A stretch of DNA of 64,000 nucleotides from Vogesella sp. XCS3 (GTDB lineage Bacteria; Pseudomonadota; Gammaproteobacteria; Burkholderiales; Chromobacteriaceae), in the NCBI RefSeq assembly GCF_020616155.1, contig NZ_CP085530.1:1053501-1117500 (forward strand). Reading direction: 5' to 3'. A program made the position numbers and the translations under genes. Each line of letters opens with the position of its first letter. Position 1 is the first letter of the stretch. This document shows positions 1 to 64,000 of the stretch, in pieces. The notes under the pieces are model-generated. The model saw only the letters and a program-made list of their open reading frames with translations. It did not search any database and was not told the origin of the DNA.

Positions 1-90
1 CGCTTCAAAGGCTGGGACCATTCCGGCCATATCACCCTGCAGCGCGGCGAACGTTCGCGCCTGGCAGACCACGCCGCCGAGGTACTGTGA
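1..90 (+). CDS. C-terminal 29 residues of an unidentified protein (partial)
   Basis: Frame 1 is open from the window edge to a TGA at 88-90, encoding a tail that ends in LADHAAEVL. The stop overlaps the GTG start of the next gene (GTGA at 87-90), so the two are probably translationally coupled and in one operon. The fragment is too short for me to name the family. It is on the same strand and has the same base composition as its neighbour. Confidence 0.7.
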   Translation, partial: RFKGWDHSGHITLQRGERSRLADHAAEVL

Positions 91-887
91 GTTCTCTTCA
101 TCTTGAGCTGATACACCAAGCCGCAGCAGGGGTAGCGCGCCGCGCGCCACCCCTGCTTTTTATTCATGGCGCCTACAGCAGCGCCAGCTGCTGGCAGATC
201 AACTTTATGCCCTGGTTTGCCGCACAAGGCTACGACTGCTGGGCACTGAGCCTGGAAGGCCACGGCCATAGCGATGGCAAAGCCTGGCTGGCCGCCGTGA
301 GCATAGACGACTACGTGGCCAACGTTGGCCAGGCCATACGCCAGATCGGCAGCATGCCGGTATTGATCGGCCACTCCATGGGCGGCTTCGTGGCGCAGCA
401 ATACCTGCAGCAGCACAGCGCCGCCGCTCTGGTACTGCTGGCATCGGTGCCGCATACCGGCCTGGCCGCCTCTACCTGGCGGCTGTTTCAGCAGGCGCCA
501 GACGTGCTGATCGGGCTGAACATGTTCCAGAGTGGCCGCCAGTCACCCGAGGTGGGCGACTTGCGCCACATGCTGTTCTCGGACGACGCACCAGCCAGCA
601 CCGTGGCCTGGATGGCGGCCAACAGTCAGGTGGAAAGCCTGCGCGCCATCATGGACATGTCCATGGTATCGCCGTTTAGCCGCACGCAGCTGCGCCTGCC
701 CACCTTGCTACTGGGCGGCGAACACGACCACTTGGTCAGCGCCGCCGAAGTACGCCAGATGGGCGCAGCGCTGAACCTGCCTGCCGAGATCCTGCCTGCC
801 ATGGCGCACATGATGATGCTGGACACGCGCTGGCAGCAGGTGGCACAGCGCATTGATCAATGGCTGCAACAACACTTGATGACATAG
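87..887 (+). CDS. alpha/beta hydrolase
   Basis: A 266-residue alpha/beta-hydrolase-fold protein, probably a cytoplasmic esterase or lipase-like hydrolase of unknown substrate. An oxyanion-hole HG lies at about residues 27-28 (FIHGAY). The nucleophile elbow is GHSMGG with Ser97. A likely acid is Asp214 in GGEHDH and the catalytic His is His241 in AMAHMMM, so the triad is complete and correctly ordered. The GTG start overlaps the stop of the upstream gene, which supports the start choice and an operon. There is no signal peptide. The family is certain; the substrate cannot be read from the sequence. Confidence 0.9.
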   Translation: MSSLHLELIHQAAAGVARRAPPLLFIHGAYSSASCWQINFMPWFAAQGYDCWALSLEGHGHSDGKAWLAAVSIDDYVANVGQAIRQIGSMPVLIGHSMGGFVAQQYLQQHSAAALVLLASVPHTGLAASTWRLFQQAPDVLIGLNMFQSGRQSPEVGDLRHMLFSDDAPASTVAWMAANSQVESLRAIMDMSMVSPFSRTQLRLPTLLLGGEHDHLVSAAEVRQMGAALNLPAEILPAMAHMMMLDTRWQQVAQRIDQWLQQHLMT

Positions 888-986
888 TCACGCTTTGCTA
901 CCGTGTACACCCCCGCCCGGCCATTGCCGGGCTTTGCACGCATGCCAGGCTTTGCTGGCACCTTTTTTACCGACAGGAAATACATA

Positions 987-1922
987 ATGGCTGGTAGTAG
1001 CCTGCTGATGCTGATTGATGACATTGCCACCATCCTGGACGATGTTGCCGTAATGACCAAAGTTGCCGCCAAGAAAACCGCCGGCGTGCTGGGTGACGAC
1101 CTGGCGCTGAACGCCCAGCAAGTAGCCGGCGTACAGGCTGACCGCGAGCTGCCAGTGGTCTGGGCGGTAGCGGTAGGCTCCCTGCGCAACAAGGCTATTC
1201 TGGTGCCACTGGCACTGGCTATCAGCGCTTTCGCACCCGTACTCATTACCCCGCTGCTGATGATAGGCGGTGCTTTTTTGTGCTTTGAAGGCGTAGAAAA
1301 ACTGGCACACAAATACCTGCACGCTGCCGAAGAAAGCGCCGAGCACAACGACAGGTTGGCCGCACTCACCAACCCGGCCGTGGATATGGTGACCTACGAG
1401 CAAGACAAGATCAAAGGCGCCATCACCACCGACTTTATCCTGTCGGCCGAGATCATCGCCATCACCCTGGGCACGGTGGCGAGCCAGCCCTTCATGTCAC
1501 AGCTGGTGGTACTGACAGGCATCTCGCTGATCATGACCGTTGGCGTGTACGGCCTGGTAGCCGGCATCGTGAAGCTGGACGATATCGGCCTCTACCTTAC
1601 CCGCAAACCTGGCGCCGGCAGCCAGCAGCTGGGCCGCGCGCTGGTTAACGCCGCTCCGCCGCTGATGCGTTTTCTGGCCGTGGCCGGCACCATCGCCATG
1701 TTCCTGGTAGGCGGTGGCATCCTGACGCACGGCCTGCCATTTGCCCACCACGCGATCGAAGCCGCCGCTCACAGCGTGGCCAGCGTCGCTGGCATTGGCG
1801 GCCTGCTGGCAGCCATCGTACCGGCCGTGCTGGATGGCTTGTTCGGCATTGTGGCCGGCGCGCTGGTACTGGCCGTGGTGATGCTGATCGGCAAATTGCA
1901 CGGCAACGCCGCCGCACACTAA
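987..1922 (+). CDS. DUF808 family membrane protein (YedI-like)
   Basis: A 311-residue inner-membrane protein of the DUF808/YedI family, function unknown. The N-terminus [20 protein letters not shown] and the following [15 protein letters not shown] are typical of the family. Several hydrophobic helices follow (about residues 70-95, 150-210 and 230-310). The start at 987 was chosen because a GACAGGAAA-type ribosome site precedes it and the family signature begins there; an in-frame GTG at 903 would add 28 atypical residues. The gene converges on the Hsp70-like gene, with a strong terminator between them. Confidence 0.92.
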
Positions 1923-1940
1923 GAAGCAATCTGCACAGTA

Positions 1941-1970
1941 AAAAACCCGCCAGCTGGCGGGTTTTTCTTT
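1941..1970. terminator. bidirectional rho-independent terminator
   Basis: A perfect 26-bp palindrome (A5-CCCGCCAGCTGGCGGG-T5) at 1941-1966 serves the convergent DUF808 and Hsp70-like genes. A copy of the repeated motif GGTTGGCCGC (reverse strand, 1984-1993) lies 18 bp beyond it. Confidence 0.9.
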
Positions 1971-1998
1971 GACAGGCCAACAGGCGGCCAACCATTGC

Positions 1999-3252
1999 TC
2001 AGGCAAAACGCCGCGAGGCATCCAGCGCCAGGCCGCTGCCGATACTGCCGTAGCGGTCGCCTTCCACCGCGCGGGCAGCTGGGAACATGGCAGCGATACG
2101 CTCGCGCAGCAGCGGCACGCCGCTGGAGCCGCCGGTAAAGAACACGGTATCCACCTCGCCCGCCTGCAGCTGCGCGTCGGCCAGCAAGCGCGCCACCGTC
2201 GTTTCAATGCTGACAATCTGCTTTCCGATGGCCTCGTCAAAATCGCCGCGCAAGATGTCATGAAACAGCCCCCGCTCGATCTCGCCCATCTCCAGGCGGG
2301 TTTGCGGCGCGTCGGACAGCGCAATCTTGGCCGCCTCTACCTGGATCGCCAGCCAGTGGCCAGCGCGCTTGTCGATCAGCGAGAACAGGCGGTCCAGCTT
2401 GCCCTGCTCCAGCGCGTCCGGGTACACACCCTGCAAATCGGACAAGGCTTTGCGCGTATAGGCAAAGTTGATGGTATGCCAGGTAGCCAGGTTGAAGTAA
2501 AAGCCCGATGGCACCTCGGCATTGTTCTTCAGGCGCGAGCGGTAGCCCAGCTGCGGCATTACCGAATACAGGCTCAGCTGCTTGTCAAAATCGGCACCGC
2601 CAATATGCACGCCGCCATTGGCCAGAATATCGGCGCGGCGGTCCAGCAGGTGGGCGCGTTCGGGCGCCAGGCGCAGCAAGGAGAAGTCGGAGGTACCACC
2701 GCCGATATCCACGATCAACACCAGTTCTTCGCGCTGGATGCGGCTTTCGTAGTCGAAGGCTGCGGCGATGGGCTCGAACTGGAAGGCCACCTCTTTGAAG
2801 CCCACTTTGCGTGCAATCTCGCCCAGGGTGTCTTGCGCCAGGCGGTCGGCTACCGGGTCGTCATCCACAAAGAAAACCGGGCGGCCAAACACCGCCTGCT
2901 CGAAACCTCGGCCGGCGTTCTGCTCGGCGCGCTGCTTAAGCTGGCCAATAAACATGGACAGCAAGTCCAGAAAACGCAAAGGCCGGCCTTGCACCTCGGT
3001 CTGGCCGTTCATCAGGCTGGTGCCCAGAATGCTCTTGAGCGAGCGCATCAGGCGGCCTTCGTAGCCATCCAGGTACTCGGCAATGGCCGCGCGGCCAACG
3101 GTGGTGCTTTCTTCTTCGGCATTGAAAAAGATCACCGATGGCAAGGTGGTTTTGCCCTCTTCCAGCGCCAACAGGCTGGGCACACCGGGGCGGCACCAGC
3201 CTACTGTCGAATTGGACGTACCAAAGTCCACGCCACAGGCTTGTACAGTCAT
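1999..3252 (-). CDS. Hsp70-family ATPase domain protein (YegD-like)
   Basis: A 417-residue protein with the actin/Hsp70 nucleotide-binding fold but no substrate-binding domain, as in YegD. The N-terminal phosphate-1 loop is GVDFGTSNSTV at about residues 7-17. Phosphate-2 is VDIGGGTSDFS in the middle of the protein, and the adenosine motif is FTGGSSGVP near the C-terminus. It is probably a cytoplasmic chaperone-like or regulatory ATPase; partners are unknown. I start at the ATG at 3252, because an upstream in-frame Met (3273) adds seven residues that precede the family start. The start lies close to the end of the neighbouring Mpo1-like gene on the same strand (45 bp). Confidence 0.92.
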   Translation of the reverse strand: MTVQACGVDFGTSNSTVGWCRPGVPSLLALEEGKTTLPSVIFFNAEEESTTVGRAAIAEYLDGYEGRLMRSLKSILGTSLMNGQTEVQGRPLRFLDLLSMFIGQLKQRAEQNAGRGFEQAVFGRPVFFVDDDPVADRLAQDTLGEIARKVGFKEVAFQFEPIAAAFDYESRIQREELVLIVDIGGGTSDFSLLRLAPERAHLLDRRADILANGGVHIGGADFDKQLSLYSVMPQLGYRSRLKNNAEVPSGFYFNLATWHTINFAYTRKALSDLQGVYPDALEQGKLDRLFSLIDKRAGHWLAIQVEAAKIALSDAPQTRLEMGEIERGLFHDILRGDFDEAIGKQIVSIETTVARLLADAQLQAGEVDTVFFTGGSSGVPLLRERIAAMFPAARAVEGDRYGSIGSGLALDASRRFA

Positions 3253-3297
3253 GTTTATCCACCCCTCAGGCAAAAGGAGCGGGATTATAGCGAATCT

Positions 3298-3810
3298 TCA
3301 GCGACCTGCCGCGACTTTCTGCACTGCACGCACCGGGCCGGCACCTTCTATGATGCGCGCTTGCAAATCACGGTAAAACCCCAGCAAAAACAGCCACTCA
3401 GCCATCACGAACAGCGGCCCCACCAGCAAACCTACCAAGTCGTCGACAAAGGCCGGCTTGCGCCCCTCGTACCAGTGGCCGACAAACTGTATTACCCAGC
3501 CGGCCACAAACAACATCAGCCCCAGCCAGCCACCCCATGGCAAAGCAGCCAGCTGCACACCGGCCCAGCCGGCCAACAGCATGAATGCCGCCATGAGTGC
3601 CCCCAGACCCAGATCCAGCCGCAGATAGAACACGATGGCACCCAGCAATACCGGGTGCAGCGCCGACAGCCCCAGCACCAGCGGTAAACAGGCCAGCAAT
3701 ACGGCCACCGCCAGCACGATGAGTGGAATGCCGACAAAGTGGGTATGGATATTGCGCAGATCGCGGTGATAAGCGGCGTAATTGACTAAATGCGCTTGCA
3801 GCGTTTTCAT
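3298..3810 (-). CDS. Mpo1-like (DUF962) membrane protein
   Basis: A 170-residue multi-pass membrane protein of the DUF962/YGL010w family, whose yeast member Mpo1 is an Fe(II)-dependent dioxygenase in fatty-acid alpha-oxidation. The conserved N-terminal block NYAAYHRDLRNIHTHFVGIP supplies the histidines, and a second block, FVGHWYEGRKPAF, lies near residues 120-135. Four hydrophobic helices separate them. A GGAGG ribosome site precedes the ATG. Its start is only 30 bp from the start of the divergent Crp/Fnr-type gene. Whether it oxidises 2-hydroxy acids here is inferred from the family. Confidence 0.9.
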   Translation of the reverse strand: MKTLQAHLVNYAAYHRDLRNIHTHFVGIPLIVLAVAVLLACLPLVLGLSALHPVLLGAIVFYLRLDLGLGALMAAFMLLAGWAGVQLAALPWGGWLGLMLFVAGWVIQFVGHWYEGRKPAFVDDLVGLLVGPLFVMAEWLFLLGFYRDLQARIIEGAGPVRAVQKVAAGR

Positions 3811-3840
3811 GGCGAACCTCCATCATCAGGAAGCACCATC

Positions 3841-4539
3841 ATGCCCTTGCCGCACGAGGCGTTCTGTCAAGCTGGCGACAAAACCGGGGCTTTGCGCCTG
3901 CTGGCTGACAGCAGCTGGTTTGCCAGCCTGCCAGACACCCTGCAAACCAGCCTGCAAACGCTGGGTCGCAGCCGCAGCCTGCCCGCGGGCGGTTATCTCT
4001 TTCTGCAAGGCGACCCGGCAGACGGGCTGTATGGCATTTTGCAAGGCAGCGTGCTGATTGGCAGCAGCTCGGCAGTAGGCAAAAACAGCGTGCTGGCGCG
4101 CCTTGCCCCCGGCCAGTGGTTTGGCGAGGTCGCGCTGTTTGACCAGGGCCCGCGCACACACAATGCCCATACCGATAGTGGCTGCCTGCTGTGGCATGTA
4201 CCACACGGCGCACTACTGGCCTGGCTGGAAGGTTGGCCGCAGGGCTGGTACTACCTGGGTCAGCTCATGGCAGGGAAAACCCGCCAGCTCATGAGCGGGC
4301 TGGCGCAACAAACGCTGCTGTCACCGGAAGCCCGCGTGGCACAGCGCCTGCTCTTGCTTGCCGGCGATGGCCAAGCCGTGAGCCTGAGTCAGGAAGCATT
4401 GGCCAGCGCCACCGGCATTAGCCGGCAAACCTGCAATACCATTCTGGGCCAGTTGGCAGACGCCGGGCTGATCAGCATAGCGCGCAAACAGCTTACCCTG
4501 CTGAACCGGCCAGCCCTGCTGCGTATTGGCGCAAATTAG
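3841..4539 (+). CDS. Crp/Fnr-family transcriptional regulator
   Basis: A 232-residue regulator with an N-terminal cyclic-nucleotide-binding-like beta barrel (about residues 20-135; glycine-rich turns at DPADGLYGIL and GQWFGEVALFDQG) and a C-terminal winged helix. The recognition helix lies around ATGISRQTCNTILGQLADAG. The FNR-type N-terminal cysteine cluster is absent, so it is not an oxygen-sensing FNR; the ligand is unknown. The ATG at 3841 has an AGGAAG site upstream. An in-frame ATG at 3790 would overlap the divergent gene. Copies of the repeated 10-mer lie in the gene at 4231 and just downstream at 4787. Confidence 0.9.
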   Translation: MPLPHEAFCQAGDKTGALRLLADSSWFASLPDTLQTSLQTLGRSRSLPAGGYLFLQGDPADGLYGILQGSVLIGSSSAVGKNSVLARLAPGQWFGEVALFDQGPRTHNAHTDSGCLLWHVPHGALLAWLEGWPQGWYYLGQLMAGKTRQLMSGLAQQTLLSPEARVAQRLLLLAGDGQAVSLSQEALASATGISRQTCNTILGQLADAGLISIARKQLTLLNRPALLRIGAN

Positions 4540-4586
4540 CTGTGCAAAACGCCCCCGATGCACAAGCCAGCCATTAAAATAGCGGC

Positions 4587-5606
4587 ATGAGCCTGCTAAA
4601 CACCCACGCCATGGGGCGAGCCCTGGCCAGCCGCCTGTTATTCCTGTTTGCCCTGGTGCTGAGCGCTGTCGTCATGGGTACGCTGGGCTACCACCTGCTG
4701 GAAGGGTGGAGCCTGTTTGACAGCCTGTACATGACGGTGATTACCCTGGCCACCATCGGCTATGGCGAAACCCACCCGCTGGACATGGTTGGCCGCGCCT
4801 TTACCGTGGTGCTGATCATTTTTGGCACCGGCGTTATGGGCTACGGCATTTCTTCCCTCACCCTGCTGCTATTCCAGGGCGACCTGCCCCACTACCTGCG
4901 CGTACGCAAAATGGACAAAATCATCTCCCGCCTGGAAAACCACATCATTATCTGCGGCCTCAGCCGTACAGGGCTGTATGCGCTGGAAGAGCTGACACGC
5001 AGCGGGCACGATGTGGTGATAATCGAAAAAAGCGAAGCACAGATACAGCAATGGCTAGGTGGCAAAGAACGCCCCTATATCGTGGGCGACGCCACCGAAG
5101 ACGACAATCTGCTGGCAGCAGGCATCGAGCGCGCCCAGGCCATCATCACCAGCCTGACCTCCGACGCCGACAATGCCTTTGTGGTGGTAACCGCGCGCAG
5201 CCTAAACAGCCAGCTGTCCATCGTGTCGAAAGCCGAAACCGAAAGCGCCCGCAAGAAACTGCTGGCGGTCGGTGCGGATCAGGTAGTGATTCCGTCCTAC
5301 CTGGGCGGGATGAATATGGCCAATCTGGTGATCAAACCGGAAACCCTGCATTTTTTCGAGCGCCTGCACACGCGCTACCCCAACACCTTCCGCGCGCAGG
5401 TAGTGCCGGTAGAGCCGTTGTGGGTTGGCCGCAGCATTGCCGAGTGCATGCCGGTAAGCGACGGCAGCGTGATTGTGGTGGCACTGGAAATGCCGGGTGG
5501 CGAAGTCGCCTTCAACCCACCGGCCGAAACCTTGCTATACGAAGGCCAGTCGCTGATGATCATCGGCCGCAAAGCCGTACACGCCCCACCGGTCACCCAG
5601 GCGTGA
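4587..5606 (+). CDS. RCK-containing potassium channel
   Basis: A 339-residue channel subunit. Two transmembrane helices (about residues 14-35 and 68-97) flank a pore loop with the K+ selectivity filter TIGYG at residues 56-60. A TrkA-N/RCK domain (IIICGLSRTG near 120-129) and a TrkA-C domain (about residues 255-335) follow. This architecture resembles MthK-like and Kch-like ligand-gated K+ channels of the inner membrane. The gene stands alone and ends at a palindromic terminator. Two repeat copies (4787, 5423) lie within it, in different reading frames. Confidence 0.93.
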   Translation: MSLLNTHAMGRALASRLLFLFALVLSAVVMGTLGYHLLEGWSLFDSLYMTVITLATIGYGETHPLDMVGRAFTVVLIIFGTGVMGYGISSLTLLLFQGDLPHYLRVRKMDKIISRLENHIIICGLSRTGLYALEELTRSGHDVVIIEKSEAQIQQWLGGKERPYIVGDATEDDNLLAAGIERAQAIITSLTSDADNAFVVVTARSLNSQLSIVSKAETESARKKLLAVGADQVVIPSYLGGMNMANLVIKPETLHFFERLHTRYPNTFRAQVVPVEPLWVGRSIAECMPVSDGSVIVVALEMPGGEVAFNPPAETLLYEGQSLMIIGRKAVHAPPVTQA

Positions 5607-5610
5607 CACC

Positions 5611-5648
5611 CATGAAAAAAGGTTGGCCGCGGCCAACCTTTTTTCATG
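5611..5648. terminator. 38-bp perfect palindrome terminator built from two opposed repeat copies
   Basis: Positions 5611-5648 read identically on both strands: CATG, A6, the repeat 10-mer, its overlapping complement, T6, CATG. The copies at 5621-5630 and 5629-5638 are in opposite orientation. The T and A runs on either side make it a bidirectional terminator between the convergent K+ channel and ppnP genes. Paired inverted uptake sequences acting as terminators are known in Neisseria. Confidence 0.9.
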
Positions 5649-5660
5649 CTTGCAAACACA

Positions 5661-5972
5661 TCAGCCGAAGTGGCACACGTAGTGCACGGTCTCCAGCACC
5701 TCGATCTGGAACGAGCTCTCGCCCGGCACATTAAACGACTGCCCCGCGCCATAGGTCTTGGCTTCGGTCTCGCCCGCCAGCGTGACTTTGCACTGGCCGT
5801 CGATCAGTTCCATCACCTCGGGCGCGCCGGTGCTGAACAGCAGCTTGGCTGGCAGAATCACCCCTACCGACTTGCGCGTACCATCCGGCAGCACCACGGT
5901 ATGGCTCACGCACTTGCCATCAAAATAGACATTGGCCTTTTTGACCACACTTACATTATCGAACTGGCTCAT
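5661..5972 (-). CDS. ppnP: pyrimidine/purine nucleoside phosphorylase PpnP
   Basis: A 103-residue small cupin of the DUF1255/YaiE family. Its E. coli member PpnP cleaves purine and pyrimidine nucleosides with phosphate to give the base and ribose 1-phosphate. Family blocks visible are [30 protein letters not shown] and [13 protein letters not shown]. The length is that of the family. The start at 5972 follows an AAGGAGAAATC ribosome site; longer in-frame starts run into non-homologous sequence. A monocistronic cytoplasmic enzyme. Confidence 0.94.
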
Positions 5973-6057
5973 GATTTCTCCTTGCTTGGGCACGGCCGTT
6001 ACACGGCTCTTACCCGCATCATGCCCCCAGCCGATTTGCAGCGTCAATAAATGAAAC

Positions 6058-6076
6058 GGGGCATCAACCGCCCCGG
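6058..6076 (-). terminator. weak hairpin downstream of the Hpt/HD-GYP gene
   Basis: A CGGGGC/GCCCCG stem with a 7-nt loop. It is followed on the minus strand by a short interrupted T tract, and lies about 85 bp past the stop at 6162. Confidence 0.35.
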
Positions 6077-6161
6077 ATTCACCATCACCACTGCCGTGCG
6101 GGCAAGCCGTGCCAGCCATGGGGCAGCAGCGCCTGCCGATTCAGTTACTTGGCCTTACCCG

Positions 6162-7250
6162 CTAGCGTACGTGCGGCAACACAAAACCGCGCTCTATCAT
6201 GTCGCGCACCACCAGGTTGAAGCAGGCAATCCACGCCGGGTCAAACTGCGACTCGCACGCATTGACCTCGGCCACCGCCCGCAGCAGGGAGCGCACCTGC
6301 CGACGCTGGCCGTGCTTCAGGATCACGGCCTCAAAAGTATCGATAATGGCCAGCAGCTTGGCCCCCTCGCAAATCATGCCGGCACGCTTGCCCGCCGGGT
6401 AGCCCGTGCCATCAATGCGCTCGTGGTGTTCACGCACAATGCGCGCCGCCTCCTCCCAGCCAGACATGCGCGCCAGCATGTCCGCCCCCCAGCCCGGGTG
6501 TGCGGCCAACTGCAAGCGGTCTGCATCACTCAGCTTGCCATGCTTGAGCCACAGCTCCTCCGGCAGGAACATCATGCCCACATCGTGCATACACACCGCC
6601 GCCTCCAGCTGCAGCGGGTCTATGGGCTGGGTAGAGGCCTCATTGCAGGCTGCCGCCAGCAATAGATTGCGCTCGGTACGGCCCTGAAATAGCAGCGAAC
6701 GCTGCTCGAACTGCAGCGCCAGGGTGCGGAAGTACTGCAGATCCGCGTCTACCTGTGGCGAGCGCGGCGCCGCCACCGGCAGCGGCTGGTGCGGCAAGAA
6801 GCCTGTCAGGCGCTTGATAACCAGCCACGCCTGTGCCTCCACCAGCGCAGGCGCGGTATCGTTTAGCTGGCTCATCTCGGCCACCAGCCGGTTGAAGTCG
6901 GTCAGCGGCACCTCGCGGCCACTTTCCAGCTCGCTGATCACCAACTCCAGGCGGTCCATGGCCAGCAACAACAGCTGCTCCAGCGCGGCATCAAATGGCA
7001 GGCTGCCACTGCGCACGCGGGACAGCAGGTCTTCTGCCGCGTGCACCATGGGTTCCACAAACCCCAGGCGACACAGCCCGGCATCACCCTTGATAGTGTG
7101 AAAAAGCCGCATCAATTCTGCCAGCATGCCTGCATCCTGCGGGCTTTGCCGCAAAGCGGCCAGCAAATTGGCTATGCGCGGGGCGTAGTCGTCCAGCGCG
7201 TACTGAAAGTCGGAAAAACTTTCTTCATCTTCAATGCGGTAACGATCCAT
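6162..7250 (-). CDS. Hpt domain plus HD-GYP-type phosphohydrolase-like protein
   Basis: A 362-residue signalling protein. The N-terminal histidine phosphotransfer domain has LFHTIKGDAG with phospho-acceptor His51. The C-terminal HD-GYP domain has the metal-binding HD in CMHDVGM, a conserved HHERIDGTGYP block and a following IIDTFEAVI segment. HD-GYP enzymes hydrolyse cyclic di-GMP, and an attached Hpt suggests control by a phosphorelay. No receiver or kinase gene is adjacent. The start at 7250 was preferred over the longer frame because the Hpt domain begins there. Confidence 0.9.
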   Translation of the reverse strand: MDRYRIEDEESFSDFQYALDDYAPRIANLLAALRQSPQDAGMLAELMRLFHTIKGDAGLCRLGFVEPMVHAAEDLLSRVRSGSLPFDAALEQLLLLAMDRLELVISELESGREVPLTDFNRLVAEMSQLNDTAPALVEAQAWLVIKRLTGFLPHQPLPVAAPRSPQVDADLQYFRTLALQFEQRSLLFQGRTERNLLLAAACNEASTQPIDPLQLEAAVCMHDVGMMFLPEELWLKHGKLSDADRLQLAAHPGWGADMLARMSGWEEAARIVREHHERIDGTGYPAGKRAGMICEGAKLLAIIDTFEAVILKHGQRRQVRSLLRAVAEVNACESQFDPAWIACFNLVVRDMIERGFVLPHVR

Positions 7251-7567
7251 GACGGTCTCCAGAAGCAACGGTCTATAAGCTGCCAGCGTGAATCTACTAT
7301 AGTGTTTACCCGGCAAAGCCTGATAGCAAATACTGCCAATACTTGGACGCATGTCATGGCACCCCTATCGCCAATGCATTTTTTTTACGCCGGCGCGCAA
7401 AAAACACTTGCCGAGGCAATGAAGCACAGGCAGACTGCGTGCTGCAGTTTTTCAAGTCGTGATCTGTCAGTTGTTGTAGTGGCGTTGCCCGTACCACAGT
7501 TTGTCATTTCCCTTGATTGACATGCGCTTTTCTCATACTCAACGCTATTCTCATAAGGGAACAGAAC
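7251..7567. other. divergent intergenic region before the cold-shock gene
   Basis: This 317-bp gap separates the leftward Hpt/HD-GYP gene from the rightward cold-shock gene. It holds a TTGACA at 7517-7522, but no good -10 box at normal spacing, and an AAGGGA ribosome site at 7555-7560. Cold-shock genes usually have a long structured leader, which may account for part of it. I see no open frame I would support. Confidence 0.4.
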
Positions 7568-7771
7568 ATGGCAACCGGTACCGTTAAATGGTTTAACGAC
7601 TCCAAGGGCTTCGGCTTCATCACTCCGGACAACGGCGGTGACGACGTATTCGCTCACTTCTCCCAGATCAACGCTAAAGGCTTCCGCACTCTGGCTGAAA
7701 ACCAGCGCGTTAGCTTCGACATCGTTGACGGCCCTAAGGGCAAACAAGCTTCCAACATTCAGCCTCTGTAA
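7568..7771 (+). CDS. cold-shock domain protein (CspA family)
   Basis: A 67-residue single cold-shock domain that binds single-stranded RNA/DNA as an RNA chaperone. RNP1 is KGFGFI (about residues 15-20) and RNP2 is VFAHF (about 29-33). The length is exactly that of CspA-type proteins. The start at 7568 is preceded by an AAGGGA ribosome site. Its codon choice is richer in T/A third positions than its neighbours, as expected of a highly expressed gene. A terminator follows. Confidence 0.96.
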
Positions 7772-7803
7772 TTCAGACGCTGGCTGTTACTAGCCTGTAA
7801 AAG

Positions 7804-7832
7804 AAACCCGGATGATCTCATCCGGGTTTTTT
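7804..7832 (+). terminator. rho-independent terminator of the cold-shock gene
   Basis: A 12-bp stem (AAACCCGGATGA/TCATCCGGGTTT) with a 2-nt loop, followed by six T residues. Confidence 0.92.
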
Positions 7833-7880
7833 GTATTAGCGCATTAGCCGCGGCGACTTATACGCCGCAGGAGCCACCAC

Positions 7881-8441
7881 GTGGAACTCTCACACGACGA
7901 TATCATCGCCGCCACCCGCAACTGGCTGGAAAAAGCCGTTATCGGCCTGAATCTGTGCCCATTTGCCAAGTCGGTATATGTAAAAGACCAGGTACGCATT
8001 GTCATCAGCGACGCCAAAGACCCGGCCACACTGCTGGAACACCTGATGGTCGAACTGCGCCTGCTGGCAGATAGCGAGCCCGAAGAAGTCGATACCACCT
8101 TGCTGGTACACCCCTACGTACTGCAGCGTTTTCTGGACTTTAATGACTTCCTGGAGATCGCCGACGCTGCGCTGGCAGACATGGGCCTGGAGGGCACGCT
8201 ACAGGTTGCCGACTTCCACCCCAAATTCCAGTTTGCCGGCACCACCATCAACGATGTCAGCAACAACACCAACCGCTCGCCATTCCCTACCCTGCACCTG
8301 ATACGCGAAAGCAGTATCGAGCGCGCCGTAGAGGCGTTCCCGGATGCCGCCACTATCTATGAACGCAATATTGCGCTCATGCAGGAAATGGGCCGCGATG
8401 GCTGGGAAGCCTTGAATGTCGGCGCCCCGAAAAGTAAATAA
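7881..8441 (+). CDS. DUF1415 family protein
   Basis: A 186-residue conserved cytoplasmic protein of unknown function, widespread in beta- and gammaproteobacteria. The signature N-terminus TRNWLEKAVIGLNLCPFAK and the later FHPKFQFAGT and NRSPFPTLHLIRE blocks identify DUF1415. The conserved Cys in NLCPFA and the His in DFHPKF could be functional residues. Monocistronic, with a long hairpin terminator downstream. Confidence 0.93.
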   Translation: MELSHDDIIAATRNWLEKAVIGLNLCPFAKSVYVKDQVRIVISDAKDPATLLEHLMVELRLLADSEPEEVDTTLLVHPYVLQRFLDFNDFLEIADAALADMGLEGTLQVADFHPKFQFAGTTINDVSNNTNRSPFPTLHLIRESSIERAVEAFPDAATIYERNIALMQEMGRDGWEALNVGAPKSK

Positions 8442-8474
8442 GCCATCAGGACACCATCACGTTTGCGCCTTGGC

Positions 8475-8520
8475 GCAGAGAATAAAAAAGCCAGCGTATG
8501 CTGGCTTTTTTATTCTCTGC
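8475..8520. terminator. bidirectional terminator with a 21-bp stem
   Basis: A perfect 21-bp inverted repeat (8475-8495 and 8500-8520) around a GTAT loop, with a GC core between A and T runs. It lies between the convergent DUF1415 and acyltransferase genes. Confidence 0.93.
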
Positions 8521-8555
8521 CTTACTGGCAGCGGCGTGAATAACCCGATAGAAAC

Positions 8556-9131
8556 TTATTGATTCTGCGGGCACTTGCCGGTGACATTCTGGTATTGAGC
8601 CCGAATAAGCGGCATGTCGCGGGCAATATCGCCGCTAGGCTGAAACATACCCATGACACCACCCTGCTTCTTGGCAAAATCCAGATAACCCAGCGCGATC
8701 GGCACACCCGCACCACAGGCGATGTGATAAAAGCCGGTCTTCCATTCTGCCACTTTGGCACGGGTTCCCTCCGGCGGAATCGCCACCGCCAGCTGATGGC
8801 TGCGATGAAATACCTCGACCATTTGCTCCACCAGCGAATTCTTCTGGCGGCGATCCACCGGAATCCCGCCCAGCCAGCGCATGATCGGGCCCTTCGCACC
8901 GGTAAACAGTGTGTGCTTACCCATCCAGTACAGCTTGGCCCCGCCGGCAAAACAGAACATCAGCGTATACGGAAAGTCCCAGTTGCTGGTATGCGGCGCA
9001 CCGATCAGCACGTACTTCTTGTCGGCGGGGAAAGCACCATGCAGGCGCCAACCCAGCAATCGCAGCATGATCAGGGAAAACCAGCGCAACAGGGTACGCA
9101 AGATTGGTGTATCGAATATGGTGGAATGCAT
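8556..9131 (-). CDS. PlsC-like lysophospholipid acyltransferase
   Basis: A 191-residue glycerolipid acyltransferase-fold protein. The HX4D catalytic motif appears as HTSNWD (about residues 47-52) and the acyl-acceptor binding motif as PEGTRAK (about 120-126). A hydrophobic N-terminal stretch suggests membrane association. It probably acylates a lysophospholipid or a related acceptor. It is shorter than the main PlsC, so it is likely an auxiliary member. Single gene, with no operon partners. Confidence 0.88.
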   Translation of the reverse strand: MHSTIFDTPILRTLLRWFSLIMLRLLGWRLHGAFPADKKYVLIGAPHTSNWDFPYTLMFCFAGGAKLYWMGKHTLFTGAKGPIMRWLGGIPVDRRQKNSLVEQMVEVFHRSHQLAVAIPPEGTRAKVAEWKTGFYHIACGAGVPIALGYLDFAKKQGGVMGMFQPSGDIARDMPLIRAQYQNVTGKCPQNQ

Positions 9132-9391
9132 TAAAAGCTACCGCAAAGCCAAACGGCGCACTCTATAGCAGCCCGTGCACGTGGTAAATCAGTCATAGAA
9201 AAGAATACTCAAACCACCACATTCGATAGATTTTGCCAGACGAATACAACACTTATCCGCTAGATGCCGCGCACAAGTTACGCAACACACAAATGATACT
9301 TGCACACTACGCCAGCTCGGCGTAATAAAGCAGTAACGCTAAGCGGTCAGATTGCTAGATAGAGCAGCATCCCTTCAAAGGAGAAGCCGTC

Positions 9392-9559
9392 ATGTCGCAG
9401 TATCAGTCCAAGTCTTCGTACTATGAAGTTCGCGCCGAAGTGCGCAGTAACGCACTGGCCGGCAAGCCCATGCCACGCAGCCGCCCTTGTGATATCCGCA
9501 ACGCAGCCGCCCGCCGCGAGATAGAGCGGCGGCGCATAGAGCGCGAAGCCCGCGAATAA
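9392..9559 (+). CDS. 55-residue Arg/Glu-rich small protein
   Basis: An ATG at 9392 follows a very strong AAAGGAG ribosome site (9377-9383) and opens a 55-codon frame ending with TAA at 9557-9559. A terminator lies downstream, so it forms a complete transcription unit. The protein has a polar N-terminus (MSQYQSKSSYYEV) and a charged helix at the C-terminus (ARREIERRRIEREARE). I do not recognise the family. It may bind nucleic acid or a protein partner, but nothing in the sequence decides this. Codon choice matches the neighbours. Confidence 0.7.
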   Translation: MSQYQSKSSYYEVRAEVRSNALAGKPMPRSRPCDIRNAAARREIERRRIEREARE

Positions 9560-9649
9560 GCTCACCCGCCTCCACCCACACCCTGCTGCACGACCCAATG
9601 CAGCAGCAGGTAGTTGTCAACCGTATTGCACGCCATCTGATCGACCATA

Positions 9650-9676
9650 AAAAAGCGCCCTAAGGGGCGCTTTTTG
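9650..9676. terminator. bidirectional terminator
   Basis: A stem with GCGCCC/GGGCGC flanked by A5 and T5 (loop TAAG), between the 55-residue gene and the sensor kinase. Confidence 0.88.
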
Positions 9677-9697
9677 CTGTCATTTCCTACTCAAAAC

Positions 9698-11761
9698 CTA
9701 TAAGTCACGGGCTACCTCTTCCGGGCTGGCCAAGGCCGGCTCGCAGGGCAGCCACACGCGAAATGCCGCGCCACCGGCCGCCAGGTTGGCCGCATGAATA
9801 TCCCCGCCGTAGCGCTCCACCAGGCCGTGGCATACCCACAAACCCAAGCCACTACCTTCCGCCTTGCGCGTAAAGAACGGCGTAAACAGCTGCGCCATAT
9901 CCCCCGGCGCAATGCCAGGGCCGCTGTCCGACACGGTCAGCAGCACGCCAGCCTGGCCGTCCACACCGGGGCAATCCCGCGTAGCCAGCGATAACATGCC
10001 ACCTTCCGGCATGGCCTGCAGTGCGTTGAGCAACAGATTGATCAACACCTGCTGAAGCTCGTAACGGTTTACCAGCAAAGCGCCCGCAGCCTGCCAATCC
10101 TTGCTGACGGCAACGTGGCTGCGCCCCAGCTGATGGCTGACTAGCACCAGGCTATCCTGGAACACCTCCTCGGGACGCACCTGCTGCAGGTAGCCCGAGT
10201 ACTCGCTTGGGCGAGCGTACTGCAGTAGCTTGGCCACAATCAGCCGGATGCGCTGCACCTGCTCGTTCAGCAGACGGAACTCCTCCGCCACTGGCAGCCC
10301 AGCCTCGCCCAGCAGCTCGCGCATCAGCTCGAGATTGCCCTGCATGACCGCTACCGGGTTATTCACCTCGTGCGCAATGCCCGCCGCCAGCTGGCCAATG
10401 GCCGCCAGCTTTTCCGATTTGAACAGTTGCTGCTGCGCCGTCAGCAGGGTCTGGTTGGCCGCAGCCAGTTCGCGCGTGCGCTCGGCCACCTTGTCATCCA
10501 GCTCGGCAGCCCAGCGCGTCAGCGCCTGGTTTTGCGACTGGATACGGTCCAGCAGGTGGTCAAAATGGCTGGCCAGCATGGCCAGCTCGTCGTCCTGCGG
10601 CAAGCTGCCCACGCGGGCATCCAGCTGCCCCGCTTCCACCTGGCGCATGGTGGCGCGCAGCCGCCCTACCGGGTGGATAACCGACTGGGCAAAACGCCAG
10701 CTCACCCAGGCCGCTACCGCCATGGTGATGGCAAACAGCACAAACAACACGGCCAGCGCCATCCATTTGGCCAGCACAAAAGGCTGCTCCAGAAAGCCCA
10801 CATACAGCATGCCCACCCGCTCGCCACGACTATCCTGCAAGGGCTGATAGCCAGAGACATACCAGTCACCCACTACCAGCGCCCGATCCAGCCATAGCTG
10901 GCCATGCTCCAGCACACGGTCGGCTACCGCACCAGACACCCTGGTGCCGGTAGCCCGCCCGCCCTGGGGCAAGGCCACGGTGGTGGCGATACGCACATCA
11001 CCCAGAAACAGCGTAGTCGAGCCACGGCTACGCTGCGGCAACGAGCCCGGCGGGTAAACCAGATGCTGGATGCGGTCGACAAAGTCCACATTGCGATTCA
11101 GCAGCAGCCCCCCCACCAGCGCCAGGCGCCGCCCGGGCACCGCAGCGGCAGCGTGCAGCACCAGCCCGGACAGGCTCTGCTGCTGCAGGCTGGGCCGGGC
11201 ACCCCGCGTAGGGCGCAGCTCGATGCGCGCCCGCTGCGCCAATGCCGGAGACAGTGCAGCCAACTGCGCCGGGCTGAACGTATCCAGCGCGACACGATTC
11301 TGCCCGGCCAGGCCGGCAGCCAGCACGCTGCCATCCGGGTAGACCGGGTGCGGCGTGCCGCGCAGGGAGCTCGCCAACACCTGTTGGCGCTCATCTACCA
11401 GCAGCAGGTAATCCAGCGCCAGCGACTGCGCCCGCGACTGCAACAGCGCATCCAGCCCGGCACCGGGGCGACGCCAGGCATCGGCCAGCGCTTCGGAGTT
11501 GGCCAGGGCTTCGATATTGCGGCCAACATCACCCTGCACCCGCTCAAAGTACGTGGTTGCCACCGCCAGGTCGCTACGCACCTTGAACACCAGCAGCTCC
11601 TGAAAAGCCGCCCCGCCCCAGCCGGCCAGCAACAGCAACAGCACGGGGAACCCCACCACCAGCGGGAACAGCGCCAACGCGACAAAGCGGTTGCGCACCG
11701 AGCGGTTCAGCGGCTGCATCAGCCGCTGCCACAGCCGCGCTACTCGCCCCAGGCCAGACAT
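9698..11761 (-). CDS. membrane sensor histidine kinase of the formate dehydrogenase locus
   Basis: A 687-residue kinase. A first membrane helix (about residues 27-48) precedes a large periplasmic double-Cache-like sensor region. A second helix (about 330-355) leads into HAMP, a coiled-coil stretch, HisKA with the H-box GIAHEVNNP (His about 464) and an HATPase domain with a G-box GSGLGLW near 638. It overlaps the start of its upstream partner, the NtrC-type regulator, by 22 bp, so the two are co-transcribed and form a two-component pair. The sensed signal is not visible; formate or a respiratory cue is inferred from the locus. Confidence 0.92.
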   Translation of the reverse strand: MSGLGRVARLWQRLMQPLNRSVRNRFVALALFPLVVGFPVLLLLLAGWGGAAFQELLVFKVRSDLAVATTYFERVQGDVGRNIEALANSEALADAWRRPGAGLDALLQSRAQSLALDYLLLVDERQQVLASSLRGTPHPVYPDGSVLAAGLAGQNRVALDTFSPAQLAALSPALAQRARIELRPTRGARPSLQQQSLSGLVLHAAAAVPGRRLALVGGLLLNRNVDFVDRIQHLVYPPGSLPQRSRGSTTLFLGDVRIATTVALPQGGRATGTRVSGAVADRVLEHGQLWLDRALVVGDWYVSGYQPLQDSRGERVGMLYVGFLEQPFVLAKWMALAVLFVLFAITMAVAAWVSWRFAQSVIHPVGRLRATMRQVEAGQLDARVGSLPQDDELAMLASHFDHLLDRIQSQNQALTRWAAELDDKVAERTRELAAANQTLLTAQQQLFKSEKLAAIGQLAAGIAHEVNNPVAVMQGNLELMRELLGEAGLPVAEEFRLLNEQVQRIRLIVAKLLQYARPSEYSGYLQQVRPEEVFQDSLVLVSHQLGRSHVAVSKDWQAAGALLVNRYELQQVLINLLLNALQAMPEGGMLSLATRDCPGVDGQAGVLLTVSDSGPGIAPGDMAQLFTPFFTRKAEGSGLGLWVCHGLVERYGGDIHAANLAAGGAAFRVWLPCEPALASPEEVARDL

Positions 11762-13155
11762 TTGCGCTCCAGCGTCTTGCGCGAGATCCCCAAGCGGCGT
11801 GCCGCCTCGGACTTGTTGCCACCACAGGCCGCCAGAATGGCGCGGATATGGCGACTTTCCACCTCAGCCAGGCACTCATCCGCACCGGCCAGGTTGGCCG
11901 CAGGCTCGCCAGCCGGGCTGGCACTCCCAGCAGCACGCGTGCACGGCAGGTCGCGCGGTACATAACCCAGAATCAGCGAGCGCTCTACCAGGTTCTTCAA
12001 CTCGCGCACATTGCCCGGCCAGTCGTACGCAGCCATGGCCGCGAGAATGGCCGGCTCCACCTCTACCGGCTGCACCCCCAGCGCGGGGCTGAGCAGGTCC
12101 ATAAAGTGCGCGGCCAACTCGGGCAGGTCTTCGGTACGCTCACGCAGCGGCGGCAAGTGCAGCTCCAGCACCTGCAGCCGGTAATATAAATCGGCGCGGA
12201 AGCGGCCTGCGGCCACCTCGTCCGCCAGCGGTTTGTTGGTTGCCGCGATCACGCGCACGTCCACCTTGATTTCCTGCTCCGAACCCACCGGGCGGATGCG
12301 GCGCTCCTCCAGCACACGCAGCAGCTTGGCCTGGATGGGCAAAGGCAGCTCGCCGATTTCATCCAGAAACAGCGTACCGCCGCGGGCGTAGTAAAACAGG
12401 CCATCACGGCTGCCGGTAGCGCCGGTATACGCCCCCTTCACATGGCCGAACAGCTCGCTTTCGATGAGTTCCTGCGCAATGGCAGCACAATTGACCGGCA
12501 CAAAGCTGGCATTGGCGCGCGGGCTTTGCTGGTGCAGCGCGCGGGCCACCACTTCTTTGCCGGTACCGGACTCACCCTGTATCAGCACAGTAGAAGGCAT
12601 GGGCGCAAAGCGCTGCAGCAGCGTGCGCAGCTCGGCGATGGCCGGCGAGTGGCCAATAAGGCCGTCGCGGCTGACATGGCTGCGGCTGGCGTGCGAGGCC
12701 ACCTCGCGGCGCAACACCCAGTTTTCTGCCTCCAGCCGTGCGCGCTCGAAGGCGCGCCTTGCCGAGTTGATCAGCTGCGCCAGCGAAAACGGCTTCAGCA
12801 GAAAGTCCGAAGCGCCGGCGCGCAAGGCGTCGATAGCGGTTTCCACGTCCGCAAACGCCGTCATCAGGATGACTTCGCTGTTCACGCCGCGCTCGCGCAG
12901 CTGCTTGAGCCAATTCACCCCCGACATGCCGGGCAGGGAAATATCCAGCACGATCAAATCGAAACGCTGCTGCGCTACCAGTGGCTCGGCGTCCTCGACG
13001 CTACCGGCGGTATGCACGCTACCGCAGCGCACTTCCAGCGCGCGACGGATGAAGTTCACCATACCCGGCTCGTCATCCACCACCAGCACGCTATAGCTGC
13101 CCCATGGCTTGGCCGCATTCTCGGCGGCAGCCGCCAAGGTGTTTTCTTGCTGCAA
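11740..13155 (-). CDS. NtrC-family sigma-54 response regulator
   Basis: A 471-residue activator. The receiver domain has VVDDEP and phospho-acceptor Asp in IVLDISLPG (about residue 71). An AAA+ ATPase domain follows, with Walker A GESGTGKE and the sigma-54-contacting loop present as GAYTGA, a common variant of GAFTGA. The C-terminal Fis-type helix-turn-helix is GNKSEAARRLGISRKTLERK. I start at TTG 13155, which has an AAGGAG site 8 nt upstream; a longer ATG frame (13203) has no such site and runs through the predicted operator. It probably drives the divergent fdh operon. Confidence 0.92.
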   Translation of the reverse strand: MQQENTLAAAAENAAKPWGSYSVLVVDDEPGMVNFIRRALEVRCGSVHTAGSVEDAEPLVAQQRFDLIVLDISLPGMSGVNWLKQLRERGVNSEVILMTAFADVETAIDALRAGASDFLLKPFSLAQLINSARRAFERARLEAENWVLRREVASHASRSHVSRDGLIGHSPAIAELRTLLQRFAPMPSTVLIQGESGTGKEVVARALHQQSPRANASFVPVNCAAIAQELIESELFGHVKGAYTGATGSRDGLFYYARGGTLFLDEIGELPLPIQAKLLRVLEERRIRPVGSEQEIKVDVRVIAATNKPLADEVAAGRFRADLYYRLQVLELHLPPLRERTEDLPELAAHFMDLLSPALGVQPVEVEPAILAAMAAYDWPGNVRELKNLVERSLILGYVPRDLPCTRAAGSASPAGEPAANLAGADECLAEVESRHIRAILAACGGNKSEAARRLGISRKTLERKCLAWGE

Positions 13156-13173
13156 GACCCTACTCCTTCTGCG

Positions 13174-13184
13174 GACAAATAGTC
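13174..13184. promoter_or_regulatory. putative activator site 1 (GAC-N5-GTC dyad)
   Basis: The 11-mer GACAAATAGTC is exactly repeated in inverted orientation at 13207-13217. Each copy is itself a GAC-N5-GTC dyad. It lies just upstream of the regulator's ribosome site, so binding here could also control the regulator's own gene. Confidence 0.6.
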
Positions 13185-13206
13185 GCACCCGGCACAGGGG
13201 CATTGG

Positions 13207-13217
13207 GACTATTTGTC
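13207..13217. promoter_or_regulatory. putative activator site 2 (GAC-N5-GTC dyad)
   Basis: This is the inverted partner (GACTATTTGTC) of site 1. The centres are 33 bp apart, about three helical turns, so two dimers would sit on the same face. It is about 90 bp upstream of the sigma-54 -24 element, a typical distance for enhancer sites. Confidence 0.6.
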
Positions 13218-13295
13218 TGGCTTTTATTGCTACCGGCGGCAGGCCGGATAACGTAAAGCCTTGTTTATTCGTGACATAAGCAAAAACCCTATCCC

Positions 13296-13311
13296 GGGCA
13301 CGGCAAATGCT
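13296..13311 (+). promoter_or_regulatory. sigma-54 (-24/-12) promoter of the fdh operon
   Basis: GGGCACG, four bases, then ATGCT. The invariant GG (13297-13298) and GC (13309-13310) are separated by 10 bp, as required. It matches 6 of 7 bases of the -24 TGGCACG block. Transcription would start near 13322, giving a leader of about 50 nt to the fdhA ATG. Confidence 0.7.
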
Positions 13312-13373
13312 ATGCCAAGGCTATTGCGCAACCCGGCGTACGTCAAACGAATAGCGATAAAAAGGAGAGTCCG

Positions 13374-16300
13374 ATGGAAGTGAACCGGCGGCAGTTTTTC
13401 AAACTCAGCGCGGCGCAAGTAGGCGCCTCCAGCCTGGTAGCCATGGGTTTCAGCCCGGCCGAGGCGCTGGCCGAGGTGCGCCAGTACAAGCTGCTGGGCG
13501 CCCGCGAAACGCGTAACACCTGTACCTACTGTTCGGTGGGCTGTGGCCTGATCCTGTACAGCCTGGGTGACGGTGCCAAGAACGCCAAAGCGGAAATCAT
13601 GCACATCGAAGGCGACCCGGACCACCCGGTAAGCCGCGGCTCGCTCTGCCCCAAAGGCGCAGGCTTGCTGGACTTCATCCATAGCCCCAAACGCCTGAAA
13701 TACCCGGAAGTACGCGAAGCCGGCAGCAATGAATGGAAGCGCATCAGCTGGCACGACGCGATCCACCGCATTGCCAAGCACATGAAGGCCGACCGCGACG
13801 CCAACGTACAAGACAAAAATGCCGACGGTGTGCCGCTTAACCGCTGGCTGACCACCGCCATGCTTACCGCCTCGGCGGGCTCCAACGAAACCGGCATCAT
13901 CACGCAAAAATTCCTGCGCAGCCTGGGCATTATCGCTACCGATGCGCAGGCCCGCGTCTGCCACGGCCCTACCGTATCGGCGCTGGCGTCTACCTTTGGC
14001 CGTGGCGCCATGACCAATAGCTGGGTAGACATCAAGAACGCCGATTTCATCTTGGTGATGGGCGGCAACGCCGCCGAGGCACATCCGGTAGGCTTCAAAT
14101 GGGCGATCGAAGCCAAGAAAACCCGCGGCACCAAGCTGATTGTGGTGGACCCGCGCTACAACCGCACCGCGGCGGTGTCTGACTTATACATGCCGATTCG
14201 CGCCGGTGCCGACATCCCGTTCCTGGGCGGCGTGATCAACTGGCTGATTGCCCACGACAAGATCCACTGGGACTACGTGAAAGCCTATACCAACGCCAGC
14301 TTTATCGTGAGCGAAGGCTTTGGCTTTGAAGAAGGCCTGTTCAGCGGCTACGACGAAGCCAAGGGCAAGTACGACCGCAGTAGCTGGGCTTACGAGCTGG
14401 ACGCCGACGGCAACGCCAAGACCGACCCCACGCTGCAGCACCCGCGCTGCGTGTGGAACCTGATGAAGGCCCACTTTGCCCGCTATACCCCGGAAGTGGT
14501 CACCAACCTGTGCGGCACACCGGTAGAAGGCTTTCTGGAAGTGTGCAAACAGCTGGGCGAAACCGCCCGCCCGGATAAAGTGGGCACCATCCTGTACGCA
14601 CTGGGCTGGACCCAGCACACCGTGGGCGCGCAGAACATCCGCACTATGGCCATGATCCAGCTGCTGCTGGGCAATATGGGCATGCCAGGCGGCGGCGTGA
14701 ACGCGCTGCGCGGCCACTCCAACATCCAGGGCTTGTCCGACCTGGGCCTGCTGTCCACCTCGCTGCCGGGCTACCTGACGCTGCCCAACGAGAAAGACCA
14801 CCCCGACTACGCCAGCTACATCGCCAAAACCACGCCCAAGGCGCTGCAGCCTAACCAGTTCAACTACTGGAGCAACACGCCCAAGTTCTTTGTCAGCCTG
14901 ATGAAGTGGTTCTGGGGCGACAAGGCCAGCGCAGACAACAACTGGGGCTTTGACTGGCTGCCCAAGTGGGACAAGCTGTACGACGTGCTGCACATCGTGG
15001 AACTGATGCACCAGGGCAAGATGAATGGCTTCATCGTGCAGGGCTTCAACCCGCTGGCGTCGTTCCCGGACGCCACCAAGGTCACACAGGCGTTCAGCAA
15101 GCTCAAATACATGGTGATCATCGACCCGATCGCCACCGAAACATCTACCTTCTGGCAAAACCAGGGCGAGTCGCACGACGTGAACCCGGCCGACATCCAG
15201 ACCGAGGTATTCCGCCTGCCGTCCACCTGCTTTGCCGAAGAAGACGGCGCCATTGTCAGCTCGGCACGCTGGCTGCAGTGGCACTGGAAAGGCGCTGACG
15301 CACCAGGCGAAGCCAAGGGCGACAACGAGATCATCGGCGAGCTGTTCAACACCCTGCGCCAGATGTACCTGCAGGAAGGCGGCAAGGTAGCCGAGCCTAT
15401 CCTGAACGTGGCCTGGAACTACCGCGACCCGAACGCCCCGAGCCCGGAAGAACTGGCGCGCGAGATGAACGGCAAGGCGCTGGCCGACCTGCTCGACCCG
15501 AAAGAAGCCGGCAAATTCCTGGCCAAAAAAGGCGAGCAGCTGCCCGGCTTTGCCGCACTGCAGGACGATGGCAGCACCAGCTGCGCCTGCTGGATTTTCT
15601 CCGGCAGCTGGACACAGGCCGGCAACCAGATGGCTCGCCGCGACAACACCGACACCGGCCTGGGCAACACACCGGGCTGGGCATGGTCGTGGCCGGCCAA
15701 CCGCCGCATCCTGTACAACCGTGCCAGCTGCAGCCCGGCCGGTGCTCCGTGGGACCCGAAACGCAAACTGATTGGCTGGAACGGCGAAAAATGGGCCGGG
15801 GCCGACATCCCCGACTTCAAGGCCGACGCCGGGCCGGATAGCGGCATGAACCCCTTCATCATGAACCCGGAAGGCGTAGCGCGGCTGTTCTGTACCGACA
15901 AGCTGGCAGATGGCCCCTTCCCCGAGCACTACGAGCCGATGGAAAGCCCGATCGGCACCAACCCGCTGCACCCCAAGGTAGTGAGCAGCCCGGCGGTGCG
16001 CATCTTCAAGACCGACCGCGAGCGCCTGGGCACGCACAAGGAGTTCCCGTACGTGGGCACCACCTACCGCCTGACCGAGCACTTCCAGTTCTGGACCAAG
16101 TCGGTACTGCTGAACGCCATTGCGCAGCCGGAGCAGTTTGTCGAGATCGGCGAAGCACTGGCAAAAGAAAAAGGCATCGTGCAAGGCGACACGGTGAAGG
16201 TCAGCTCCAAACGCGGCTTCATCAAGGCCAAGGCGGTAGTCACCAAGCGACTGATGGCGCTGCAGGTCAACGGCCAGACCGTACACCAGATCGGCATTCC

Positions 16301-16430
16301 GCTGCACTGGGGCTGGGAAGGCGTGGCGCAAAAAGGCTACCTGACCAACAGCCTGCCCCCTGCCGTGGGTGACTGCAATACACAGACGCCCGAGTACAAA
16401 TCTTTCCTGGTAAACCTGGAAAAAGCCTGA
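13374..16430 (+). CDS. fdhA: formate dehydrogenase, molybdopterin catalytic subunit (FdnG/FdoG type)
   Basis: A 1018-residue periplasm-facing catalytic subunit that oxidises formate to CO2 at a bis-MGD molybdenum or tungsten site. The N-terminus carries a Tat signal (RRQFFK, residues 5-10, then a hydrophobic stretch). A 4Fe-4S cluster is bound by C50, C53, C57 and C92. Residue 196, selenocysteine in E. coli FdnG, is here an ordinary cysteine (ARVCHGPT, codon TGC), so no Sec machinery is needed. Length and order match FdnG/FdoG. A strong AAAAAGGAG site precedes the ATG. It is the first gene of a five-gene operon and contains no copy of the dispersed 10-mer. Confidence 0.96.
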
Positions 16431-16443
16431 GGAGCCCCGGAAC

Positions 16444-17346
16444 ATGGCACTGCAATCACTTGATATTACCCGCCGCTCCGCCAGCCCCACGGCCAGCCCG
16501 CAGGCGCGCAAGACCATCGAAATCGCCAAACTGATCGACGTTTCCACCTGTATCGGCTGCAAGGCCTGCCAGGTAGCCTGTTCGGAGTGGAACGACATCC
16601 GCGAGGAGGTTGGCCACAACATCGGCGTGTACGACAACCCTACCGACCTGAGTGCCGACGCCTGGACGGTGATGCGCTTTGCCGAAGAAGAAAGCAACGG
16701 CAAGCTGGAATGGCTGATCCGCAAAGACGGCTGCATGCACTGCGCCGACCCCGGCTGCCTGAAAGCCTGCCCGTCGCCGGGTGCCATCATCCAGTACAGC
16801 AACGGCATTGTGGATTTCCACCAGGAAAACTGCATCGGCTGTGGCTACTGCATTTCCGGCTGCCCGTTCAACGTGCCGCGCATCAGCAAGAAGGACAACA
16901 AGGCCTACAAATGCACCATGTGCTCGGACCGCGTATCGGTGGGCCAGGAGCCGGCCTGCGTGAAAACCTGCCCTACCGGCGCCATCCAGTTCGGTAGCAA
17001 GGAAGACATGAAAGACGTGGCCGCCACCCGCGTGGCCGACCTGAAAAACCGCGGCTACGCCAATGCCGGCCTGTACGACCCGCAAGGCGTGGGTGGCACC
17101 CACGTGATGTACGTACTGCACCACGCCGACAAGCCGGAGCAGTACTCGGGCCTGCCGAAAGACCCGGCCATCAGCACCACCGTGCAGCTGTGGAAAGGCT
17201 GGCTCAAACCGCTGGCCACCATCGGTATTGCCGCAGCCGGCCTGTTCGGTTTCTTCCACTACATCACCGTGGGCCCGAACCGCCCGGACGACGAAGATGA
17301 ACACGCTGCGGCCAACCCTGCCGCCAAACAGGAGGACAAGGCATGA
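16444..17346 (+). CDS. fdhB: formate dehydrogenase iron-sulfur subunit (FdnH/FdoH type)
   Basis: A 300-residue electron-transfer subunit. Cysteine clusters for four 4Fe-4S centres are visible: [11 protein letters not shown] (about residues 36-46), [14 protein letters not shown] (about 98-111), [12 protein letters not shown] (about 132-143) and CTMCSDRV followed by CVKTCP. A C-terminal membrane helix (about 245-265, [15 protein letters not shown]) anchors it to the periplasmic face. It passes electrons from FdhA to the cytochrome b subunit. Its start is 13 bp after fdhA, and its stop overlaps the gamma-subunit ATG (ATGA). Confidence 0.96.
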
Positions 17347-17963
17347 AAGAGCAACTGATCCAGCGCTATAGCGCGGCCGAACGCATCAACCACTGGATTG
17401 TGGCGGTGTGCTTCATCCTGCTGGCGATTTCTGGCCTGGCGTTTTTCTACCCGGCTTTCTTCTGGCTCACCGGCGTATTTGGCACCCCGCAGCTGGCGCG
17501 CATCATCCACCCCTTTGTGGGCGTGATCATGTTCGTGGCTTTTGCGCGGCAGTTTTTCCGCTACTGGCACCATAACCTGATCAACAGCGAAGACATCCGC
17601 TGGATGAAATCGGTCAAGACCGTGCTGTCCGGCCACGAGGTGGGCGATACCGGCAAGTACAACGGCGGCCAGAAGGGCATGTTCTGGCTGATGTGCGTGT
17701 GCATGGCCGTGATGCTGGTGTCGGGCTTCATCGCCTGGCGGCCTTACTTTGCCGGCTATTTCCCGATTCCGGTTATCCGCCTGGCGCTGCTGGCGCACGC
17801 CTGGGCCGCTACGGGGCTGATCGCCGGCATTATCGTGCACGTGTACGCCGCGTTCTGGGTAAAAGGCACCATCCGCGCCATGGTGGAAGGCGTGGTGACC
17901 CACGCCTGGGCCAAGAAACACCACCCGCGCTGGTACCGTGAAATGACAGGCAAGCAAAAATGA
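17343..17963 (+). CDS. fdhC: formate dehydrogenase cytochrome b556 subunit (FdnI/FdoI type)
   Basis: A 206-residue integral membrane subunit with four predicted helices. The conserved histidines for haem b and the quinone site include those in [10 protein letters not shown], the [10 protein letters not shown] segment and the LAHAWAATG and [10 protein letters not shown] helices. It passes electrons to the quinone pool, so formate feeds the respiratory chain. It overlaps fdhB by an ATGA, and its own TGA overlaps the fdhD start, indicating tight translational coupling. Confidence 0.95.
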
Positions 17964-18820
17964 GCTGCGCGCTGCCCGTGCCTGCCGATGACACCCTGCC
18001 TGCCAGCCAGTGCCTGCCGGTACTGCGCCTGCAGGCGGGCAGCACGGTGGCCGCCACCGACCAGCTGATTGCCGAAGTGCCCGTGGCCATGGTGTACAAC
18101 GGCGTCTCGCACGCGGTACTGCTGGCCAGCCCCGCCGACCTGCACGACTTCGCGCTGGGCTTTGCCCTGAGCGAAGGCATCCTGGCCCACGCCAGCGAGC
18201 TGTACGACTGCGAGGCCTGGCAAAGCGAGGCCGGCATAGAGCTGCGGCTCGATATAGCCAGCGCGCGCTTTAGCCAACTCAAAGCACGGCGGCGCAATAT
18301 GGCCGGGCGCACCGGCTGCGGCCTGTGCGGCGTAGATAGCCTGGACGCCGTGGCGCAAACCATCGCGCCCCTGCCCGTGCGGCCAACCTTGCACGCCGAC
18401 AGCATCGCCCGCGCCGTGGCCGCCCTGCCGGCGCAGCAGCCCCTGCACGCGGCCACCGGTGCCGCCCATGGGGCGGCGTACTGCCACGCCGACGGCAGCA
18501 TCGTGCTGGTCCGCGAGGACGTAGGCCGCCACAACGCACTGGACAAGCTGATCGGTGCACTGCGCCGGCAGGGTACCGACACCCGCGACGGCTTTGTGCT
18601 GGTGTCCAGCCGCGCCAGCTACGAGATGGTGCAGAAAACCGCGCAAGCCGGCATCCCGGCGCTGATCGCCGTGTCTGCCCCCACCGCCTATGCGGCCAGG
18701 CTGGCCGGGCAATGCGGCCTGCTATTGGCAGGCTTTGCCCGCCCCGGCCGCCTGGTGGCCTACACCCATACCGAGCGGCTTATTACCGCCCACGCAACGG
18801 AAAACAACCATGTTTATTGA
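17960..18820 (+). CDS. fdhD: formate dehydrogenase accessory sulfurtransferase FdhD
   Basis: A 286-residue cytoplasmic protein that passes sulfur from the cysteine desulfurase IscS to the bis-MGD cofactor before it is inserted into formate dehydrogenase. The catalytic CXXC loop is GRTGCGLCG with C120 and C123. The conserved VREDVGRHNALDK and VSSRASYEMVQK blocks follow. The start overlaps the fdhC stop. A copy of the repeated 10-mer lies at 18379-18388. Confidence 0.95.
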   Translation: MSCALPVPADDTLPASQCLPVLRLQAGSTVAATDQLIAEVPVAMVYNGVSHAVLLASPADLHDFALGFALSEGILAHASELYDCEAWQSEAGIELRLDIASARFSQLKARRRNMAGRTGCGLCGVDSLDAVAQTIAPLPVRPTLHADSIARAVAALPAQQPLHAATGAAHGAAYCHADGSIVLVREDVGRHNALDKLIGALRRQGTDTRDGFVLVSSRASYEMVQKTAQAGIPALIAVSAPTAYAARLAGQCGLLLAGFARPGRLVAYTHTERLITAHATENNHVY

Positions 18821-19694
18821 CGATCTGGCCATTCAGGACACCGCTATTGCGCAGCCGCTACGCCCGCCAGGCCAGCAGGTATTTACCCGCCGTGCCGAGC
18901 GCCTGCTCACCCTGGCGCAGGGCCATGCCATGGCCGACTTCCTGCAATGCTGCGCCGCCATCGCACAAGCCCAGCAAGCTTGCCACGACAGCCTGGCAGA
19001 ACAGGCCGTCAGCAGCACTGCCAGCCTGCGCGACATACTGACCCGTTTGCACCAGGCGCTAGGCCTGGCGCTGGGCGATAGCAGCCACAGCGCCATCCAC
19101 TGCCTGCTGGCCATGGACGACGACGCCCTGCAAGCACTGGCGACCTCACTGCGTACCGGCACGGCTGCGGCCAACGCTGCCCTGCACGCCGGCCTGCCGC
19201 TACTGGGTGCGTCCCTGCAGGTGCAAGCCGTTATCAGCGCCCGCCAGCGGGACCTTGGCCGCCTGCAGCATATCGAGAGCGACCACTGCCCGGTATGCCA
19301 CGCCCCGCCGGTGGCATCGCTGCTGCGCCGTGGCGACAGCGGCCACGCCGTGCGCTATGCCTGCTGCAGCCAGTGCGCCAGCGAATGGCACGTCACCCGC
19401 GTGAAATGCCTGGGCTGCGGCAATACCCGCCAGCTGCAATACCGCAGCCTGGCCCACCGCGACGCCGAGCCGGCCGCCCCCAACCACAAACAGCCGCACC
19501 AGCACCGTGCCGTGCAAGAGGCGGAATGCTGTGACAGCTGCCACGGCGAGCTGAAAATCGTGTCCACCTTGCTGGACCCGCTGGCCGAACCCTTTGCCGA
19601 CGATCTGGCCAGCCTGATGCTGGACATGCTGGCCGGCGAAGCAGGTTACGGCCGCATCGGCGTGAACCCGTACTTTATTGCCGGCGAGGCATAG
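18810..19694 (+). CDS. fdhE: formate dehydrogenase accessory protein FdhE
   Basis: A 294-residue rubredoxin-like maturation factor that binds the catalytic subunit of respiratory formate dehydrogenases. Four CXXC pairs are visible: CPVCHAPP, CCSQCASEW, CLGCGNT and CCDSCHG, in the last third of the protein. I start at ATG 18810, which overlaps the end of fdhD by 11 bp; upstream in-frame starts lie deep inside fdhD. It is the last gene of the fdh operon, followed by a hairpin. Confidence 0.93.
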   Translation: MFIDDLAIQDTAIAQPLRPPGQQVFTRRAERLLTLAQGHAMADFLQCCAAIAQAQQACHDSLAEQAVSSTASLRDILTRLHQALGLALGDSSHSAIHCLLAMDDDALQALATSLRTGTAAANAALHAGLPLLGASLQVQAVISARQRDLGRLQHIESDHCPVCHAPPVASLLRRGDSGHAVRYACCSQCASEWHVTRVKCLGCGNTRQLQYRSLAHRDAEPAAPNHKQPHQHRAVQEAECCDSCHGELKIVSTLLDPLAEPFADDLASLMLDMLAGEAGYGRIGVNPYFIAGEA

Positions 19695-19726
19695 GTGCCG
19701 GTAGCCGCCAGCTAGCTGCACCAAGC

Positions 19727-19757
19727 AAATGGCCGCACACTATGCGGCCATTTTCAT
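19727..19757. terminator. terminator after fdhE
   Basis: An 11-bp stem (AAATGGCCGCA/TGCGGCCATTT), loop of 5, followed by TTTTC on the plus strand. It can also serve the convergent GNAT gene. Confidence 0.75.
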
Positions 19758-19790
19758 ACCTTCCTGGCGGGCAAATACCGCCGGGCATCA

Positions 19791-20717
19791 TCACTCGGCG
19801 GGCTTCGCCAGCTTGGCAGCAGCTTGCCAGCGGTAGTAGATATCCCATTCTTCTTCGTGCGTAGGCACAAAACCATGGCGCTGGTAGAAAAGGTTGGCCG
19901 CGCTGCCACGCAGGGCGCCCAGGCACAGCGGCAAGCCGGCTGCCGCCGCCTCGGCCTGCAAGTGCTGCAGCACCGCACCGCCTACGCCCTGCCCCTGTAA
20001 GCCTGGCAGCACGTACAGGTGGTCCAGATAGTGGCAGTCGGCCAGCTGGCGACGCGCCAGAAAGCCGATGCGCTTACCGGCGCGCGCGATCCAGCGGGTA
20101 TCCGCTGGCTGAAAGCTGGCGGCCAACCGCGCACGCGCACGCTCGGGGTCGAAGCGGCCGATAGCTTGCAGGCTAGGCCGCATGGCTGCCAGGCGCAGCG
20201 TCAGCAGCGCCTCGAAATCGTCAGCAACGCACGGCTGCAGCTGGTAGCCCGCTGGCACGGCATCGTCAGCCAGTGGCTTGCGCATGAACACGCTCAGCGG
20301 GTGGTCGGGGTAGTCGCCAAAGGCGGTGCAGCGCGCAAAACCCTGCGCCGTGTAAAAAGCCAGTGCCGCCGGCTGCAACGGGCCGGTTTCCAGCATCAGC
20401 GCCAGGCAGCCTGCCGCCCGCGCCTCAGCTTCCAATTGCAACAGCAACTGGCCGGCTACGCCCTGCCCGCGCGCGGCCGGCTGCACGTACATGCGCTTGA
20501 TCTCGCCGCAATCCGCACCCAATACGACGGCGGCGCAGCCACACGCTACCCCTGCCGCGTCACGCGCTACGGCAAAGCGCACCTGCGGCTGGGCCAGCCC
20601 GGTGATGTCCAGCGTATAGCAGGCCTCGGGCGGGTACAGGCCGCCCTGGTAGGCGTCCAGCTCGGCGATGAGGGCGATGATATCGGGCTGGTCCGGGTGT
20701 TCGAAGGCGATGTGCAT
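19791..20717 (-). CDS. tandem two-domain GNAT acetyltransferase
   Basis: A 308-residue protein made of two acetyl-CoA-binding GNAT domains. The first has the A-motif MYVQPAARGQGVAGQLL (about residues 72-88), the second has LYVLPGLQGQGVGGAVL (about 240-256). Each domain ends in a family-typical aromatic block (ALAFYTAQGF, NLFYQRHGF). The substrate is unknown. The start at 20717 was chosen because domain 1 begins there and the longer frame runs into the upstream terminator. Two repeat copies (19892, 20119) lie in the second domain. Confidence 0.88.
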   Translation of the reverse strand: MHIAFEHPDQPDIIALIAELDAYQGGLYPPEACYTLDITGLAQPQVRFAVARDAAGVACGCAAVVLGADCGEIKRMYVQPAARGQGVAGQLLLQLEAEARAAGCLALMLETGPLQPAALAFYTAQGFARCTAFGDYPDHPLSVFMRKPLADDAVPAGYQLQPCVADDFEALLTLRLAAMRPSLQAIGRFDPERARARLAASFQPADTRWIARAGKRIGFLARRQLADCHYLDHLYVLPGLQGQGVGGAVLQHLQAEAAAAGLPLCLGALRGSAANLFYQRHGFVPTHEEEWDIYYRWQAAAKLAKPAE

Positions 20718-20756
20718 GGCAGGTCCGGCGAGCGAAAGGTTTGCCGCAAATGAAAA

Positions 20757-20778
20757 TGGCAGGGTTTTCACCCTGCCA
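20757..20778 (-). terminator. terminator of the motB-to-RNA methyltransferase operon
   Basis: An 8-bp TGGCAGGG/CCCTGCCA stem with a 6-nt loop, followed by ATTTTC on the minus strand, 24 bp past the stop at 20802. Confidence 0.7.
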
Positions 20779-20801
20779 TGCTGCGGCAATACTGGCAAGC
20801 C

Positions 20802-21593
20802 TTAACAGGCTGCCTCCAGCTGGCGCACGCGCTCGAACAGGCACACGGTCGCGGCCATGGCCACGTTCAGCGATTCGGCGTGGCCGGGCATGGGAATGCG
20901 CACACGCAGGTCGGCCGCCGCCAGCACATCGGCACTAACGCCGGCGCCTTCATTGCCAAACACAAAAGCCACATCGCCAGCCAGATCCTGGCCGTACAGC
21001 GACACACTGCCCTCCAGATGGGTAACCAGCTTGCGCCCCGGCCAGGTGGCCAGCACGGCGGGCAGGTCGGCGGCTTCGTGGATATTCAGGGCAAAGTGCG
21101 CCCCCATTCCGGCGCGTAGCACCTTGGGCGAGTACACATCCACACAGCCTTTGGACAGATACACATCGCGCACGTTGGCCGCAGCCGCGCAGCGCAAAAT
21201 GGTGCCGAGGTTGCCGGGGTCTTGCACGTCGTCCAGCATCACGCACGGCGCGCCGGCGGCGGTAGGCTGCGCTGCCGGGCGGCGGCACACGGTAAGCACC
21301 TCGGCCGGCGTGGCCAACGCGGTGACTTTGGCCAGTACCGGCGTGGCCACCAGCACCGCCAGGCGGCGATCGAGCCTGGCTAGCAAAGGCAGCAGCTCGC
21401 CGTGGTGCTGCGCGCTTTCGTTCACGTAAACAGCGTCAATGCCCAGGCCTGCGTCGATGGCAGATTGCAGCAGGTGCAAGCCTTCCAGCACCAGCTGGCC
21501 GTGTTTGCGGCGATCGCGCGCATTGGTGAGCAGGCGGCCCAGATGTTTGAGTTCATCGTTGGCCGCCGAGGTAAGGGTTTTCTGGAATGTCAT
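20802..21593 (-). CDS. TrmH/SpoU-family RNA 2'-O-methyltransferase
   Basis: A 263-residue SPOUT methyltransferase. An N-terminal RNA-binding substrate domain (about residues 1-95) precedes the knotted catalytic domain. Motif 1 is LDDVQDPGNLGTILRCA, motif 2 is FVFGNEGAGVS and motif 3 is IPMPGHAESLNVAMAATVC. It methylates a ribose in rRNA or tRNA with SAM; the target is not evident. It is 3 bp downstream of the HDOD gene and ends the four-gene operon that begins with motB. Confidence 0.93.
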   Translation of the reverse strand: MTFQKTLTSAANDELKHLGRLLTNARDRRKHGQLVLEGLHLLQSAIDAGLGIDAVYVNESAQHHGELLPLLARLDRRLAVLVATPVLAKVTALATPAEVLTVCRRPAAQPTAAGAPCVMLDDVQDPGNLGTILRCAAAANVRDVYLSKGCVDVYSPKVLRAGMGAHFALNIHEAADLPAVLATWPGRKLVTHLEGSVSLYGQDLAGDVAFVFGNEGAGVSADVLAAADLRVRIPMPGHAESLNVAMAATVCLFERVRQLEAAC

Positions 21594-21596
21594 GCT

Positions 21597-22925
21597 TTAC
21601 AAGGCTATCTGCGACACCCGCGCCACGGTTTCCTTGAAGCGCTGGTAGGTGTCGTCGTCTATGGGTTTATTGCTGCGGAAATTATCGACAAAGAACACGC
21701 CCGCCAGCGTGTGGCCGGTAAATACCGACATGCAGGCAAAGGCGCTATCGCCCAGGTGGCCAAAGAACGGGTCTTCGTACTTGCGGGCTAGCTGTGCCCG
21801 CGTGGCGGCGGGCGCATGGAAGCTTTGCGGTTTGCTGGCCAGCAGGTTGAAGAAGCTGCCTGGCTCCAGCGATACCGCCAGCTTGCGTATCGGGTCGTGG
21901 TCGTCCAGCCCTACCTGGTAGCGCAAGCGCAAGGTATGGCTAGGCTGGTCGTAGCGCAGGAAGAAAATGCGTTCCAACTTGAGGTCGTTGGCAAAGTGGC
22001 GGATAGACTCGCGCAGCGCCACATCCAGCTGCTCGGCACTGCTGAGCGTGGATACCGGATTTTGTTTGACCAGGCTGGGGAACGGGCCTTCCATGTACAT
22101 ATAGGCGCGAGCGCTGTAGGTGTAGCCGGTGGCGCGCGGGTTGCGGGCGATTTGCAAAATGGACTGCTGTACCACTTTGTGGGCGTCTTCCGGGCTGCAG
22201 CCTATCAGCTTGGCTGCTGCCTCGATACCCACATTCCACTGCGAGCGCCACCAGCCCTGATCCACGCCATTGGCGGTGGCAATGGCCAGCTTGAGCAGCT
22301 GCTTGCGGCGGTTGCCCGGGCCGGTGCCCAGGTTGGCCAGCAGGCCGCTTGGCAGCGGCATTTTCTGGATGAACTGCTCCAGCAGTTTGGGGTACTCGGT
22401 TTTGAAAACGTCGGACACTTCCTGCAGTAGCGGGCCATGCGGCACGCGGTTGCGGTAAATCAGGTACAGGCAGGCCGGCAGGTTGTACACCAGCGCTGCC
22501 AGGAAGCAGTCTTCTACCTTGTAGTCGTCCAGCATGGCCAGCCAACCCTTGATGGTGAAAGCGGCAATGCGGCTGCGCCCCAGCCAGTCGCCCAGTGCGT
22601 CCAGCACGTCTTCGTCCAGCTTGCCACGGCTCACTTCCAGAATCGGGATATTGCGGTAGCGGGTGTTGACGGCCTCCAGCCCCAGCATCATCAGCATCTG
22701 CTCCACCGTCGGGGTGGCCTCGCTGCGCTGCAGAGCTTTGGACGCGCCCACTACCCGCAGCAAGTCCAGCAGCAGGAAGGGGTCGGACAAAGTGAGGTTG
22801 GACAGATCGGAAAAGGCGATCTGGTCAGGGTGCTGACTCATCATCTGGCGAACTTTGACTGCGGTGCCAGGCAGGATAGGCCAGCGGTTTTCAGCCAGGG
22901 AAGACAACCAGTTAGCTAGTTCCAT
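21597..22925 (-). CDS. HDOD-domain signalling protein
   Basis: A 442-residue protein. The N-terminal half is an HDOD domain (about residues 15-220), a degenerate HD-type domain used in signalling and motility control. Recognisable blocks are WPILPGTAVKVRQMM, LSDPFLLLDLLRVV and MLMMLGLEAV. The C-terminal part (about 280-440) looks GAF-like (SVFTGHTLAGVFFVDN). No catalytic HD pair is visible. The 5' end overlaps the stop of the methyltransferase gene by 14 bp. Its place in an operon with motB hints at a role in motility, which is inference. Confidence 0.85.
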   Translation of the reverse strand: MELANWLSSLAENRWPILPGTAVKVRQMMSQHPDQIAFSDLSNLTLSDPFLLLDLLRVVGASKALQRSEATPTVEQMLMMLGLEAVNTRYRNIPILEVSRGKLDEDVLDALGDWLGRSRIAAFTIKGWLAMLDDYKVEDCFLAALVYNLPACLYLIYRNRVPHGPLLQEVSDVFKTEYPKLLEQFIQKMPLPSGLLANLGTGPGNRRKQLLKLAIATANGVDQGWWRSQWNVGIEAAAKLIGCSPEDAHKVVQQSILQIARNPRATGYTYSARAYMYMEGPFPSLVKQNPVSTLSSAEQLDVALRESIRHFANDLKLERIFFLRYDQPSHTLRLRYQVGLDDHDPIRKLAVSLEPGSFFNLLASKPQSFHAPAATRAQLARKYEDPFFGHLGDSAFACMSVFTGHTLAGVFFVDNFRSNKPIDDDTYQRFKETVARVSQIAL

Positions 22926-23658
22926 GCGGGTGCCGCCAGATCAAGAGTTCTTTTTGCAAAATCCCCCCCAGCGGCAAGCGCTGGGCAGGCTCTTCAGTAT
23001 TGATAGTGAATGTATTACTAACCAGCCAGCTATTTGTGTGGCATTTGTTTAAAAAATACTGCCACACCTTTTCCATCGGCGCCGGAGAAAGAAAGGCGTG
23101 GATCACGTTGTACTGCGCCCAGTCTTGCTGCCAGAAGTTACCGTAGTACAAGCGGGCATTAGCCGGGCGGCCCGCCAGCACATGGCGGCAGTAGCTCCAC
23201 AGCCAAGGCAGCATGGCATTTTCGACACCGGCTACCTGCACATCGGGGCGCAGCTGCGCCAGGCGCAACACCACGCGGCCATCGCCACTGCCCAGGTCCA
23301 GCACGCGGGCACCCTGTGGCAGCCAGGCGGCCAGCACCTCGGTACTTTCGCGGGATGACAGATACAGCGGCACACGCTCGGTAATGGCATTACGTGACAC
23401 GGCATAAGTGAGCACAAACGCCAGCAGATACACCCAGGGTGGCAACGCCAGCCACAAGGCGGCCAACACCAGCGGGCCCGCCACGGCATGCAGCCAGCGC
23501 CCCATGCCTTGCAGGCGCAACAGGCTGGCCAGCAGCAGCGCCAGCGCCGCCTGCAGCCCACTCCACAGTACAGGCTGCGCCAGTGGCGCCACAAAATAGA
23601 ACACCAGGAGTGCCGCCGTCAGCTGGATCAGCAGGGCACGCAGCAGGGCTGCCAGCAT
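22912..23658 (-). CDS. membrane-anchored class I SAM methyltransferase
   Basis: A 248-residue protein with an unusual layout: three to four hydrophobic helices fill residues 1-85, and a SAM-binding domain follows. Motif I is VLDLGSGDGRVV at about 119-130, with VAGVENAML as the acidic motif II. The substrate is unknown; the anchor suggests a lipid, quinone or membrane protein. Its ATG overlaps the stop of motB (ATGA), so it is coupled to motB. Confidence 0.82.
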   Translation of the reverse strand: MLAALLRALLIQLTAALLVFYFVAPLAQPVLWSGLQAALALLLASLLRLQGMGRWLHAVAGPLVLAALWLALPPWVYLLAFVLTYAVSRNAITERVPLYLSSRESTEVLAAWLPQGARVLDLGSGDGRVVLRLAQLRPDVQVAGVENAMLPWLWSYCRHVLAGRPANARLYYGNFWQQDWAQYNVIHAFLSPAPMEKVWQYFLNKCHTNSWLVSNTFTINTEEPAQRLPLGGILQKELLIWRHPHGTS

Positions 23659-24596
23659 CAGTGCCCGCCTGCGGGCGCCACCGGCGCTACCGCTGCAGCG
23701 GCCTCTTGCGGGCTGCTGACCGTAGCATTGCTCAGGTCGGCATCAGAGGAAATCAGGCCATCGCCGCGGATACGCGCCTCGGCGTCTTTGTTCAGGATCA
23801 CAATGGCAATACGGCGGTTTTCCGGGCTGAACACGTTTTGCTTGTTCAAGGGGTCAGCCGGGCCCAGGCCCACCACGCGCAGGACTTTCTCATCCAGCAT
23901 ACCGCCGGCAATCATCTCGCGCCGCGCTGCATTGGCCCGGTCAGCAGACAGTTCCCAGTTGGTATAGCCGGCATCACTGCCGGAAAAACGGTTGGCATCG
24001 GTATGGCCAGAAATACTGATGCGGCTATCGATATCGTTCAGCTCGCGGCCGATGGACTGCAGGATCTCGCGGGTATAGCCCATCGGGGCAAAGCCACCCG
24101 ACTGGAACATGGGGCGGTTCTGCTCGTCGATGATCATGATGCGCAGGCCGTCGGGCGTCATTTCCATCTTCACCTGGTTCTTGAACTGCTTCATGAATTC
24201 GCTTTTGGCCATGCCCTCTTCCAGCTTGGCTTGCAGGCGCTTTTGCAGCTTGTTCAGCTTTTGTGCTTCTTCTTCGGCCTTGGCCGGGTCCGGGTTACCC
24301 TTTTTGACCAGGCCGGCAGATTTGGTCAGATCGGTACCGCCCCCCTTGATCACCGAGGTAGACGCGCCTGCACCCTCACCGCCCTGCAAAGCGGTTTTCA
24401 GTGGCGATTTGAAGTAGTCGGAGATACCGCTAAGCGTCCCCTGCGAGGTAGAGCCCAACAGCCACATCAGCAAGAAGAACGCCATCATGGCAGTAACAAA
24501 GTCGGCGTAGGCAATTTTCCACGCACCACCGTGGTGGCCGTGGCCACCTTTTTTGATCTTTTTGACGACTATGGGGCGTTGTGATTCGTCAGCCAT
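23658..24596 (-). CDS. motB: flagellar motor stator protein MotB
   Basis: A 312-residue stator subunit. The single membrane helix carries the proton-binding aspartate (YADFVTAMMAFFLLMWL, Asp32). A basic, His/Gly-rich cytoplasmic N-terminus precedes it. The C-terminal OmpA-like peptidoglycan-binding domain has SISGHTDANRFSG and ELSADRANAARREM. It anchors the stator to the cell wall and couples proton flow to flagellar rotation. No motA lies next to it, which is unusual. The C-terminal tail is Ala/Pro-rich. Confidence 0.93.
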   Translation of the reverse strand: MADESQRPIVVKKIKKGGHGHHGGAWKIAYADFVTAMMAFFLLMWLLGSTSQGTLSGISDYFKSPLKTALQGGEGAGASTSVIKGGGTDLTKSAGLVKKGNPDPAKAEEEAQKLNKLQKRLQAKLEEGMAKSEFMKQFKNQVKMEMTPDGLRIMIIDEQNRPMFQSGGFAPMGYTREILQSIGRELNDIDSRISISGHTDANRFSGSDAGYTNWELSADRANAARREMIAGGMLDEKVLRVVGLGPADPLNKQNVFSPENRRIAIVILNKDAEARIRGDGLISSDADLSNATVSSPQEAAAAVAPVAPAGGH

Positions 24597-24772
24597 GCTT
24601 GCAGCCCTTGTTATCGCAGGTAAACACGGGTGCGGCGCTGGCCAGCTAGCCCGTCGGTATGATTAGACGCTGCCGCAGCTTAAGGCATGCGGCCAACCCT
24701 TATCTTACTACATGACTTGCAGCTGCTGTGCTGCCTTGCGGCTGCCGCACAGCATGCACGTAGCGGCAAAAC

Positions 24773-24804
24773 AGCAAAAAACCCGCCGCAGCGGGTTTTT
24801 TGCT
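24773..24804 (-). terminator. terminator of the putrescine catabolic operon
   Basis: A 14-bp perfect stem (AGCAAAAAACCCGC and its complement) with a CGCA loop and six T on either strand, 14 bp past the transaminase stop. Confidence 0.92.
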
Positions 24805-24817
24805 AGCCGTGGGCGGC

Positions 24818-26197
24818 TCAGGCCAGGCCTTTTTCTTTCAGCTGGCGCTCGAACTCGGCCATGCAACGCGCGGCCGTGTCGATCATCTGGTCGACCTCTG
24901 CCTTGCTGATCACCAGCGGCGGCGCCGACACGATATGGTCGCCGCAGGCACGCATGATCAGGTTATTGGCAAAGAAGATGTCACGGCACATCAGGCCGAT
25001 CTCGCCCCAGTTGGCGAACAGCTCGCGCGTCTGCTTGTTTTTCACCAGGGTAAACGCCTGGATCAAGCCTACACCGCGAATGTCGTCCACGTGTTCGAAC
25101 TGGCTGAAGGTTTCGCACCAGCGCTTTTGCATATAGGGGCCGATGTCTTCTTTTACGCGCTGAACAATGCCTTCGTCGCGCAGGGCTTTCACGTTGGCGT
25201 GCGCTACGGCGGCGGCTACCGGGTGGCCGCTATAGGTAAAGCCGTGGTTGAAGTCGCCACCGGCAGCCAGGGTACTGGCTACTTCGTCGTTCACGAACAC
25301 GGCGCCGATAGGCAGGTAGCCGGACGACAGGCCCTTGGCGGTGGTGAAGATATCCGGCTGGAAGCCGAAATGCGTCTGGCCGAACCATTCGCCGGTGCGG
25401 CCAAAGCCGCAGATCACTTCGTCGGCCACCAGCAGGATGTCGTACTTGCGGCAGATGCGCTGCACTTCCGGCCAGTAGGTGGACGGTGGCACGATCACGC
25501 CGCCGGCACCCTGGATAGGCTCGCCCACAAAGGCGGCTACCTTGTCGGCACCCACTTCCAGGATCTTGTCTTCGATCCAGCGCGCAGCAGCCACGCCGAA
25601 CTCTTCCGGCGTCATGTCCTTGCCGTGTTTGTAGTACCACGGCTGCTCTACGTGCACGATGCCGGGAATCGGCAGATCGCCCTGCTCGTGCATATAGCTC
25701 ATGCCGCCCAGGCTGGCGCCACCAATGGTGGAGCCGTGGTAGCCGTTCCAGCGGCCGATCAGGGTTTTCTTCTCTGGCTTGCCTTTTACATCCCAGTAGC
25801 GGCGCACCATGCGGATCATGGTATCCACCGACTCGGAGCCGGAGTTGGTGTAGAACACGTGATCGAAGCCCTGCGGGGCCACTTGGGCCAGCAGGTGCGA
25901 CAGCTCTACCACCGCCGGGTGGGAGGTCTTGAAGAAGGTATTGTAATAAGCCAGCTCGTCCATCTGGCGCTTGGCCACGTCGGACAGGTCTTTGCGGCCG
26001 TAGCCGATGTTCACGCACCACAGGCCGGCCATGCCGTCCATGATCTGGTTGCCTTCGCTATCCCACAGGTAAATGCCGTCCGCACGGGTGATCATGCGCA
26101 CGCCCTGCTCGTTCAGCGAAGCGGTATCGGTAAAGGGGTGCAGGTGGTGAGCGGCATCCATCTCGCGCCAGGCTGCGGTATTACGTTGCTGCGTCAT
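24818..26197 (-). CDS. class III omega-transaminase (putrescine/beta-alanine:pyruvate type)
   Basis: A 459-residue PLP enzyme that moves a terminal amino group to pyruvate, giving alanine. PLP-binding features are GSESVDTMIRM (about residues 120-130), the invariant ADEVICGFGRTG with Asp259 and Lys288 in TTAKGLSSG. Length and sequence closely resemble the Chromobacterium violaceum omega-transaminase as I remember it. In this cluster it probably acts on gamma-glutamyl-putrescine, replacing the oxidase PuuB, as SpuC does in Pseudomonas. It is the last gene of the ald-puuD-puuA operon, 78 bp after puuA; a repeat copy lies in that gap (26233). Confidence 0.93.
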   Translation of the reverse strand: MTQQRNTAAWREMDAAHHLHPFTDTASLNEQGVRMITRADGIYLWDSEGNQIMDGMAGLWCVNIGYGRKDLSDVAKRQMDELAYYNTFFKTSHPAVVELSHLLAQVAPQGFDHVFYTNSGSESVDTMIRMVRRYWDVKGKPEKKTLIGRWNGYHGSTIGGASLGGMSYMHEQGDLPIPGIVHVEQPWYYKHGKDMTPEEFGVAAARWIEDKILEVGADKVAAFVGEPIQGAGGVIVPPSTYWPEVQRICRKYDILLVADEVICGFGRTGEWFGQTHFGFQPDIFTTAKGLSSGYLPIGAVFVNDEVASTLAAGGDFNHGFTYSGHPVAAAVAHANVKALRDEGIVQRVKEDIGPYMQKRWCETFSQFEHVDDIRGVGLIQAFTLVKNKQTRELFANWGEIGLMCRDIFFANNLIMRACGDHIVSAPPLVISKAEVDQMIDTAARCMAEFERQLKEKGLA

Positions 26198-26275
26198 TTC
26201 TACTCTCCAGTAAACACCGCCTGCGGTACCAGGGTTGGCCGCAGGCGGTAGCGTGTCGTCGTTATCGTTATGGTG

Positions 26276-27610
26276 TTACACGTGCAGCAGCAGGAATTTG
26301 CGTTCCCACGGGCTGATTACGCGGAAGTACTCAGAGAATTCCTTCTCTTTCATACCTACATACATCTTCACAAAGCGCGGGCCGAGGATCTCGGCGATAT
26401 CGGTGCAGTTTTTCAGGCGCACCAGCGCTTCTTCGGTGCCATGCGGGAACTGGAACGGCAGCTCGTACGCATCGCTGGACAGCGGGTCGCGCGGCTTGAT
26501 CTTGTTCACCATGCCCAGGTAGCCGCAGGCCAGGGTGGCGGCCATGGCGATGTACGGGTTCACGTCCACGCCCGGTACGCGGTTTTCCACGCGGCGCGCT
26601 GCCGGTGAAGAATGCGGTACGCGCAGGCCCACGGTGCGGTTGTCGTAGCCCCACTCCACGTTGGTCGGCGCGGCGGTGTAGCGCGACAGGCGGCGGTAGC
26701 TGTTTACATACGGTGCAAAGAACGGCATGCATTCCGGCAGGTAGTGCTGCAGGCCGCCGATAAAGTGCAGGAAGTCGTCCGAGGTGCTGCCGTCCGGGTT
26801 GCTGAAAATGTTCTTGCCGGTTTCGATGCTGGCCACACTCTGGTGGATGTGCATTGCACTGCCCGGCTCGCCTTCCATTGGCTTGGCCATGAATGTGGCA
26901 TACATGTTATGGCGGAAGGCGGCTTCGCGCACTGTCCGCTTGAACAGGAATACCTGGTCACACAGGTCCAGCGCATTACCGTGCAGGAAGTTGATCTCCA
27001 TCTGCGCGGTGCCGATTTCGTGAATCAGCGTGTCCACTTCCAGGTTCTGGGCGTGGCAGTAGTCATAAATGTCTTCGAACAGCGGGTCGAACTCGTTTAC
27101 CGCATCGATGGCGTAGGAGCGGCGGCCGAATTCGGCGCGGCCGGTACGGCCGATAGGTGGCGCCAGCGGAATGTCCGGATCGGGGTTGGGCGACAGCAGG
27201 TAGAACTCCATCTCGGGCGCCACCACCGGTGCCCAGCCCTTGTCTTCGTACATCTTCAGTACGCGGCGCAGTACGTTGCGCGGCGCCACTTCTACCGGCT
27301 GGCCATCGGCGCGGAAGGCGTCGTAGATCAGCTGGGCGGTAGGGTCGGTGGCCCATGGCACGTAGCGCAGGGTGTTGGGGTCGGGCAGCAGCACCATGTC
27401 CGGGTCGGTCAGGTCCAGCATGCTGTCGTCGGGGTAGTCGCCGGTAACGGTCTGGATCAGTACCGCCTCGGGCAGGCGCATTTCCGACTCGGAAACGAAC
27501 TTGTCTTTCGGAACGATCTTGCCGCGTGCCACGCCGGTCATATCCGGCACAATGCACTCCATCTCGGTAATACGGTGCTCGCGCAGCCATTCAAACATTT
27601 GGTGACTCAT
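26276..27610 (-). CDS. puuA: gamma-glutamylputrescine synthetase PuuA (glutamine synthetase family)
   Basis: A 444-residue ATP-dependent ligase of the glutamine synthetase fold, joining glutamate to putrescine. Family motifs are EMEFYLL (metal site, about residues 133-139), AQMEINFLHG, GSAMHIHQS, and NRTVGLRVP followed by RVENRVPGVDVNPYIAMAA. The adenylylation loop of true GlnA is absent and the length is that of PuuA, so with puuD and puuC nearby it is assigned to polyamine rather than ammonia assimilation. Confidence 0.92.
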   Translation of the reverse strand: MSHQMFEWLREHRITEMECIVPDMTGVARGKIVPKDKFVSESEMRLPEAVLIQTVTGDYPDDSMLDLTDPDMVLLPDPNTLRYVPWATDPTAQLIYDAFRADGQPVEVAPRNVLRRVLKMYEDKGWAPVVAPEMEFYLLSPNPDPDIPLAPPIGRTGRAEFGRRSYAIDAVNEFDPLFEDIYDYCHAQNLEVDTLIHEIGTAQMEINFLHGNALDLCDQVFLFKRTVREAAFRHNMYATFMAKPMEGEPGSAMHIHQSVASIETGKNIFSNPDGSTSDDFLHFIGGLQHYLPECMPFFAPYVNSYRRLSRYTAAPTNVEWGYDNRTVGLRVPHSSPAARRVENRVPGVDVNPYIAMAATLACGYLGMVNKIKPRDPLSSDAYELPFQFPHGTEEALVRLKNCTDIAEILGPRFVKMYVGMKEKEFSEYFRVISPWERKFLLLHV

Positions 27611-27664
27611 GATGCATTTCCTCTATTTTCCGGTCTGTGCCGGAAGGTTTTGCCGAGTACACGT

Positions 27665-28420
27665 CTATTGGTTTCGACGCATACGGCGCTCCCGGCAAGC
27701 GTCGCCGAAAGCCTTGAAAATCGCTTGTGAAGCCTTGTTGTCCCAGTATTTCCATTCCGGGTGCCACTGTACGGCGTAGGCAAAACCGGGGGCCTTGTCA
27801 AAGCGGTACGCTTCTACCAGGCCGTCTTCGGCCAGCGCCTCGGCCACCAAGCCATCGGCCAGGCGCTTGATGCCTTGCTGGTGAATGGAGTTCACCTGCA
27901 CGCTGTCACAGCCCAGCCAGCCTTGCAGCCAGCTGCCTGCGGCCAACCTTACCGGGTGCGCCGGGCCGTACATGTGGTCCAGGTCTTGCGTATCCGGCTC
28001 GCGGTGGTCGTTCAGCCCCGGCACTTCCTGTACGTGCTGGTGCAGCTCGCCGCCCATCACCACGTTGATTTCCTGGAAGCCGCGGCAGATGCCCAACAGC
28101 GGCACGCCTTCTTTCACCAGCATGTCGATCAGCGGCAGCGTGGTAGCGTCGCGCGCCTTGTCGTGCAGCGTGCCCTCACGGCTGGGCGCACCCTGGTAGT
28201 GGTGCGGCTCCACATTGGATGGCGAACCCGGCAGCAGAATGCCGTCGACCAGGTCGACAATGGCACGCAGCTGGCTGGCATCGCCCAGCGAAGGGATAAG
28301 GATGGCCACGCCACCGGCCCCGCCCACGGCGGCGGTGATGTACTTTTCACCTACCGCGTGAAACGGAAACAAGCCGATCTGCTTGACGTCGCACGGTATC
28401 CCGATAATGGGTTGCAACAT
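27665..28420 (-). CDS. puuD: gamma-glutamyl-gamma-aminobutyrate hydrolase PuuD
   Basis: A 251-residue class I glutamine-amidotransferase-like hydrolase that releases GABA and glutamate from gamma-Glu-GABA. The nucleophile is Cys112 in LGICRGFQEINV, and the catalytic His220/Glu222 are in QWHPEWKYW. It is followed after 54 bp by puuA and preceded closely by ald (14 bp), so it is inside the catabolic operon. A repeat copy lies at 27939. Confidence 0.94.
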   Translation of the reverse strand: MLQPIIGIPCDVKQIGLFPFHAVGEKYITAAVGGAGGVAILIPSLGDASQLRAIVDLVDGILLPGSPSNVEPHHYQGAPSREGTLHDKARDATTLPLIDMLVKEGVPLLGICRGFQEINVVMGGELHQHVQEVPGLNDHREPDTQDLDHMYGPAHPVRLAAGSWLQGWLGCDSVQVNSIHQQGIKRLADGLVAEALAEDGLVEAYRFDKAPGFAYAVQWHPEWKYWDNKASQAIFKAFGDACRERRMRRNQ

Positions 28421-28434
28421 GATTTCCTCGTTTG

Positions 28435-29559
28435 TCAGTGCGCTGCCCTGGCTGCAGCCAGTGGCTCGACATAGTCGTAGCCCAGGGCCTGCGCCACAGC
28501 AGCGTGGGTTACCTTGCCACGGCAGACATTCAGGCCGTGACGCAGGTGTTCGTTATCCGTCACCGCCTGTACCCAGCCCTTGCCCGCCAGCTCCAGCGCA
28601 TACGGCAAGGTGGCGTTGGTCAGCGCCATGGTGGAGGTACGCGCTACGCCGCCCGGCATATTGGCCACGCAGTAGTGCACGATGCCATCCACAATATAAG
28701 TGGGGTCCTGGTGCGTGGTAGCACGGCTGGTTTCAAAACAGCCACCCTGGTCGATGGCCACGTCCACCAGTACCGCACCCGGCTTCAGGTGCTTGAGCAT
28801 GGCACGGCTCACCAGTTTGGGTGCCGCGGCACCGGGTATCAGCACGGCGCCGACAATCATGTCCGCCTCGCGGATGCTGTCTTCGATGTTGGCCGCATTG
28901 GACATCAGCGTCTTGATGCGCCCGCCAAACACCATGTCTATCTCTTTCAGGCGCGCCAGCGATTTGTCCAGGATGGTGACATCCGCCCCCAGCCCCATCG
29001 CCATGCGCGCTGCATTCAAACCTACCACACCACCACCAATCACCACGACACGGGCCGGTGCCACACCAGGCACGCCGCCCAGCAATACACCACGGCCGCC
29101 TTGTGCTTTTTCCAGGGCGTGCGCGCCGGCCTGAATGGCCATGCGCCCCGCCACCTCGGACATCGGGGCCAGCAGCGGCAGGCCGCCACGCTCGTCGGTC
29201 ACCGTTTCGTACGCAATGGCCACCGCACCGGATTCCACCAGCAGGCGGGTTTGCTCCGGGTCCGGCGCCAGGTGCAGGTAGGTAAACAACAGCTGCCCTG
29301 GGCGTAACATGCGACACTCCACCGGCTGCGGCTCTTTTACCTTGATAATCATCTGCGCCTGGGCAAACACCTCGTCAGCATGGGCGGCGATGCCGGCACC
29401 TGCCTGCAGGTAGTGTTCATCGGTAAAACCTATTGCCAGGCCGGCCTGGCTTTGCACAATCACCTTGTGGCCGGCGGCCACCAATTCACGCACACCGGAG
29501 GGCGTAAGGCCCACGCGGTACTCATGATTTTTGATCTCCTTCGGAACGCCGATTAACAT
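28435..29559 (-). CDS. ald: alanine dehydrogenase
   Basis: A 374-residue NAD-dependent enzyme converting L-alanine to pyruvate and ammonia. The N-terminal block [20 protein letters not shown] is diagnostic. Catalytic Lys and His lie in IKVKEP and [10 protein letters not shown]. The Rossmann motif [13 protein letters not shown] is near residues 170-182, and [15 protein letters not shown] follows. As the first gene of the operon it would turn the alanine made by the transaminase back into pyruvate, the amino acceptor, releasing ammonium. This link is inferred from context. An AAGGAG site precedes the ATG. Confidence 0.95.
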
Positions 29560-29654
29560 AGCTGACTCCTTTGGTGGTGTCGTGAATAATTAGCAGCAAT
29601 TGTTTAAAAAAATCTACAACAAGCTTGCAGTCACACACTGATTTTGACTATAAC

Positions 29655-29669
29655 TTGCACACCTTGCAA
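29655..29669. promoter_or_regulatory. possible operator between ald and puuR
   Basis: An inverted repeat TTGCA-N5-TGCAA lies in the AT-rich 210-bp divergent gap between ald and puuR. It is the clearest dyad there. Assignment to PuuR is only by position. Confidence 0.3.
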
Positions 29670-29769
29670 AGAAATTTCGATTTTGCAGCGCAGCAGTGCA
29701 GTAAAAAGTGGTCAAAATCCTTATCATCAAACGTCTAAAATTATTAACATTTGGATTGGACAGGAACAT

Positions 29770-30315
29770 ATGGATGTTGGTGCACGACTCAGGATGGTTC
29801 GCGAACGCATGGGACTTTCCCAGCGCGAACTGGCCAAACGGGCTGGGGTGACAAACGGCACGATCTCGCTGATCGAACAAAACCGTGTCAGCCCTTCCAT
29901 CAGCTCGCTGCGCAAGGTACTGGAAGGCATGCCAATGACCTTGTCGGACTTCTTCACCTTCGACACCGAGCCGCAACAAGCGCATGTATTTTACACCAGC
30001 GACGAATTACCCAACCTGGGTAATGATCAAATCCAGTTGCTGCTAGTAGGTACGGCGCACGAGCGACGCGACATTGCCATCCTGCGCGAGGTATACCAGC
30101 CCGGCGCCGACACCGGCCCCGACATGCTGGTACACGAAGGCCAGGAAGGCGGTGTGGTATTGAAGGGGGAGGTAGAAATCACCGTGGGCAGCGACGTACG
30201 CGTACTGGGCCCGGGCGATGCCTACTATTTCGACAGCAAGCAGCCACACCGTTTTCGCAACGTTGGCAACGACACCTGTGAGATTGTGAGCGCAAGCTCC
30301 CCGCCAACGTTCTAA
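29770..30315 (+). CDS. puuR: PuuR-like XRE/cupin transcriptional regulator
   Basis: A 181-residue regulator. The N-terminal XRE helix-turn-helix (about residues 4-60; SQRELAKRAGVTNGTISLIE) is followed by a cupin_2 ligand-binding barrel (about 105-178; EGQEGGVVLKGEVEITVG). This is the architecture and size of PuuR, the putrescine-responsive repressor of puu genes. It is divergent from ald-puuD-puuA-transaminase and 47 bp upstream of puuC. The ATG at 29770 has an AGGAA site; an in-frame start at 29644 lacks one. Confidence 0.9.
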   Translation: MDVGARLRMVRERMGLSQRELAKRAGVTNGTISLIEQNRVSPSISSLRKVLEGMPMTLSDFFTFDTEPQQAHVFYTSDELPNLGNDQIQLLLVGTAHERRDIAILREVYQPGADTGPDMLVHEGQEGGVVLKGEVEITVGSDVRVLGPGDAYYFDSKQPHRFRNVGNDTCEIVSASSPPTF

Positions 30316-30362
30316 ATCGCCTCCCAAGCGGGGCGAACCCGATACTACAGAGGAGAAACACC

Positions 30363-31850
30363 ATGGCTCGCACCCATGCAGAATGGAAAGCCCTTTCCGG
30401 CCAGATCACCATCGAAGGCCGTGCCTTCGTGGATGGCCAGTACGTCACCGCGGCGGACGGGCGCACATTCGACTGTATCAACCCGGCCACTGGCGACAAA
30501 CTCGCCACCATCAGCTGGGCGGGTACCGCCGAAGTGGAGCAAGCTGTCGCCGCCGCACGGCGCGTATTTGAAAGTAGCAAATGGTCCGGGCTGGCACCGC
30601 TGGCTCGCGGCCGCATTCTGAAGCGCTTTGCCGCACTGATCCGCCAGCATGGCGACGAACTGGCCCTGCTGGAAACACTGGACGCCGGCAAACCCATCGG
30701 CGACACCACCACCGTGGATGTACCCGGTGCCGCGTATTGCGTGGAATGGTTTGCCGAAGCCATCGACAAGATCGGCGGCGAAGTGGCCCCGGTGGACCCC
30801 AAACTGGTGGGCCTGGTATCACGCGAGGCCATTGGTGTGGTAGCCGCCGTAGTACCGTGGAACTTCCCCATCCTGATGGCCAGCTGGAAATTCGGCCCGG
30901 CGCTGGCTGCCGGCAATGCCGTGATCCTGAAACCGTCGGAAAAATCGCCGCTTACCGCCATCAGGTTGGCCGCACTGGCGAAAGAGGCCGGCATGCCGGA
31001 CGGCGTATTCCAGGTACTGCCTGGCGCTGGCGACGTAGGCCAGGCGCTGGCACAGCACATGGATATCGACTGCATCGCGTTTACCGGCTCTACCGGCGTG
31101 GGCAAGCTGATTGCCACCGCCGCCGCGCAGTCCAACCTCAAGCGCGCCTGGCTGGAGCTGGGCGGCAAGTCGCCCAATATCGTGCTGGCGGACTGCCCGG
31201 ACATCGGCCGTGCCGCGCGCACCGCTGCCGGTGCCATCTTCTACAATATGGGCGAGATGTGCACCGCCGGCTCGCGCCTGCTGCTGCACAAAGACATCAA
31301 GGACGCCTTCCTGGCCGAGTTCAAGAAAGCCGCCGCAGCCTACCAGCCGGCCGACCCGCTAGATCCGGCTACCAGCATGGGCGCTATTGTGGACCGCATC
31401 CAGTACGACAAGGTGCTGGGCTACATCGCCAAGGCGCGCGAGGAAGACTGCGAGCTGGTGTGCGGCGGCAACGCCACCCGCACCGACCAAGGCCTGTTTA
31501 TCGAGCCTACCGCTTTTGTCTGCCCGCGCCCGGACATGACCATTTGCCGCGAGGAAATCTTCGGCCCGGTACTGTCCATCATCACCTTCAGCGACGTGGA
31601 AGAAGCCATCCGCATTGCCAACGATACCGAATACGGCCTGGCGGCCGCGGTATGGACCAGCAACGTCAGCACCGCGCACCAGGTATCGCGCCGCCTGCGC
31701 GCCGGTACCGTGTGGGTGAACTGCTACGATGAAGGCGGCGACATGAACTTCCCGTTCGGCGGCTTCAAGCAGTCCGGCAATGGCCGCGACAAGTCGCTGC
31801 ACGCGCTGGAAAAATACACCGAGCTGAAATCCACGCTGATCAAGCTGTAA
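30363..31850 (+). CDS. puuC: gamma-glutamyl-gamma-aminobutyraldehyde dehydrogenase PuuC
   Basis: A 495-residue NAD(P)-dependent aldehyde dehydrogenase, the same length as E. coli PuuC. The cofactor motif is FTGSTGVGK, the general base Glu is in LELGGKSPNIV, and the nucleophilic Cys is in NMGEMCTAGSR (about residue 302). It oxidises the aldehyde left by the transaminase step. A GGAGAAACACC site precedes the ATG. A repeat copy at 30964 encodes the in-frame Arg-Leu-Ala-Ala. Confidence 0.93.
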   Translation: MARTHAEWKALSGQITIEGRAFVDGQYVTAADGRTFDCINPATGDKLATISWAGTAEVEQAVAAARRVFESSKWSGLAPLARGRILKRFAALIRQHGDELALLETLDAGKPIGDTTTVDVPGAAYCVEWFAEAIDKIGGEVAPVDPKLVGLVSREAIGVVAAVVPWNFPILMASWKFGPALAAGNAVILKPSEKSPLTAIRLAALAKEAGMPDGVFQVLPGAGDVGQALAQHMDIDCIAFTGSTGVGKLIATAAAQSNLKRAWLELGGKSPNIVLADCPDIGRAARTAAGAIFYNMGEMCTAGSRLLLHKDIKDAFLAEFKKAAAAYQPADPLDPATSMGAIVDRIQYDKVLGYIAKAREEDCELVCGGNATRTDQGLFIEPTAFVCPRPDMTICREEIFGPVLSIITFSDVEEAIRIANDTEYGLAAAVWTSNVSTAHQVSRRLRAGTVWVNCYDEGGDMNFPFGGFKQSGNGRDKSLHALEKYTELKSTLIKL

Positions 31851-31873
31851 AAGCGCCCGCGCCCGACCAAACC

Positions 31874-31902
31874 AAGCCTGCCGCGTGCAGGCTTTTTCTT
31901 TT
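31874..31902 (+). terminator. terminator of puuRC
   Basis: An 8-bp AAGCCTGC/GCAGGCTT stem, loop of 5, then a T-rich tract. Confidence 0.85.
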
Positions 31903-32119
31903 GCTGCCCGGCACTACCGCACAGACAAAATGTCGCAGTCACTAGCGCCAGGGACAGAAAGTCGCACTGTCGGCGTAAGATATCGGCAGCCTGCGCCGAC
32001 CAAAGCAGGCAGGCACCGCACCAGCCGTGGCTGCGGCCAACCTTGCCACCTGTAGCCACAGCTGGCAGGCCATTTGCTTAAACATTACCTTACCCAGCAC
32101 TTACCCACGGGAATGCCCC

Positions 32120-33094
32120 ATGTTGTCAGACCGCTTCGGCCGCACCATCGATTACCTTCGCCTGTCGGTTACCGACCGCTGCGACCTGCGCTGCAGCTAC
32201 TGTATTCCCAAGGGTTTCAAGGGCTTTGAGGAGCCGGCCAACTGGCTGACCTTCAACGAGATCGAGCGCGTGGTGGCCGCCTTTGCCCGGCTGGGCACCC
32301 GCCGCTTTCGCCTGACCGGCGGCGAGCCGCTGCTGCGCCGTAACCTGCCCACCCTGGCCGCCAGCCTGTCGGCTCTACCGGGCGTGGAAGACCTGTCGCT
32401 ATCCACCAACGCCACCCAGCTGGCCGCCCACGCCCACGCCCTGCACCAGGCCGGCGTACGCCGCCTGAACGTGAGTCTGGATTCGCTGCGCGAAGACTGT
32501 GTGCACGACATCACCGGCAGCCACAGCCTGCCCAAGGTGCTGGACGGCCTGCGCGCCGCGCGCGAGGCGGGCTTTGAGCGCATCAAGATCAATATGGTGC
32601 CGATCGCCGGTGTCAACGAAGCCGATATCGAGCCCATGGTGGCCTTCTGTATCGAAAACGGCCTGATCCTGCGCCTGATCGAGGCCATGCCCATGGGCAG
32701 CACCGGCCAGCATACGCAGGGGCTTAACCTGCAGCACACGCTGGCGCAGCTACAACAGCGCTTTGACCTGCGGCCAACGTGCAAAACCCTGGGCGGCGGC
32801 CCGGCCCGCTACTGGGAAAGCGCCGACGGTGGTTTTACCCTGGGCCTGATTACCCCCATGTCGCAGCATTTTTGCGCCACCTGCAACCGCGTGCGGCTGT
32901 CGGTAGACGGCACGCTATACATGTGCCTGGGGCAGGAAGAGCGCCTCGAACTGCGCCCGCTGCTACGCGATGGCTGCAGCGACACCGAGCTGGAAGCGGC
33001 CATACGCAGCGCCATCGAGCTGAAGCCGGAAAAGCACGAATTCATCGCACAACCACAGCGCGTGGTGCGCTTCATGTCGATGACTGGCGGCTAG
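32120..33094 (+). CDS. moaA: GTP 3',8-cyclase MoaA
   Basis: A 324-residue radical SAM enzyme catalysing the first step of molybdenum cofactor synthesis. The N-terminal SAM cluster is CDLRCSYC (about residues 20-27). The C-terminal substrate-binding cluster is in FCATCNRVRL with a later CLG. The conserved double Gly at the C-terminus (MTGG) is present. The start at 32120 matches the family N-terminus (DRFGRTIDYLRLSVTDRC). A repeat copy sits in its leader at 32033. The cofactor serves formate dehydrogenase, encoded 13 kb away. Confidence 0.95.
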   Translation: MLSDRFGRTIDYLRLSVTDRCDLRCSYCIPKGFKGFEEPANWLTFNEIERVVAAFARLGTRRFRLTGGEPLLRRNLPTLAASLSALPGVEDLSLSTNATQLAAHAHALHQAGVRRLNVSLDSLREDCVHDITGSHSLPKVLDGLRAAREAGFERIKINMVPIAGVNEADIEPMVAFCIENGLILRLIEAMPMGSTGQHTQGLNLQHTLAQLQQRFDLRPTCKTLGGGPARYWESADGGFTLGLITPMSQHFCATCNRVRLSVDGTLYMCLGQEERLELRPLLRDGCSDTELEAAIRSAIELKPEKHEFIAQPQRVVRFMSMTGG

Positions 33095-33401
33095 CACCCG
33101 GCCTGGCCATGCACCGCGCCGGCAGCACCTCAGCGCGCCACTACCACACACCAGCTCCCGGCCGGCACAACCGCCCTTGTGCCGCCACATCCACTACGCA
33201 GCGCAAGCGCCACGTCTACTGGCGCGGCATGATTTCCTGACCATGCGGCGCGATGCCACCTGCGTTAGCTGCGACTCACCCATTCAGACACAAGCCCGAC
33301 GCCCTGGCGGCCAAGCCAGCCCCATTGCAAACCGTGGCATGCAGCAACATCGCCAGGCAATGAAATTCCATAATGGAATGGAAATTATAAAAATGATTCA
33401 T
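33095..33401. other. non-coding gap after moaA
   Basis: No convincing gene. The first 250 bp are GC-rich without a supported frame. At 33365-33379 there is a 15-bp palindrome (ATTCCAT-A-ATGGAAT) in a short AT-rich island, just upstream of the candidate small-RNA promoter. Confidence 0.5.
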
Positions 33402-33430
33402 TTCACGAATGAGCAGCACATCCCTATACT
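33402..33430 (+). promoter_or_regulatory. sigma-70-type promoter of a possible small RNA
   Basis: TTCACG at 33402-33407, a 17-bp spacer, and TATACT at 33425-33430 (5 of 6 matches to the -10 consensus). It is in an AT-rich patch, far from any start codon. Confidence 0.5.
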
Positions 33431-33436
33431 GCAATC

Positions 33437-33573
33437 ACTCTCTGTGTTGTGTTGTGGCTCGTAAGCGCAATGCCCTGAATTTCCTGCCCCGCCCGGCCAG
33501 TCCGGCAGCGCGGCAAGCCGAATGGGCACCCTTGATACGAGCATTGTGCCGGCTATATGCCGGCCATTTTTTT
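33437..33573 (+). ncRNA. candidate small RNA of about 137 nt
   Basis: It is bounded by the promoter at 33402-33430 and a terminator hairpin with seven T at 33548-33573. No start codon in between opens a frame of useful length. It lies between the convergent moaA and mobA genes, which need no promoter here. I recognise no known RNA family. Its existence is inferred from the signals only. Confidence 0.4.
33548..33573 (+). terminator. terminator with a T7 tract
   Basis: A GCCGGC/GCCGGC stem, TATAT loop, then CA and seven T. It lies 450 bp downstream of moaA, so it more likely ends a separate transcript. Confidence 0.75.
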
Positions 33574-33618
33574 GCCCGCTCGCCGCGCAACACCGCCGCT
33601 GCGGCCAAGCGGCCAACC

Positions 33619-34203
33619 CTAGCCTGCCCCGCTTATTAGCGCCTCAAGCCGCGCCAGCGCCGCCGCGTCATTGGCATTGGCAAACCCTGCCTCGTCAAAC
33701 ACCACCTCTACCACCCGCAACCCCGCCAGCCAGCCGCGTATGCTGCGCCCGCCACCGGCCAGATAGGCCGGCACGCCCGCCAAGACACTGGCCCGCAGCA
33801 ACAGGCACGCCGGCTGCGGGCCCTGTGCCGTGACCGGCATCGCCACATCGGCCTCGCCCAGCGCCGCCAGCAAGCGGGATACCAGGTCCGGTGGCAATAA
33901 TGGTGTATCGCAAGGGGCGGTTTGCAGCAGTGTCACATGGGCAGGCACGCTCGCTGCCGCGGTAGCCAGCGCCGCCAGCGGCCCCATGCCCTGCCAAGGG
34001 GCCGCGTCCGGCCATACCGCGTAGCCGCTCGCGGCGTAGTCGTCCTGGTGGCGGTTGGCACTGATCGCCAGCCAGCCCACTTGTGGCTGCAGCACCTGCA
34101 GCACGTGGCGGTATAGAGGTTGGCCGCATAGCGGCTGCATGCCTTTATCCACCCCACCCATGCGGCGGCCTTCGCCGCCCGCCAGCAGCAAGGCGCCAAT
34201 CAT
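33619..34203 (-). CDS. mobA: molybdenum cofactor guanylyltransferase MobA
   Basis: A 194-residue enzyme that adds GMP to molybdopterin to make the bis-MGD cofactor used by formate dehydrogenase. The signature LLAGGEGRRMGGVDKG is at residues 5-20, and a metal-binding Asp is in APCDTPLLPP. The ATG at 34203 overlaps the stop of the upstream pseudouridine synthase gene (ATGA). A repeat copy ends one base before the stop codon (33609-33618), and another lies at 34118. Confidence 0.94.
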   Translation of the reverse strand: MIGALLLAGGEGRRMGGVDKGMQPLCGQPLYRHVLQVLQPQVGWLAISANRHQDDYAASGYAVWPDAAPWQGMGPLAALATAAASVPAHVTLLQTAPCDTPLLPPDLVSRLLAALGEADVAMPVTAQGPQPACLLLRASVLAGVPAYLAGGGRSIRGWLAGLRVVEVVFDEAGFANANDAAALARLEALISGAG

Positions 34204-35123
34204 GCTTGCACCGCCTGCGGCCAGGCCAGCGTGCGCTGGCTGACAAAATGGCGCTGGCTGCCGTCTATCGGGTCGGTAAAGGCAATGCTGCGCGCCAGCA
34301 GCGCCAAGGGCTGGCTGAAGTCGTCCGCGGCTTTGTCGTGGCGGAATACCGGGTACCACGGGTCATTGGCGATACCGATACCCAGCGCCGCCAGATGCGC
34401 ACGCAGCTGGTGCTTTTTGCCGGTGGCCGGCTGCAGGCGGTAGCGCGCCCAGTTGTCACGCTGCGCCAGCAGGCTGATAACGGTTTCGCTATTGGGCTCG
34501 CCCGCCACCTCCTGCATGACAAACTCGCCCGGCACCTCGGCCAGGCGGCTGCGGTGCAGCCGTGGCAGCGGCAGGTCTGGGCGCCACGGGGCAATGGCTT
34601 CGTATTCTTTTTGCACGCTGCGCTGCTCGAACAGGCGCTGGTAGGCCCCCCGGCTGGCGGCATCGATACAGAACACCATGACACCGGCCGTTTCACGATC
34701 CAGCCGGTGAATGGGCGATACCTGCTCCAGGCCAGGCTGGCTGCGCAGGCGGGTCAGCACGGTTTCGCGCACGTGCCGCCCGCCGGGTACGCAGGCCAGA
34801 AAGTGCGGCTTGTCCACCACCAGCAGGCGCGCGTCGCGATGCAAGATAGCGATATCGAACGGCACCGGTATTTCATGCGCTACTTCGCGAAAGTACCAGA
34901 TACGCAGGCCGGGCCGATAAGGCGCCACAGGCGCGAGCGGCTCGCCGGCGTCGTTCCACACCTGGCCTGCGGCCAACCTGTGCGCCCAGGCATCCGCCAC
35001 ATGGGCAAAGCGCTGGCACAAGAAAGTCAGCAAGTCGGGCCAGTGGCCCTGTGGTAGCACCAGGCAGCTGGCGGCCACGCCTTGGCGCGGCGGAACGGGA
35101 GAGTTAGCGGTGGACATAGTCAT
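34200..35123 (-). CDS. RluA-family RNA pseudouridine synthase
   Basis: A 307-residue pseudouridine synthase. The catalytic motif IHRLDRETAGVMVF carries the nucleophilic Asp. LLVVDKPHFL and a GKKHQLRAHLAALG block are also typical. The target RNA is not evident; the LPQGHWPDL-type N-terminus lacks a clear S4 domain. The start is either ATG 35123 or ATG 35117, two codons apart. The gene overlaps mobA by 4 bp and diverges from the UPF0149 gene. Confidence 0.9.
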   Translation of the reverse strand: MTMSTANSPVPPRQGVAASCLVLPQGHWPDLLTFLCQRFAHVADAWAHRLAAGQVWNDAGEPLAPVAPYRPGLRIWYFREVAHEIPVPFDIAILHRDARLLVVDKPHFLACVPGGRHVRETVLTRLRSQPGLEQVSPIHRLDRETAGVMVFCIDAASRGAYQRLFEQRSVQKEYEAIAPWRPDLPLPRLHRSRLAEVPGEFVMQEVAGEPNSETVISLLAQRDNWARYRLQPATGKKHQLRAHLAALGIGIANDPWYPVFRHDKAADDFSQPLALLARSIAFTDPIDGSQRHFVSQRTLAWPQAVQA

Positions 35124-35214
35124 AAAAAGTAGCAGGATTCTAGCGACAAATAGCCGCAGCGCCGGCATTTTACCGGATAATGCAGACTTCCCACGCAACA
35201 GGCCTACGCCACCC

Positions 35215-35829
35215 ATGAAATCTGCCGCCCTGACCGACCAAGACTACCAGCGCCTGTCCGACACCCTGGCCCGTTTCGCCCCGCAAGGCGCGATGAGCCT
35301 GGAAAAGCTGGACGGCTTTTTTGCTGCCCTGCTATGTGGCCCGGAACAGATCAAGCCGGTAGACTGCCTGCCGGCCATCATGGGCGCCGCCTTTGACGAC
35401 GATGACGCGTTCCACACCCCCAAGGCCATGGAACAGTTTGTGCGCCTGCTATCCGGCCACTGGCTGGACATCGCCCACACCCTGCAGCGCGGCCAGGCTT
35501 TCCAGCCCTGGCTGGAAGAAGACGAGCACGGCCAGGTGCACGGTAATGTATGGGCGGAAGGCTTTAGCGAAGGCATGCAGCTGATGCACGCAGACTGGGG
35601 CCTGCTGTTCGATGACGAAGACGCCGCCCCGGCGCTGGCACCCATCATGGCGCTGGCGTTCGAACACCACCCGGACCCGGAAATGCGCCCCTTCCTGCAC
35701 GGCGCCAGCGCCGAGCAGCGCGAAGCCTGGCTGGCCAGCATCTCCGACTCGGTAGCCGGCATTTATACCTTTTTTGCCCAGCTGCGCGCCGAAATGGCCG
35801 CCGCTGAAGCAGCAGAAGAAGACGAGTAA
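35215..35829 (+). CDS. UPF0149 (YgfB/YecA) family protein
   Basis: A 204-residue acidic, mostly helical protein of the UPF0149 family, function uncertain. Family features are SLEKLDGFFAALLCGPE, WAEGFSEGM and HPDPEMRPFL. It has no C-terminal SEC-C zinc motif. The start at 35215 is chosen from the family N-terminus (LTDQDYQRLSDTLARF). It is 3 bp upstream of the methyltransferase gene, so they are co-transcribed. Confidence 0.9.
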   Translation: MKSAALTDQDYQRLSDTLARFAPQGAMSLEKLDGFFAALLCGPEQIKPVDCLPAIMGAAFDDDDAFHTPKAMEQFVRLLSGHWLDIAHTLQRGQAFQPWLEEDEHGQVHGNVWAEGFSEGMQLMHADWGLLFDDEDAAPALAPIMALAFEHHPDPEMRPFLHGASAEQREAWLASISDSVAGIYTFFAQLRAEMAAAEAAEEDE

Positions 35830-35832
35830 GCC

Positions 35833-36456
35833 ATGAGCCAGGCCGCCCTATTCTGGAACCCGCGCTTTGCCGGCGAGCAATACGCCTACGGCAACGCACC
35901 CAACGACTTCCTGAAAGAACAAGCACCCAGGTTGGCCGCAGGTAGCCGGATACTGAGCCTGGGCGAAGGCGAAGGGCGCAATGCCGTGTACCTGGCCACG
36001 CTGGGGCACCAGCTTACCGCCGTAGACGCCGCCCACACCGGCCTGATCAAGCTGCTGCAGCGCGCGGCACAGCGCAACCTCGCCATTACCGCCACGCTGG
36101 CAGATTTAGCCGACTACCCCATCGCACCAGGCAGTTGGGACGCCATCGTATCCATCTTCTGCCACCTGCCACCAGGCTTACGCCGGCAGGTGCTGGCCGA
36201 CTGCGTCACCGGCCTGGCGCCTGGCGGGCTGTTTATTCTGGAAGGCTACACCCCGCGCCAGCTGGGTTTTGGCACCGGCGGCCCGAAAGACCCCGAGCTG
36301 CTGCTGGAGCCAGACACCCTGCGCCAGGAGTTAGCCGGGCTGGAACTGCTGCACTTTGCCGAAGTACAGCGCGAAGTCATCGAGGGCAGCCTGCACACCG
36401 GCATGGCAGCCGTATTGCAAATCGTGGCACGCAAACCCGGCCCTACCCAAGCCTGA
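35833..36456 (+). CDS. TehB-like class I SAM methyltransferase
   Basis: A 207-residue methyltransferase. SAM motif I is ILSLGEGEGRNAVYLA (about residues 40-55), motif II is LTAVDAAHTGL, and motif IV lies near WDAIVSIFCHLP. The N-terminal FWNPRFAGEQYAYG is typical of the TehB-like subgroup that includes thiol and tellurite methyltransferases. The substrate is unknown. A repeat copy (35930) straddles codons for Arg-Leu-Ala-Ala upstream of motif I. Confidence 0.88.
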   Translation: MSQAALFWNPRFAGEQYAYGNAPNDFLKEQAPRLAAGSRILSLGEGEGRNAVYLATLGHQLTAVDAAHTGLIKLLQRAAQRNLAITATLADLADYPIAPGSWDAIVSIFCHLPPGLRRQVLADCVTGLAPGGLFILEGYTPRQLGFGTGGPKDPELLLEPDTLRQELAGLELLHFAEVQREVIEGSLHTGMAAVLQIVARKPGPTQA

Positions 36457-36471
36457 TGCACCTGCCACAAT

Positions 36472-36500
36472 AACGCCCTGCCTTCCCCGGCAGGGCGTTT
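36472..36500. terminator. bidirectional terminator
   Basis: An 11-bp stem (AACGCCCTGCC/GGCAGGGCGTT) with a 6-nt loop, between the convergent methyltransferase and periplasmic protein genes. Confidence 0.85.
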
Positions 36501-36511
36501 CTCATCGGCCA

Positions 36512-37255
36512 TTACTGCGCTACCGCCTGATGCCGTGCCAGCAAGGCATCCAGCTGCCCGTTACGATCCATTTGCTCCAGCTGCCGGTCGATCTGGCGTA
36601 ACAGCAAGCCGGCATCCGGGTAAGCCCGCGACACCATGAAGTGCAGCGGCACCGGCACCAGGCCAGGCAACAACCTGGCTTGCAAACGCCCACCATCCTC
36701 GCCCAGCAAACCCAGCAACTGCAGGCTACGCCCGACTTCTACGTACTCGGCAAAACCGCGGCAGCGGCCGGCCTGCATTTTTTTCATCACCAGCAAGTAG
36801 CTCGACGAGCCCTCATCCACCTCGTCCGGCTTCACGCCAAAGGGGGCGTAGTTGAAGCCGACCAAGCCACACAAGGGCAAGCCCGGCGCGGCGCCAGGCC
36901 ATAAAAACAAGGCCGGCCGCAAATGCAGGTAGTGGCGGCTAAACAGGAACTGCCGGGCGCGCTCGGCAGAAAAGGTGGCCCCCATTACTACCTGCACCTG
37001 CCGCCCCTGCTCGGCCAGGCTCAGGCAACGGCGAAACGGCAACAACACAAACTCGGGGCGAAACGCACTGGCACTCAAGACGGCATGCAACACGTCAGGC
37101 GAGTAGCCCAGCACAGGGCGCGCATTATTATGTTGCGGCGGCCCGAAATAAGATGATGGCGGCCAACCATTGTCGCCGCCACAGGCCACAATACCTGCCG
37201 CCGCCGCTACCTTCGCGACCATCAGGCAGAACATAAAGAAAAGCAGCCTGGCCAT
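36512..37255 (-). CDS. periplasmic solute-binding-like protein (SBP_bac_3 type)
   Basis: A 247-residue exported protein with a signal peptide (hydrophobic residues 4-18, cleavage near VAAAAG). The body resembles the amino-acid-type periplasmic binding fold: PDVLHAVL, FRRCLSLAEQGRQVQVVMGA and a C-terminal MDRNGQLDALL segment typical of these proteins. No transporter genes are adjacent, so it may be an orphan sensor-type binding protein. The ligand is unknown. Confidence 0.78.
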   Translation of the reverse strand: MARLLFFMFCLMVAKVAAAAGIVACGGDNGWPPSSYFGPPQHNNARPVLGYSPDVLHAVLSASAFRPEFVLLPFRRCLSLAEQGRQVQVVMGATFSAERARQFLFSRHYLHLRPALFLWPGAAPGLPLCGLVGFNYAPFGVKPDEVDEGSSSYLLVMKKMQAGRCRGFAEYVEVGRSLQLLGLLGEDGGRLQARLLPGLVPVPLHFMVSRAYPDAGLLLRQIDRQLEQMDRNGQLDALLARHQAVAQ

Positions 37256-37405
37256 AATTTCCTTTCTATCGAGAAAGGCAGACTAACAGCGCGCCCGGCC
37301 AACAACAAGCACTTGCCAAGGCCAGCACAGCGATACGCAGCATTTCTATAAACCGATATAAAAACAACACCCTGCGCCCCGCGACAAAAAGACGCTTGCC
37401 TTTGC

Positions 37406-37423
37406 TTTTGAATACGTACAAAA
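37406..37423. promoter_or_regulatory. possible operator upstream of the UmuD-like gene
   Basis: The dyad TTTTG-N8-CAAAA lies 23 bp before the ATG. It does not match the CTGT-N8-ACAG LexA box, so any SOS control is uncertain. Confidence 0.3.
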
Positions 37424-37446
37424 TCAGAAGCAAGGAGATCACACAC

Positions 37447-38025
37447 ATGACACAAGGTGGAAAACGCGAGGGCGCAGGCCGCAAATCACGCTTTGGTGGC
37501 GACAAAACCGTTGCCATGCGCGTGCCGGAGCCGCTGAAGCCCGTGCTGGAAGGCTGGCTGGACGAATACCGTAGCCTGCGCAGCCTGCGCGGTAACAGCG
37601 CCGGTGATATCGCCCTGCTGGGTGAAGCCCTGAAAAACATGTCGCTACCACTGTTTGCCAGCCGTGTTCCGGCAGGCTCACCCGTGGCGGCAGATGATCT
37701 GAAAGAAGCCGATATCGACCTGAACCAGCATCTGGTGCGCAAGCCCGCGTCTACCTTTCTGGTCACCGTCAAAGGCGACTCCATGATCAACGCCGGCATC
37801 CACGATGGCGACTTGCTGGTGGTAGACCGCTCGCTGGAGCCACGCAGTGGCAAGGTTGTCGTAGCCGTGATCAACGACGAGCTCACCGTCAAACGGCTGG
37901 AACGCTCGGCAGGCCGCATCCGCCTGCTGCCGGAAAACCCGGACTTCAAACCGATAGAAGTACCCGAAGACGCCAGTTTCTTCGTATGGGGCGTCGTGAC
38001 CAATGTGATTCACGCAGTGGACTGA
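37447..38025 (+). CDS. UmuD-like S24 autoprotease with N-terminal basic extension
   Basis: A 192-residue LexA/UmuD-type self-cleaving protein. The catalytic Ser112 is in GDSMINAG and Lys149 in LTVKRL. A predicted Ala76-Gly77 cleavage bond lies in VPAGSP, and the DLNQHLVRKPASTF block is UmuD-like. E. coli UmuD has about 139 residues. Here an extra N-terminal region of about 65 residues starts with GGKREGAGRKSRFGGDK, a Gly/Arg/Lys motif that may bind DNA. No umuC follows; a 49-residue gene does. An AAGGAG site precedes the ATG. Confidence 0.85.
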   Translation: MTQGGKREGAGRKSRFGGDKTVAMRVPEPLKPVLEGWLDEYRSLRSLRGNSAGDIALLGEALKNMSLPLFASRVPAGSPVAADDLKEADIDLNQHLVRKPASTFLVTVKGDSMINAGIHDGDLLVVDRSLEPRSGKVVVAVINDELTVKRLERSAGRIRLLPENPDFKPIEVPEDASFFVWGVVTNVIHAVD

Positions 38026-38039
38026 ACAAGGAGCGCAGC

Positions 38040-38189
38040 ATGAACAAGCATAACGACCCGGTAAAAATGATGTTCCGTGACTGGAAGCGCCTGCCACGCG
38101 CGTTTCGCGCCGTCATCGAAGGCCAGCCGCAAGTGCTGCTAACGCGTACTGGCCGCAGCTACTACGCCCCTGTCGAGTTTGTCGGCTAG
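38040..38189 (+). CDS. 49-residue small protein downstream of the UmuD-like gene
   Basis: The ATG at 38040 follows an AAGGAGCG site and lies 14 bp after the UmuD-like stop, so the two are probably co-transcribed. The protein is basic (about residues 10-25: MMFRDWKRLPRAFRAV) and ends in TGRSYYAPVEFVG. I do not recognise it. It occupies the place where umuC would be expected, but is far too short to be a polymerase. Codon use fits the genome. Confidence 0.65.
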   Translation: MNKHNDPVKMMFRDWKRLPRAFRAVIEGQPQVLLTRTGRSYYAPVEFVG

Positions 38190-38374
38190 GCGCACCCGCC
38201 CTGCCACCCGCCCGTTTGTGGGCGGGGTCATGCGTCGCTAGCCACGCCCCCCAAGCCAGGCTTACCGCCCGGCACCAGAACAAGCAGGGTGCTGCCACGC
38301 ATCGCAGCCCCAGCCCACCGTGTCAGCCCGCCCCGGCCATGCCGGTGCCATGACAGGCCCGAGTTGGCCACCCC

Positions 38375-38406
38375 AGCCCCTGCCGAGCCGGCAGGGGCTT
38401 TGTTTT
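38375..38406. terminator. terminator
   Basis: A 10-bp AGCCCCTGCC/GGCAGGGGCT stem, loop of 5, followed by TTGTTTT. It lies between the 49-residue gene and the convergent GNAT gene. Confidence 0.75.
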
Positions 38407-38429
38407 GCTCATACCGGCCGCAACAACAC

Positions 38430-38996
38430 TCAGGCAGCCCCCCGCTCGGGGATAAACTCCGGCTGCAACAGCGAAAACTGCAGTAGATCGTGATACTGCC
38501 CCAGCCAGAAGCCCGCATGGCGCAAGCGGCCCTCCTCCACAAAACCCAGTTTGCGCGCCAGCTTCAGCGAGGCCGCATTGTCGGGGTGAATGCAGGCATC
38601 GATGCGGTGCAACGCCATCTCGCGAAACCCCCAGCCCAACACCGCCTGCAAGGCCTCCTGCATATAGCCCTGCCCCCAGGCCTCACGCCCCAGCTCGTAA
38701 CCCAGCGTGGCGCGTCGCCAGCCGCGATTCCAGGCAAACAAGCCGCAGGTGCCCAGCAGCGGCCCACCCTGCCGCAGCGCAATACCCCAGCGCGTGCCCG
38801 GGTTGGGCAGTTGCCGCCAGCCCTGCCACAGCGCCACGATCTGCGCCATCTGTTCTTCGCTATGTACCGGGTCGGTACCGAACCAGCGCATGGCGTCGGC
38901 GTCGGCAAACACCGGGAGCAGCGCCGGCACGTCGTCCGGCCCGATTTGCCGCAGTTGCAGCCGGCGGGTGGTCAACAAGGGGAAAGTATCGGGCAT
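38430..38996 (-). CDS. RimJ/RimL-type GNAT N-acetyltransferase
   Basis: A 188-residue acetyltransferase. The N-terminal LTTRRLQLRQIGPDD and the acetyl-CoA loop EAWGQGYMQEALQAVLGWGF (about residues 105-124) are typical of the RimJ/RimL ribosomal-protein acetyltransferase subgroup. ACIHPDNAASLKLARKLGF closes the fold. The true substrate could be a protein N-terminus or a small molecule. The start at 38996 begins the family N-terminus. A repeat copy (39016) lies 20 bp upstream, in its leader. Confidence 0.9.
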   Translation of the reverse strand: MPDTFPLLTTRRLQLRQIGPDDVPALLPVFADADAMRWFGTDPVHSEEQMAQIVALWQGWRQLPNPGTRWGIALRQGGPLLGTCGLFAWNRGWRRATLGYELGREAWGQGYMQEALQAVLGWGFREMALHRIDACIHPDNAASLKLARKLGFVEEGRLRHAGFWLGQYHDLLQFSLLQPEFIPERGAA

Positions 38997-39173
38997 GAAA
39001 ATCTCGGTATGAAAAGGTTGGCCGCACAGGCAGGCTGCCAAGTGTACCTGAATGCCCGATGACTAAAACATTCGCAACACTGCCGACAAGCCTGCGCCCT
39101 GCAAGGCTAGCCAGGCCGCCGCGCCAGCCAAGGCGCGATACCCGCACGTGAACATTGTTTGCCGTACAACATG

Positions 39174-39196
39174 AAAAACGCCACCCGAAGGTGGCG
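39174..39196 (-). terminator. terminator of the sugar transporter gene
   Basis: A 7-bp CGCCACC/GGTGGCG stem with a CGAA tetraloop, followed by TTTTT on the minus strand. Confidence 0.85.
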
Positions 39197-39211
39197 TGGT
39201 CGGCAGCGCTA

Positions 39212-40435
39212 TCAGCGCGGGCGATAGCCCACCAGACCGTAGTACAGAATGAACACGTAACACAGCATGGGCACGCCAAACGAGGCCAGCAGGCTGATAT
39301 TGTCTGCCACCGTAGCCTGCAGCAAAGGCAGAACGGCGCCACCGACGATGGCCATGCACAGCACACCGGAACCGGCACCGGTCAGCTTGCCCAGGCCGGA
39401 CAATGCCAGCGAGAAAATAGTCGGGAACATGATGGAATTGCACAGGCCGACTGCCAGCAGGCTCCACATGGCCACTTTGCCACCCAGCAGCATGGCCGTA
39501 GCGATCAGCAACACCGACACCAGCGCATTGCAGGCCAGCACCTTGCTGGCAGCAATATGGCGCATCACGGCACTACCGGCAAAGCGGCCAACCATGGCGC
39601 AACCCCAGTACAGCGACAGCAGCTTGCCGGCATCGGTCTGGCTCAGGCCACCGACGTCGGGCTGCTCCATCAGGCTCACCAGGAAACTGCCAATACCCAC
39701 CTCGGCACCCACGTACACAAAGATACCCACGGCGCCCAATACCAGGTGGCGGTGCTGCCATACGCTACCGGCCGGCTGGCCGTCCTGCGCCACCTCATCC
39801 TGGATGGCAGGCAGACGCAACATGGCAAAAACAGCGGCAATGGCAAACAGTGTGGCGGCCAGCATCAGGTAAGGGCCTTGCACCGACGCGGCCTCGGCCA
39901 GGGCTTTCTCCTGCGCCGACACGCCGGTAATGTGCTGCGTACCGGCCAGAATCAGCATGGCACCCAGCAGCGGGGCCACGGTAGTACCCAGCGAATTGAA
40001 CGCCTGCGTCAGGTTAAGGCGGCTAGAGGCGGTAGCTGCCGGCCCCAGGCGCGTGACATAGGGGTTGGCCGCCACCTGCAGAATGGTGATGCCGCTGGCC
40101 AGCACAAACAGCGCCCCCAGAAATGCCGGATAAGACAGCGTGGCCGCTGCCGGGTAGAACAGCAGGCAACCCACCCCGGCCATCCCCAGGCCGGCGACGA
40201 TACCACGCTGGTACCCCAGCAGATGCACCAGGCGGCCAGCGGGTAGCGACACCACAAAGTAGGCGGTAAAGAAACTGAACTGGATCAGCGCAGCCTGCAC
40301 GTAGCTTAGCGAGAACACGCCTTTCAGGTGCGGAATCAGGATATCGTTCAGCGAGGTAATCAGACCCCACATGAAAAACAGGGTGGTGAGTACGGCGAGC
40401 GATTTGCCGTGTTGCGTCTCTCCATGCTCGTGCAT
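39212..40435 (-). CDS. FucP/GluP-family sugar:proton MFS transporter
   Basis: A 407-residue inner-membrane transporter with about 12 predicted helices. The N-terminal FFMWGLITSLNDILIPHLK and the VAANPYVTRLGP and NLTQAFNSLGTTVAPLLG blocks are diagnostic of the fucose/glucose/galactose permease family (FHS). It probably imports a hexose with protons. No sugar kinase or regulator is adjacent. Two repeat copies (39584, 40063) lie within it. Confidence 0.92.
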   Translation of the reverse strand: MHEHGETQHGKSLAVLTTLFFMWGLITSLNDILIPHLKGVFSLSYVQAALIQFSFFTAYFVVSLPAGRLVHLLGYQRGIVAGLGMAGVGCLLFYPAAATLSYPAFLGALFVLASGITILQVAANPYVTRLGPAATASSRLNLTQAFNSLGTTVAPLLGAMLILAGTQHITGVSAQEKALAEAASVQGPYLMLAATLFAIAAVFAMLRLPAIQDEVAQDGQPAGSVWQHRHLVLGAVGIFVYVGAEVGIGSFLVSLMEQPDVGGLSQTDAGKLLSLYWGCAMVGRFAGSAVMRHIAASKVLACNALVSVLLIATAMLLGGKVAMWSLLAVGLCNSIMFPTIFSLALSGLGKLTGAGSGVLCMAIVGGAVLPLLQATVADNISLLASFGVPMLCYVFILYYGLVGYRPR

Positions 40436-40860
40436 GTATGTGCTCCGGTGGTAATGGGCGAAGGCGCGCAGTCTAAGTTCAAGTGGCCTTGTACTCGACT
40501 GTTTTCAGCGCTTTTTATGCACCCACCGCGATGCAGCAAGCAAGAAGCCATCACAATCAGACACTTGCCGCCCCACCACGACACCGGCGGGCTGGCATTG
40601 CCCGCCAAAACCCCGATAGCGCATGTAAGTTTCGAGTAAGAAAACTACAAAACCACTCTGCATGCAGCCAGATTTTCGCCGCCAACCCCACCCGCCACAG
40701 TAGGCAAGACGGCGATGACGCCTCATACAGGATGCACCACCGCCGGCACGACACGCCCTTGCCAGCACCCGCGGGACAACCGGGAGCAGCGCAAACGGCT
40801 GGCCACGCCCTCTCAACAGCCGTCGCCACGGCTCCGCACACCGGCCGGGCAGCTCAGGCG
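40436..40860. other. 425-bp intergenic region upstream of the sugar transporter
   Basis: I see no gene here. The part near 40436-40540 should contain the leader and promoter of the leftward transporter. A 10-bp palindrome CTGCATGCAG occurs near 40657-40667. The rest is GC-rich and featureless, and no clear terminator for the GGDEF gene was found. Confidence 0.4.
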
Positions 40861-42276
40861 CTAGCCGCTGGCCGCTGGCCGATACACGCAAACGGTGCGC
40901 TTGCCGGCCGCCTTGGCCTGATACATGGCCTTATCCGCCTGGCGCAGCACCTCGTCCACGCCAGGCGCCGCACCAGGTGTAAAGCAGGCCAGGCCAATAC
41001 TGACCGACACCTGCACGGCGTAGCCCTCGAGCTGCTGCACCTTGCCTAGCTGTGCGGCCAACTGCTGCATGGCCCAAGTGTAATCGTGCTCCCCTACCAG
41101 CAGCAGCACAAACTCGTCGCCCCCCATGCGTGCAGCGCACTGCGCCGCCGGCCATTGCTGCAGCTGGCGGGCAATACGCTGCAACAAGGCGTCCCCTGCG
41201 GCATGGCCGAAGTCGTCGTTCACCGGTTTGAAACCGTCCAGGTCCAGATAAGCCAGCGCCCAAGGCTGCGATGGCGGTTGCTGCACCCAGGCTTGCAGGC
41301 TGGCAATCAGCGCGCGGCGGTTGGCCAAGCCGGTCAGCGCGTCGGTATGCGCCTGGCTCGCCAGCTGCTGGCGCACCAGGTTTTGCTGCTGTGCCAGATG
41401 GCGCAAGCGGGTATCGGTGCGCGTCAGCCAGGCCAGGATGGTGTCGTCCTCGGCCGCCGGGGCTGGCTGCTGCTGCGCATCGCCAATGTGCACGATATAG
41501 CGGTACAGCTGGCGCAAGCTGCCACCCAGCACGTCCCGGCTATAAGTGCGCATACGCAGCAATAGCAAACACAGGCCTGCGGTTACCAGCAGGAAGACAA
41601 AGCGCACCAGCCTGGCCTGCATGGCGGCTTGCTGTACCTCGAACAGCGTACGCTGCTCGATAAGCTGATAAAACTCGTCGATAGGCCGCATGATGCGCGC
41701 CTTGTGCTGCATATAGTTTTCGTCGTTCACCTTAAGCAGCGCCTGCGCCCTTAACAGGCCAGCCTGGCCAGGTGGTAGCGCATCGCTACGTGCCACCATG
41801 TCCATGGCGGCCAGCTCGATACGAATCAGGCGGTCAGACTGGCGCTTGGCATCCGCCAGGCGGGCAAACTCCTGGCTGGAAAAATGCGCGGCCTGCATCA
41901 GCGAAATCAGGCTGGCTTTCTCGCCGGCAGGCTTGGGGCGGTCATTACGCGGATAGACCAGATCCCAGTAGATCTGGTTGTAATGCAAAGGGCGCGGCGC
42001 CGTGCCGTCACGAATGGCGATGATCTCGAAAAAGTACTGACGATACTTGGGGTTACCGGTAGCCACATAGCTGCGCACCATGCGGGTAAGGTCATCGGAT
42101 GACTGGCGCAGCTCGTCGGCCAGCAGATAGGATTGATAGCGACGTTCGTTGGCCTGATCAAGACGCCACTCGGTAAAGACATACAAGGCAAACGTGGCGG
42201 TGAAAACGACAAATAGCAATAGAGTGCAGATAAACAGCCATTGCAGGCGATCCAGGTTTTTCTGTGCTGCACTCAT
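40861..42276 (-). CDS. membrane GGDEF-domain diguanylate cyclase
   Basis: A 471-residue protein. A first membrane helix (about residues 13-36) and a second (about 230-250) enclose a periplasmic sensor region. A linker follows, then a C-terminal GGDEF domain (about 305-465) with an intact active site RMGGDEFVLLL and the expected LDLDGFKPVNDDFGHAAGD. It should make cyclic di-GMP. No RxxD inhibitory site is visible before GGDEF. An AGGAATAAC site fixes the ATG at 42276. It starts 38 bp after moaE on the same strand and may be co-transcribed with the moa/mob genes. Confidence 0.92.
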   Translation of the reverse strand: MSAAQKNLDRLQWLFICTLLLFVVFTATFALYVFTEWRLDQANERRYQSYLLADELRQSSDDLTRMVRSYVATGNPKYRQYFFEIIAIRDGTAPRPLHYNQIYWDLVYPRNDRPKPAGEKASLISLMQAAHFSSQEFARLADAKRQSDRLIRIELAAMDMVARSDALPPGQAGLLRAQALLKVNDENYMQHKARIMRPIDEFYQLIEQRTLFEVQQAAMQARLVRFVFLLVTAGLCLLLLRMRTYSRDVLGGSLRQLYRYIVHIGDAQQQPAPAAEDDTILAWLTRTDTRLRHLAQQQNLVRQQLASQAHTDALTGLANRRALIASLQAWVQQPPSQPWALAYLDLDGFKPVNDDFGHAAGDALLQRIARQLQQWPAAQCAARMGGDEFVLLLVGEHDYTWAMQQLAAQLGKVQQLEGYAVQVSVSIGLACFTPGAAPGVDEVLRQADKAMYQAKAAGKRTVCVYRPAASG

Positions 42277-42314
42277 GTTATTCCTATCGGCAGCCACCGC
42301 CCGCCAAACCAGGC

Positions 42315-42773
42315 TTAGCCCCAGCTTGCGGCGGCATCACTATCACTGGCTTTGGCATCCACCCAACGGCTGCTGCCATCGATAAAATCTTCACGCTTCC
42401 AGAACGGCGCTTCGGTTTTAAGATAGTCCATCAGGTACTCGGCCGCTGCAAAGGCAGCCTTGCGATGGCCGCTCGCCACCAGCACCAGCACAATCTGCTC
42501 GCCTGGCGCCAGGCTACCAACACGATGCACCACCCGCACCGCTTTCAGCGGCCAACGTTGCGCGGCGTTACTGGCGATGCGCCCGATCTCGACCTCGGTC
42601 ACACCGGGGTAGTGCTCCAGAAACAGCGCTGCCAGCGGGGTGGCCGCATCATGCACGCGCACCATGCCCTGGAACGCCACCAGCGCTCCGGCGTCGCCAG
42701 CGTGCTGGCGCAAGGCGGCCTCCTCGGCGGCCAGGTCAAAACGCCCGGCCTGAATACTGATATGGCAGTGCAT
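42315..42773 (-). CDS. moaE: molybdopterin synthase catalytic subunit MoaE
   Basis: A 152-residue large subunit of molybdopterin synthase, which converts cyclic pyranopterin monophosphate to molybdopterin using sulfur carried by MoaD. Family motifs are AFQGMVRVHD (about residues 33-42), EHYPGVTEVE, SGHRKAAFAAAEYLMD and KTEAPFWKRED with the catalytic Lys. It begins 1 bp after the moaD stop, so the two subunits are co-translated. Confidence 0.95.
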   Translation of the reverse strand: MHCHISIQAGRFDLAAEEAALRQHAGDAGALVAFQGMVRVHDAATPLAALFLEHYPGVTEVEIGRIASNAAQRWPLKAVRVVHRVGSLAPGEQIVLVLVASGHRKAAFAAAEYLMDYLKTEAPFWKREDFIDGSSRWVDAKASDSDAAASWG

Positions 42774-42774
42774 G

Positions 42775-43026
42775 CTAGCCCCCTGTCACCGGTGGCAAAA
42801 TGCCCACCTCGGCGCCTGGCGGTATATCGGCATCACCACGCACGATTTGCTGGTTCACCACCAGGCGAAACACCTGGCCCTCTGCCAGGGCCTGCGCCCA
42901 GCTATCGCCGCGGGCGCGCAGCTGCGCCAGCAATGTACCGGTACTGCCGCCTTGCCACGGCAACTGCTCTTCACTACACCCTGCCGTGTCTTTCAGGCGA
43001 CCGAAATACAGTACGCGTATGTTCAC
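42775..43026 (-). CDS. moaD: molybdopterin synthase sulfur carrier MoaD
   Basis: An 83-residue ubiquitin-like protein ending in the required Gly-Gly (PPVTGG), which becomes the thiocarboxylate. The beta-grasp start MNIRVLYFGRLKDTAG is typical. The start is GTG at 43026, overlapping the mobB stop (GTGA). It lies between mobB and moaE in one operon. Confidence 0.94.
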   Translation of the reverse strand: MNIRVLYFGRLKDTAGCSEEQLPWQGGSTGTLLAQLRARGDSWAQALAEGQVFRLVVNQQIVRGDADIPPGAEVGILPPVTGG

Positions 43027-43523
43027 TTGTTCTCCTTTAGCCAGCCCAAGACAAAGTCGGCAATGGCATCGATATGGTTTAGCGGCAGGCAGGGTACGGG
43101 CAAGTCGAGCACCGTGTCACTGGCTACCGCCATGATATCCGGGTCGCCCGGCTGCAGCAGCGGCTTGCCCAGCGCGGCGCGATACACCTCTATTTTCGGG
43201 ACAGGCAGCCACTTCTGCCCCTCCAGCACCACCAGGTCTACCGGCTGCAGCCTGGCCAGCTGCGCCTGCAAGTCTGGCGGGGTGGCCAGGTTTTCGTACA
43301 CTGCCAGGCCTTGTTCGCCCAGCAGCATCACCTGGGCGGCACCGGCAGAGCGGTGCCGGTAGCTATCTTTCCCGGGCGTATCAAAAGCCAGCGAGTGGTG
43401 GCTATGCTTGATCACCGACACCTGCACACCGGCCTGCTGCCAGCGCGGCAACAGCTGCTCCAGCAAGGTCGTTTTGCCACTGCCAGACCAGCCGGCCAGG
43501 CCCAGTACCGCTTGTTTTGTCAT
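43023..43523 (-). CDS. mobB: molybdopterin-guanine dinucleotide biosynthesis protein MobB
   Basis: A 166-residue GTP-binding protein that assists MobA in forming the guanine dinucleotide cofactor. The P-loop is GWSGSGKTTLLEQL (about residues 11-24), and IKHSHHSLAFDTPGKDS follows as in the family. VVLEGQKWLPVPKIEVYR is the conserved later block. The paired mobA lies about 9 kb to the left with moaA nearby, so the Moco genes are split into two clusters. Confidence 0.93.
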   Translation of the reverse strand: MTKQAVLGLAGWSGSGKTTLLEQLLPRWQQAGVQVSVIKHSHHSLAFDTPGKDSYRHRSAGAAQVMLLGEQGLAVYENLATPPDLQAQLARLQPVDLVVLEGQKWLPVPKIEVYRAALGKPLLQPGDPDIMAVASDTVLDLPVPCLPLNHIDAIADFVLGWLKENK

Positions 43524-43559
43524 GCTGGCACGCTCACATCAAAGGCCGTCATAGCAAGC

Positions 43560-43952
43560 TCAACGGCCGGCATGGCGCAGCAGCTGCACGCTGGCCAACC
43601 CTAGCCCCGTCATCAGCAAAGAGCCAGCCAGATGGCTGCCGATATGCGCCAGCGCCCAGACCCAGCGCCCCTGCTGCAGCAGCGTCACCGACTCGGCAGA
43701 AAAGGTGGAAAACGTGGTCAGCCCGCCCAGAAAACCGGTTACTACAAACAGGCGCCACTCGGGCGCCAGCTGCGGGTTGGCCGCAAAAATGGCCAGCGCC
43801 ACGCCAATCAGGTAAGCCCCCACCAGGTTGGCCGCCAAGGTACCGGGGGGCAAGGCAGGAAACAGCGTATTCAGGGAAACAGACAGCAGCCAGCGTAGCA
43901 CCGCACCCAGCGCCGCACCCAGGCTGATAGACAAAATGGCCAGCACGCGCAT
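43560..43952 (-). CDS. crcB: fluoride channel CrcB/FluC
   Basis: A 130-residue four-helix membrane protein of the Fluc family, which exports fluoride as a dual-topology dimer. The N-terminal [13 protein letters not shown], the NLVGAYLIG segment with its conserved Asn, and [15 protein letters not shown] (about residues 74-88) contain the pore Phe and Thr/Ser residues. I saw no crcB-type fluoride riboswitch in the leader. Two repeat copies (43775, 43826) lie within it, 41 bp apart. It precedes mobB by 36 bp. Confidence 0.94.
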
Positions 43953-44014
43953 ACCCCGCTCATGAATCAGGCTGCCACTTTAGCCCAGCACGGGCTGCGC
44001 CGCCAAGCCAGCAG

Positions 44015-44049
44015 GCAAAAGCCCTGCTGCGGGGCAACAGGGCTTTTGC
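44015..44049 (-). terminator. terminator of the TetR-controlled acyl-CoA unit
   Basis: A 12-bp stem (GCAAAAGCCCTG and its complement) with an 11-nt loop, 30 bp past the crotonase stop. A repeat copy (44056) sits between the stop and the hairpin. Confidence 0.8.
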
Positions 44050-44078
44050 TGTGATGCGGCCAACCTTCCGGCGTGCAT

Positions 44079-44891
44079 TTAATCGCGATACACCGCTGGC
44101 TGGCCCGTGACGGCAGCCATCACGGCCAGCTGGATATCCTCGGACATCAGCATGGCAGCGTTCCAGTTGGCCACGTGATTCAGGCCATCGGCCACGCTGT
44201 GGTCGCGGCTGTAATTGAGTACTTCTTTTGTACCCTGTACCGCCAGCGGCGACTTGGCGGCAATGGCCGTGGCCATGTCCATGGCGGTAGCCAGTACAGC
44301 GGCAGCATCCGGCAGTACGCGGTTGACCAGGTGCATACGCTCGGCGTCAGCCGCTTTCACGTCGCGCGCCGTCAGCGCCATTTCGCGGGCATTGCCCTCA
44401 CCCACCACCCGGCCCAGGCGCTGCAGCGTACCCACGTCGGCCACCATGCCTACATCTACCTCGCGCACACTGAACACGGCGTTCTCGGCAGCCAGGCGGA
44501 TATCTGCGGCCAACACGATGTCCAGTGCACCGCCGACACAGGCACCATGAATGGCGGCAATCACCGGCTTGCGGCATAGCTCCAGGCTGCTGACATTGGC
44601 TTGCAGGCCCAGAATGATGCGGCGCAGCTTGTCGCGCTTGCGGGCTTCGCAGTCTTCCTCGATGGCATTTTGCATGTTCATCAGCATGGACAGGTCAATG
44701 CCGGCACAGAAATGCTTGCCATTGCCGGACAGCACCACGGCGCGCACGCCAGGCTCGGCATCGCACCACTCCATGGCCTGCTGCAGCTCTTGCCACATGG
44801 TTTCGTTCAGCGAGTTGGCCTTGTCCGGGCGGTTCAGCGCCACGTGCGCCACCGCGCCGTGTTGCGTCAGCTGCAAGGTGGTGTAGCTCAT
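44079..44891 (-). CDS. crotonase-family protein, dienoyl-CoA isomerase-like
   Basis: A 270-residue enoyl-CoA hydratase/isomerase. Oxyanion-hole segments are GKHFCAGIDLSML (about residues 58-70) and HGACVGGALDIVLAAD (about 115-130). The stretch REVDVGMVADVGTLQRLG, with Asp146 and Asp152, resembles the delta3,5-delta2,4-dienoyl-CoA isomerase (ECH1) subgroup more than plain hydratases. It probably helps degrade unsaturated fatty acids. Its ATG is 2 bp after the thioesterase-like gene, so the two are coupled. The reaction is inferred from these residues. Confidence 0.88.
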   Translation of the reverse strand: MSYTTLQLTQHGAVAHVALNRPDKANSLNETMWQELQQAMEWCDAEPGVRAVVLSGNGKHFCAGIDLSMLMNMQNAIEEDCEARKRDKLRRIILGLQANVSSLELCRKPVIAAIHGACVGGALDIVLAADIRLAAENAVFSVREVDVGMVADVGTLQRLGRVVGEGNAREMALTARDVKAADAERMHLVNRVLPDAAAVLATAMDMATAIAAKSPLAVQGTKEVLNYSRDHSVADGLNHVANWNAAMLMSEDIQLAVMAAVTGQPAVYRD

Positions 44892-44893
44892 GC

Positions 44894-45397
44894 TCAGGCC
44901 TCCTTGCGCTTCTTGGGCACCCAGGCCCACACCATTTCACACACGATGGGCGATTCGCCGGACTCGTCGGTCACCACCACGTCCACCAGCACATCGCCTT
45001 TATCCTCCACAAACATGCGCTGCACCTGCTCGGCGTTCAGCGTGGCAACGGCACGCATATCGCCCTGGGCACGCTTGTAATAGCTGACTTTCATCGACTT
45101 GAGCAGCATCAGTTTGTCGTCCGGCACGTTCATGCCCACCACAAAACCCGACGCCGTTTCGGCTAGCAGCGCCATGGCGGCGGCGTGCAGGCCTTTAATG
45201 TGGTTTTGTACTTTTTTGCGGTTTTTGACGCTCACCACCATGCGTTCGCGGCCAACCTCCTCGAATACCAGGCCGGCGGTACCCAGAAACGGTACAAATT
45301 TGCCGAACATGCGGGTAATGACCCAGGAACGCATACCGGCCGGCAGGCTGGCGGTTTTGTCCACCATACGGCACATACTGTTTTTTGCTGTTGTCAT
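44894..45397 (-). CDS. DUF4442 hotdog-fold thioesterase-like protein
   Basis: A 167-residue hotdog-fold protein of the DUF4442 family, putative acyl-CoA thioesterase. The central KNRKKVQNHIKGLHAAAMALLAET segment corresponds to the long hotdog helix, and VSYYKRAQGDMRAVA to a core strand. It lies between the tetR-type gene and the crotonase. The substrate is not known. A repeat copy lies at 45248. Confidence 0.87.
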   Translation of the reverse strand: MTTAKNSMCRMVDKTASLPAGMRSWVITRMFGKFVPFLGTAGLVFEEVGRERMVVSVKNRKKVQNHIKGLHAAAMALLAETASGFVVGMNVPDDKLMLLKSMKVSYYKRAQGDMRAVATLNAEQVQRMFVEDKGDVLVDVVVTDESGESPIVCEMVWAWVPKKRKEA

Positions 45398-45477
45398 GAT
45401 TGCCCTTCTCGTGTTGTCGATGGCTGCTCGGGCAGCCTTATAAACGGGGCGAGGGCTACAGCCCCCCGCCTCCTTGA

Positions 45478-46059
45478 TTACGCCTGCGCCATGCCCAGTA
45501 GCAGGCGAATTTGCTGCTTTACCTCGTCCAGCGCCGAGCCATCCAGCCGCGCCAGCTGCAGGCTACCCTGCATGGCAGCAAAAACGATGGTGCCCATACC
45601 CTCTGCCGTACCGACATAGTGCATGGCACCGGCCGCCTGGCCGCGGCGCACAATCTCGATGGCCCAGGCGCGCATTTCTTCTACAAAGCTGGCCGTGCAG
45701 TGGCGCATTTCCGGCGGTAGCGTGTGTAGCTCGGCCGACAGAATGCCGCTGGGGCAGATTTGCTGCTTGTCGTAATAGGTATCCGCCAGGTTGAAATAAC
45801 GCTCCAGCTGCAGCTGTGGTGACAGCTCGGCCTGCGCGGCCACATAGCGGGCAAAACGGCGGCGGTAACGCTCGATCAGCGCGACGCCCAGGTCGGTTTT
45901 CTTGGGAAAATGGTAGTGGATAGCGGCATTGCGCACCCCCAACTCACCGCTAATGTGTTGATAGCTAAAGGCATTGAACCCGCGCGAGAGCATCAGCACC
46001 TCGGCCAGGTCCAGGATTTTCTTGCGCGTATCGGTACGGGCATCGGTTTCAGGCTTCAT
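45478..46059 (-). CDS. TetR-family transcriptional repressor
   Basis: A 193-residue repressor. The N-terminal helix-turn-helix (about residues 9-55) includes LAEVLMLSRGFNAFSYQHISGELGVRNAAIHYHF, which is characteristic. The C-terminal helices form the ligand pocket. It heads the leftward unit with the DUF4442 and crotonase genes (80 bp gap), so it probably senses an acyl-CoA or related molecule. A well-formed palindrome 12 bp upstream of its ATG suggests autoregulation. Confidence 0.93.
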   Translation of the reverse strand: MKPETDARTDTRKKILDLAEVLMLSRGFNAFSYQHISGELGVRNAAIHYHFPKKTDLGVALIERYRRRFARYVAAQAELSPQLQLERYFNLADTYYDKQQICPSGILSAELHTLPPEMRHCTASFVEEMRAWAIEIVRRGQAAGAMHYVGTAEGMGTIVFAAMQGSLQLARLDGSALDEVKQQIRLLLGMAQA

Positions 46060-46071
46060 GCCGCGACTCTA

Positions 46072-46087
46072 CTTACTGGTCAGTAAG
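46072..46087. promoter_or_regulatory. TetR-type operator palindrome
   Basis: CTTACTG-GT-CAGTAAG is a 7+7 bp inverted repeat, typical of TetR-family operators. It lies 12 bp upstream of the TetR gene start and 89 bp upstream of dapF. Confidence 0.7.
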
Positions 46088-46176
46088 GTGTCAATGCAGC
46101 CACCGCAAGCCATGGACAGGCATGCCGAATACGTTATGATGGAGGCCAAATTGCCAGATGAGACGCGGTAAATTCA

Positions 46177-47007
46177 ATGAAACTCAAGTTCAGCAAAATG
46201 CACGGCCTGGGCAATGACTTTGTCGTCATTGATGGCGTAAGACAAACCGTCACCCTGACGGCCGATCGTTTACGCCAGCTGGGTGACCGCCATCTGGGTA
46301 TCGGTTTTGACCAGCTATTGCTGGTGGAGGCACCACAATCGCAGGAAAACGACTTCCGCTACCGTATCTTCAACAACGACGGCAGCGAAGTAGAACAATG
46401 CGGCAATGGCGCCCGCTGTTTCGTCAAGTTTGTTACCGAGCAGCGCCTGTCCAACAAGCGTGCTATTCGCGTGGAAACCGCCCGCGGGGTGATCGTGCCC
46501 GAGCTGGGCGAAGGTGGCCTCATTACGGTTGATATGGGTGCGCCGCGCTTTGCACCGCTGGAGATCCCGTTTCTGGCCGAGGGCGATGCCATCACCCACC
46601 CACTGCAAGTGGGCGACGAGTCCATCGACATCACTGTGGTTTCCATGGGGAACCCGCACGCGGTACAGGTAGTCAGCCATGTAGATACCGCACCGGTCAG
46701 CACCCAAGGCCCGCTGATCGAGCACCACAGCCGCTTCCCCGAGCGCGTCAACGCCGGTTTCATGCAGATCGTTGGCCGCAGTGAAATCCGCCTGCGCGTG
46801 TACGAGCGTGGCGCGGGCGAAACCCAGGCCTGCGGCACTGGCGCCTGCGCCGCCGTGGTAGCGGGCATACGCCGCGGCCTGCTGGACAACAAAGTCATGG
46901 TGCACACCCGTGGCGGCAGCCTGCAGATAGAGTGGCAAGGCAACGGCCAGCCGGTACGCATGACAGGCCCGGCCGTGACGGTGTTCACCGGCGAGATCGA
47001 AGTCTGA
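46177..47007 (+). CDS. dapF: diaminopimelate epimerase DapF
   Basis: A 276-residue enzyme interconverting LL- and meso-diaminopimelate for lysine and peptidoglycan synthesis. The two catalytic cysteines are in [12 protein letters not shown] (about residue 72) and [13 protein letters not shown] (about 218). The N-terminal [20 protein letters not shown] is diagnostic. It starts a dapF-DUF484-membrane protein operon. In many relatives xerC follows DUF484, but here it does not. Confidence 0.96.
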
Positions 47008-47099
47008 CCCGCCTGCGGCTGAGGCAGGTCAAGCCCGCCCGCGCAGGCCAGGTGTAAGGTATTTCACCCCGATACTGTTTATTGCAAAGGAGCGCTGTA

Positions 47100-47732
47100 G
47101 TGGATGCTGAAGCCGTTCTGGCCTATCTGGACGCCAACCCGGATTTTCTTTCCGGCCATGCCCAACGCTACGGCCTCAAGCCGGTACAAGACCGCGTGGT
47201 ATCGTTTGCCGACCGCCAGCTGCTGGACCTCAAAGACCGTAACCGCCAGCTGGAGGCCCGCCTGGCACAGCTGGTACGCCATGGCGAGCAAAACGACCAG
47301 ACGCTGGCTCGCACCCACAAGCTGAGCCTGGCACTGATGAAAGCGCTGACGCTATCAGAAGTGCACAGCGCCATCCTGCAAGTATTCTCCGAGCACTTCG
47401 GTCTGAACCGCGTAGCCGTCAGGCTGTGGCACGACGCGGCGGCCAACACCGAGCTGTACAACGCGCGCCAGGACGTACGCCTGCTGGCTGGCAATCTGTC
47501 CGCGCCCTACTGTGGCCCCTACGCCAACGACGAAATCATCAGCTGGTTTCCGGCTGTACCGGTACTGCAGTCGTTCGCCCAGCTGGCGCTACGCGAGGGC
47601 ACCGAGCCATTCGGCATGGTGGTGATCGCCAGCGATGACGCCCAGCGTTTCACCTTCGACATGCAGACCCACTATCTGGCACAGATGGGCGAGCTGATCT
47701 CGCTGGCCATGCTGCGCGCCCTGAAAGCATGA
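47100..47732 (+). CDS. DUF484 family GAF-like protein
   Basis: A 210-residue cytoplasmic protein of the DUF484 family, which has a GAF-like fold and unknown function. The N-terminal VLAYLDANPDFLSGHAQ and a coiled-coil stretch (about residues 40-70, LDLKDRNRQLEARLAQLV) are typical. The start is GTG 47100, with an AAAGGAG site 8-10 nt upstream. Its stop overlaps the next ATG. The gene commonly lies between dapF and xerC; only the dapF side is kept here. Confidence 0.9.
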   Translation: MDAEAVLAYLDANPDFLSGHAQRYGLKPVQDRVVSFADRQLLDLKDRNRQLEARLAQLVRHGEQNDQTLARTHKLSLALMKALTLSEVHSAILQVFSEHFGLNRVAVRLWHDAAANTELYNARQDVRLLAGNLSAPYCGPYANDEIISWFPAVPVLQSFAQLALREGTEPFGMVVIASDDAQRFTFDMQTHYLAQMGELISLAMLRALKA

Positions 47733-48292
47733 ACCCCACCCTGTCCAGCGCCCTGCTGCTATTACCGCTGGTGTTATACACCCTGCACGCCCTGTGGCGG
47801 CTGATTGCCAGCGACAGCCTGCCTGCCGTCATGAGCTTTGCCTTGGCTTACCTGACGCTGGGCCTGGTCTGCCGCCTGGCGCTGCCTGCACTCCCCATGG
47901 TGCCGGTATGGTTGCCTTTCCTCTACCCGTATGCCTGGGTAGGCGTAGGGGCGCTGCTACTGGCCATGGCCACGCTCAAGGTTGGCCGCAACGGGCTGAG
48001 GCTGGAAAGCATCCCGCCGATACTGAGCATTTATGTGCTGTCGCAGCTATGCATGCATGCCGGGGTACTGCTGCTGACCCCGCTGCTGTCCGGCCGCCCG
48101 GCGCAAGCCTACAGCATGCTGCCACCGCTGGTCGCCACCGGTGCTTACCTGATCTATCGCCTGTGCCTGAAGCTCTGCCGCCACCAGCCAGCCTTTTCCT
48201 GGCTGGCCGTGATGGTATCCACGCTGGCGGCACCGCTGCTGCTGGGCTGGATGGCCGAGCTCAGCGTACCGCTGATGTTGCGGCATTTCTGA
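47729..48292 (+). CDS. multi-pass membrane protein of unknown function
   Basis: A 187-residue protein with about six hydrophobic helices and short loops. I do not recognise the family. It overlaps the DUF484 stop by an ATGA and so is coupled to it. A copy of the repeat lies at 47980. Its natural terminator appears to have been split by the inserted element just downstream. Confidence 0.72.
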   Translation: MNPTLSSALLLLPLVLYTLHALWRLIASDSLPAVMSFALAYLTLGLVCRLALPALPMVPVWLPFLYPYAWVGVGALLLAMATLKVGRNGLRLESIPPILSIYVLSQLCMHAGVLLLTPLLSGRPAQAYSMLPPLVATGAYLIYRLCLKLCRHQPAFSWLAVMVSTLAAPLLLGWMAELSVPLMLRHF

Positions 48293-48332
48293 GGCAATTC
48301 CAGCCATGAAAAAACCCGCCAACCGGCGCAAT

Positions 48333-48367
48333 GCCCGTCAGTTAACGCTGACTGGCGTTTTTTTGAT
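48333..48367 (+). terminator. terminator near the left end of the MITE-like element
   Basis: A 9-bp stem with one mismatch (GCCCGTCAG/CTGACTGGC), followed by G and seven T. It could replace the split terminator for the upstream gene. Confidence 0.7.
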
Positions 48368-48398
48368 TAGAGGTTTGTTGCGTTGAAGTAAGCTAGTG

Positions 48399-48475
48399 TG
48401 TCCGCGATGCGGACAATGTTTACATGCCGGTTCCGCCCGGCAAACGGGAAAGGGGGCGGATTGCCGCCCCCTTTT
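48399..48475 (+). other. cluster of hairpins inside the element, possible structured RNA
   Basis: Three consecutive stems: TGTCCGC/GCGGACA with a GAT loop (48399-48415), GCCGG/CCGGC (48426-48441), and a strong AAAGGGGGCGG hairpin with four T (48449-48475). The order of stems then terminator resembles a small RNA, but no clear promoter was found. Confidence 0.4.
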
Positions 48476-48734
48476 CATTCCCCCGCAACCCGGGGCTGCT
48501 CGAAACCCCGTCCAAAACGGCACGCCCCAGGCGCCGCCGAACTCGCTCCTCGCTAACGGCTCGGAGCTCAAACAAATCGGCGTCTTAAAACCTGGGACGC
48601 ACCATTTTGGCCGGCTCGCGCCAACGGGATGGGGCGCCGCACTCACGCCTTACCAATTGATGGCCAAGTACATTCGACTAACTGACTAGCATTAGCCAAC
48701 TGGCGGGTTTTTCCATGCCTGGGCGGCAACACCA

Positions 48735-49187
48735 TCAGGCTGCTGGGGCTTTCAGCACGCTGCCGTCAGCATCCAGCACGGTCAGGCTTACCGGAATCGC
48801 GGCAGCCACACTCTGCGTTACCGTGCAGAAGTCTTCAAAGGTATCCAGCAAGCGCGCCAGCTGTGCCTGGCCGGCAGCCGGCGTCCCGCAGTGCAGCGTC
48901 ACCGCGATGCCCAGCACCCGCAGGCGGTTTTGCCCATTGCGGCCAATCTCCGCGCTGGCCTCGCAGCTCAGCGGCTCCAGGTTGATACGATACTTGCGCG
49001 CGGCAAACAGCAAGCTGGCCGTCAGGCAGTTCGCCACTGCACCAACCAATAGCTGCGATGGCGAGGGGCCGGTATCACCACCCAGCGGCGCCGGCTCGTC
49101 GGTCAGCAGTGCATGGCCACCATCGAAATGGTTGTCGAAGCGGTAGTTTTCCAGCTGTGTCAGCGTGACACGGGCATTGCCAGACAT
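48735..49187 (-). CDS. OsmC/Ohr-family protein
   Basis: A 150-residue OsmC-type protein, probably a thiol-dependent peroxidase for organic hydroperoxides. The two redox cysteines are in AVANCLTASLLF (about residue 54) and FEDFCTVTQSV (about 119). GGDTGPSPSQLLVGA is the family core. It is the last gene of the leftward pheA unit, 14 bp after the DAHP synthase. Its downstream terminator is disrupted by the inserted element. Confidence 0.92.
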   Translation of the reverse strand: MSGNARVTLTQLENYRFDNHFDGGHALLTDEPAPLGGDTGPSPSQLLVGAVANCLTASLLFAARKYRINLEPLSCEASAEIGRNGQNRLRVLGIAVTLHCGTPAAGQAQLARLLDTFEDFCTVTQSVAAAIPVSLTVLDADGSVLKAPAA

Positions 49188-49201
49188 GTGCTCTCCTTAC
49201 C

Positions 49202-50218
49202 TTACAGCGTGCGCCCCACCACGGCCGCCAATGGCCGCAGCGTCGCCAGCAGTTCATCCAGTGCATCTGGGGTAATAGCCTGCTCGGCATCACACCAGGC
49301 TTGCTGCGGGTTGTCGTGTACTTCCAGCAGCAGGCCATCAGCCCCCGCCGCGATAGCCGCGCAGGCTAGCGGCGCTACCAGGCTGGAGCGGCCACCGGCG
49401 TGGCTGGGGTCGACCAGCACCGGCAGGTGGGTTTCTCGCTTTAACAGCGGTATGGCGCTGATGTCCAGCGCGTGGCGGCTGGCGGTATCGAAGCTGCGGA
49501 TGCCGCGCTCGCAGAACACGATGTTGTGGTTGCCGCCCACCGCGATGTACTCGGCAGCCATCAGCCACTCGCTCAGGGTAGAAGCCACACCGCGGTGCAG
49601 CAGCACCGGCTTGTTGATGCGGCCAACCTCTTTCAGCAGCTCCACGTTCTGCATATTGCGCGGGCCGATCTGGATCACGTCCACGTCGTACGCCAGAAAG
49701 GTATCCAGCTGGCGCACATCCAGCAGCTCGCTCACCATCGGCATGGCCTGGCTACGCGCAGCCTGCTGCAAGTAGTCCAGCCCCGCCTCGCCCACACCCT
49801 GAAAAGCATACGGACTGGTACGCGGCTTGTAGGCCCCGCCACGCAGCAACCCGACACCACTGCGGCGCAGGCGGGTAGCCAGTGCCTGCATTTGCCCGGC
49901 GCTTTCGATGGCACTGGGGCCGGCAATCAGCTGGATGGCGCTGCCGCCTAGCTGCACGCCACGCACCGACACCACGCTATTGTCCGGTTTGACTTCGCGC
50001 GAGACGATGCGGTAGTCCTTCAGCACACGAATAGCACGCTCCACGCCAGGCATGGTTTCGAACATGTCGGCAGACAGCACACGCTCGTCACCCACGGCGC
50101 CGATAATGGTGCGCTCGGTACCGCGCGACAGGTGTTCGGCCAAGCCGGCGGCGCGAATCTTGGCCACCACCGCATCGATATCGGCAGGGTTGGCCCGGCC
50201 GTGCATTACGATAATCAT
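49202..50218 (-). CDS. 3-deoxy-7-phosphoheptulonate (DAHP) synthase, type I-beta, Ser at the metal Cys position
   Basis: A 338-residue DAHP synthase, first enzyme of the shikimate pathway (PEP plus erythrose 4-phosphate). An N-terminal ferredoxin-like regulatory domain (about residues 1-70) precedes the barrel, as in the Thermotoga enzyme. GGAYKPRTSPYAFQG, LLEVHDNPQQAW and VDPSHAGGRSS are conserved. The cysteine that normally coordinates the metal (AGPC) is Ser102 (codon AGT) here; the Glu, His and Asp ligands are kept. It may be metal-relaxed, or a paralogue with altered activity. It sits next to pheA. Confidence 0.9.
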   Translation of the reverse strand: MIIVMHGRANPADIDAVVAKIRAAGLAEHLSRGTERTIIGAVGDERVLSADMFETMPGVERAIRVLKDYRIVSREVKPDNSVVSVRGVQLGGSAIQLIAGPSAIESAGQMQALATRLRRSGVGLLRGGAYKPRTSPYAFQGVGEAGLDYLQQAARSQAMPMVSELLDVRQLDTFLAYDVDVIQIGPRNMQNVELLKEVGRINKPVLLHRGVASTLSEWLMAAEYIAVGGNHNIVFCERGIRSFDTASRHALDISAIPLLKRETHLPVLVDPSHAGGRSSLVAPLACAAIAAGADGLLLEVHDNPQQAWCDAEQAITPDALDELLATLRPLAAVVGRTL

Positions 50219-50230
50219 GCCGCGCTCCGG

Positions 50231-50818
50231 CTAGATGTTGTCATGCGACAGCCATTTGCCCTCGGGCGCGCCGCGGTAGTGGTTCATGGCGTCCAGCAGG
50301 TCGGGCAGATTATCTGCCACCACAAACAGCGCCAGGTGGCTTTCGCGCACAAAGCCTTCGTTAACGCCATGTTTCACCATGGCCAGCAGCGGGTCGAAGA
50401 AGCCATCCACATTCAAGAGACCAATGGGCTTGCTGTGTACCGACAACTGGGCCCAGGTCAGCATTTCAAACAGCTCGTCGTAGGTGCCGAAGCCACCTGG
50501 CAAAGCGATAAAGCCGCCAGACAGGTCTTCCATCAGCGCCTTGCGCTCGTGCATGGTTTGCGTGACATGCAGCTCGGACAGGCCGTGGTGCGCTACTTCT
50601 TTTTCTTTCAGAAAACCCGGGATCACGCCTACCACACGGCCGCCAGCGGCCAGCGCCGCATCGGCGGCCTCGCCCATCAGGCCGATATTGCCACCGCCGT
50701 ATACCAGGGTAATGGCGCGGGCGGCCAAGGTACGGCCCAGCTCTTGCGCCGCGTGGGTATAGGCCAGGCGGATGCCACTATTGGAGCCGCAAAACAGACA
50801 AACGGATTGGATACTCAT
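50231..50818 (-). CDS. LOG-family (TIGR00730) nucleotide phosphoribohydrolase
   Basis: A 195-residue Rossmann-fold protein of the LOG family, members of which release cytokinin-type or other bases from nucleoside monophosphates. The signature PGGFGTYDELFEMLTW (about residues 105-120) and GGGNIGLMGEAADAAL are present, and the catalytic Arg is in MHERKALMED. It lies between pheA and the DAHP synthase on the same strand. The physiological substrate in bacteria is not settled. Confidence 0.92.
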   Translation of the reverse strand: MSIQSVCLFCGSNSGIRLAYTHAAQELGRTLAARAITLVYGGGNIGLMGEAADAALAAGGRVVGVIPGFLKEKEVAHHGLSELHVTQTMHERKALMEDLSGGFIALPGGFGTYDELFEMLTWAQLSVHSKPIGLLNVDGFFDPLLAMVKHGVNEGFVRESHLALFVVADNLPDLLDAMNHYRGAPEGKWLSHDNI

Positions 50819-50858
50819 GGCTTGCTTTCTATCGGGCCACCAGGCGGCAGCCCAGTCA

Positions 50859-51932
50859 TTACAGTACGGCTTGCGGGTAGGCACCCAGCACTTTGACAAA
50901 CGACGTGCGCTCGCCCAGGCCTTTCAGTGCCTGCGCGATATTGTCGCTGCTGTGGTGGCCTTCCATATCGATAAAGAACACATAGTCCCATAGCCCGGCA
51001 CGCGACGGGCGCGACTCGAACTTGGTCATGGAGACACCGTTGGCCGCAAGCGGCTCCAGCAGCGAGTGCACCGCGCCCGGGCGGTTTGGCGCCGACACGA
51101 TAATGGAGGTTTTGTCTTGTGCAGTCTGGCCGACTTCCTGATGGCCCAGCACCAGGAAGCGCGTGGTGTTATTGGGCTCGTCTTCGATATTCTCGGCCAG
51201 CTTGGCCAGGCTGTAACGCTCGGCAGCGGCCTGGCCGGCGATAGCGGCGCAGTCGGCGTCTTCTGCGGCCAACCTGGCCGCTTCGGCATTACTGGCCACC
51301 GAAATGCGCTCTACATGCGCCGGCAGGTTTTTGTTCAGCCATTCGTGGCACTGCGCCAGCGCCTGGGCGTGGGCGTATACGCGACGGATGCCGTCCATGG
51401 CAGGAGTTTTGCGCAGCAGGTGGTGGTGGATGCGCAGCACCACTTCACCACAAATTTTCAGCGGGGTGCTTACCATCAAGTCCAGCGTGCGGCCCACGGC
51501 GCCTTCGGTGGAGTTTTCTACCGGCGCCACCACGTAGTCCAGTTGGCGCGACTCTACCAGGCGGAAGGCCTCGTCGATGGACGCACAGGCCACCGTGCGG
51601 GCGGCATGGCCGAAATGTTTGAGCGTAGCGAGCTGGGTAAAGCTGCCCTCCGGCCCCAGGTAGGCAATGGACAATGGCTTTTCCAGTGCCAGGCATTCCG
51701 ACATGATTTCGCGGAACAGGCGCGCTACCGACTCGCCCGGCAGCGGGCCGGGGTTCAGCGTCTTGATGCGGCGCAGCACCTGTGCTTCGCGCTCGGGGCG
51801 GTAGATAATGCCGCCACCCTTGATTTCGCCGATGTCACGCGCGTGCTGCGCGCGCTGGTTGAGAAGATGCAGGATATCGACGTCAATCTGGTCGATAGCG
51901 TCACGATGGAGCTTGAGGAGGTCTTCAGACAC
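50859..51932 (-). CDS. pheA: bifunctional chorismate mutase/prephenate dehydratase PheA
   Basis: A 357-residue P-protein for phenylalanine synthesis. The N-terminal chorismate mutase (about residues 1-85; RDAIDQIDVDILHLLNQRA) is followed by prephenate dehydratase (about 90-270; YLGPEGSFTQLA, VAPVENSTEGAV, NTTRFLVLG). The C-terminal ACT domain (about 283-355) has ESRPSR for Phe feedback. The length is normal. Downstream genes on the strand are LOG, DAHP synthase and OsmC; upstream lies an O-methyltransferase gene (3 bp gap). Confidence 0.96.
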   Translation of the reverse strand: MSEDLLKLHRDAIDQIDVDILHLLNQRAQHARDIGEIKGGGIIYRPEREAQVLRRIKTLNPGPLPGESVARLFREIMSECLALEKPLSIAYLGPEGSFTQLATLKHFGHAARTVACASIDEAFRLVESRQLDYVVAPVENSTEGAVGRTLDLMVSTPLKICGEVVLRIHHHLLRKTPAMDGIRRVYAHAQALAQCHEWLNKNLPAHVERISVASNAEAARLAAEDADCAAIAGQAAAERYSLAKLAENIEDEPNNTTRFLVLGHQEVGQTAQDKTSIIVSAPNRPGAVHSLLEPLAANGVSMTKFESRPSRAGLWDYVFFIDMEGHHSSDNIAQALKGLGERTSFVKVLGAYPQAVL

Positions 51933-51935
51933 GAT

Positions 51936-52526
51936 TCAGAGGTCTTTCAGGATGACAAATTGGCCTTTTCCGATAGGATAAGTTTCCGCGAGATAGCCAT
52001 GCGTCGCAAGCACTGCCGCAATAAAATCCGCGCACTCTTCAGCATGCGACAAGGCATTATCCATCACCACTAGACCGCCTGGCGCCAGAATGCGGGTAAT
52101 TTCCGGCCAATAACCCTGATATCTTGCGCGATCGGCGTCCAGAAACAGCAAATCTACCGACTCGTCGTTAGCATCGGCCAGCAGGGAAAACGCATCGCCA
52201 GTACGCAAGCTCACCACATCGTGCAGGCCAAAAGCATCCAGCGTGGCACGCGCCAGCGCGGTTTTGTGCGCAGAGCTATCCACGGTGAGCACCCTGCCCT
52301 TGTGGGCTTTTGCAGCCAACCCCAGCCACACGGTAGAAAACCCGTTGCTGGTGCCGATTTCCAGTACGGTGCGCGCACGACGGCTGCGCGATAGCTGATA
52401 GAGGAATTTGCCGGTATCCGGCGTGATATTCAGGCGCTTTTCGCGCCGCTCGCTATGGCTGGCGTCAAAGTGCTCGCCCTCCTGCCATAGCTGCTGCAAA
52501 CGCTGCAGTATCGATGGTGTCAGCAT
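51936..52526 (-). CDS. class I O-methyltransferase family protein
   Basis: A 196-residue SAM-dependent methyltransferase of the catechol/caffeoyl-CoA O-methyltransferase type. Motif I is VLEIGTSNGFSTVWLG (about residues 54-69), then LTVDSSAHK and the metal-type DLLFLDADRARYQGYW. DNALSH supplies the next acidic residue. The substrate is unknown. Its stop lies 3 bp before pheA, so they are co-transcribed. Confidence 0.88.
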   Translation of the reverse strand: MLTPSILQRLQQLWQEGEHFDASHSERREKRLNITPDTGKFLYQLSRSRRARTVLEIGTSNGFSTVWLGLAAKAHKGRVLTVDSSAHKTALARATLDAFGLHDVVSLRTGDAFSLLADANDESVDLLFLDADRARYQGYWPEITRILAPGGLVVMDNALSHAEECADFIAAVLATHGYLAETYPIGKGQFVILKDL

Positions 52527-52591
52527 GGCCCACCCCTTTCATTAAGCATACCGGCCTAGTGTAAGGGTAAAGCCACCGCAGTGCAGCGCCA

Positions 52592-52705
52592 TCAGAAACA
52601 GCTGGCGATGGTATTGCCCAGGCCCACGATGAAACCGGGCCGGCCATAGGCCCACAAGCCCAGCGACAGCAACGCAAGCAGGCCTGCGGCCAACAGCAGT
52701 TTCAT
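52592..52705 (-). CDS. 37-residue single-helix membrane peptide
   Basis: An ATG at 52705 overlaps the stop of the MFS transporter gene (ATGA). The frame encodes 37 residues: an N-terminal hydrophobic helix (LLLAAGLLALLSLGLWAYG) and a short tail, FIVGLGNTIASCF. The overlap, the compact size and the perfect membrane helix argue for a real small protein coupled to the transporter. I do not recognise it. A 9-of-10 repeat variant lies in its first codons. Confidence 0.5.
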   Translation of the reverse strand: MKLLLAAGLLALLSLGLWAYGRPGFIVGLGNTIASCF

Positions 52706-53919
52706 GCCTGCGCCCCGGCCGCGGCAACCGGCACCTCTTTTACCGGCAGGTTGGCCGCAGCGGCCATCAACCCCAGCGCAATAGCCATGCCCCACACAAT
52801 GTCGTAGCTGCCGGTACGGTCGTAAATCAGCCCACCCAGCCACACGCCCAGAAAGCTGCCCACCTGGTGCGAGAAAAACACCGCACCCGACAGCATGCCC
52901 AGGTTGCGCACGCCAAACAGGCTGACAATCACGCCATTGGTCAGCGGCACGGTAGACAGCCACAAGAAGCCGATGGCCGCCGCAAACAGCCCCACCGACA
53001 CACTGGACAAAGGCGCCAGCAGAAAGGCCACAATCACCACGCTACGGGCAAAATAGATACCCGCCAGCAAATACGGTTTGGGGTAACGCCCGCCCAGCTT
53101 GCCCGCGGTATAGGTACCACCGATATTGAATAGCCCGATCAATGCCAGCGCCATGCTGGCCACGCCGCCAGCCAGGCCGTGGTCGCGCAGATAGGCTGGT
53201 AAGTGCACGCCGATAAACACCACCTGGAAACCACAAACGAAATAGCCAGCCATCAGCAAACGGAACGAGCGCTGCTGCCAGGCCTGGGCAAACGACGCCA
53301 CCATGCCCTGCCAGATGCTGCCGGTAGCCGCCGGTACCGGCGGGGCATTGCGGTAGGCCCGCGCCATGGGGGCAGCCAAGGGCAAAAGCGCCGCCGCCAT
53401 GCCGGCCAGAATGAGCAATGCCGGCACCCAGCCCAGGCTATCGATCAGGCCGCGCTCGATGGGCACCATCATGAACTGGCCAAACGAGCCCGCCGCCGCC
53501 GTAATGCCCATGGCGCTGGAACGCAGCGCGTCCGGTACCGCGCGCACAATAACACAGAACACCACGCTATAGGTGGTACAGGATAGCGCCAGCCCCAGCA
53601 GCAAGCCGGCCGAGCCGGACAGCAGCCAGCCGGTGCTGGACACTGTCATCAGCACCAGACCCAGCACGTATAGCAAACCACCGGCCAGCAATACCTTGCC
53701 CGGCCCGTGCCGGTCGGCAAAAGCACCGGCAAATGGCTGGGTGGCACCCCACACCAGGTTTTGCAGACCCAGTGCCAGCGCGAAGGTTTCGCGCGTCCAG
53801 CCAAACGCTTGCGTCATCGGCGGCAGGAAAAAACCGAAACCGTGGCGCACGCCCATGCTGATAGACACAATCGCCCCCGCAGCCAGCAACAACAGGGTAA
53901 GTGGGGACAAGGTACGCAT
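52702..53919 (-). CDS. MFS transporter (monocarboxylate/oxalate-formate antiporter-like)
   Basis: A 405-residue transporter with 12 predicted helices. The N-terminal GVRHGFGFFLPPMTQAFGW, the motif-A-like GAFADRHGPGKVLLAGG, and the later FNIGGTYTAGKLGGRYPK and FSHQVGSFLGVWLGGL are typical of the CynX/OxlT-type MFS group for organic anions. The substrate is unknown. ATG 53919 has a GGAG site; an alternative start lies five codons upstream. A repeat copy is at 52749. Confidence 0.9.
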   Translation of the reverse strand: MRTLSPLTLLLLAAGAIVSISMGVRHGFGFFLPPMTQAFGWTRETFALALGLQNLVWGATQPFAGAFADRHGPGKVLLAGGLLYVLGLVLMTVSSTGWLLSGSAGLLLGLALSCTTYSVVFCVIVRAVPDALRSSAMGITAAAGSFGQFMMVPIERGLIDSLGWVPALLILAGMAAALLPLAAPMARAYRNAPPVPAATGSIWQGMVASFAQAWQQRSFRLLMAGYFVCGFQVVFIGVHLPAYLRDHGLAGGVASMALALIGLFNIGGTYTAGKLGGRYPKPYLLAGIYFARSVVIVAFLLAPLSSVSVGLFAAAIGFLWLSTVPLTNGVIVSLFGVRNLGMLSGAVFFSHQVGSFLGVWLGGLIYDRTGSYDIVWGMAIALGLMAAAANLPVKEVPVAAAGAQA

Positions 53920-54031
53920 GGGCTTTCTCCGCAAAGGTAGCTTGCATCATGCGGCAAAGTGCCGCAGCAAAGCCAGCCGCCTGGCCTAAACAGTCTTGTC
54001 TGCCAGGCGAACAACGGCAGCCATGGCAAAC

Positions 54032-54057
54032 AAAAACCCCTTCCGCTCAGGAAGGGG
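54032..54057 (-). terminator. terminator of serC
   Basis: An 8-bp CCCCTTCC/GGAAGGGG stem followed by five T on the minus strand. A repeat copy (54085) lies between it and the serC stop. Confidence 0.85.
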
Positions 54058-54104
54058 CTTGGATTTTGCAGGCCGCACAGGCATGCGGCCAACCTTTGGC
54101 GCTA

Positions 54105-55190
54105 TCAGCCGTGCTGGCGGGCAAAATCCAGCATGAAGTGCACCAGCGCTTTCACGCCTTCGATCGGCATGGCGTTGTAGATGGATGCGCGCATACCGCC
54201 TACCGAACGGTGGCCCTTGAGCTGCACCAGGCCGTTTTTCTTGGCTTCGGACAGGAACAGGTCTTCCAGCGCTTCGTCTTTCAGGCGGAATACCACGTTC
54301 ATCTTGGAGCGGTACGGCGCGTCGATATGGCTGTAGTAGAAGCCGTTGCTGCTGTCGATAGCGTGGTACAGCAGGCCGGCTTTCTCTTCGTTACGCGCCG
54401 CCATGCCCTTGATGCCACCCTGGGTTTTCAGCCATTTGAACACCAGACCCGCGATATAGATCGGGTAAGTGGCCGGCGTGTTGTACATGGAGTCGGCGTC
54501 GGCGTGCACCTGGTAGTTCAGCATGGTGGGCGTTTGCGGCTGGGCGCGGCCCAGCAGGTCTTCGCGCACGATCACCACAGTCAGGCCGGACGGGCCGATG
54601 TTCTTCTGCGCGCCGGCGTAGATCAGGCCGAACTTCGACACGTCGATCTCGCGCGACAGGAAGTCGGACGACATATCGCACACCAGCGGTACGCTGCCGG
54701 TATCGGGGATGGCGCTGTACTGCAGGCCGCCGATGGTTTCGTTGGAGGTGTAATGGAAGTACGCGGCGTCGGCGCGGCACTGCCAGGTATCAACCGCCGG
54801 CACGGTGGCGTAGTGACGGTCGGCACTGCTGGCCACCACGTTAACGCTGGTATAGCGCTTGGCCTCTTTCACCGCCAGACGCGACCAGTGGCCAGTATCC
54901 AGCACGTCGATCACGCCGTCGGCCGGCGCCAGGTTCAATGGCACCATGGAAAACTGCTGCGACGCACCGCCTTGCATGAACAACACCTTGTAGCCGGCGG
55001 GAATCTGCATCAGCTCGCGCAGGTCTTGTTCGGCGTCGTGGATGATTTCCATGAACTCTTTGCCGCGGTGGCTCATTTCCATCACCGACATGCCGGAGCC
55101 GTGCCAGTCCAGCAACTCGGCTTGTGCCGTGGCCAGTACTTCGTGGGGCAGCACTGCGGGGCCAGCAGAAAAGTTGTACACCTTTGCCAT
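54105..55190 (-). CDS. serC: phosphoserine aminotransferase SerC
   Basis: A 361-residue PLP enzyme making phosphoserine from 3-phosphohydroxypyruvate, also used in pyridoxine synthesis. MAKVYNFSAGPAVLP begins the family sequence, so the start is at 55190. MQGGASQQFSMVP contacts PLP phosphate, and the Schiff-base Lys is in IYAGAQKNIGPSG. It follows the gyrA-thioesterase unit but is separated from it by a terminator. Confidence 0.96.
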   Translation of the reverse strand: MAKVYNFSAGPAVLPHEVLATAQAELLDWHGSGMSVMEMSHRGKEFMEIIHDAEQDLRELMQIPAGYKVLFMQGGASQQFSMVPLNLAPADGVIDVLDTGHWSRLAVKEAKRYTSVNVVASSADRHYATVPAVDTWQCRADAAYFHYTSNETIGGLQYSAIPDTGSVPLVCDMSSDFLSREIDVSKFGLIYAGAQKNIGPSGLTVVIVREDLLGRAQPQTPTMLNYQVHADADSMYNTPATYPIYIAGLVFKWLKTQGGIKGMAARNEEKAGLLYHAIDSSNGFYYSHIDAPYRSKMNVVFRLKDEALEDLFLSEAKKNGLVQLKGHRSVGGMRASIYNAMPIEGVKALVHFMLDFARQHG

Positions 55191-55221
55191 GTCAGACCTC
55201 TGTCTCTTTGTCTCTGATAAT

Positions 55222-55248
55222 GAAAAAGCCACGCGCGTAGCGTGGCTT
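55222..55248 (-). terminator. terminator between the thioesterase pair and serC
   Basis: A 9-bp AAGCCACGC/GCGTGGCTT stem with a GCGTA loop and T5 on the minus strand, just past the stop at 55255. Confidence 0.85.
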
Positions 55249-55254
55249 GAGTGT

Positions 55255-55701
55255 CTAGCTACCGGTGCTGAGCAGAAAATGTGCCCGCGCCACCGCTACC
55301 GGTTTTTTGCGGTCTTCCTGCCAAGCCTCGATCAGCACGTGCGCTACGCGCTTGCCCTGCTTGGTGATTTCGCACTGCGCGTACAGCGTCTGGGCCTTGC
55401 CCGAGCGCAGGTAATCCAGCGAGAAATCAACGATCTTCGGCGCTTCCAGCGATTCGCGATTCCACATCAGGTGCAGTAGCGCGGCGTTTTCCAGAAAGCC
55501 GCCAATCAGGCCGCCATGCAGTGCCGGCAAGGTAGTATTGCCAACATTGCGCTCGTAAAACGGCAGCGAAAACAGCAGCTCGCCCGCAGCGTCCTCGCCG
55601 CACTCCACACCCATCAGGCGGGCGTAAGGCACGGCAGCAATCACCTCGGCAAAACGCTTTTCGTCACGCAAACGGTCGAAGGTTTCCATGAAATCGCTCA
55701 T
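55255..55701 (-). CDS. PaaI-type hotdog thioesterase (second of a pair)
   Basis: A 148-residue hotdog-fold thioesterase. The motif ALHGGLIGGFLENAALL (about residues 60-76) is the PaaI-type HGG helix with its acidic residue. DFSLDYLRSG is the following strand. It is coupled to the preceding thioesterase gene by an ATGA. The two proteins are similar in fold but diverged, which suggests either a heterodimer or an old duplication. Confidence 0.88.
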   Translation of the reverse strand: MSDFMETFDRLRDEKRFAEVIAAVPYARLMGVECGEDAAGELLFSLPFYERNVGNTTLPALHGGLIGGFLENAALLHLMWNRESLEAPKIVDFSLDYLRSGKAQTLYAQCEITKQGKRVAHVLIEAWQEDRKKPVAVARAHFLLSTGS

Positions 55702-56171
55702 GGTTTGTCCTCCACCTGCAGCATGGGTTTGGGGTTGGAGCCGCGCATGAAGGTGGCCACACCATGGGCAATCGGGTCATCCGGTGAATCGTGATAGCAC
55801 ACGGCACGGGTAAACGCGATCTGGCTGGCCATGCGGTAGCACTCCGCGGTGCAGTAGATGGCCTTGCCAGGGGTGGCCGCTTTCAGGTAATCGATACGCA
55901 GATCCAGCGTGGCGATGGTCTCGTAGTCCTGCATATTGGCCGCCACCGATACCGCGCTGGTGGTGTCAACAATGGAGGTAATCACCCCGCCGTGCACCAC
56001 GCCGGTGGCCGGGTTGCCCACCAGGTCTTCCCGCCACGCCACCCGCAGTGTTGGCTTGCGGCCAACAGTACCCAGATATTCAAAGCCCAGGGTGCGGCAA
56101 TGCGGCAAGCTGACAAACAGCTCGCCCATTGCCTTCAGCACTTCGGGGTTGGCCGCATCGGCATGACTCAT
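55698..56171 (-). CDS. PaaI-type hotdog thioesterase (first of a pair)
   Basis: A 157-residue acyl-CoA thioesterase-like protein. [18 protein letters not shown] (about residues 58-75) has the HGG motif and the catalytic-type Asp. [14 protein letters not shown] completes the core. Its ATG overlaps the gyrA stop (ATGA at 56168-56171), so it is translationally coupled to DNA gyrase, an unusual partner. A repeat copy spans its first codons (56147). Confidence 0.88.
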
Positions 56172-58846
56172 TCAGCCGCGCCCTCGCCCGCCTCGGCTGC
56201 CGGTGCTGCTGTGTCGTCTGCAGCCAGCTCGGCATCTGCGTCAGCCTCGCTGCTGTCTTCGCTCTCGGCCACTTTTACCAGGCACACCAGTTTTTCACCG
56301 TCGTCCAGGTTGATCAGGCGCACGCCCTGTGCCGAACGGCCGGTTTCGCGAATCTGGTCTACCTTGGTACGGATCAGCACACCACCGGTGGTAATCAGCA
56401 TCACATCGTCGCTGTCTTCCACCAGGCTGGCCGACACCAGCCCCAGGCCGGTTTTATCGGTGAGGTCCATGGCGATCACGCCCTGGGTGCCACGGCTGGT
56501 CTGGCGGAATTCGCCCACGCGGGTACGCTTGCCGTAGCCGCCATCGCTGGCGGTGAGCACCTGCTGCTCGTCGCTATTGGCTACCAGCAGCGAGATGACC
56601 TGCTGGCCTTCTGCCAGCATCATGCCGCGCACACCACCGGCAGTACGGCCCATGGCGCGTACATTGGCTTCGTCAAAGCGCACAGCTTTGCCGGCGTTGC
56701 TGAACAGCATGACCTGGTCGCTACCGCTGGTCAGGGCTACGCCCACCAGGGTGTCGCCTTCGTCCAGTTTCACCGCGATGATGCCGGCGGTACGCGGGCG
56801 GCTGAACGCCTCCAGCGGAGTTTTCTTAACGGTACCGTTGCCGGTGCACATGAAGACAAACGGGCCTTCCACCTTGTCGCTTACCTCGGCGTCGTCGTCC
56901 AGCTCCGGCTCGTTACCGGTAAAGGCCTTCACCGGCAGCATGGCGCTGATTTTCTCGCCATCCTGCAGCGGCAGCACGTTGACGATAGGCTTGCCACGGC
57001 TGGTGCGGCCGCCTTGCGGCATGTTGTACACCTTGATCCAGTAGCAGCGGCCAAAGCTGGAGAAGCACAGCACGTAGTCGTGGGTGTTGGCCACGAACAG
57101 CGTGTTGATGAAATCGTCGTCCTTGGTGGCTGCCGCCTGCTTGCCACGGCCACCACGGCGCTGCGCCTGGTAGTCGCCCACTGGCTGCGCTTTCAGGTAG
57201 CCGGTATGCGACAGGGTAACCACCATTTCCTGCGGCGTGATCAGGTCTTCGATATTGATATCGCCACCGAAAGGCTCGATCTCGGAGCGGCGCTTGTCGC
57301 CGTATTGCAGGCGGATGGCAGTCAGCTCGTCGTGAATGATCTGGTTGATGCGCTCCGGGCGCGCCAGAATATCGATCAGGTCGAGGATGGTTTCCATGAT
57401 CTCGCGGTACTCGCCCACGATCTTGTCTTGCTCCAGGCCGGTCAGGCGCTGCAGGCGCAGGTCCAGAATGGCCTGTGCCTGGGCTTCGGACAGGTAGTAG
57501 CCGTCTGCGTGCAGGCCCAGGTTGGCCGCCAGACCTTCCGGGCGAGCCTGGCTCTGGTCTACGCGGGCCAGCATGCCTTCCACCAGCTCGGAACGCCACG
57601 CGCGGCCCAGCAGGGCTGCCTTGGCTTGCGGCGGCGCTTCGGATGCCTTGATCAGCGCAATGATCTCGTCCACATTGGACAGTGCTACGGCTAGGCCTTC
57701 CAGGATATGGCCGCGTTCGCGTGCTTTGCGCAGCTCGAAAATGGTACGGCGCGTGACCACTTCGCGGCGGTGGCGCAGGAACTCGTCAATAATCTGCTTC
57801 AGGTTCAGCAGGCGCGGCTGGCCGTCGACCAGCGCTACCATATTGATGCCGAAGCTATCCTGCAGCTGGGTCAGCTTGTACAGGTGGTTCAATACCACCT
57901 CGGGCATTTCGCCACGCTTGAGCTCGATCACCACGCGCATGCCGGATTTATCCGATTCGTCGCGCAGGTCGGAAATGCCTTCGATCAGTTTCTCGCGTAC
58001 CAGCTCGCTGATACGCTCCAGCAGGCGGGCCTTGTTCACCTGGTACGGAATCTCGTCCACGATGATGGCCTGGCGGTCGCCCTTGCCGATGTCTTCAAAG
58101 TGCACGCGGGCGCGCATGATGGCGCGGCCACGGCCGGTACGGTAGGCTTCCTTGATGCCGGCAGTACCGTAGATGATGCCGGCGGTAGGGAAGTCCGGCG
58201 CCGGGATGATGTCGATCAGCTCGTCGATGGTCATCTCGCTATTGGCCAACAGGGCCAGGCAGCCATCGATGACTTCGTTGATGTTGTGCGGCGGAATGTT
58301 GGTGGCCATACCCACGGCGATACCGGCAGCACCGTTGATCAGCAGGTTCGGGATTCGCGAAGGCAGAATCAGCGGCTCGTGCTCGGAGCCGTCGTAGTTG
58401 GGGCCAAAATCGACGGTTTCCTTGTCGATGTCAGCCAGCAGCTCGTGCGCAATACGCGCCATGCGGATTTCGGTATAACGCATCGCGGCGGCGTTATCGC
58501 CGTCCACCGAGCCGAAGTTACCCTGGCCGTCTACCAGCGGGTAGCGCAGGCTGAAATCCTGCGCCATGCGCACGATGGTGTCGTAGACGGCGCTGTCGCC
58601 GTGCGGGTGATACTTACCGATTACGTCACCCACGATACGGGCAGACTTTTTGTAGGCACGGTTCCAGTCGTTCGACAGTTCGTGCATGGCAAACAGCACG
58701 CGGCGGTGTACCGGTTTCAGGCCGTCACGCACGTCCGGCAGGGCACGGCCCACGATTACGCTCATGGCGTAATCGAGATAAGAACGACGCATCTCCTCTT
58801 CGAGGCTGATGGGAAGCGTTTCCTTGGCAAAAAGCTGGTCGGTCAT
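56168..58846 (-). CDS. gyrA: DNA gyrase subunit A
   Basis: An 892-residue type II topoisomerase subunit that breaks and rejoins DNA. The catalytic Tyr124 lies in [11 protein letters not shown]. The quinolone-resistance region reads [16 protein letters not shown] with Ser85 and Asp89 (E. coli 83 and 87), the sensitive type. The GyrA box QRRGGRGKQ marks the DNA-wrapping domain. An acidic insert ([13 protein letters not shown]) in that domain and a very acidic, Ala-rich C-terminal tail extend the protein. The start is ATG 58846. Confidence 0.97.
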
Positions 58847-58930
58847 GGAAATCCGTATCAGAGGCAAAAAATATCGCCCATTCTACCACAAACCCATGTC
58901 CGGCAAGCCCTGCCGGCACACCGCCGGCTT

Positions 58931-58956
58931 GCAAAAATAGCGCAAGCGCTTTTTGC
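58931..58956 (-). other. hairpin upstream of gyrA
   Basis: An imperfect inverted repeat, GCAAAAA...AGCGC/GCGCT...TTTTTGC, lies 85-110 bp before the gyrA ATG. On either strand it looks like a terminator or attenuator, though no gene ends next to it. Confidence 0.35.
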
Positions 58957-58984
58957 CTTGCATTGCGCGGGCCATGCCATGCAA

Positions 58985-59014
58985 AAGCCCCCTGGCTTAC
59001 GCAACAGGGGGCTT
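58985..59014 (-). terminator. terminator of the amino-acid ABC genes
   Basis: A 10-bp AAGCCCCCTG/CAGGGGGCTT stem with a 10-nt loop and a short T tract, just past the permease stop. Confidence 0.85.
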
Positions 59015-59032
59015 CATTTTCCAGGCAGATGC

Positions 59033-59776
59033 TTAACGCGTGCCGATGTGCAGCTTTTTCTCCAGGCGGGAAATACCCCACGCCATCAGCATGGTCAGCG
59101 CCAGGTAGATGAAGGAAATCGTGAGATAGGGCTCCCAGTAGCGCGAATACACGCCTGCCACAGTACGCGCGGCATAGGCCAGCTCGGCCAGACCGATCGC
59201 CGACACCAGCGAACTGTCTTTGAGCAGCATGATGGCCTCGTTACCCAAAGGCGGCAGCATGCGACGAAAAGCCTGCGGCACGATGACGAACTTCATGGTC
59301 TGGCCGTAGCTCAGGCCAAGCGAGCGCGCCGCCTCCATCTGGCCACGGTCGATGGACTGAATGCCGGCACGGAAAATTTCGGTGATATACGCCCCGGCAT
59401 TCAGCGTCAGCGCCAGCAGGCCGGACAGAAAGGCGCCGTAGTTCTGACGCAGGTCACGCGCCAGCTCGCCATCGATCAACACGCCATCCACCGGGTGGAT
59501 CAGCATGGGCATCAAGGCAAAATGCACCAGCAGAATCTGCACAAACAGCGGCGTGCCACGGAAAAACGCGACGTAGGCCGCAGAAGGCCAGCGCACGCCA
59601 AATTTCAGCACATACTTGGCCGCGCCATGCTTGGCCTCGGCCAGACGCGCCATCCCCATAAACAGACCAATCAGCGTACCCAACACCACAGCAACAAGGG
59701 TAATACCTACGGTCATCTTCGCACCCTCGACAAACAAAGGTGCGTAATCGGCAATCATGCCCCAACGGAAATCCAT
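59033..59776 (-). CDS. polar amino-acid ABC transporter permease
   Basis: A 247-residue inner-membrane permease of the HisM/GlnP type. An N-terminal helix and about four more are visible. The EAA loop that contacts the ATPase is EAARSLGLSYGQTMKFVIVPQAFRRMLPPLGNE (residues about 143-175). FFRGTPLFVQILL is also conserved. The binding-protein gene lies 67 bp upstream. The ATPase gene expected in the same operon is missing here, and a terminator follows. Confidence 0.93.
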   Translation of the reverse strand: MDFRWGMIADYAPLFVEGAKMTVGITLVAVVLGTLIGLFMGMARLAEAKHGAAKYVLKFGVRWPSAAYVAFFRGTPLFVQILLVHFALMPMLIHPVDGVLIDGELARDLRQNYGAFLSGLLALTLNAGAYITEIFRAGIQSIDRGQMEAARSLGLSYGQTMKFVIVPQAFRRMLPPLGNEAIMLLKDSSLVSAIGLAELAYAARTVAGVYSRYWEPYLTISFIYLALTMLMAWGISRLEKKLHIGTR

Positions 59777-59843
59777 GCTCTGCTCCCGGCTTTATAAAAA
59801 GAAAACGGCGGATCTGCCTGCAGACCCGCCGCTGCCCGTTTTG

Positions 59844-60665
59844 TTATTTGGCGCCGAAGTATTTATTGAAAATCTGGTCGTACGTACCGTCAGCCTTGAT
59901 GGCTTTCAGGCCGGCATTCACCTTGCCCAGCAGCTCGGCATTGCCTTTTTTCACAGCAAACCCGTAGTACTCCGGGGCAAAGCTCTTGGTATCTTCTACC
60001 GTGGCCATACCATGCTGCGGGTTGTTTTTAACGTAGTTGATCACCACGCCGTTATCACCCACGGCCGCATCCACCCCGCCGGTTTCCAGCTCCTTCAGCG
60101 CTAGCGGCATGTTTTCAAAGCGCTTGATATTCGGGTTGGTCTTGCCCAGCAGTTTTTGCACCACTTCATCACCGGTGGTACCGGTCTGCACGGCGACTTT
60201 CTTGTTCTTCAGGTCCTGGAAGGTTTTAACATCCGAAACACCTTTGGCCACTGCAATCAGTTGGCGCGCCTCAAAGTACGGATCGGAAAAATCCATGCTC
60301 TGCTTGCGCTCGTCGGTAATGGTAATAGCCGACGACAGGATGTCGCGATCGCCCTGGTCTACCGTGGCGAACATCCCCTCCCATGGGGTATTGATGAACT
60401 TCACCTTGAAACCGCCCTTGGCTGCCGCGGCACTTAGCACCTCGACATCAAAGCCGACGATCTCGCCCTTGTCAGTCTGGAACTCAAACGGCGCATAGCT
60501 GGCATCCGTGCCTACTACGTACTCTTTGACATCCCCCCCGGTAGCCGACGCCTCTGCCATCGGCGCAGAAGCCCCCGCTGCTTCCGGTGCCTTCTGGCCA
60601 CAACCAGTCAAGGCAAAAGCAGACAACAGCATACCCGCCAGCAATGTTCTTCTCGTTTGTTTCAT
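59844..60665 (-). CDS. amino-acid ABC transporter substrate-binding lipoprotein
   Basis: A 273-residue lipoprotein. The signal peptide ends in the lipobox LTGC with Cys22. The mature part has the family 3 binding-protein layout: YVVGTDASYAPFEF, IVGFDVEVL, FSDPYFEARQLIAV and AVQTGTTGDEVVQ. It captures a polar amino acid, glutamine or histidine by family analogy, for the downstream permease. A basic N-terminus and a spacer of Ala/Ser follow the Cys. Confidence 0.93.
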   Translation of the reverse strand: MKQTRRTLLAGMLLSAFALTGCGQKAPEAAGASAPMAEASATGGDVKEYVVGTDASYAPFEFQTDKGEIVGFDVEVLSAAAAKGGFKVKFINTPWEGMFATVDQGDRDILSSAITITDERKQSMDFSDPYFEARQLIAVAKGVSDVKTFQDLKNKKVAVQTGTTGDEVVQKLLGKTNPNIKRFENMPLALKELETGGVDAAVGDNGVVINYVKNNPQHGMATVEDTKSFAPEYYGFAVKKGNAELLGKVNAGLKAIKADGTYDQIFNKYFGAK

Positions 60666-60793
60666 CCCTAATCTCCTTGATTTCCTGCGCTGAACCCATT
60701 TCCTTTTGGGATTGGGCTGCGTGCTAATATAGCAACCCCATACTGGCGCTACAATGCGAAAAACCCCCGGGCCAACTGAACAGAATCATTCAA

Positions 60794-61402
60794 ATGCAAT
60801 TAACCCGCACCATTGCTTCCATCCTCATCGCTGCCGTGGCATTTTCTGCCACCCCAAGCTTCGCAGAGGGTGAAGACGCCCCGCTTCCGGGCGATTTCCA
60901 GCCGGCACCACTACCCAAGCCCCCCAAGGCCAAGCCACTGAACCTGCCACCTGTCAGCCCGACACCAAGCGCCGAGAAAGACAATACGCCCCGCCAAAGC
61001 CAAGCTACCCGCAGCAAACCGGCAAGCAAAGCCGCTGCCGGCAGCAGGAAAGTCAGCAAAAACAAGCCACAAGCCAGAAAACCCAGCCGGCAAGCACGCA
61101 AGGCCGCACCATCGGCTCGTGTACAAAAATCCGGCAACAAGCGCCCACAAGCCGGCAAAGTGGTGACAAAGCGCCAGAAAACCACGCCACGCAAGGCAAG
61201 CAAAGCGCGGCAAAGCGTACGTAGCAAAAAAGCAACGCTACTGAAACCGAAAACCGTGCGCGAGGCAAAACGGCAAAAAACCCGCCAGCGCACCAGCGTG
61301 CAAAAAGCGAACAGCCGCAAGGCCCTGGCCAGCAAAAAAGCGGTAAAACACGGCAAGGCCGCAAAAAATACCAAGCAGCATCTTGCCAAGCATAAAAAGT
61401 GA
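60794..61402 (+). CDS. exported, highly basic histone-H1-like protein
   Basis: A 202-residue protein with a signal peptide (TIASILIAAVAFSATPSFAEG, cleavage at about residue 24). A proline-rich linker (about 29-58) follows. The last 140 residues are almost entirely Lys, Arg, Ala, Ser and Thr, without regular repeats, like the tails of histone H1. It should be strongly positive and unstructured outside the cytoplasm. I do not recognise a family. It stands alone before tRNA-Thr. DNA or anionic-surface binding is only inferred from composition. Confidence 0.8.
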   Translation: MQLTRTIASILIAAVAFSATPSFAEGEDAPLPGDFQPAPLPKPPKAKPLNLPPVSPTPSAEKDNTPRQSQATRSKPASKAAAGSRKVSKNKPQARKPSRQARKAAPSARVQKSGNKRPQAGKVVTKRQKTTPRKASKARQSVRSKKATLLKPKTVREAKRQKTRQRTSVQKANSRKALASKKAVKHGKAAKNTKQHLAKHKK

Positions 61403-61422
61403 CGGCATAATTCGCCTTCTTC

Positions 61423-61498
61423 GCCGGTGTAGCTCAGTTGGTAGAGCAGCTGACTTGTAATCAGAAGGTCGAGGGTTCGACTCCTTTCTCCGGCACCA
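61423..61498 (+). tRNA. tRNA-Thr (anticodon TGT)
   Basis: A 76-nt cloverleaf with encoded CCA. The acceptor GCCGGTG pairs with CTCCGGC (one U-U mismatch). The D arm GCTC...GAGC and the anticodon stem CTGA/TCAG hold the loop CTTGTAA with TGT at its centre. The T loop is TTCGACT. It reads ACA (and other ACN by wobble). Confidence 0.97.
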
Positions 61499-61505
61499 GA
61501 TAAAA

Positions 61506-61537
61506 CAAAAGCCCCGCACATCAGTGCGGGGCTTTTG
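61506..61537. terminator. terminator after tRNA-Thr
   Basis: A 14-bp stem (CAAAAGCCCCGCAC and its complement) with an ATCA loop. Confidence 0.9.
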
Positions 61538-61560
61538 TCATTACGGCTGCCCGTTCGCAG

Positions 61561-61586
61561 CAAAACGCCCCGCCAAAGCGGGGCGT
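61561..61586 (-). terminator. terminator of the Atm1-type exporter gene
   Basis: A 10-bp AACGCCCCGC/GCGGGGCGTT stem with a CAAA loop. T4 follows on the minus strand, 26 bp past the stop. Confidence 0.85.
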
Positions 61587-61611
61587 TGCCACATGCGGCC
61601 AAGCTTGCGAC

Positions 61612-63405
61612 TCAGGCTTCCAGCGCCTCGCCCTCTTGCTGCAAGCGCCACATTTCTGCGTAACGCCCGCCCTGCGCCAGCAGCTCGCGGTGCGTACCGC
61701 GCTCGATAATATGGCCACCATCCATCACCAGAATGCAATCCGCCTCGGCGATGGTCGATAGCCGGTGCGCAATGATCAGCGTGGTACGGTTGGCCGCAAT
61801 ACTGAGCAGCTCGGCCTGGATGGCCTTCTCGGTACGCGAATCCAGTGCACTGGTCGCCTCGTCAAAAATCAGCACCGGCGGGTTTTTCAGGATGGTGCGG
61901 GCAATGGCCACACGCTGCTTTTCGCCGCCAGACAGCTTGAGGCCGCGCTCGCCCACGGTGGTGTCGTAGCCATCCGGCAGGCCCATCACAAAGTCGTGGA
62001 TATGCGCCGAACGGGCAGCCTCGATCACCTCTTCCCGCGTGGCATCGGGCCGGCCATAAGCAATGTTGTAGTAGATGCTGTCGTTAAACAGCACCGTGTC
62101 TTGCGGCACGATGCCGATATGCGCACGCAGGCTATCCTGGCTGAGCTCGCGAATATCGCTACCGTTAAAGCAGATCGCCCCGCTGCTGACATCGTAAAAA
62201 CGGAACAGCAGGCGCGACAGCGTGGATTTGCCCGCACCGCTCGCTCCCACCACCGCCACGGTATGGCCGGCAGGAATATCAAAGCTGACGTCGTGCAAAA
62301 TGGTGCGTTTGGCATCGTAGCCAAAGCCGACGCCATCAAAACGGATCGCCACATCGCGGCTAGCCAAGGGCTGAGCCGTCGGGCGGTCTGCCACCTCGGC
62401 ACCCACATTCAGCAGTGTGAACATGCGCTCCATGTCGGCCAGCGAATGGCGGATTTCGCGGTAAACAAAGCCCAGAAAATGCAGCGGCGCCCACAGCTGG
62501 GTAATAAAGGTGGCCACCAGCACCACATCCCCCACCGTCATTTCGCCCTGGTTAACCCCGCGTGCGGCCAACCACATGATCAGCGTCACACCGGTGGCAA
62601 TGATCACGCCCTGCCCCGCGTTCAGGAACGATAGCGACACCTGGTTCTTGATGGCGGACTGCTCCCACGACGCCAGGTTGCCGTCGTAGCGGCGGGTTTC
62701 GTAGCCCTCGTTGCCAAAGTACTTGACCGTTTCGTAGTTGATCAGCGCATCGATGGCCTTGCTGTTGGCCTTGGAATCCAGATCATTCATGCTGCGGCGA
62801 AATACCGTGCGCCACTCGGTAATCACCAGGGTAAACACGATATAAATGGCAATGGTGGCAAAGGTCACCACGGCAAACCAGGCGTTATAGCGATGCAGCA
62901 AAATGCCGATCACCAGGCCGATTTCCACCAGCGTGGGCAAAATGTTGAACACGGTAAAGTTCAGCAAAAAACCAATGCCCTTGGTACCGCGCTCGATATC
63001 GCGGCTCATGCCGCCCGTCTGGCGCTCCAGGTGAAAACGCAGGCTCAGGCGGAACAGGTGCGAAAACACCTCGCGCGCCACCGTGCGCACCGCCCCCTGC
63101 ACCACGCGGGCAAAAATGGCATCGCGCAGCTCGCCCAGCACGCTGGACAGCAAGCGCGCCAGGCCATAGCCGGCCAGCGCCAGCAGCGGCACCACCGCCA
63201 TGGTGGCCGGCAACGACAGCTGGTCCACGATATCTTTCAGGTACAGCGGCGTGGCAACACCCGCTACCTTGGCCGCAATCAGGCAAGCCAGCGCCAGCAG
63301 CACGCGCAGCTTGAAGCGCCACAGGTAGGGCAGCAGGGTCTTCAGGGTTTTCAGGTCGTTACGGTCGGTAGGCGGCGGGGTATTGCCGTGGGCAAAATGA
63401 CGCAT
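61612..63405 (-). CDS. Atm1-type ABC exporter (fused permease and ATPase)
   Basis: A 597-residue half-transporter. Six membrane helices (about residues 30-320) precede an ATPase domain with Walker A GASGAGKS, signature LSGGEKQRVAIAR, Walker B VLIFDEATSALD and the switch His in IIAHRLSTIAEAD. YFGNEGYETRRYDGNLASWE and SLSFLNAGQGVIIATG are typical of Atm1/ABCB7-type proteins, which export glutathione-linked sulfur or metal compounds. The substrate is inferred from the family. Two repeat copies (61788, 62564) lie within it. Confidence 0.92.
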   Translation of the reverse strand: MRHFAHGNTPPPTDRNDLKTLKTLLPYLWRFKLRVLLALACLIAAKVAGVATPLYLKDIVDQLSLPATMAVVPLLALAGYGLARLLSSVLGELRDAIFARVVQGAVRTVAREVFSHLFRLSLRFHLERQTGGMSRDIERGTKGIGFLLNFTVFNILPTLVEIGLVIGILLHRYNAWFAVVTFATIAIYIVFTLVITEWRTVFRRSMNDLDSKANSKAIDALINYETVKYFGNEGYETRRYDGNLASWEQSAIKNQVSLSFLNAGQGVIIATGVTLIMWLAARGVNQGEMTVGDVVLVATFITQLWAPLHFLGFVYREIRHSLADMERMFTLLNVGAEVADRPTAQPLASRDVAIRFDGVGFGYDAKRTILHDVSFDIPAGHTVAVVGASGAGKSTLSRLLFRFYDVSSGAICFNGSDIRELSQDSLRAHIGIVPQDTVLFNDSIYYNIAYGRPDATREEVIEAARSAHIHDFVMGLPDGYDTTVGERGLKLSGGEKQRVAIARTILKNPPVLIFDEATSALDSRTEKAIQAELLSIAANRTTLIIAHRLSTIAEADCILVMDGGHIIERGTHRELLAQGGRYAEMWRLQQEGEALEA

Positions 63406-63432
63406 GCAGGCTTTCGGTGAGGGCTGTGCCGC

Positions 63433-63810
63433 TTAATGCAGCACGCGCGGGGCGATCAGGTGAAATTCGGGAATCTCGGCGTCAAAGGCGTGGCCATCGT
63501 CAGCTTCCATCTGGTAGCTGCCGCGCATGGTGCCGTACGGGGTGGTCAGTGCCGAACCACTGGTATAGGTGTAGCTTTCGCCCGGCTGCAGGTGCGGGTG
63601 CTCGCCCACTACCCCCATACCACGCACCTCCTGTACCTTGCCATTGGCGTCGGTAATCACCCAGTGGCGTGACAGCAACCTGGCTGGCTGCTCGCCCGTG
63701 TTCTTGAGGGTAATGCGGTAAGCAAAGGCATAGCGGTCAGACTCCACGCTGGAATGCTGCGCCTGGTACATAACCTCGGCCGATACGGTGATATGGTATT
63801 TCTGGCTCAC
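63433..63810 (-). CDS. apaG: ApaG protein
   Basis: A 125-residue beta-sandwich protein of the ApaG/CorD family, function unclear, linked to magnesium/cobalt resistance and Ap4A genes in enterobacteria. Signature blocks are YAFAYRITLKNTGEQPARLLSRHW, VVGEHPHLQPGESYTYTSG and GTMRGSYQMEADDG. The start is GTG 63810 with an AAAGGAC site; it gives exactly the E. coli ApaG length. It lies 27 bp upstream of the Atm1-type gene and diverges from rpe. Confidence 0.94.
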   Translation of the reverse strand: MSQKYHITVSAEVMYQAQHSSVESDRYAFAYRITLKNTGEQPARLLSRHWVITDANGKVQEVRGMGVVGEHPHLQPGESYTYTSGSALTTPYGTMRGSYQMEADDGHAFDAEIPEFHLIAPRVLH

Positions 63811-63947
63811 GATAAGTCCTTTGATGCGGGCGGCCAACTGCTGGCCACCATGGCGCGAAACGAGAGCTAATTGTACGACACGCATCGCACCAGCGGGGGC
63901 GATCGCTTACAATGGCGCCCATTTCCAGCCCTGCCCACGATACCGCC

Positions 63948-64000
63948 ATGAGCCAATTCCGTATTGCACCGTCCATCCTGTCTGCCGACTTTGCCCGCCT
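63948..64000 (+). CDS. rpe: ribulose-phosphate 3-epimerase, N-terminal fragment
   Basis: The first 17 codons, beginning MSQFRIAPSILSADFARL, match the start of Rpe, which interconverts ribulose 5-phosphate and xylulose 5-phosphate. IAPSILSADF is the family signature. The gene continues beyond the window. apaG is divergent upstream, with a TACAAT at 63908-63913 in the gap that could be a -10 box. Confidence 0.93.
   Translation, partial: MSQFRIAPSILSADFAR

Follow-up and report, generated by a model that had tools for sequence, protein, structure and literature searches.

A frequent motif of Vogesella is very probably a DNA uptake sequence and one of several dialects in the Chromobacteriaceae

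We report that GGTTGGCCGC very probably serves Vogesella as its DNA uptake sequence (DUS). In this reading it is one dialect of a DUS set extending across the Chromobacteriaceae. A first-pass annotation had proposed a DNA uptake dialect. That proposal is supported by copy counts and their controls, a Markov expectation computed on stretches of sequence, a ComP-like pilin and an orientation bias that is only slight.

We focused on a window of 64 kb, the whole stretch of DNA analysed. The window contains 40 exact copies of GGTTGGCCGC, 22 on the forward strand and 18 on the reverse (Table 1). The 39 copies (21 and 18) counted previously between 1984 and 62573 were recovered, with one further copy at 1354. 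In 100 dinucleotide shuffles the mean was 0.71 copies and the maximum 3, which agrees with the earlier expectation of less than one. Across the 3.89 Mb genome, which belongs to Vogesella, there are 1,733 copies (879 and 854 by strand). The control, GGTTGGCCGC read backwards, occurs 12 times (7 and 5), so the motif is enriched more than 100-fold. Neither a normal genome-wide frequency nor enrichment limited to the window, the outcomes that the first-pass annotation set against its reading, was found. Contig C2 (164.5 kb), of lower GC content, has 7 nine-mers, compared with 0.92 per kb in own sequence. A plasmid search with 20 kb of this contig as the query gave no match.

Table 1. Positions of the motif within the 64-kb window
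Feature	Position	Strand	Note
GGTTGGCCGC copy	1354..1363	+	exact match; outside the range first given
GGTTGGCCGC copy	1984..1993	-	exact match
GGTTGGCCGC copy	4231..4240	+	exact match
GGTTGGCCGC copy	4787..4796	+	exact match
GGTTGGCCGC copy	5423..5432	+	exact match
Head-to-head overlapping GGTTGGCCGC pair (5621 +, 5629 -)	5615..5644	.	perfect hairpin, A6/T6 flanks, terminator-like
GGTTGGCCGC copy	9784..9793	+	exact match
GGTTGGCCGC copy	10453..10462	+	exact match
GGTTGGCCGC copy	11892..11901	+	exact match
GGTTGGCCGC copy	17308..17317	-	exact match
GGTTGGCCGC copy	18379..18388	-	exact match
GGTTGGCCGC copy	19892..19901	+	exact match
GGTTGGCCGC copy	20119..20128	-	exact match
GGTTGGCCGC copy	24689..24698	-	exact match
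GGTTGGCCGC copy	26233..26242	+	exact match
GGTTGGCCGC copy	27939..27948	-	exact match
GGTTGGCCGC copy	30964..30973	+	exact match
GGTTGGCCGC copy	32033..32042	-	exact match
GGTTGGCCGC copy	33609..33618	-	exact match
GGTTGGCCGC copy	34118..34127	+	exact match
GGTTGGCCGC copy	34969..34978	-	exact match
GGTTGGCCGC copy	35930..35939	+	exact match
GGTTGGCCGC copy	37159..37168	-	exact match
GGTTGGCCGC copy	39016..39025	+	exact match
GGTTGGCCGC copy	39584..39593	-	exact match
GGTTGGCCGC copy	40063..40072	+	exact match
GGTTGGCCGC copy	43775..43784	+	exact match
GGTTGGCCGC copy	43826..43835	+	exact match
GGTTGGCCGC copy	44056..44065	-	exact match
GGTTGGCCGC copy	45248..45257	-	exact match
GGTTGGCCGC copy	47980..47989	+	exact match
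GGTTGGCCGC copy	49619..49628	-	exact match
GGTTGGCCGC copy	51265..51274	-	exact match
GGTTGGCCGC copy	52749..52758	+	exact match
GGTTGGCCGC copy	54085..54094	-	exact match
GGTTGGCCGC copy	56147..56156	+	exact match
GGTTGGCCGC copy	57520..57529	+	exact match
GGTTGGCCGC copy	61788..61797	+	exact match
GGTTGGCCGC copy	62564..62573	-	exact match

All 13 Vogesella genomes searched carry GGTTGGCCGC, with 1,406-1,867 copies each. In 48 genomes from nine other Chromobacteriaceae genera there are 15-74 copies each. Five of these nine genera, and one genome labelled Aquitalea, have the sister forms GTTGGCCGAA or GTTGGCCGAG instead. The common core is GTTGGCCG, and the three dialects differ at two end positions (A/C at +9, A/G at +10). 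With GGTTGGCCGC included, at least three related dialects occur over six genera and one further genome. These counts in genome and relatives, with their controls, favour an uptake sequence. Motif sites are conserved in close relatives and turned over in distant ones. A de novo word search of 100 kb from each of four motif-negative genomes (G017, G002, G039 and G030) found no word as strong and frequent as in the motif-positive genomes, except for a tandem repeat in G002. A weak GCTCTCC word was seen in G030. In genome G047 the motif was missing from the 32 kb sampled, yet there are 183 copies genome-wide.

A type IV pilus with a ComP-type minor pilin would bind double-stranded DNA carrying the motif, and the pilus would retract through PilQ. 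ComEC and DprA would then bring in one strand for recombination. Because tagged DNA of its own kind would be taken up preferentially, the motif would accumulate and be kept by recombination. ComEC, DprA and the type IV pilus secretin PilQ are all encoded in the genome. Two motif-positive genomes of Vogesella gave no ComEC match: G057, which is in 330 contigs, and G058, which is 88% complete. A ComP-like minor pilin, which the first-pass annotation suggested looking for, is encoded outside the window (C1:3106142-3106555). Its closest solved relatives, by sequence and by fold, are ComP proteins, the uptake sequence receptors of Neisseria (PDB 5hz7, 2nba, 2m3k). The Pfam family ComP_DUS (PF16732) scores over its cut-off, and is broad, being marked on nearly all 120 homologues listed, including those of Pseudomonas. 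Like ComP, the protein has an N-terminal pilin helix, a C-terminal cysteine pair and a conserved [FY]K..ST.WP-like loop. It has two cysteines, whereas the nine Neisseria-type ComPs read have four; hence it lacks the second disulfide as well as the long DD region, features whose role is covered in an excerpt of PMC12061091. A short C-terminal loop replaces the DD region. Motif-positive pilins have two cysteines after residue 30 in 21 of 23 cases and three in the other 2.

Binding of the motif by this pilin, and increased uptake of DNA carrying it, are what we infer. An uptake sequence read by a different receptor, such as some other minor pilin (the type of receptor suggested in Pasteurellaceae), is unlikely. 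The genome has 17 pilin-like matches, two of which were compared with solved structures. Furthermore, ComP-like pilins are present in 26 motif-negative genomes, and that of G017 also has ComP as its best PDB match (8e-8). Given this, and the breadth of the Pfam family, presence of the pilin does not predict the motif. Conversely, the second pilin compared matches P. aeruginosa PilE, with no ComP among the matches listed. A basic residue at position 63 also tracks the motif, occurring in 22 of 23 motif-positive and 0 of 26 motif-negative pilins (raw counts that include relatedness); the G010 pilin has Thr, not Lys, at this residue. Net charge of the globular part did not separate the two groups. 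An N-x-D near residue 95 was dropped as a signature of motif-positive pilins because several motif-negative pilins have it.

Placement of the copies was assessed with a home-made gene caller. Of the 40 ten-mers in the window, 12 are intergenic, 27 coding and 1 at the edge. The first-pass annotation had given ten intergenic copies. In the 464 kb of own sequence we counted 428 nine-mers. Non-coding DNA, 13.0% of the bases, accounts for 103 of these; 323 fall within genes and occupy all six frames. Synonymous codon choice at the motif is extreme; the constraint acts on the DNA. Spacing is more even than chance, and close pairs are no commoner than chance (26 vs 23.3). Inverted pairs are mostly intergenic. 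The hairpin in Table 1 sits between the convergent called genes 4587-5606 (+) and 5661-6047 (-), and some such pairs may double as transcription terminators. Weak strand bias, over-even spacing, intergenic inverted pairs, codon choice and conservation in close relatives are marks of the DUS type.

A genome-wide, even spread with a slight strand excess could also describe a chromosome-maintenance or recombination motif resembling Chi, KOPS or the target of a nucleoid protein, with RecBCD, FtsK or a DNA-binding protein as its reader. We consider this very unlikely. Known Chi and KOPS sites have a clear orientation, but here the strands are nearly equal in both GC-skew halves (236 vs 192 nine-mers), which bears out the earlier view of strand bias. 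Intergenic inverted pairs are not expected of such sites. Changes among related genera, and absence from others, are more readily explained by a self-label than by a housekeeping site. There is similarly little to recommend a repeated word with no known role, comparable to HIP1 in cyanobacteria, or terminators spread by copying. T/A runs do occur at 6 of 19 inverted pairs, but most copies are single and, as above, most nine-mers are in genes. The copies also share little sequence outside 12 bases; hence there is no mobile unit.

The consensus aGGTTGGCCGCa given in the first-pass annotation is correct. The strictly kept core is GTTGGCCGC, with 60 copies in the window. The 12-mer AGGTTGGCCGCA has 113 copies in the 464 kb. 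Single changes at positions 4-11 occur 0 or 1 times each and changes at position 3 at most 7 times; tolerance is confined to positions 1, 2 and 12. The palindromic GGCC centre, part of a potentially modifiable YGGCCR (TGGCCG) site, might suggest a methylation or restriction-modification mark, but this is scarcely credible, as the entire nine-mer is kept rather than the palindrome, and restriction sites are usually avoided, the opposite of the enrichment seen.

The form AGGTTGGCCGAA is identical at 9 of 12 positions to AGGTCGTCTGAA, a word found de novo in genome G315 that we take to be mucDUS. It is also identical at 9 of 12 positions to simDUS, AGGCTGCCTGAA (PMC10715097, excerpt). The core at +6 to +8 is CCG, compared with the CTG common to all eight Neisseriaceae dialects in the descriptions excerpted. 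Chromobacteriaceae forms have G at +5, unlike the described Neisseriaceae dialects. Two of three have A at +10, as in Neisseriaceae DUS, and the third ends in G. The core is distinct from the Neisseria DUS, as first stated, but the gap is small; only the bases at +5 and +7 are unseen in the seven dialects compared (the eighth, wadDUS, was left out). AGGTTGGCCGAA was shuffled 20,000 times, allowing either strand and any shift; 217 shuffles reached 9 of 12 identities and 135 had 10 of 12 bases seen in the seven dialects, for a resemblance recognised post hoc. The 8 identities of the Vogesella form were reached by 1,578 shuffles.

Laribacter, Lutiella, Pseudogulbenkiania and Chromobacterium are members of the Chromobacteriaceae. 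In the portion of Frye et al. 2013 consulted (PMC3630211), no obvious DUS is reported for the first three or for two Chromobacterium genomes. The same portion describes Neisseriaceae DUS that are likewise about 10-12 bases long, with thousands of genic and intergenic copies, inverted pairs, lineage dialects 1-2 bases apart and ComP. The host family differs, being Chromobacteriaceae here. Our search of literature on the motif, on DUS dialects and on DNA uptake and natural transformation in Vogesella, Chromobacterium, Pseudogulbenkiania and Chromobacteriaceae found no description of the motif among the entries listed and excerpts consulted; Table S1D of PMC3630211 (over-represented 10-mers in Pseudogulbenkiania and Lutiella) may already include one of the dialect words. 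The Pasteurellaceae USS (Hin-USS and Apl-USS) likewise labels self-DNA throughout the genome and comes in dialects and in terminator pairs, but has an unrelated inner core (GCGG), a discontinuous motif and a different receptor candidate, PpdA/ComN (PMC12616744, excerpt).

Uptake of tagged self-DNA by ComP could equally well predate the split of Neisseriaceae and Chromobacteriaceae or not. If it does, an ancestral DUS would have drifted at its core (CTG/CCG), and the receptor disulfide and DD region would have been gained or lost. The label would have been lost several times in Chromobacteriaceae (Chromobacterium-like, Aquitalea and Paludibacterium lines), with ComEC and often the ComP-like pilin retained.

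Pasteurellaceae and Neisseriaceae are the two bacterial families in which uptake sequences have been described (PMC7811141, excerpt). If our reading is true, Chromobacteriaceae would be the third. The family would offer three dialects, natural pairings of a dialect with its receptor, and sister lineages that have the pilin but show no label. How ComP reads DNA would become testable, through a ComP without the DD disulfide and through the +9 (A/C) and +10 (A/G) switches. So would the way in which a dialect changes although thousands of sites have to change with it, and maintenance of sites by uptake bias versus selection. The hosts named are free-living water bacteria, and knowledge of the tag should ease their transformation.

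The window contains 40 exact copies of GGTTGGCCGC, 22 on the forward strand and 18 on the reverse. The expected number is 0.71, and 100 shuffles yielded a maximum of 3. The 39 copies listed by the first-pass annotation are exact within the range it covered; one further copy had been missed (see table). In the whole Vogesella sp. XCS3 genome (3.89 Mb, two contigs) the motif occurs 879 + 854 times and the reversed pattern 7 + 5 times. The second contig, C2, holds 7 copies of the 9-base form (nine-mer) in 164.5 kb, compared with 0.92 per kb on the chromosome. The GC content of C2, about 52%, itself lowers the expected count. Hence, the scarcity of nine-mers there is no more than compatible with an uptake label. 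No plasmid match was found for 20 kb of C2. Separately, stretches L119-L127 of this lower-GC contig contain 16 copies of overlapping words spelling TGCTATTAGCACACTCGG.

Locations of individual features
Feature	Location	Description
Window	C1:1053501-1117500	chromosome
Additional GGTTGGCCGC copy	window 1354	
Inverted motif pair	window 5615-5644	perfect terminator-like hairpin; convergent genes on both sides
Pilin gene tandem	G000:C1:2272101-2273187	three genes, two nearly identical in sequence

Motif anatomy was examined in 464 kb of own sequence, comprising the window and 20 stretches, where the nine-mer density is 0.92 per kb. The strict core is GTTGGCCGC. The 12-mer AGGTTGGCCGCA has 113 exact copies. 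Any single change at positions 4-11 was seen 0 or 1 time, and any single change at position 3 at most 7 times; positions 1, 2 and 12 tolerate change. Spacing is over-even (CV 0.847 versus 0.988 for random placement, sd 0.045; equalled by 0 of 500 random sets). Neighbouring motif pairs within 60 bp are no commoner than chance (26 versus 23.3), and 24 of the 26 are inverted. When the limit is set at 30 bp, 19 inverted pairs remain; 15 of them lie between genes, and a run of T or A accompanies 6 of the 19. By GC-skew half, the G-rich strand carries 236 motifs and the other strand 192.

Non-coding DNA, 13.0% of bases according to a home-made gene caller, holds 103 of 428 sites. Within genes, GCG GCC AAC accounts for 121 of 149 Ala-Ala-Asn codings (15.7 expected), GTT GGC CGC for 53 of 72 Val-Gly-Arg codings (2.7 expected) and TTG GCC GCA for 83 of 445 Leu-Ala-Ala codings (2.7 expected). 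The motif inside genes is accompanied by unusual codons, and the constraint acts on DNA. We compared site conservation in one 20-kb stretch around comP, using nine relatives. In four close species, own sites were intact in 52 of 60 comparisons; other 9-mers were 31-54% intact. In five distant relatives the figure was 8 of 37, against a background of 7-9%. Therefore, sites are kept among closely related species and are replaced as relatedness falls. The nine relatives also have 22 motifs at places that are motif-free in the own genome.

Whole-genome counts place GGTTGGCCGC at 1,406-1,867 copies in 13 of 13 Vogesella genomes and 15-74 in all 48 others. Scanning contigs of named genomes with four aligned own-genus ComP-like pilins identified 9 loci (V. 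aquatica, V. oryzae, V. alkaliphila, V. indigofera, V. margarita, V. fluminis, 'Beta proteobacterium L13' and two Neisseriaceae-titled MAGs), each with 9-15 GTTGGCCGCA copies per 15-20 kb. A de novo word search covered 40 kb from a single genome of each genus. Related words turned up in Crenobacter (g5), g6 (which includes 'Crenobacter sp. SG2303'), Gulbenkiania (g7), Paludibacterium g9 and Pseudogulbenkiania (g10). The same search found none in Aquitalea (g2), g3 (probably Chromobacterium), g4 or Paludibacterium g8. The names of g5 and g7 come from identical or nearly identical pilins, that of g10 from a protein with 99% identity. Genome-wide, GTTGGCCGAA has 2,168 and 579 copies in g6, 1,245 in g7, 1,851 in g9, 1,104, 893 and 183 in g10, and 1,368 in G010, a genome labelled g2; Vogesella has 8-34 and other genomes at most 78. 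GTTGGCCGAG has 1,940 and 1,590 copies in g5, 165 in G036 and at most 92 elsewhere. Some form of the motif is present in 23 of 61 family genomes, in G047 weakly. When GTTGGCCGMA was counted in 399 genomes from the whole order, 8 had more than 1,000 copies, all Chromobacteriaceae. The remaining five sampled Chromobacteriaceae genomes, and 386 outside the family, have at most 83.

Three further observations concern other words. Paludibacterium-like g8 genomes have a mild GTTGGCCGAG excess (G040 92, G041 55, G043 85; controls 21, 22, 17), perhaps the remains of a lost dialect. Motif-negative G030 (g4; L103, L104, L168-L170) has a weak excess of GCTCTCC-based words, for example CTCTCCGAG (8 versus 0.2 expected). 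In G002, of the Aquitalea genus (L099-L100, L162-L164), a GGGACT tandem repeat yields words counted about 22 times.

Frye et al. 2013 (PMC3630211) describe eight dialects of the DNA uptake sequence (DUS), which share CTG at +6 to +8 and an A at +10. That paper reports no obvious DUS in Laribacter, Lutiella, Pseudogulbenkiania and two Chromobacterium genomes. In a 2025 source the number of dialects remains eight, with CTG as their inner core (PMC12616744). The Chromobacteriaceae forms read AGGTTGGCCG(C/A)(A/G). They are not among the described dialects. Compared in register with seven of those, G at +5 and C at +7 are the only bases that none of the seven has, except that the Crenobacter (g5) form additionally has G at +10, also absent from all seven. 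Out of 20,000 shuffles, 27-35 equalled the likeness of the A-ending forms, of which there are two, in that register, and 166 equalled that of the G-ending form. Applied to the classical Neisseria 10-mer, the same counting method gave 1,863-4,285 copies in 8 of the 11 genomes of family f44, and 6-12 in five Chromobacteriaceae genomes. De novo search recovered king/sim-type words in G224 of f44; in G315 it recovered AGGTCGTCTGAA.

Proteins resembling ComP, the DUS-binding minor pilin of Neisseria, were read from 49 of 50 loci examined (G040 being the miss). Of these, 23 are motif-positive and 26 are motif-negative; the set leaves out a further 11 motif-negative genomes, in which pilin matches were weak. 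Uncorrected for kinship, residue 63 (own numbering) is Lys in 21 of 23 motif-positive pilins, Arg in G045 and Thr in G010, and is Lys or Arg in 0 of 26 motif-negative pilins. By eye, nine Neisseria-type ComPs also have Lys at this position. G224 had been picked for its Lys63-type pilin despite few classical DUS, and king/sim-type words are present. In G147, with a pilin lacking Lys63, no king/sim-type word was seen in four 20-kb stretches, one entirely N. As a side observation, Neisseriaceae-like G224 (L179, L193-L197) carries mixed AGGCAGCCTGAA-type words, and its ComP-like pilin has two cysteines. Neisseria ComP has four cysteines, whereas the Chromobacteriaceae receptor candidate lacks two of them. 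ComP is still the best PDB hit for the motif-negative G017 pilin (8e-8); the match is stronger for motif-positive G046 (5e-13). The pilin tree, in which several long branches are unsure, needs three changes of motif label (bootstrap 3-4), and its firm branches force just one. Such a pattern is consistent with an ancient label and repeated loss, but does not demonstrate them.

The motif appears to work like a DUS and, most simply, would be one. The sequence comparisons strongly support a new group of putative uptake-sequence dialects in Chromobacteriaceae.
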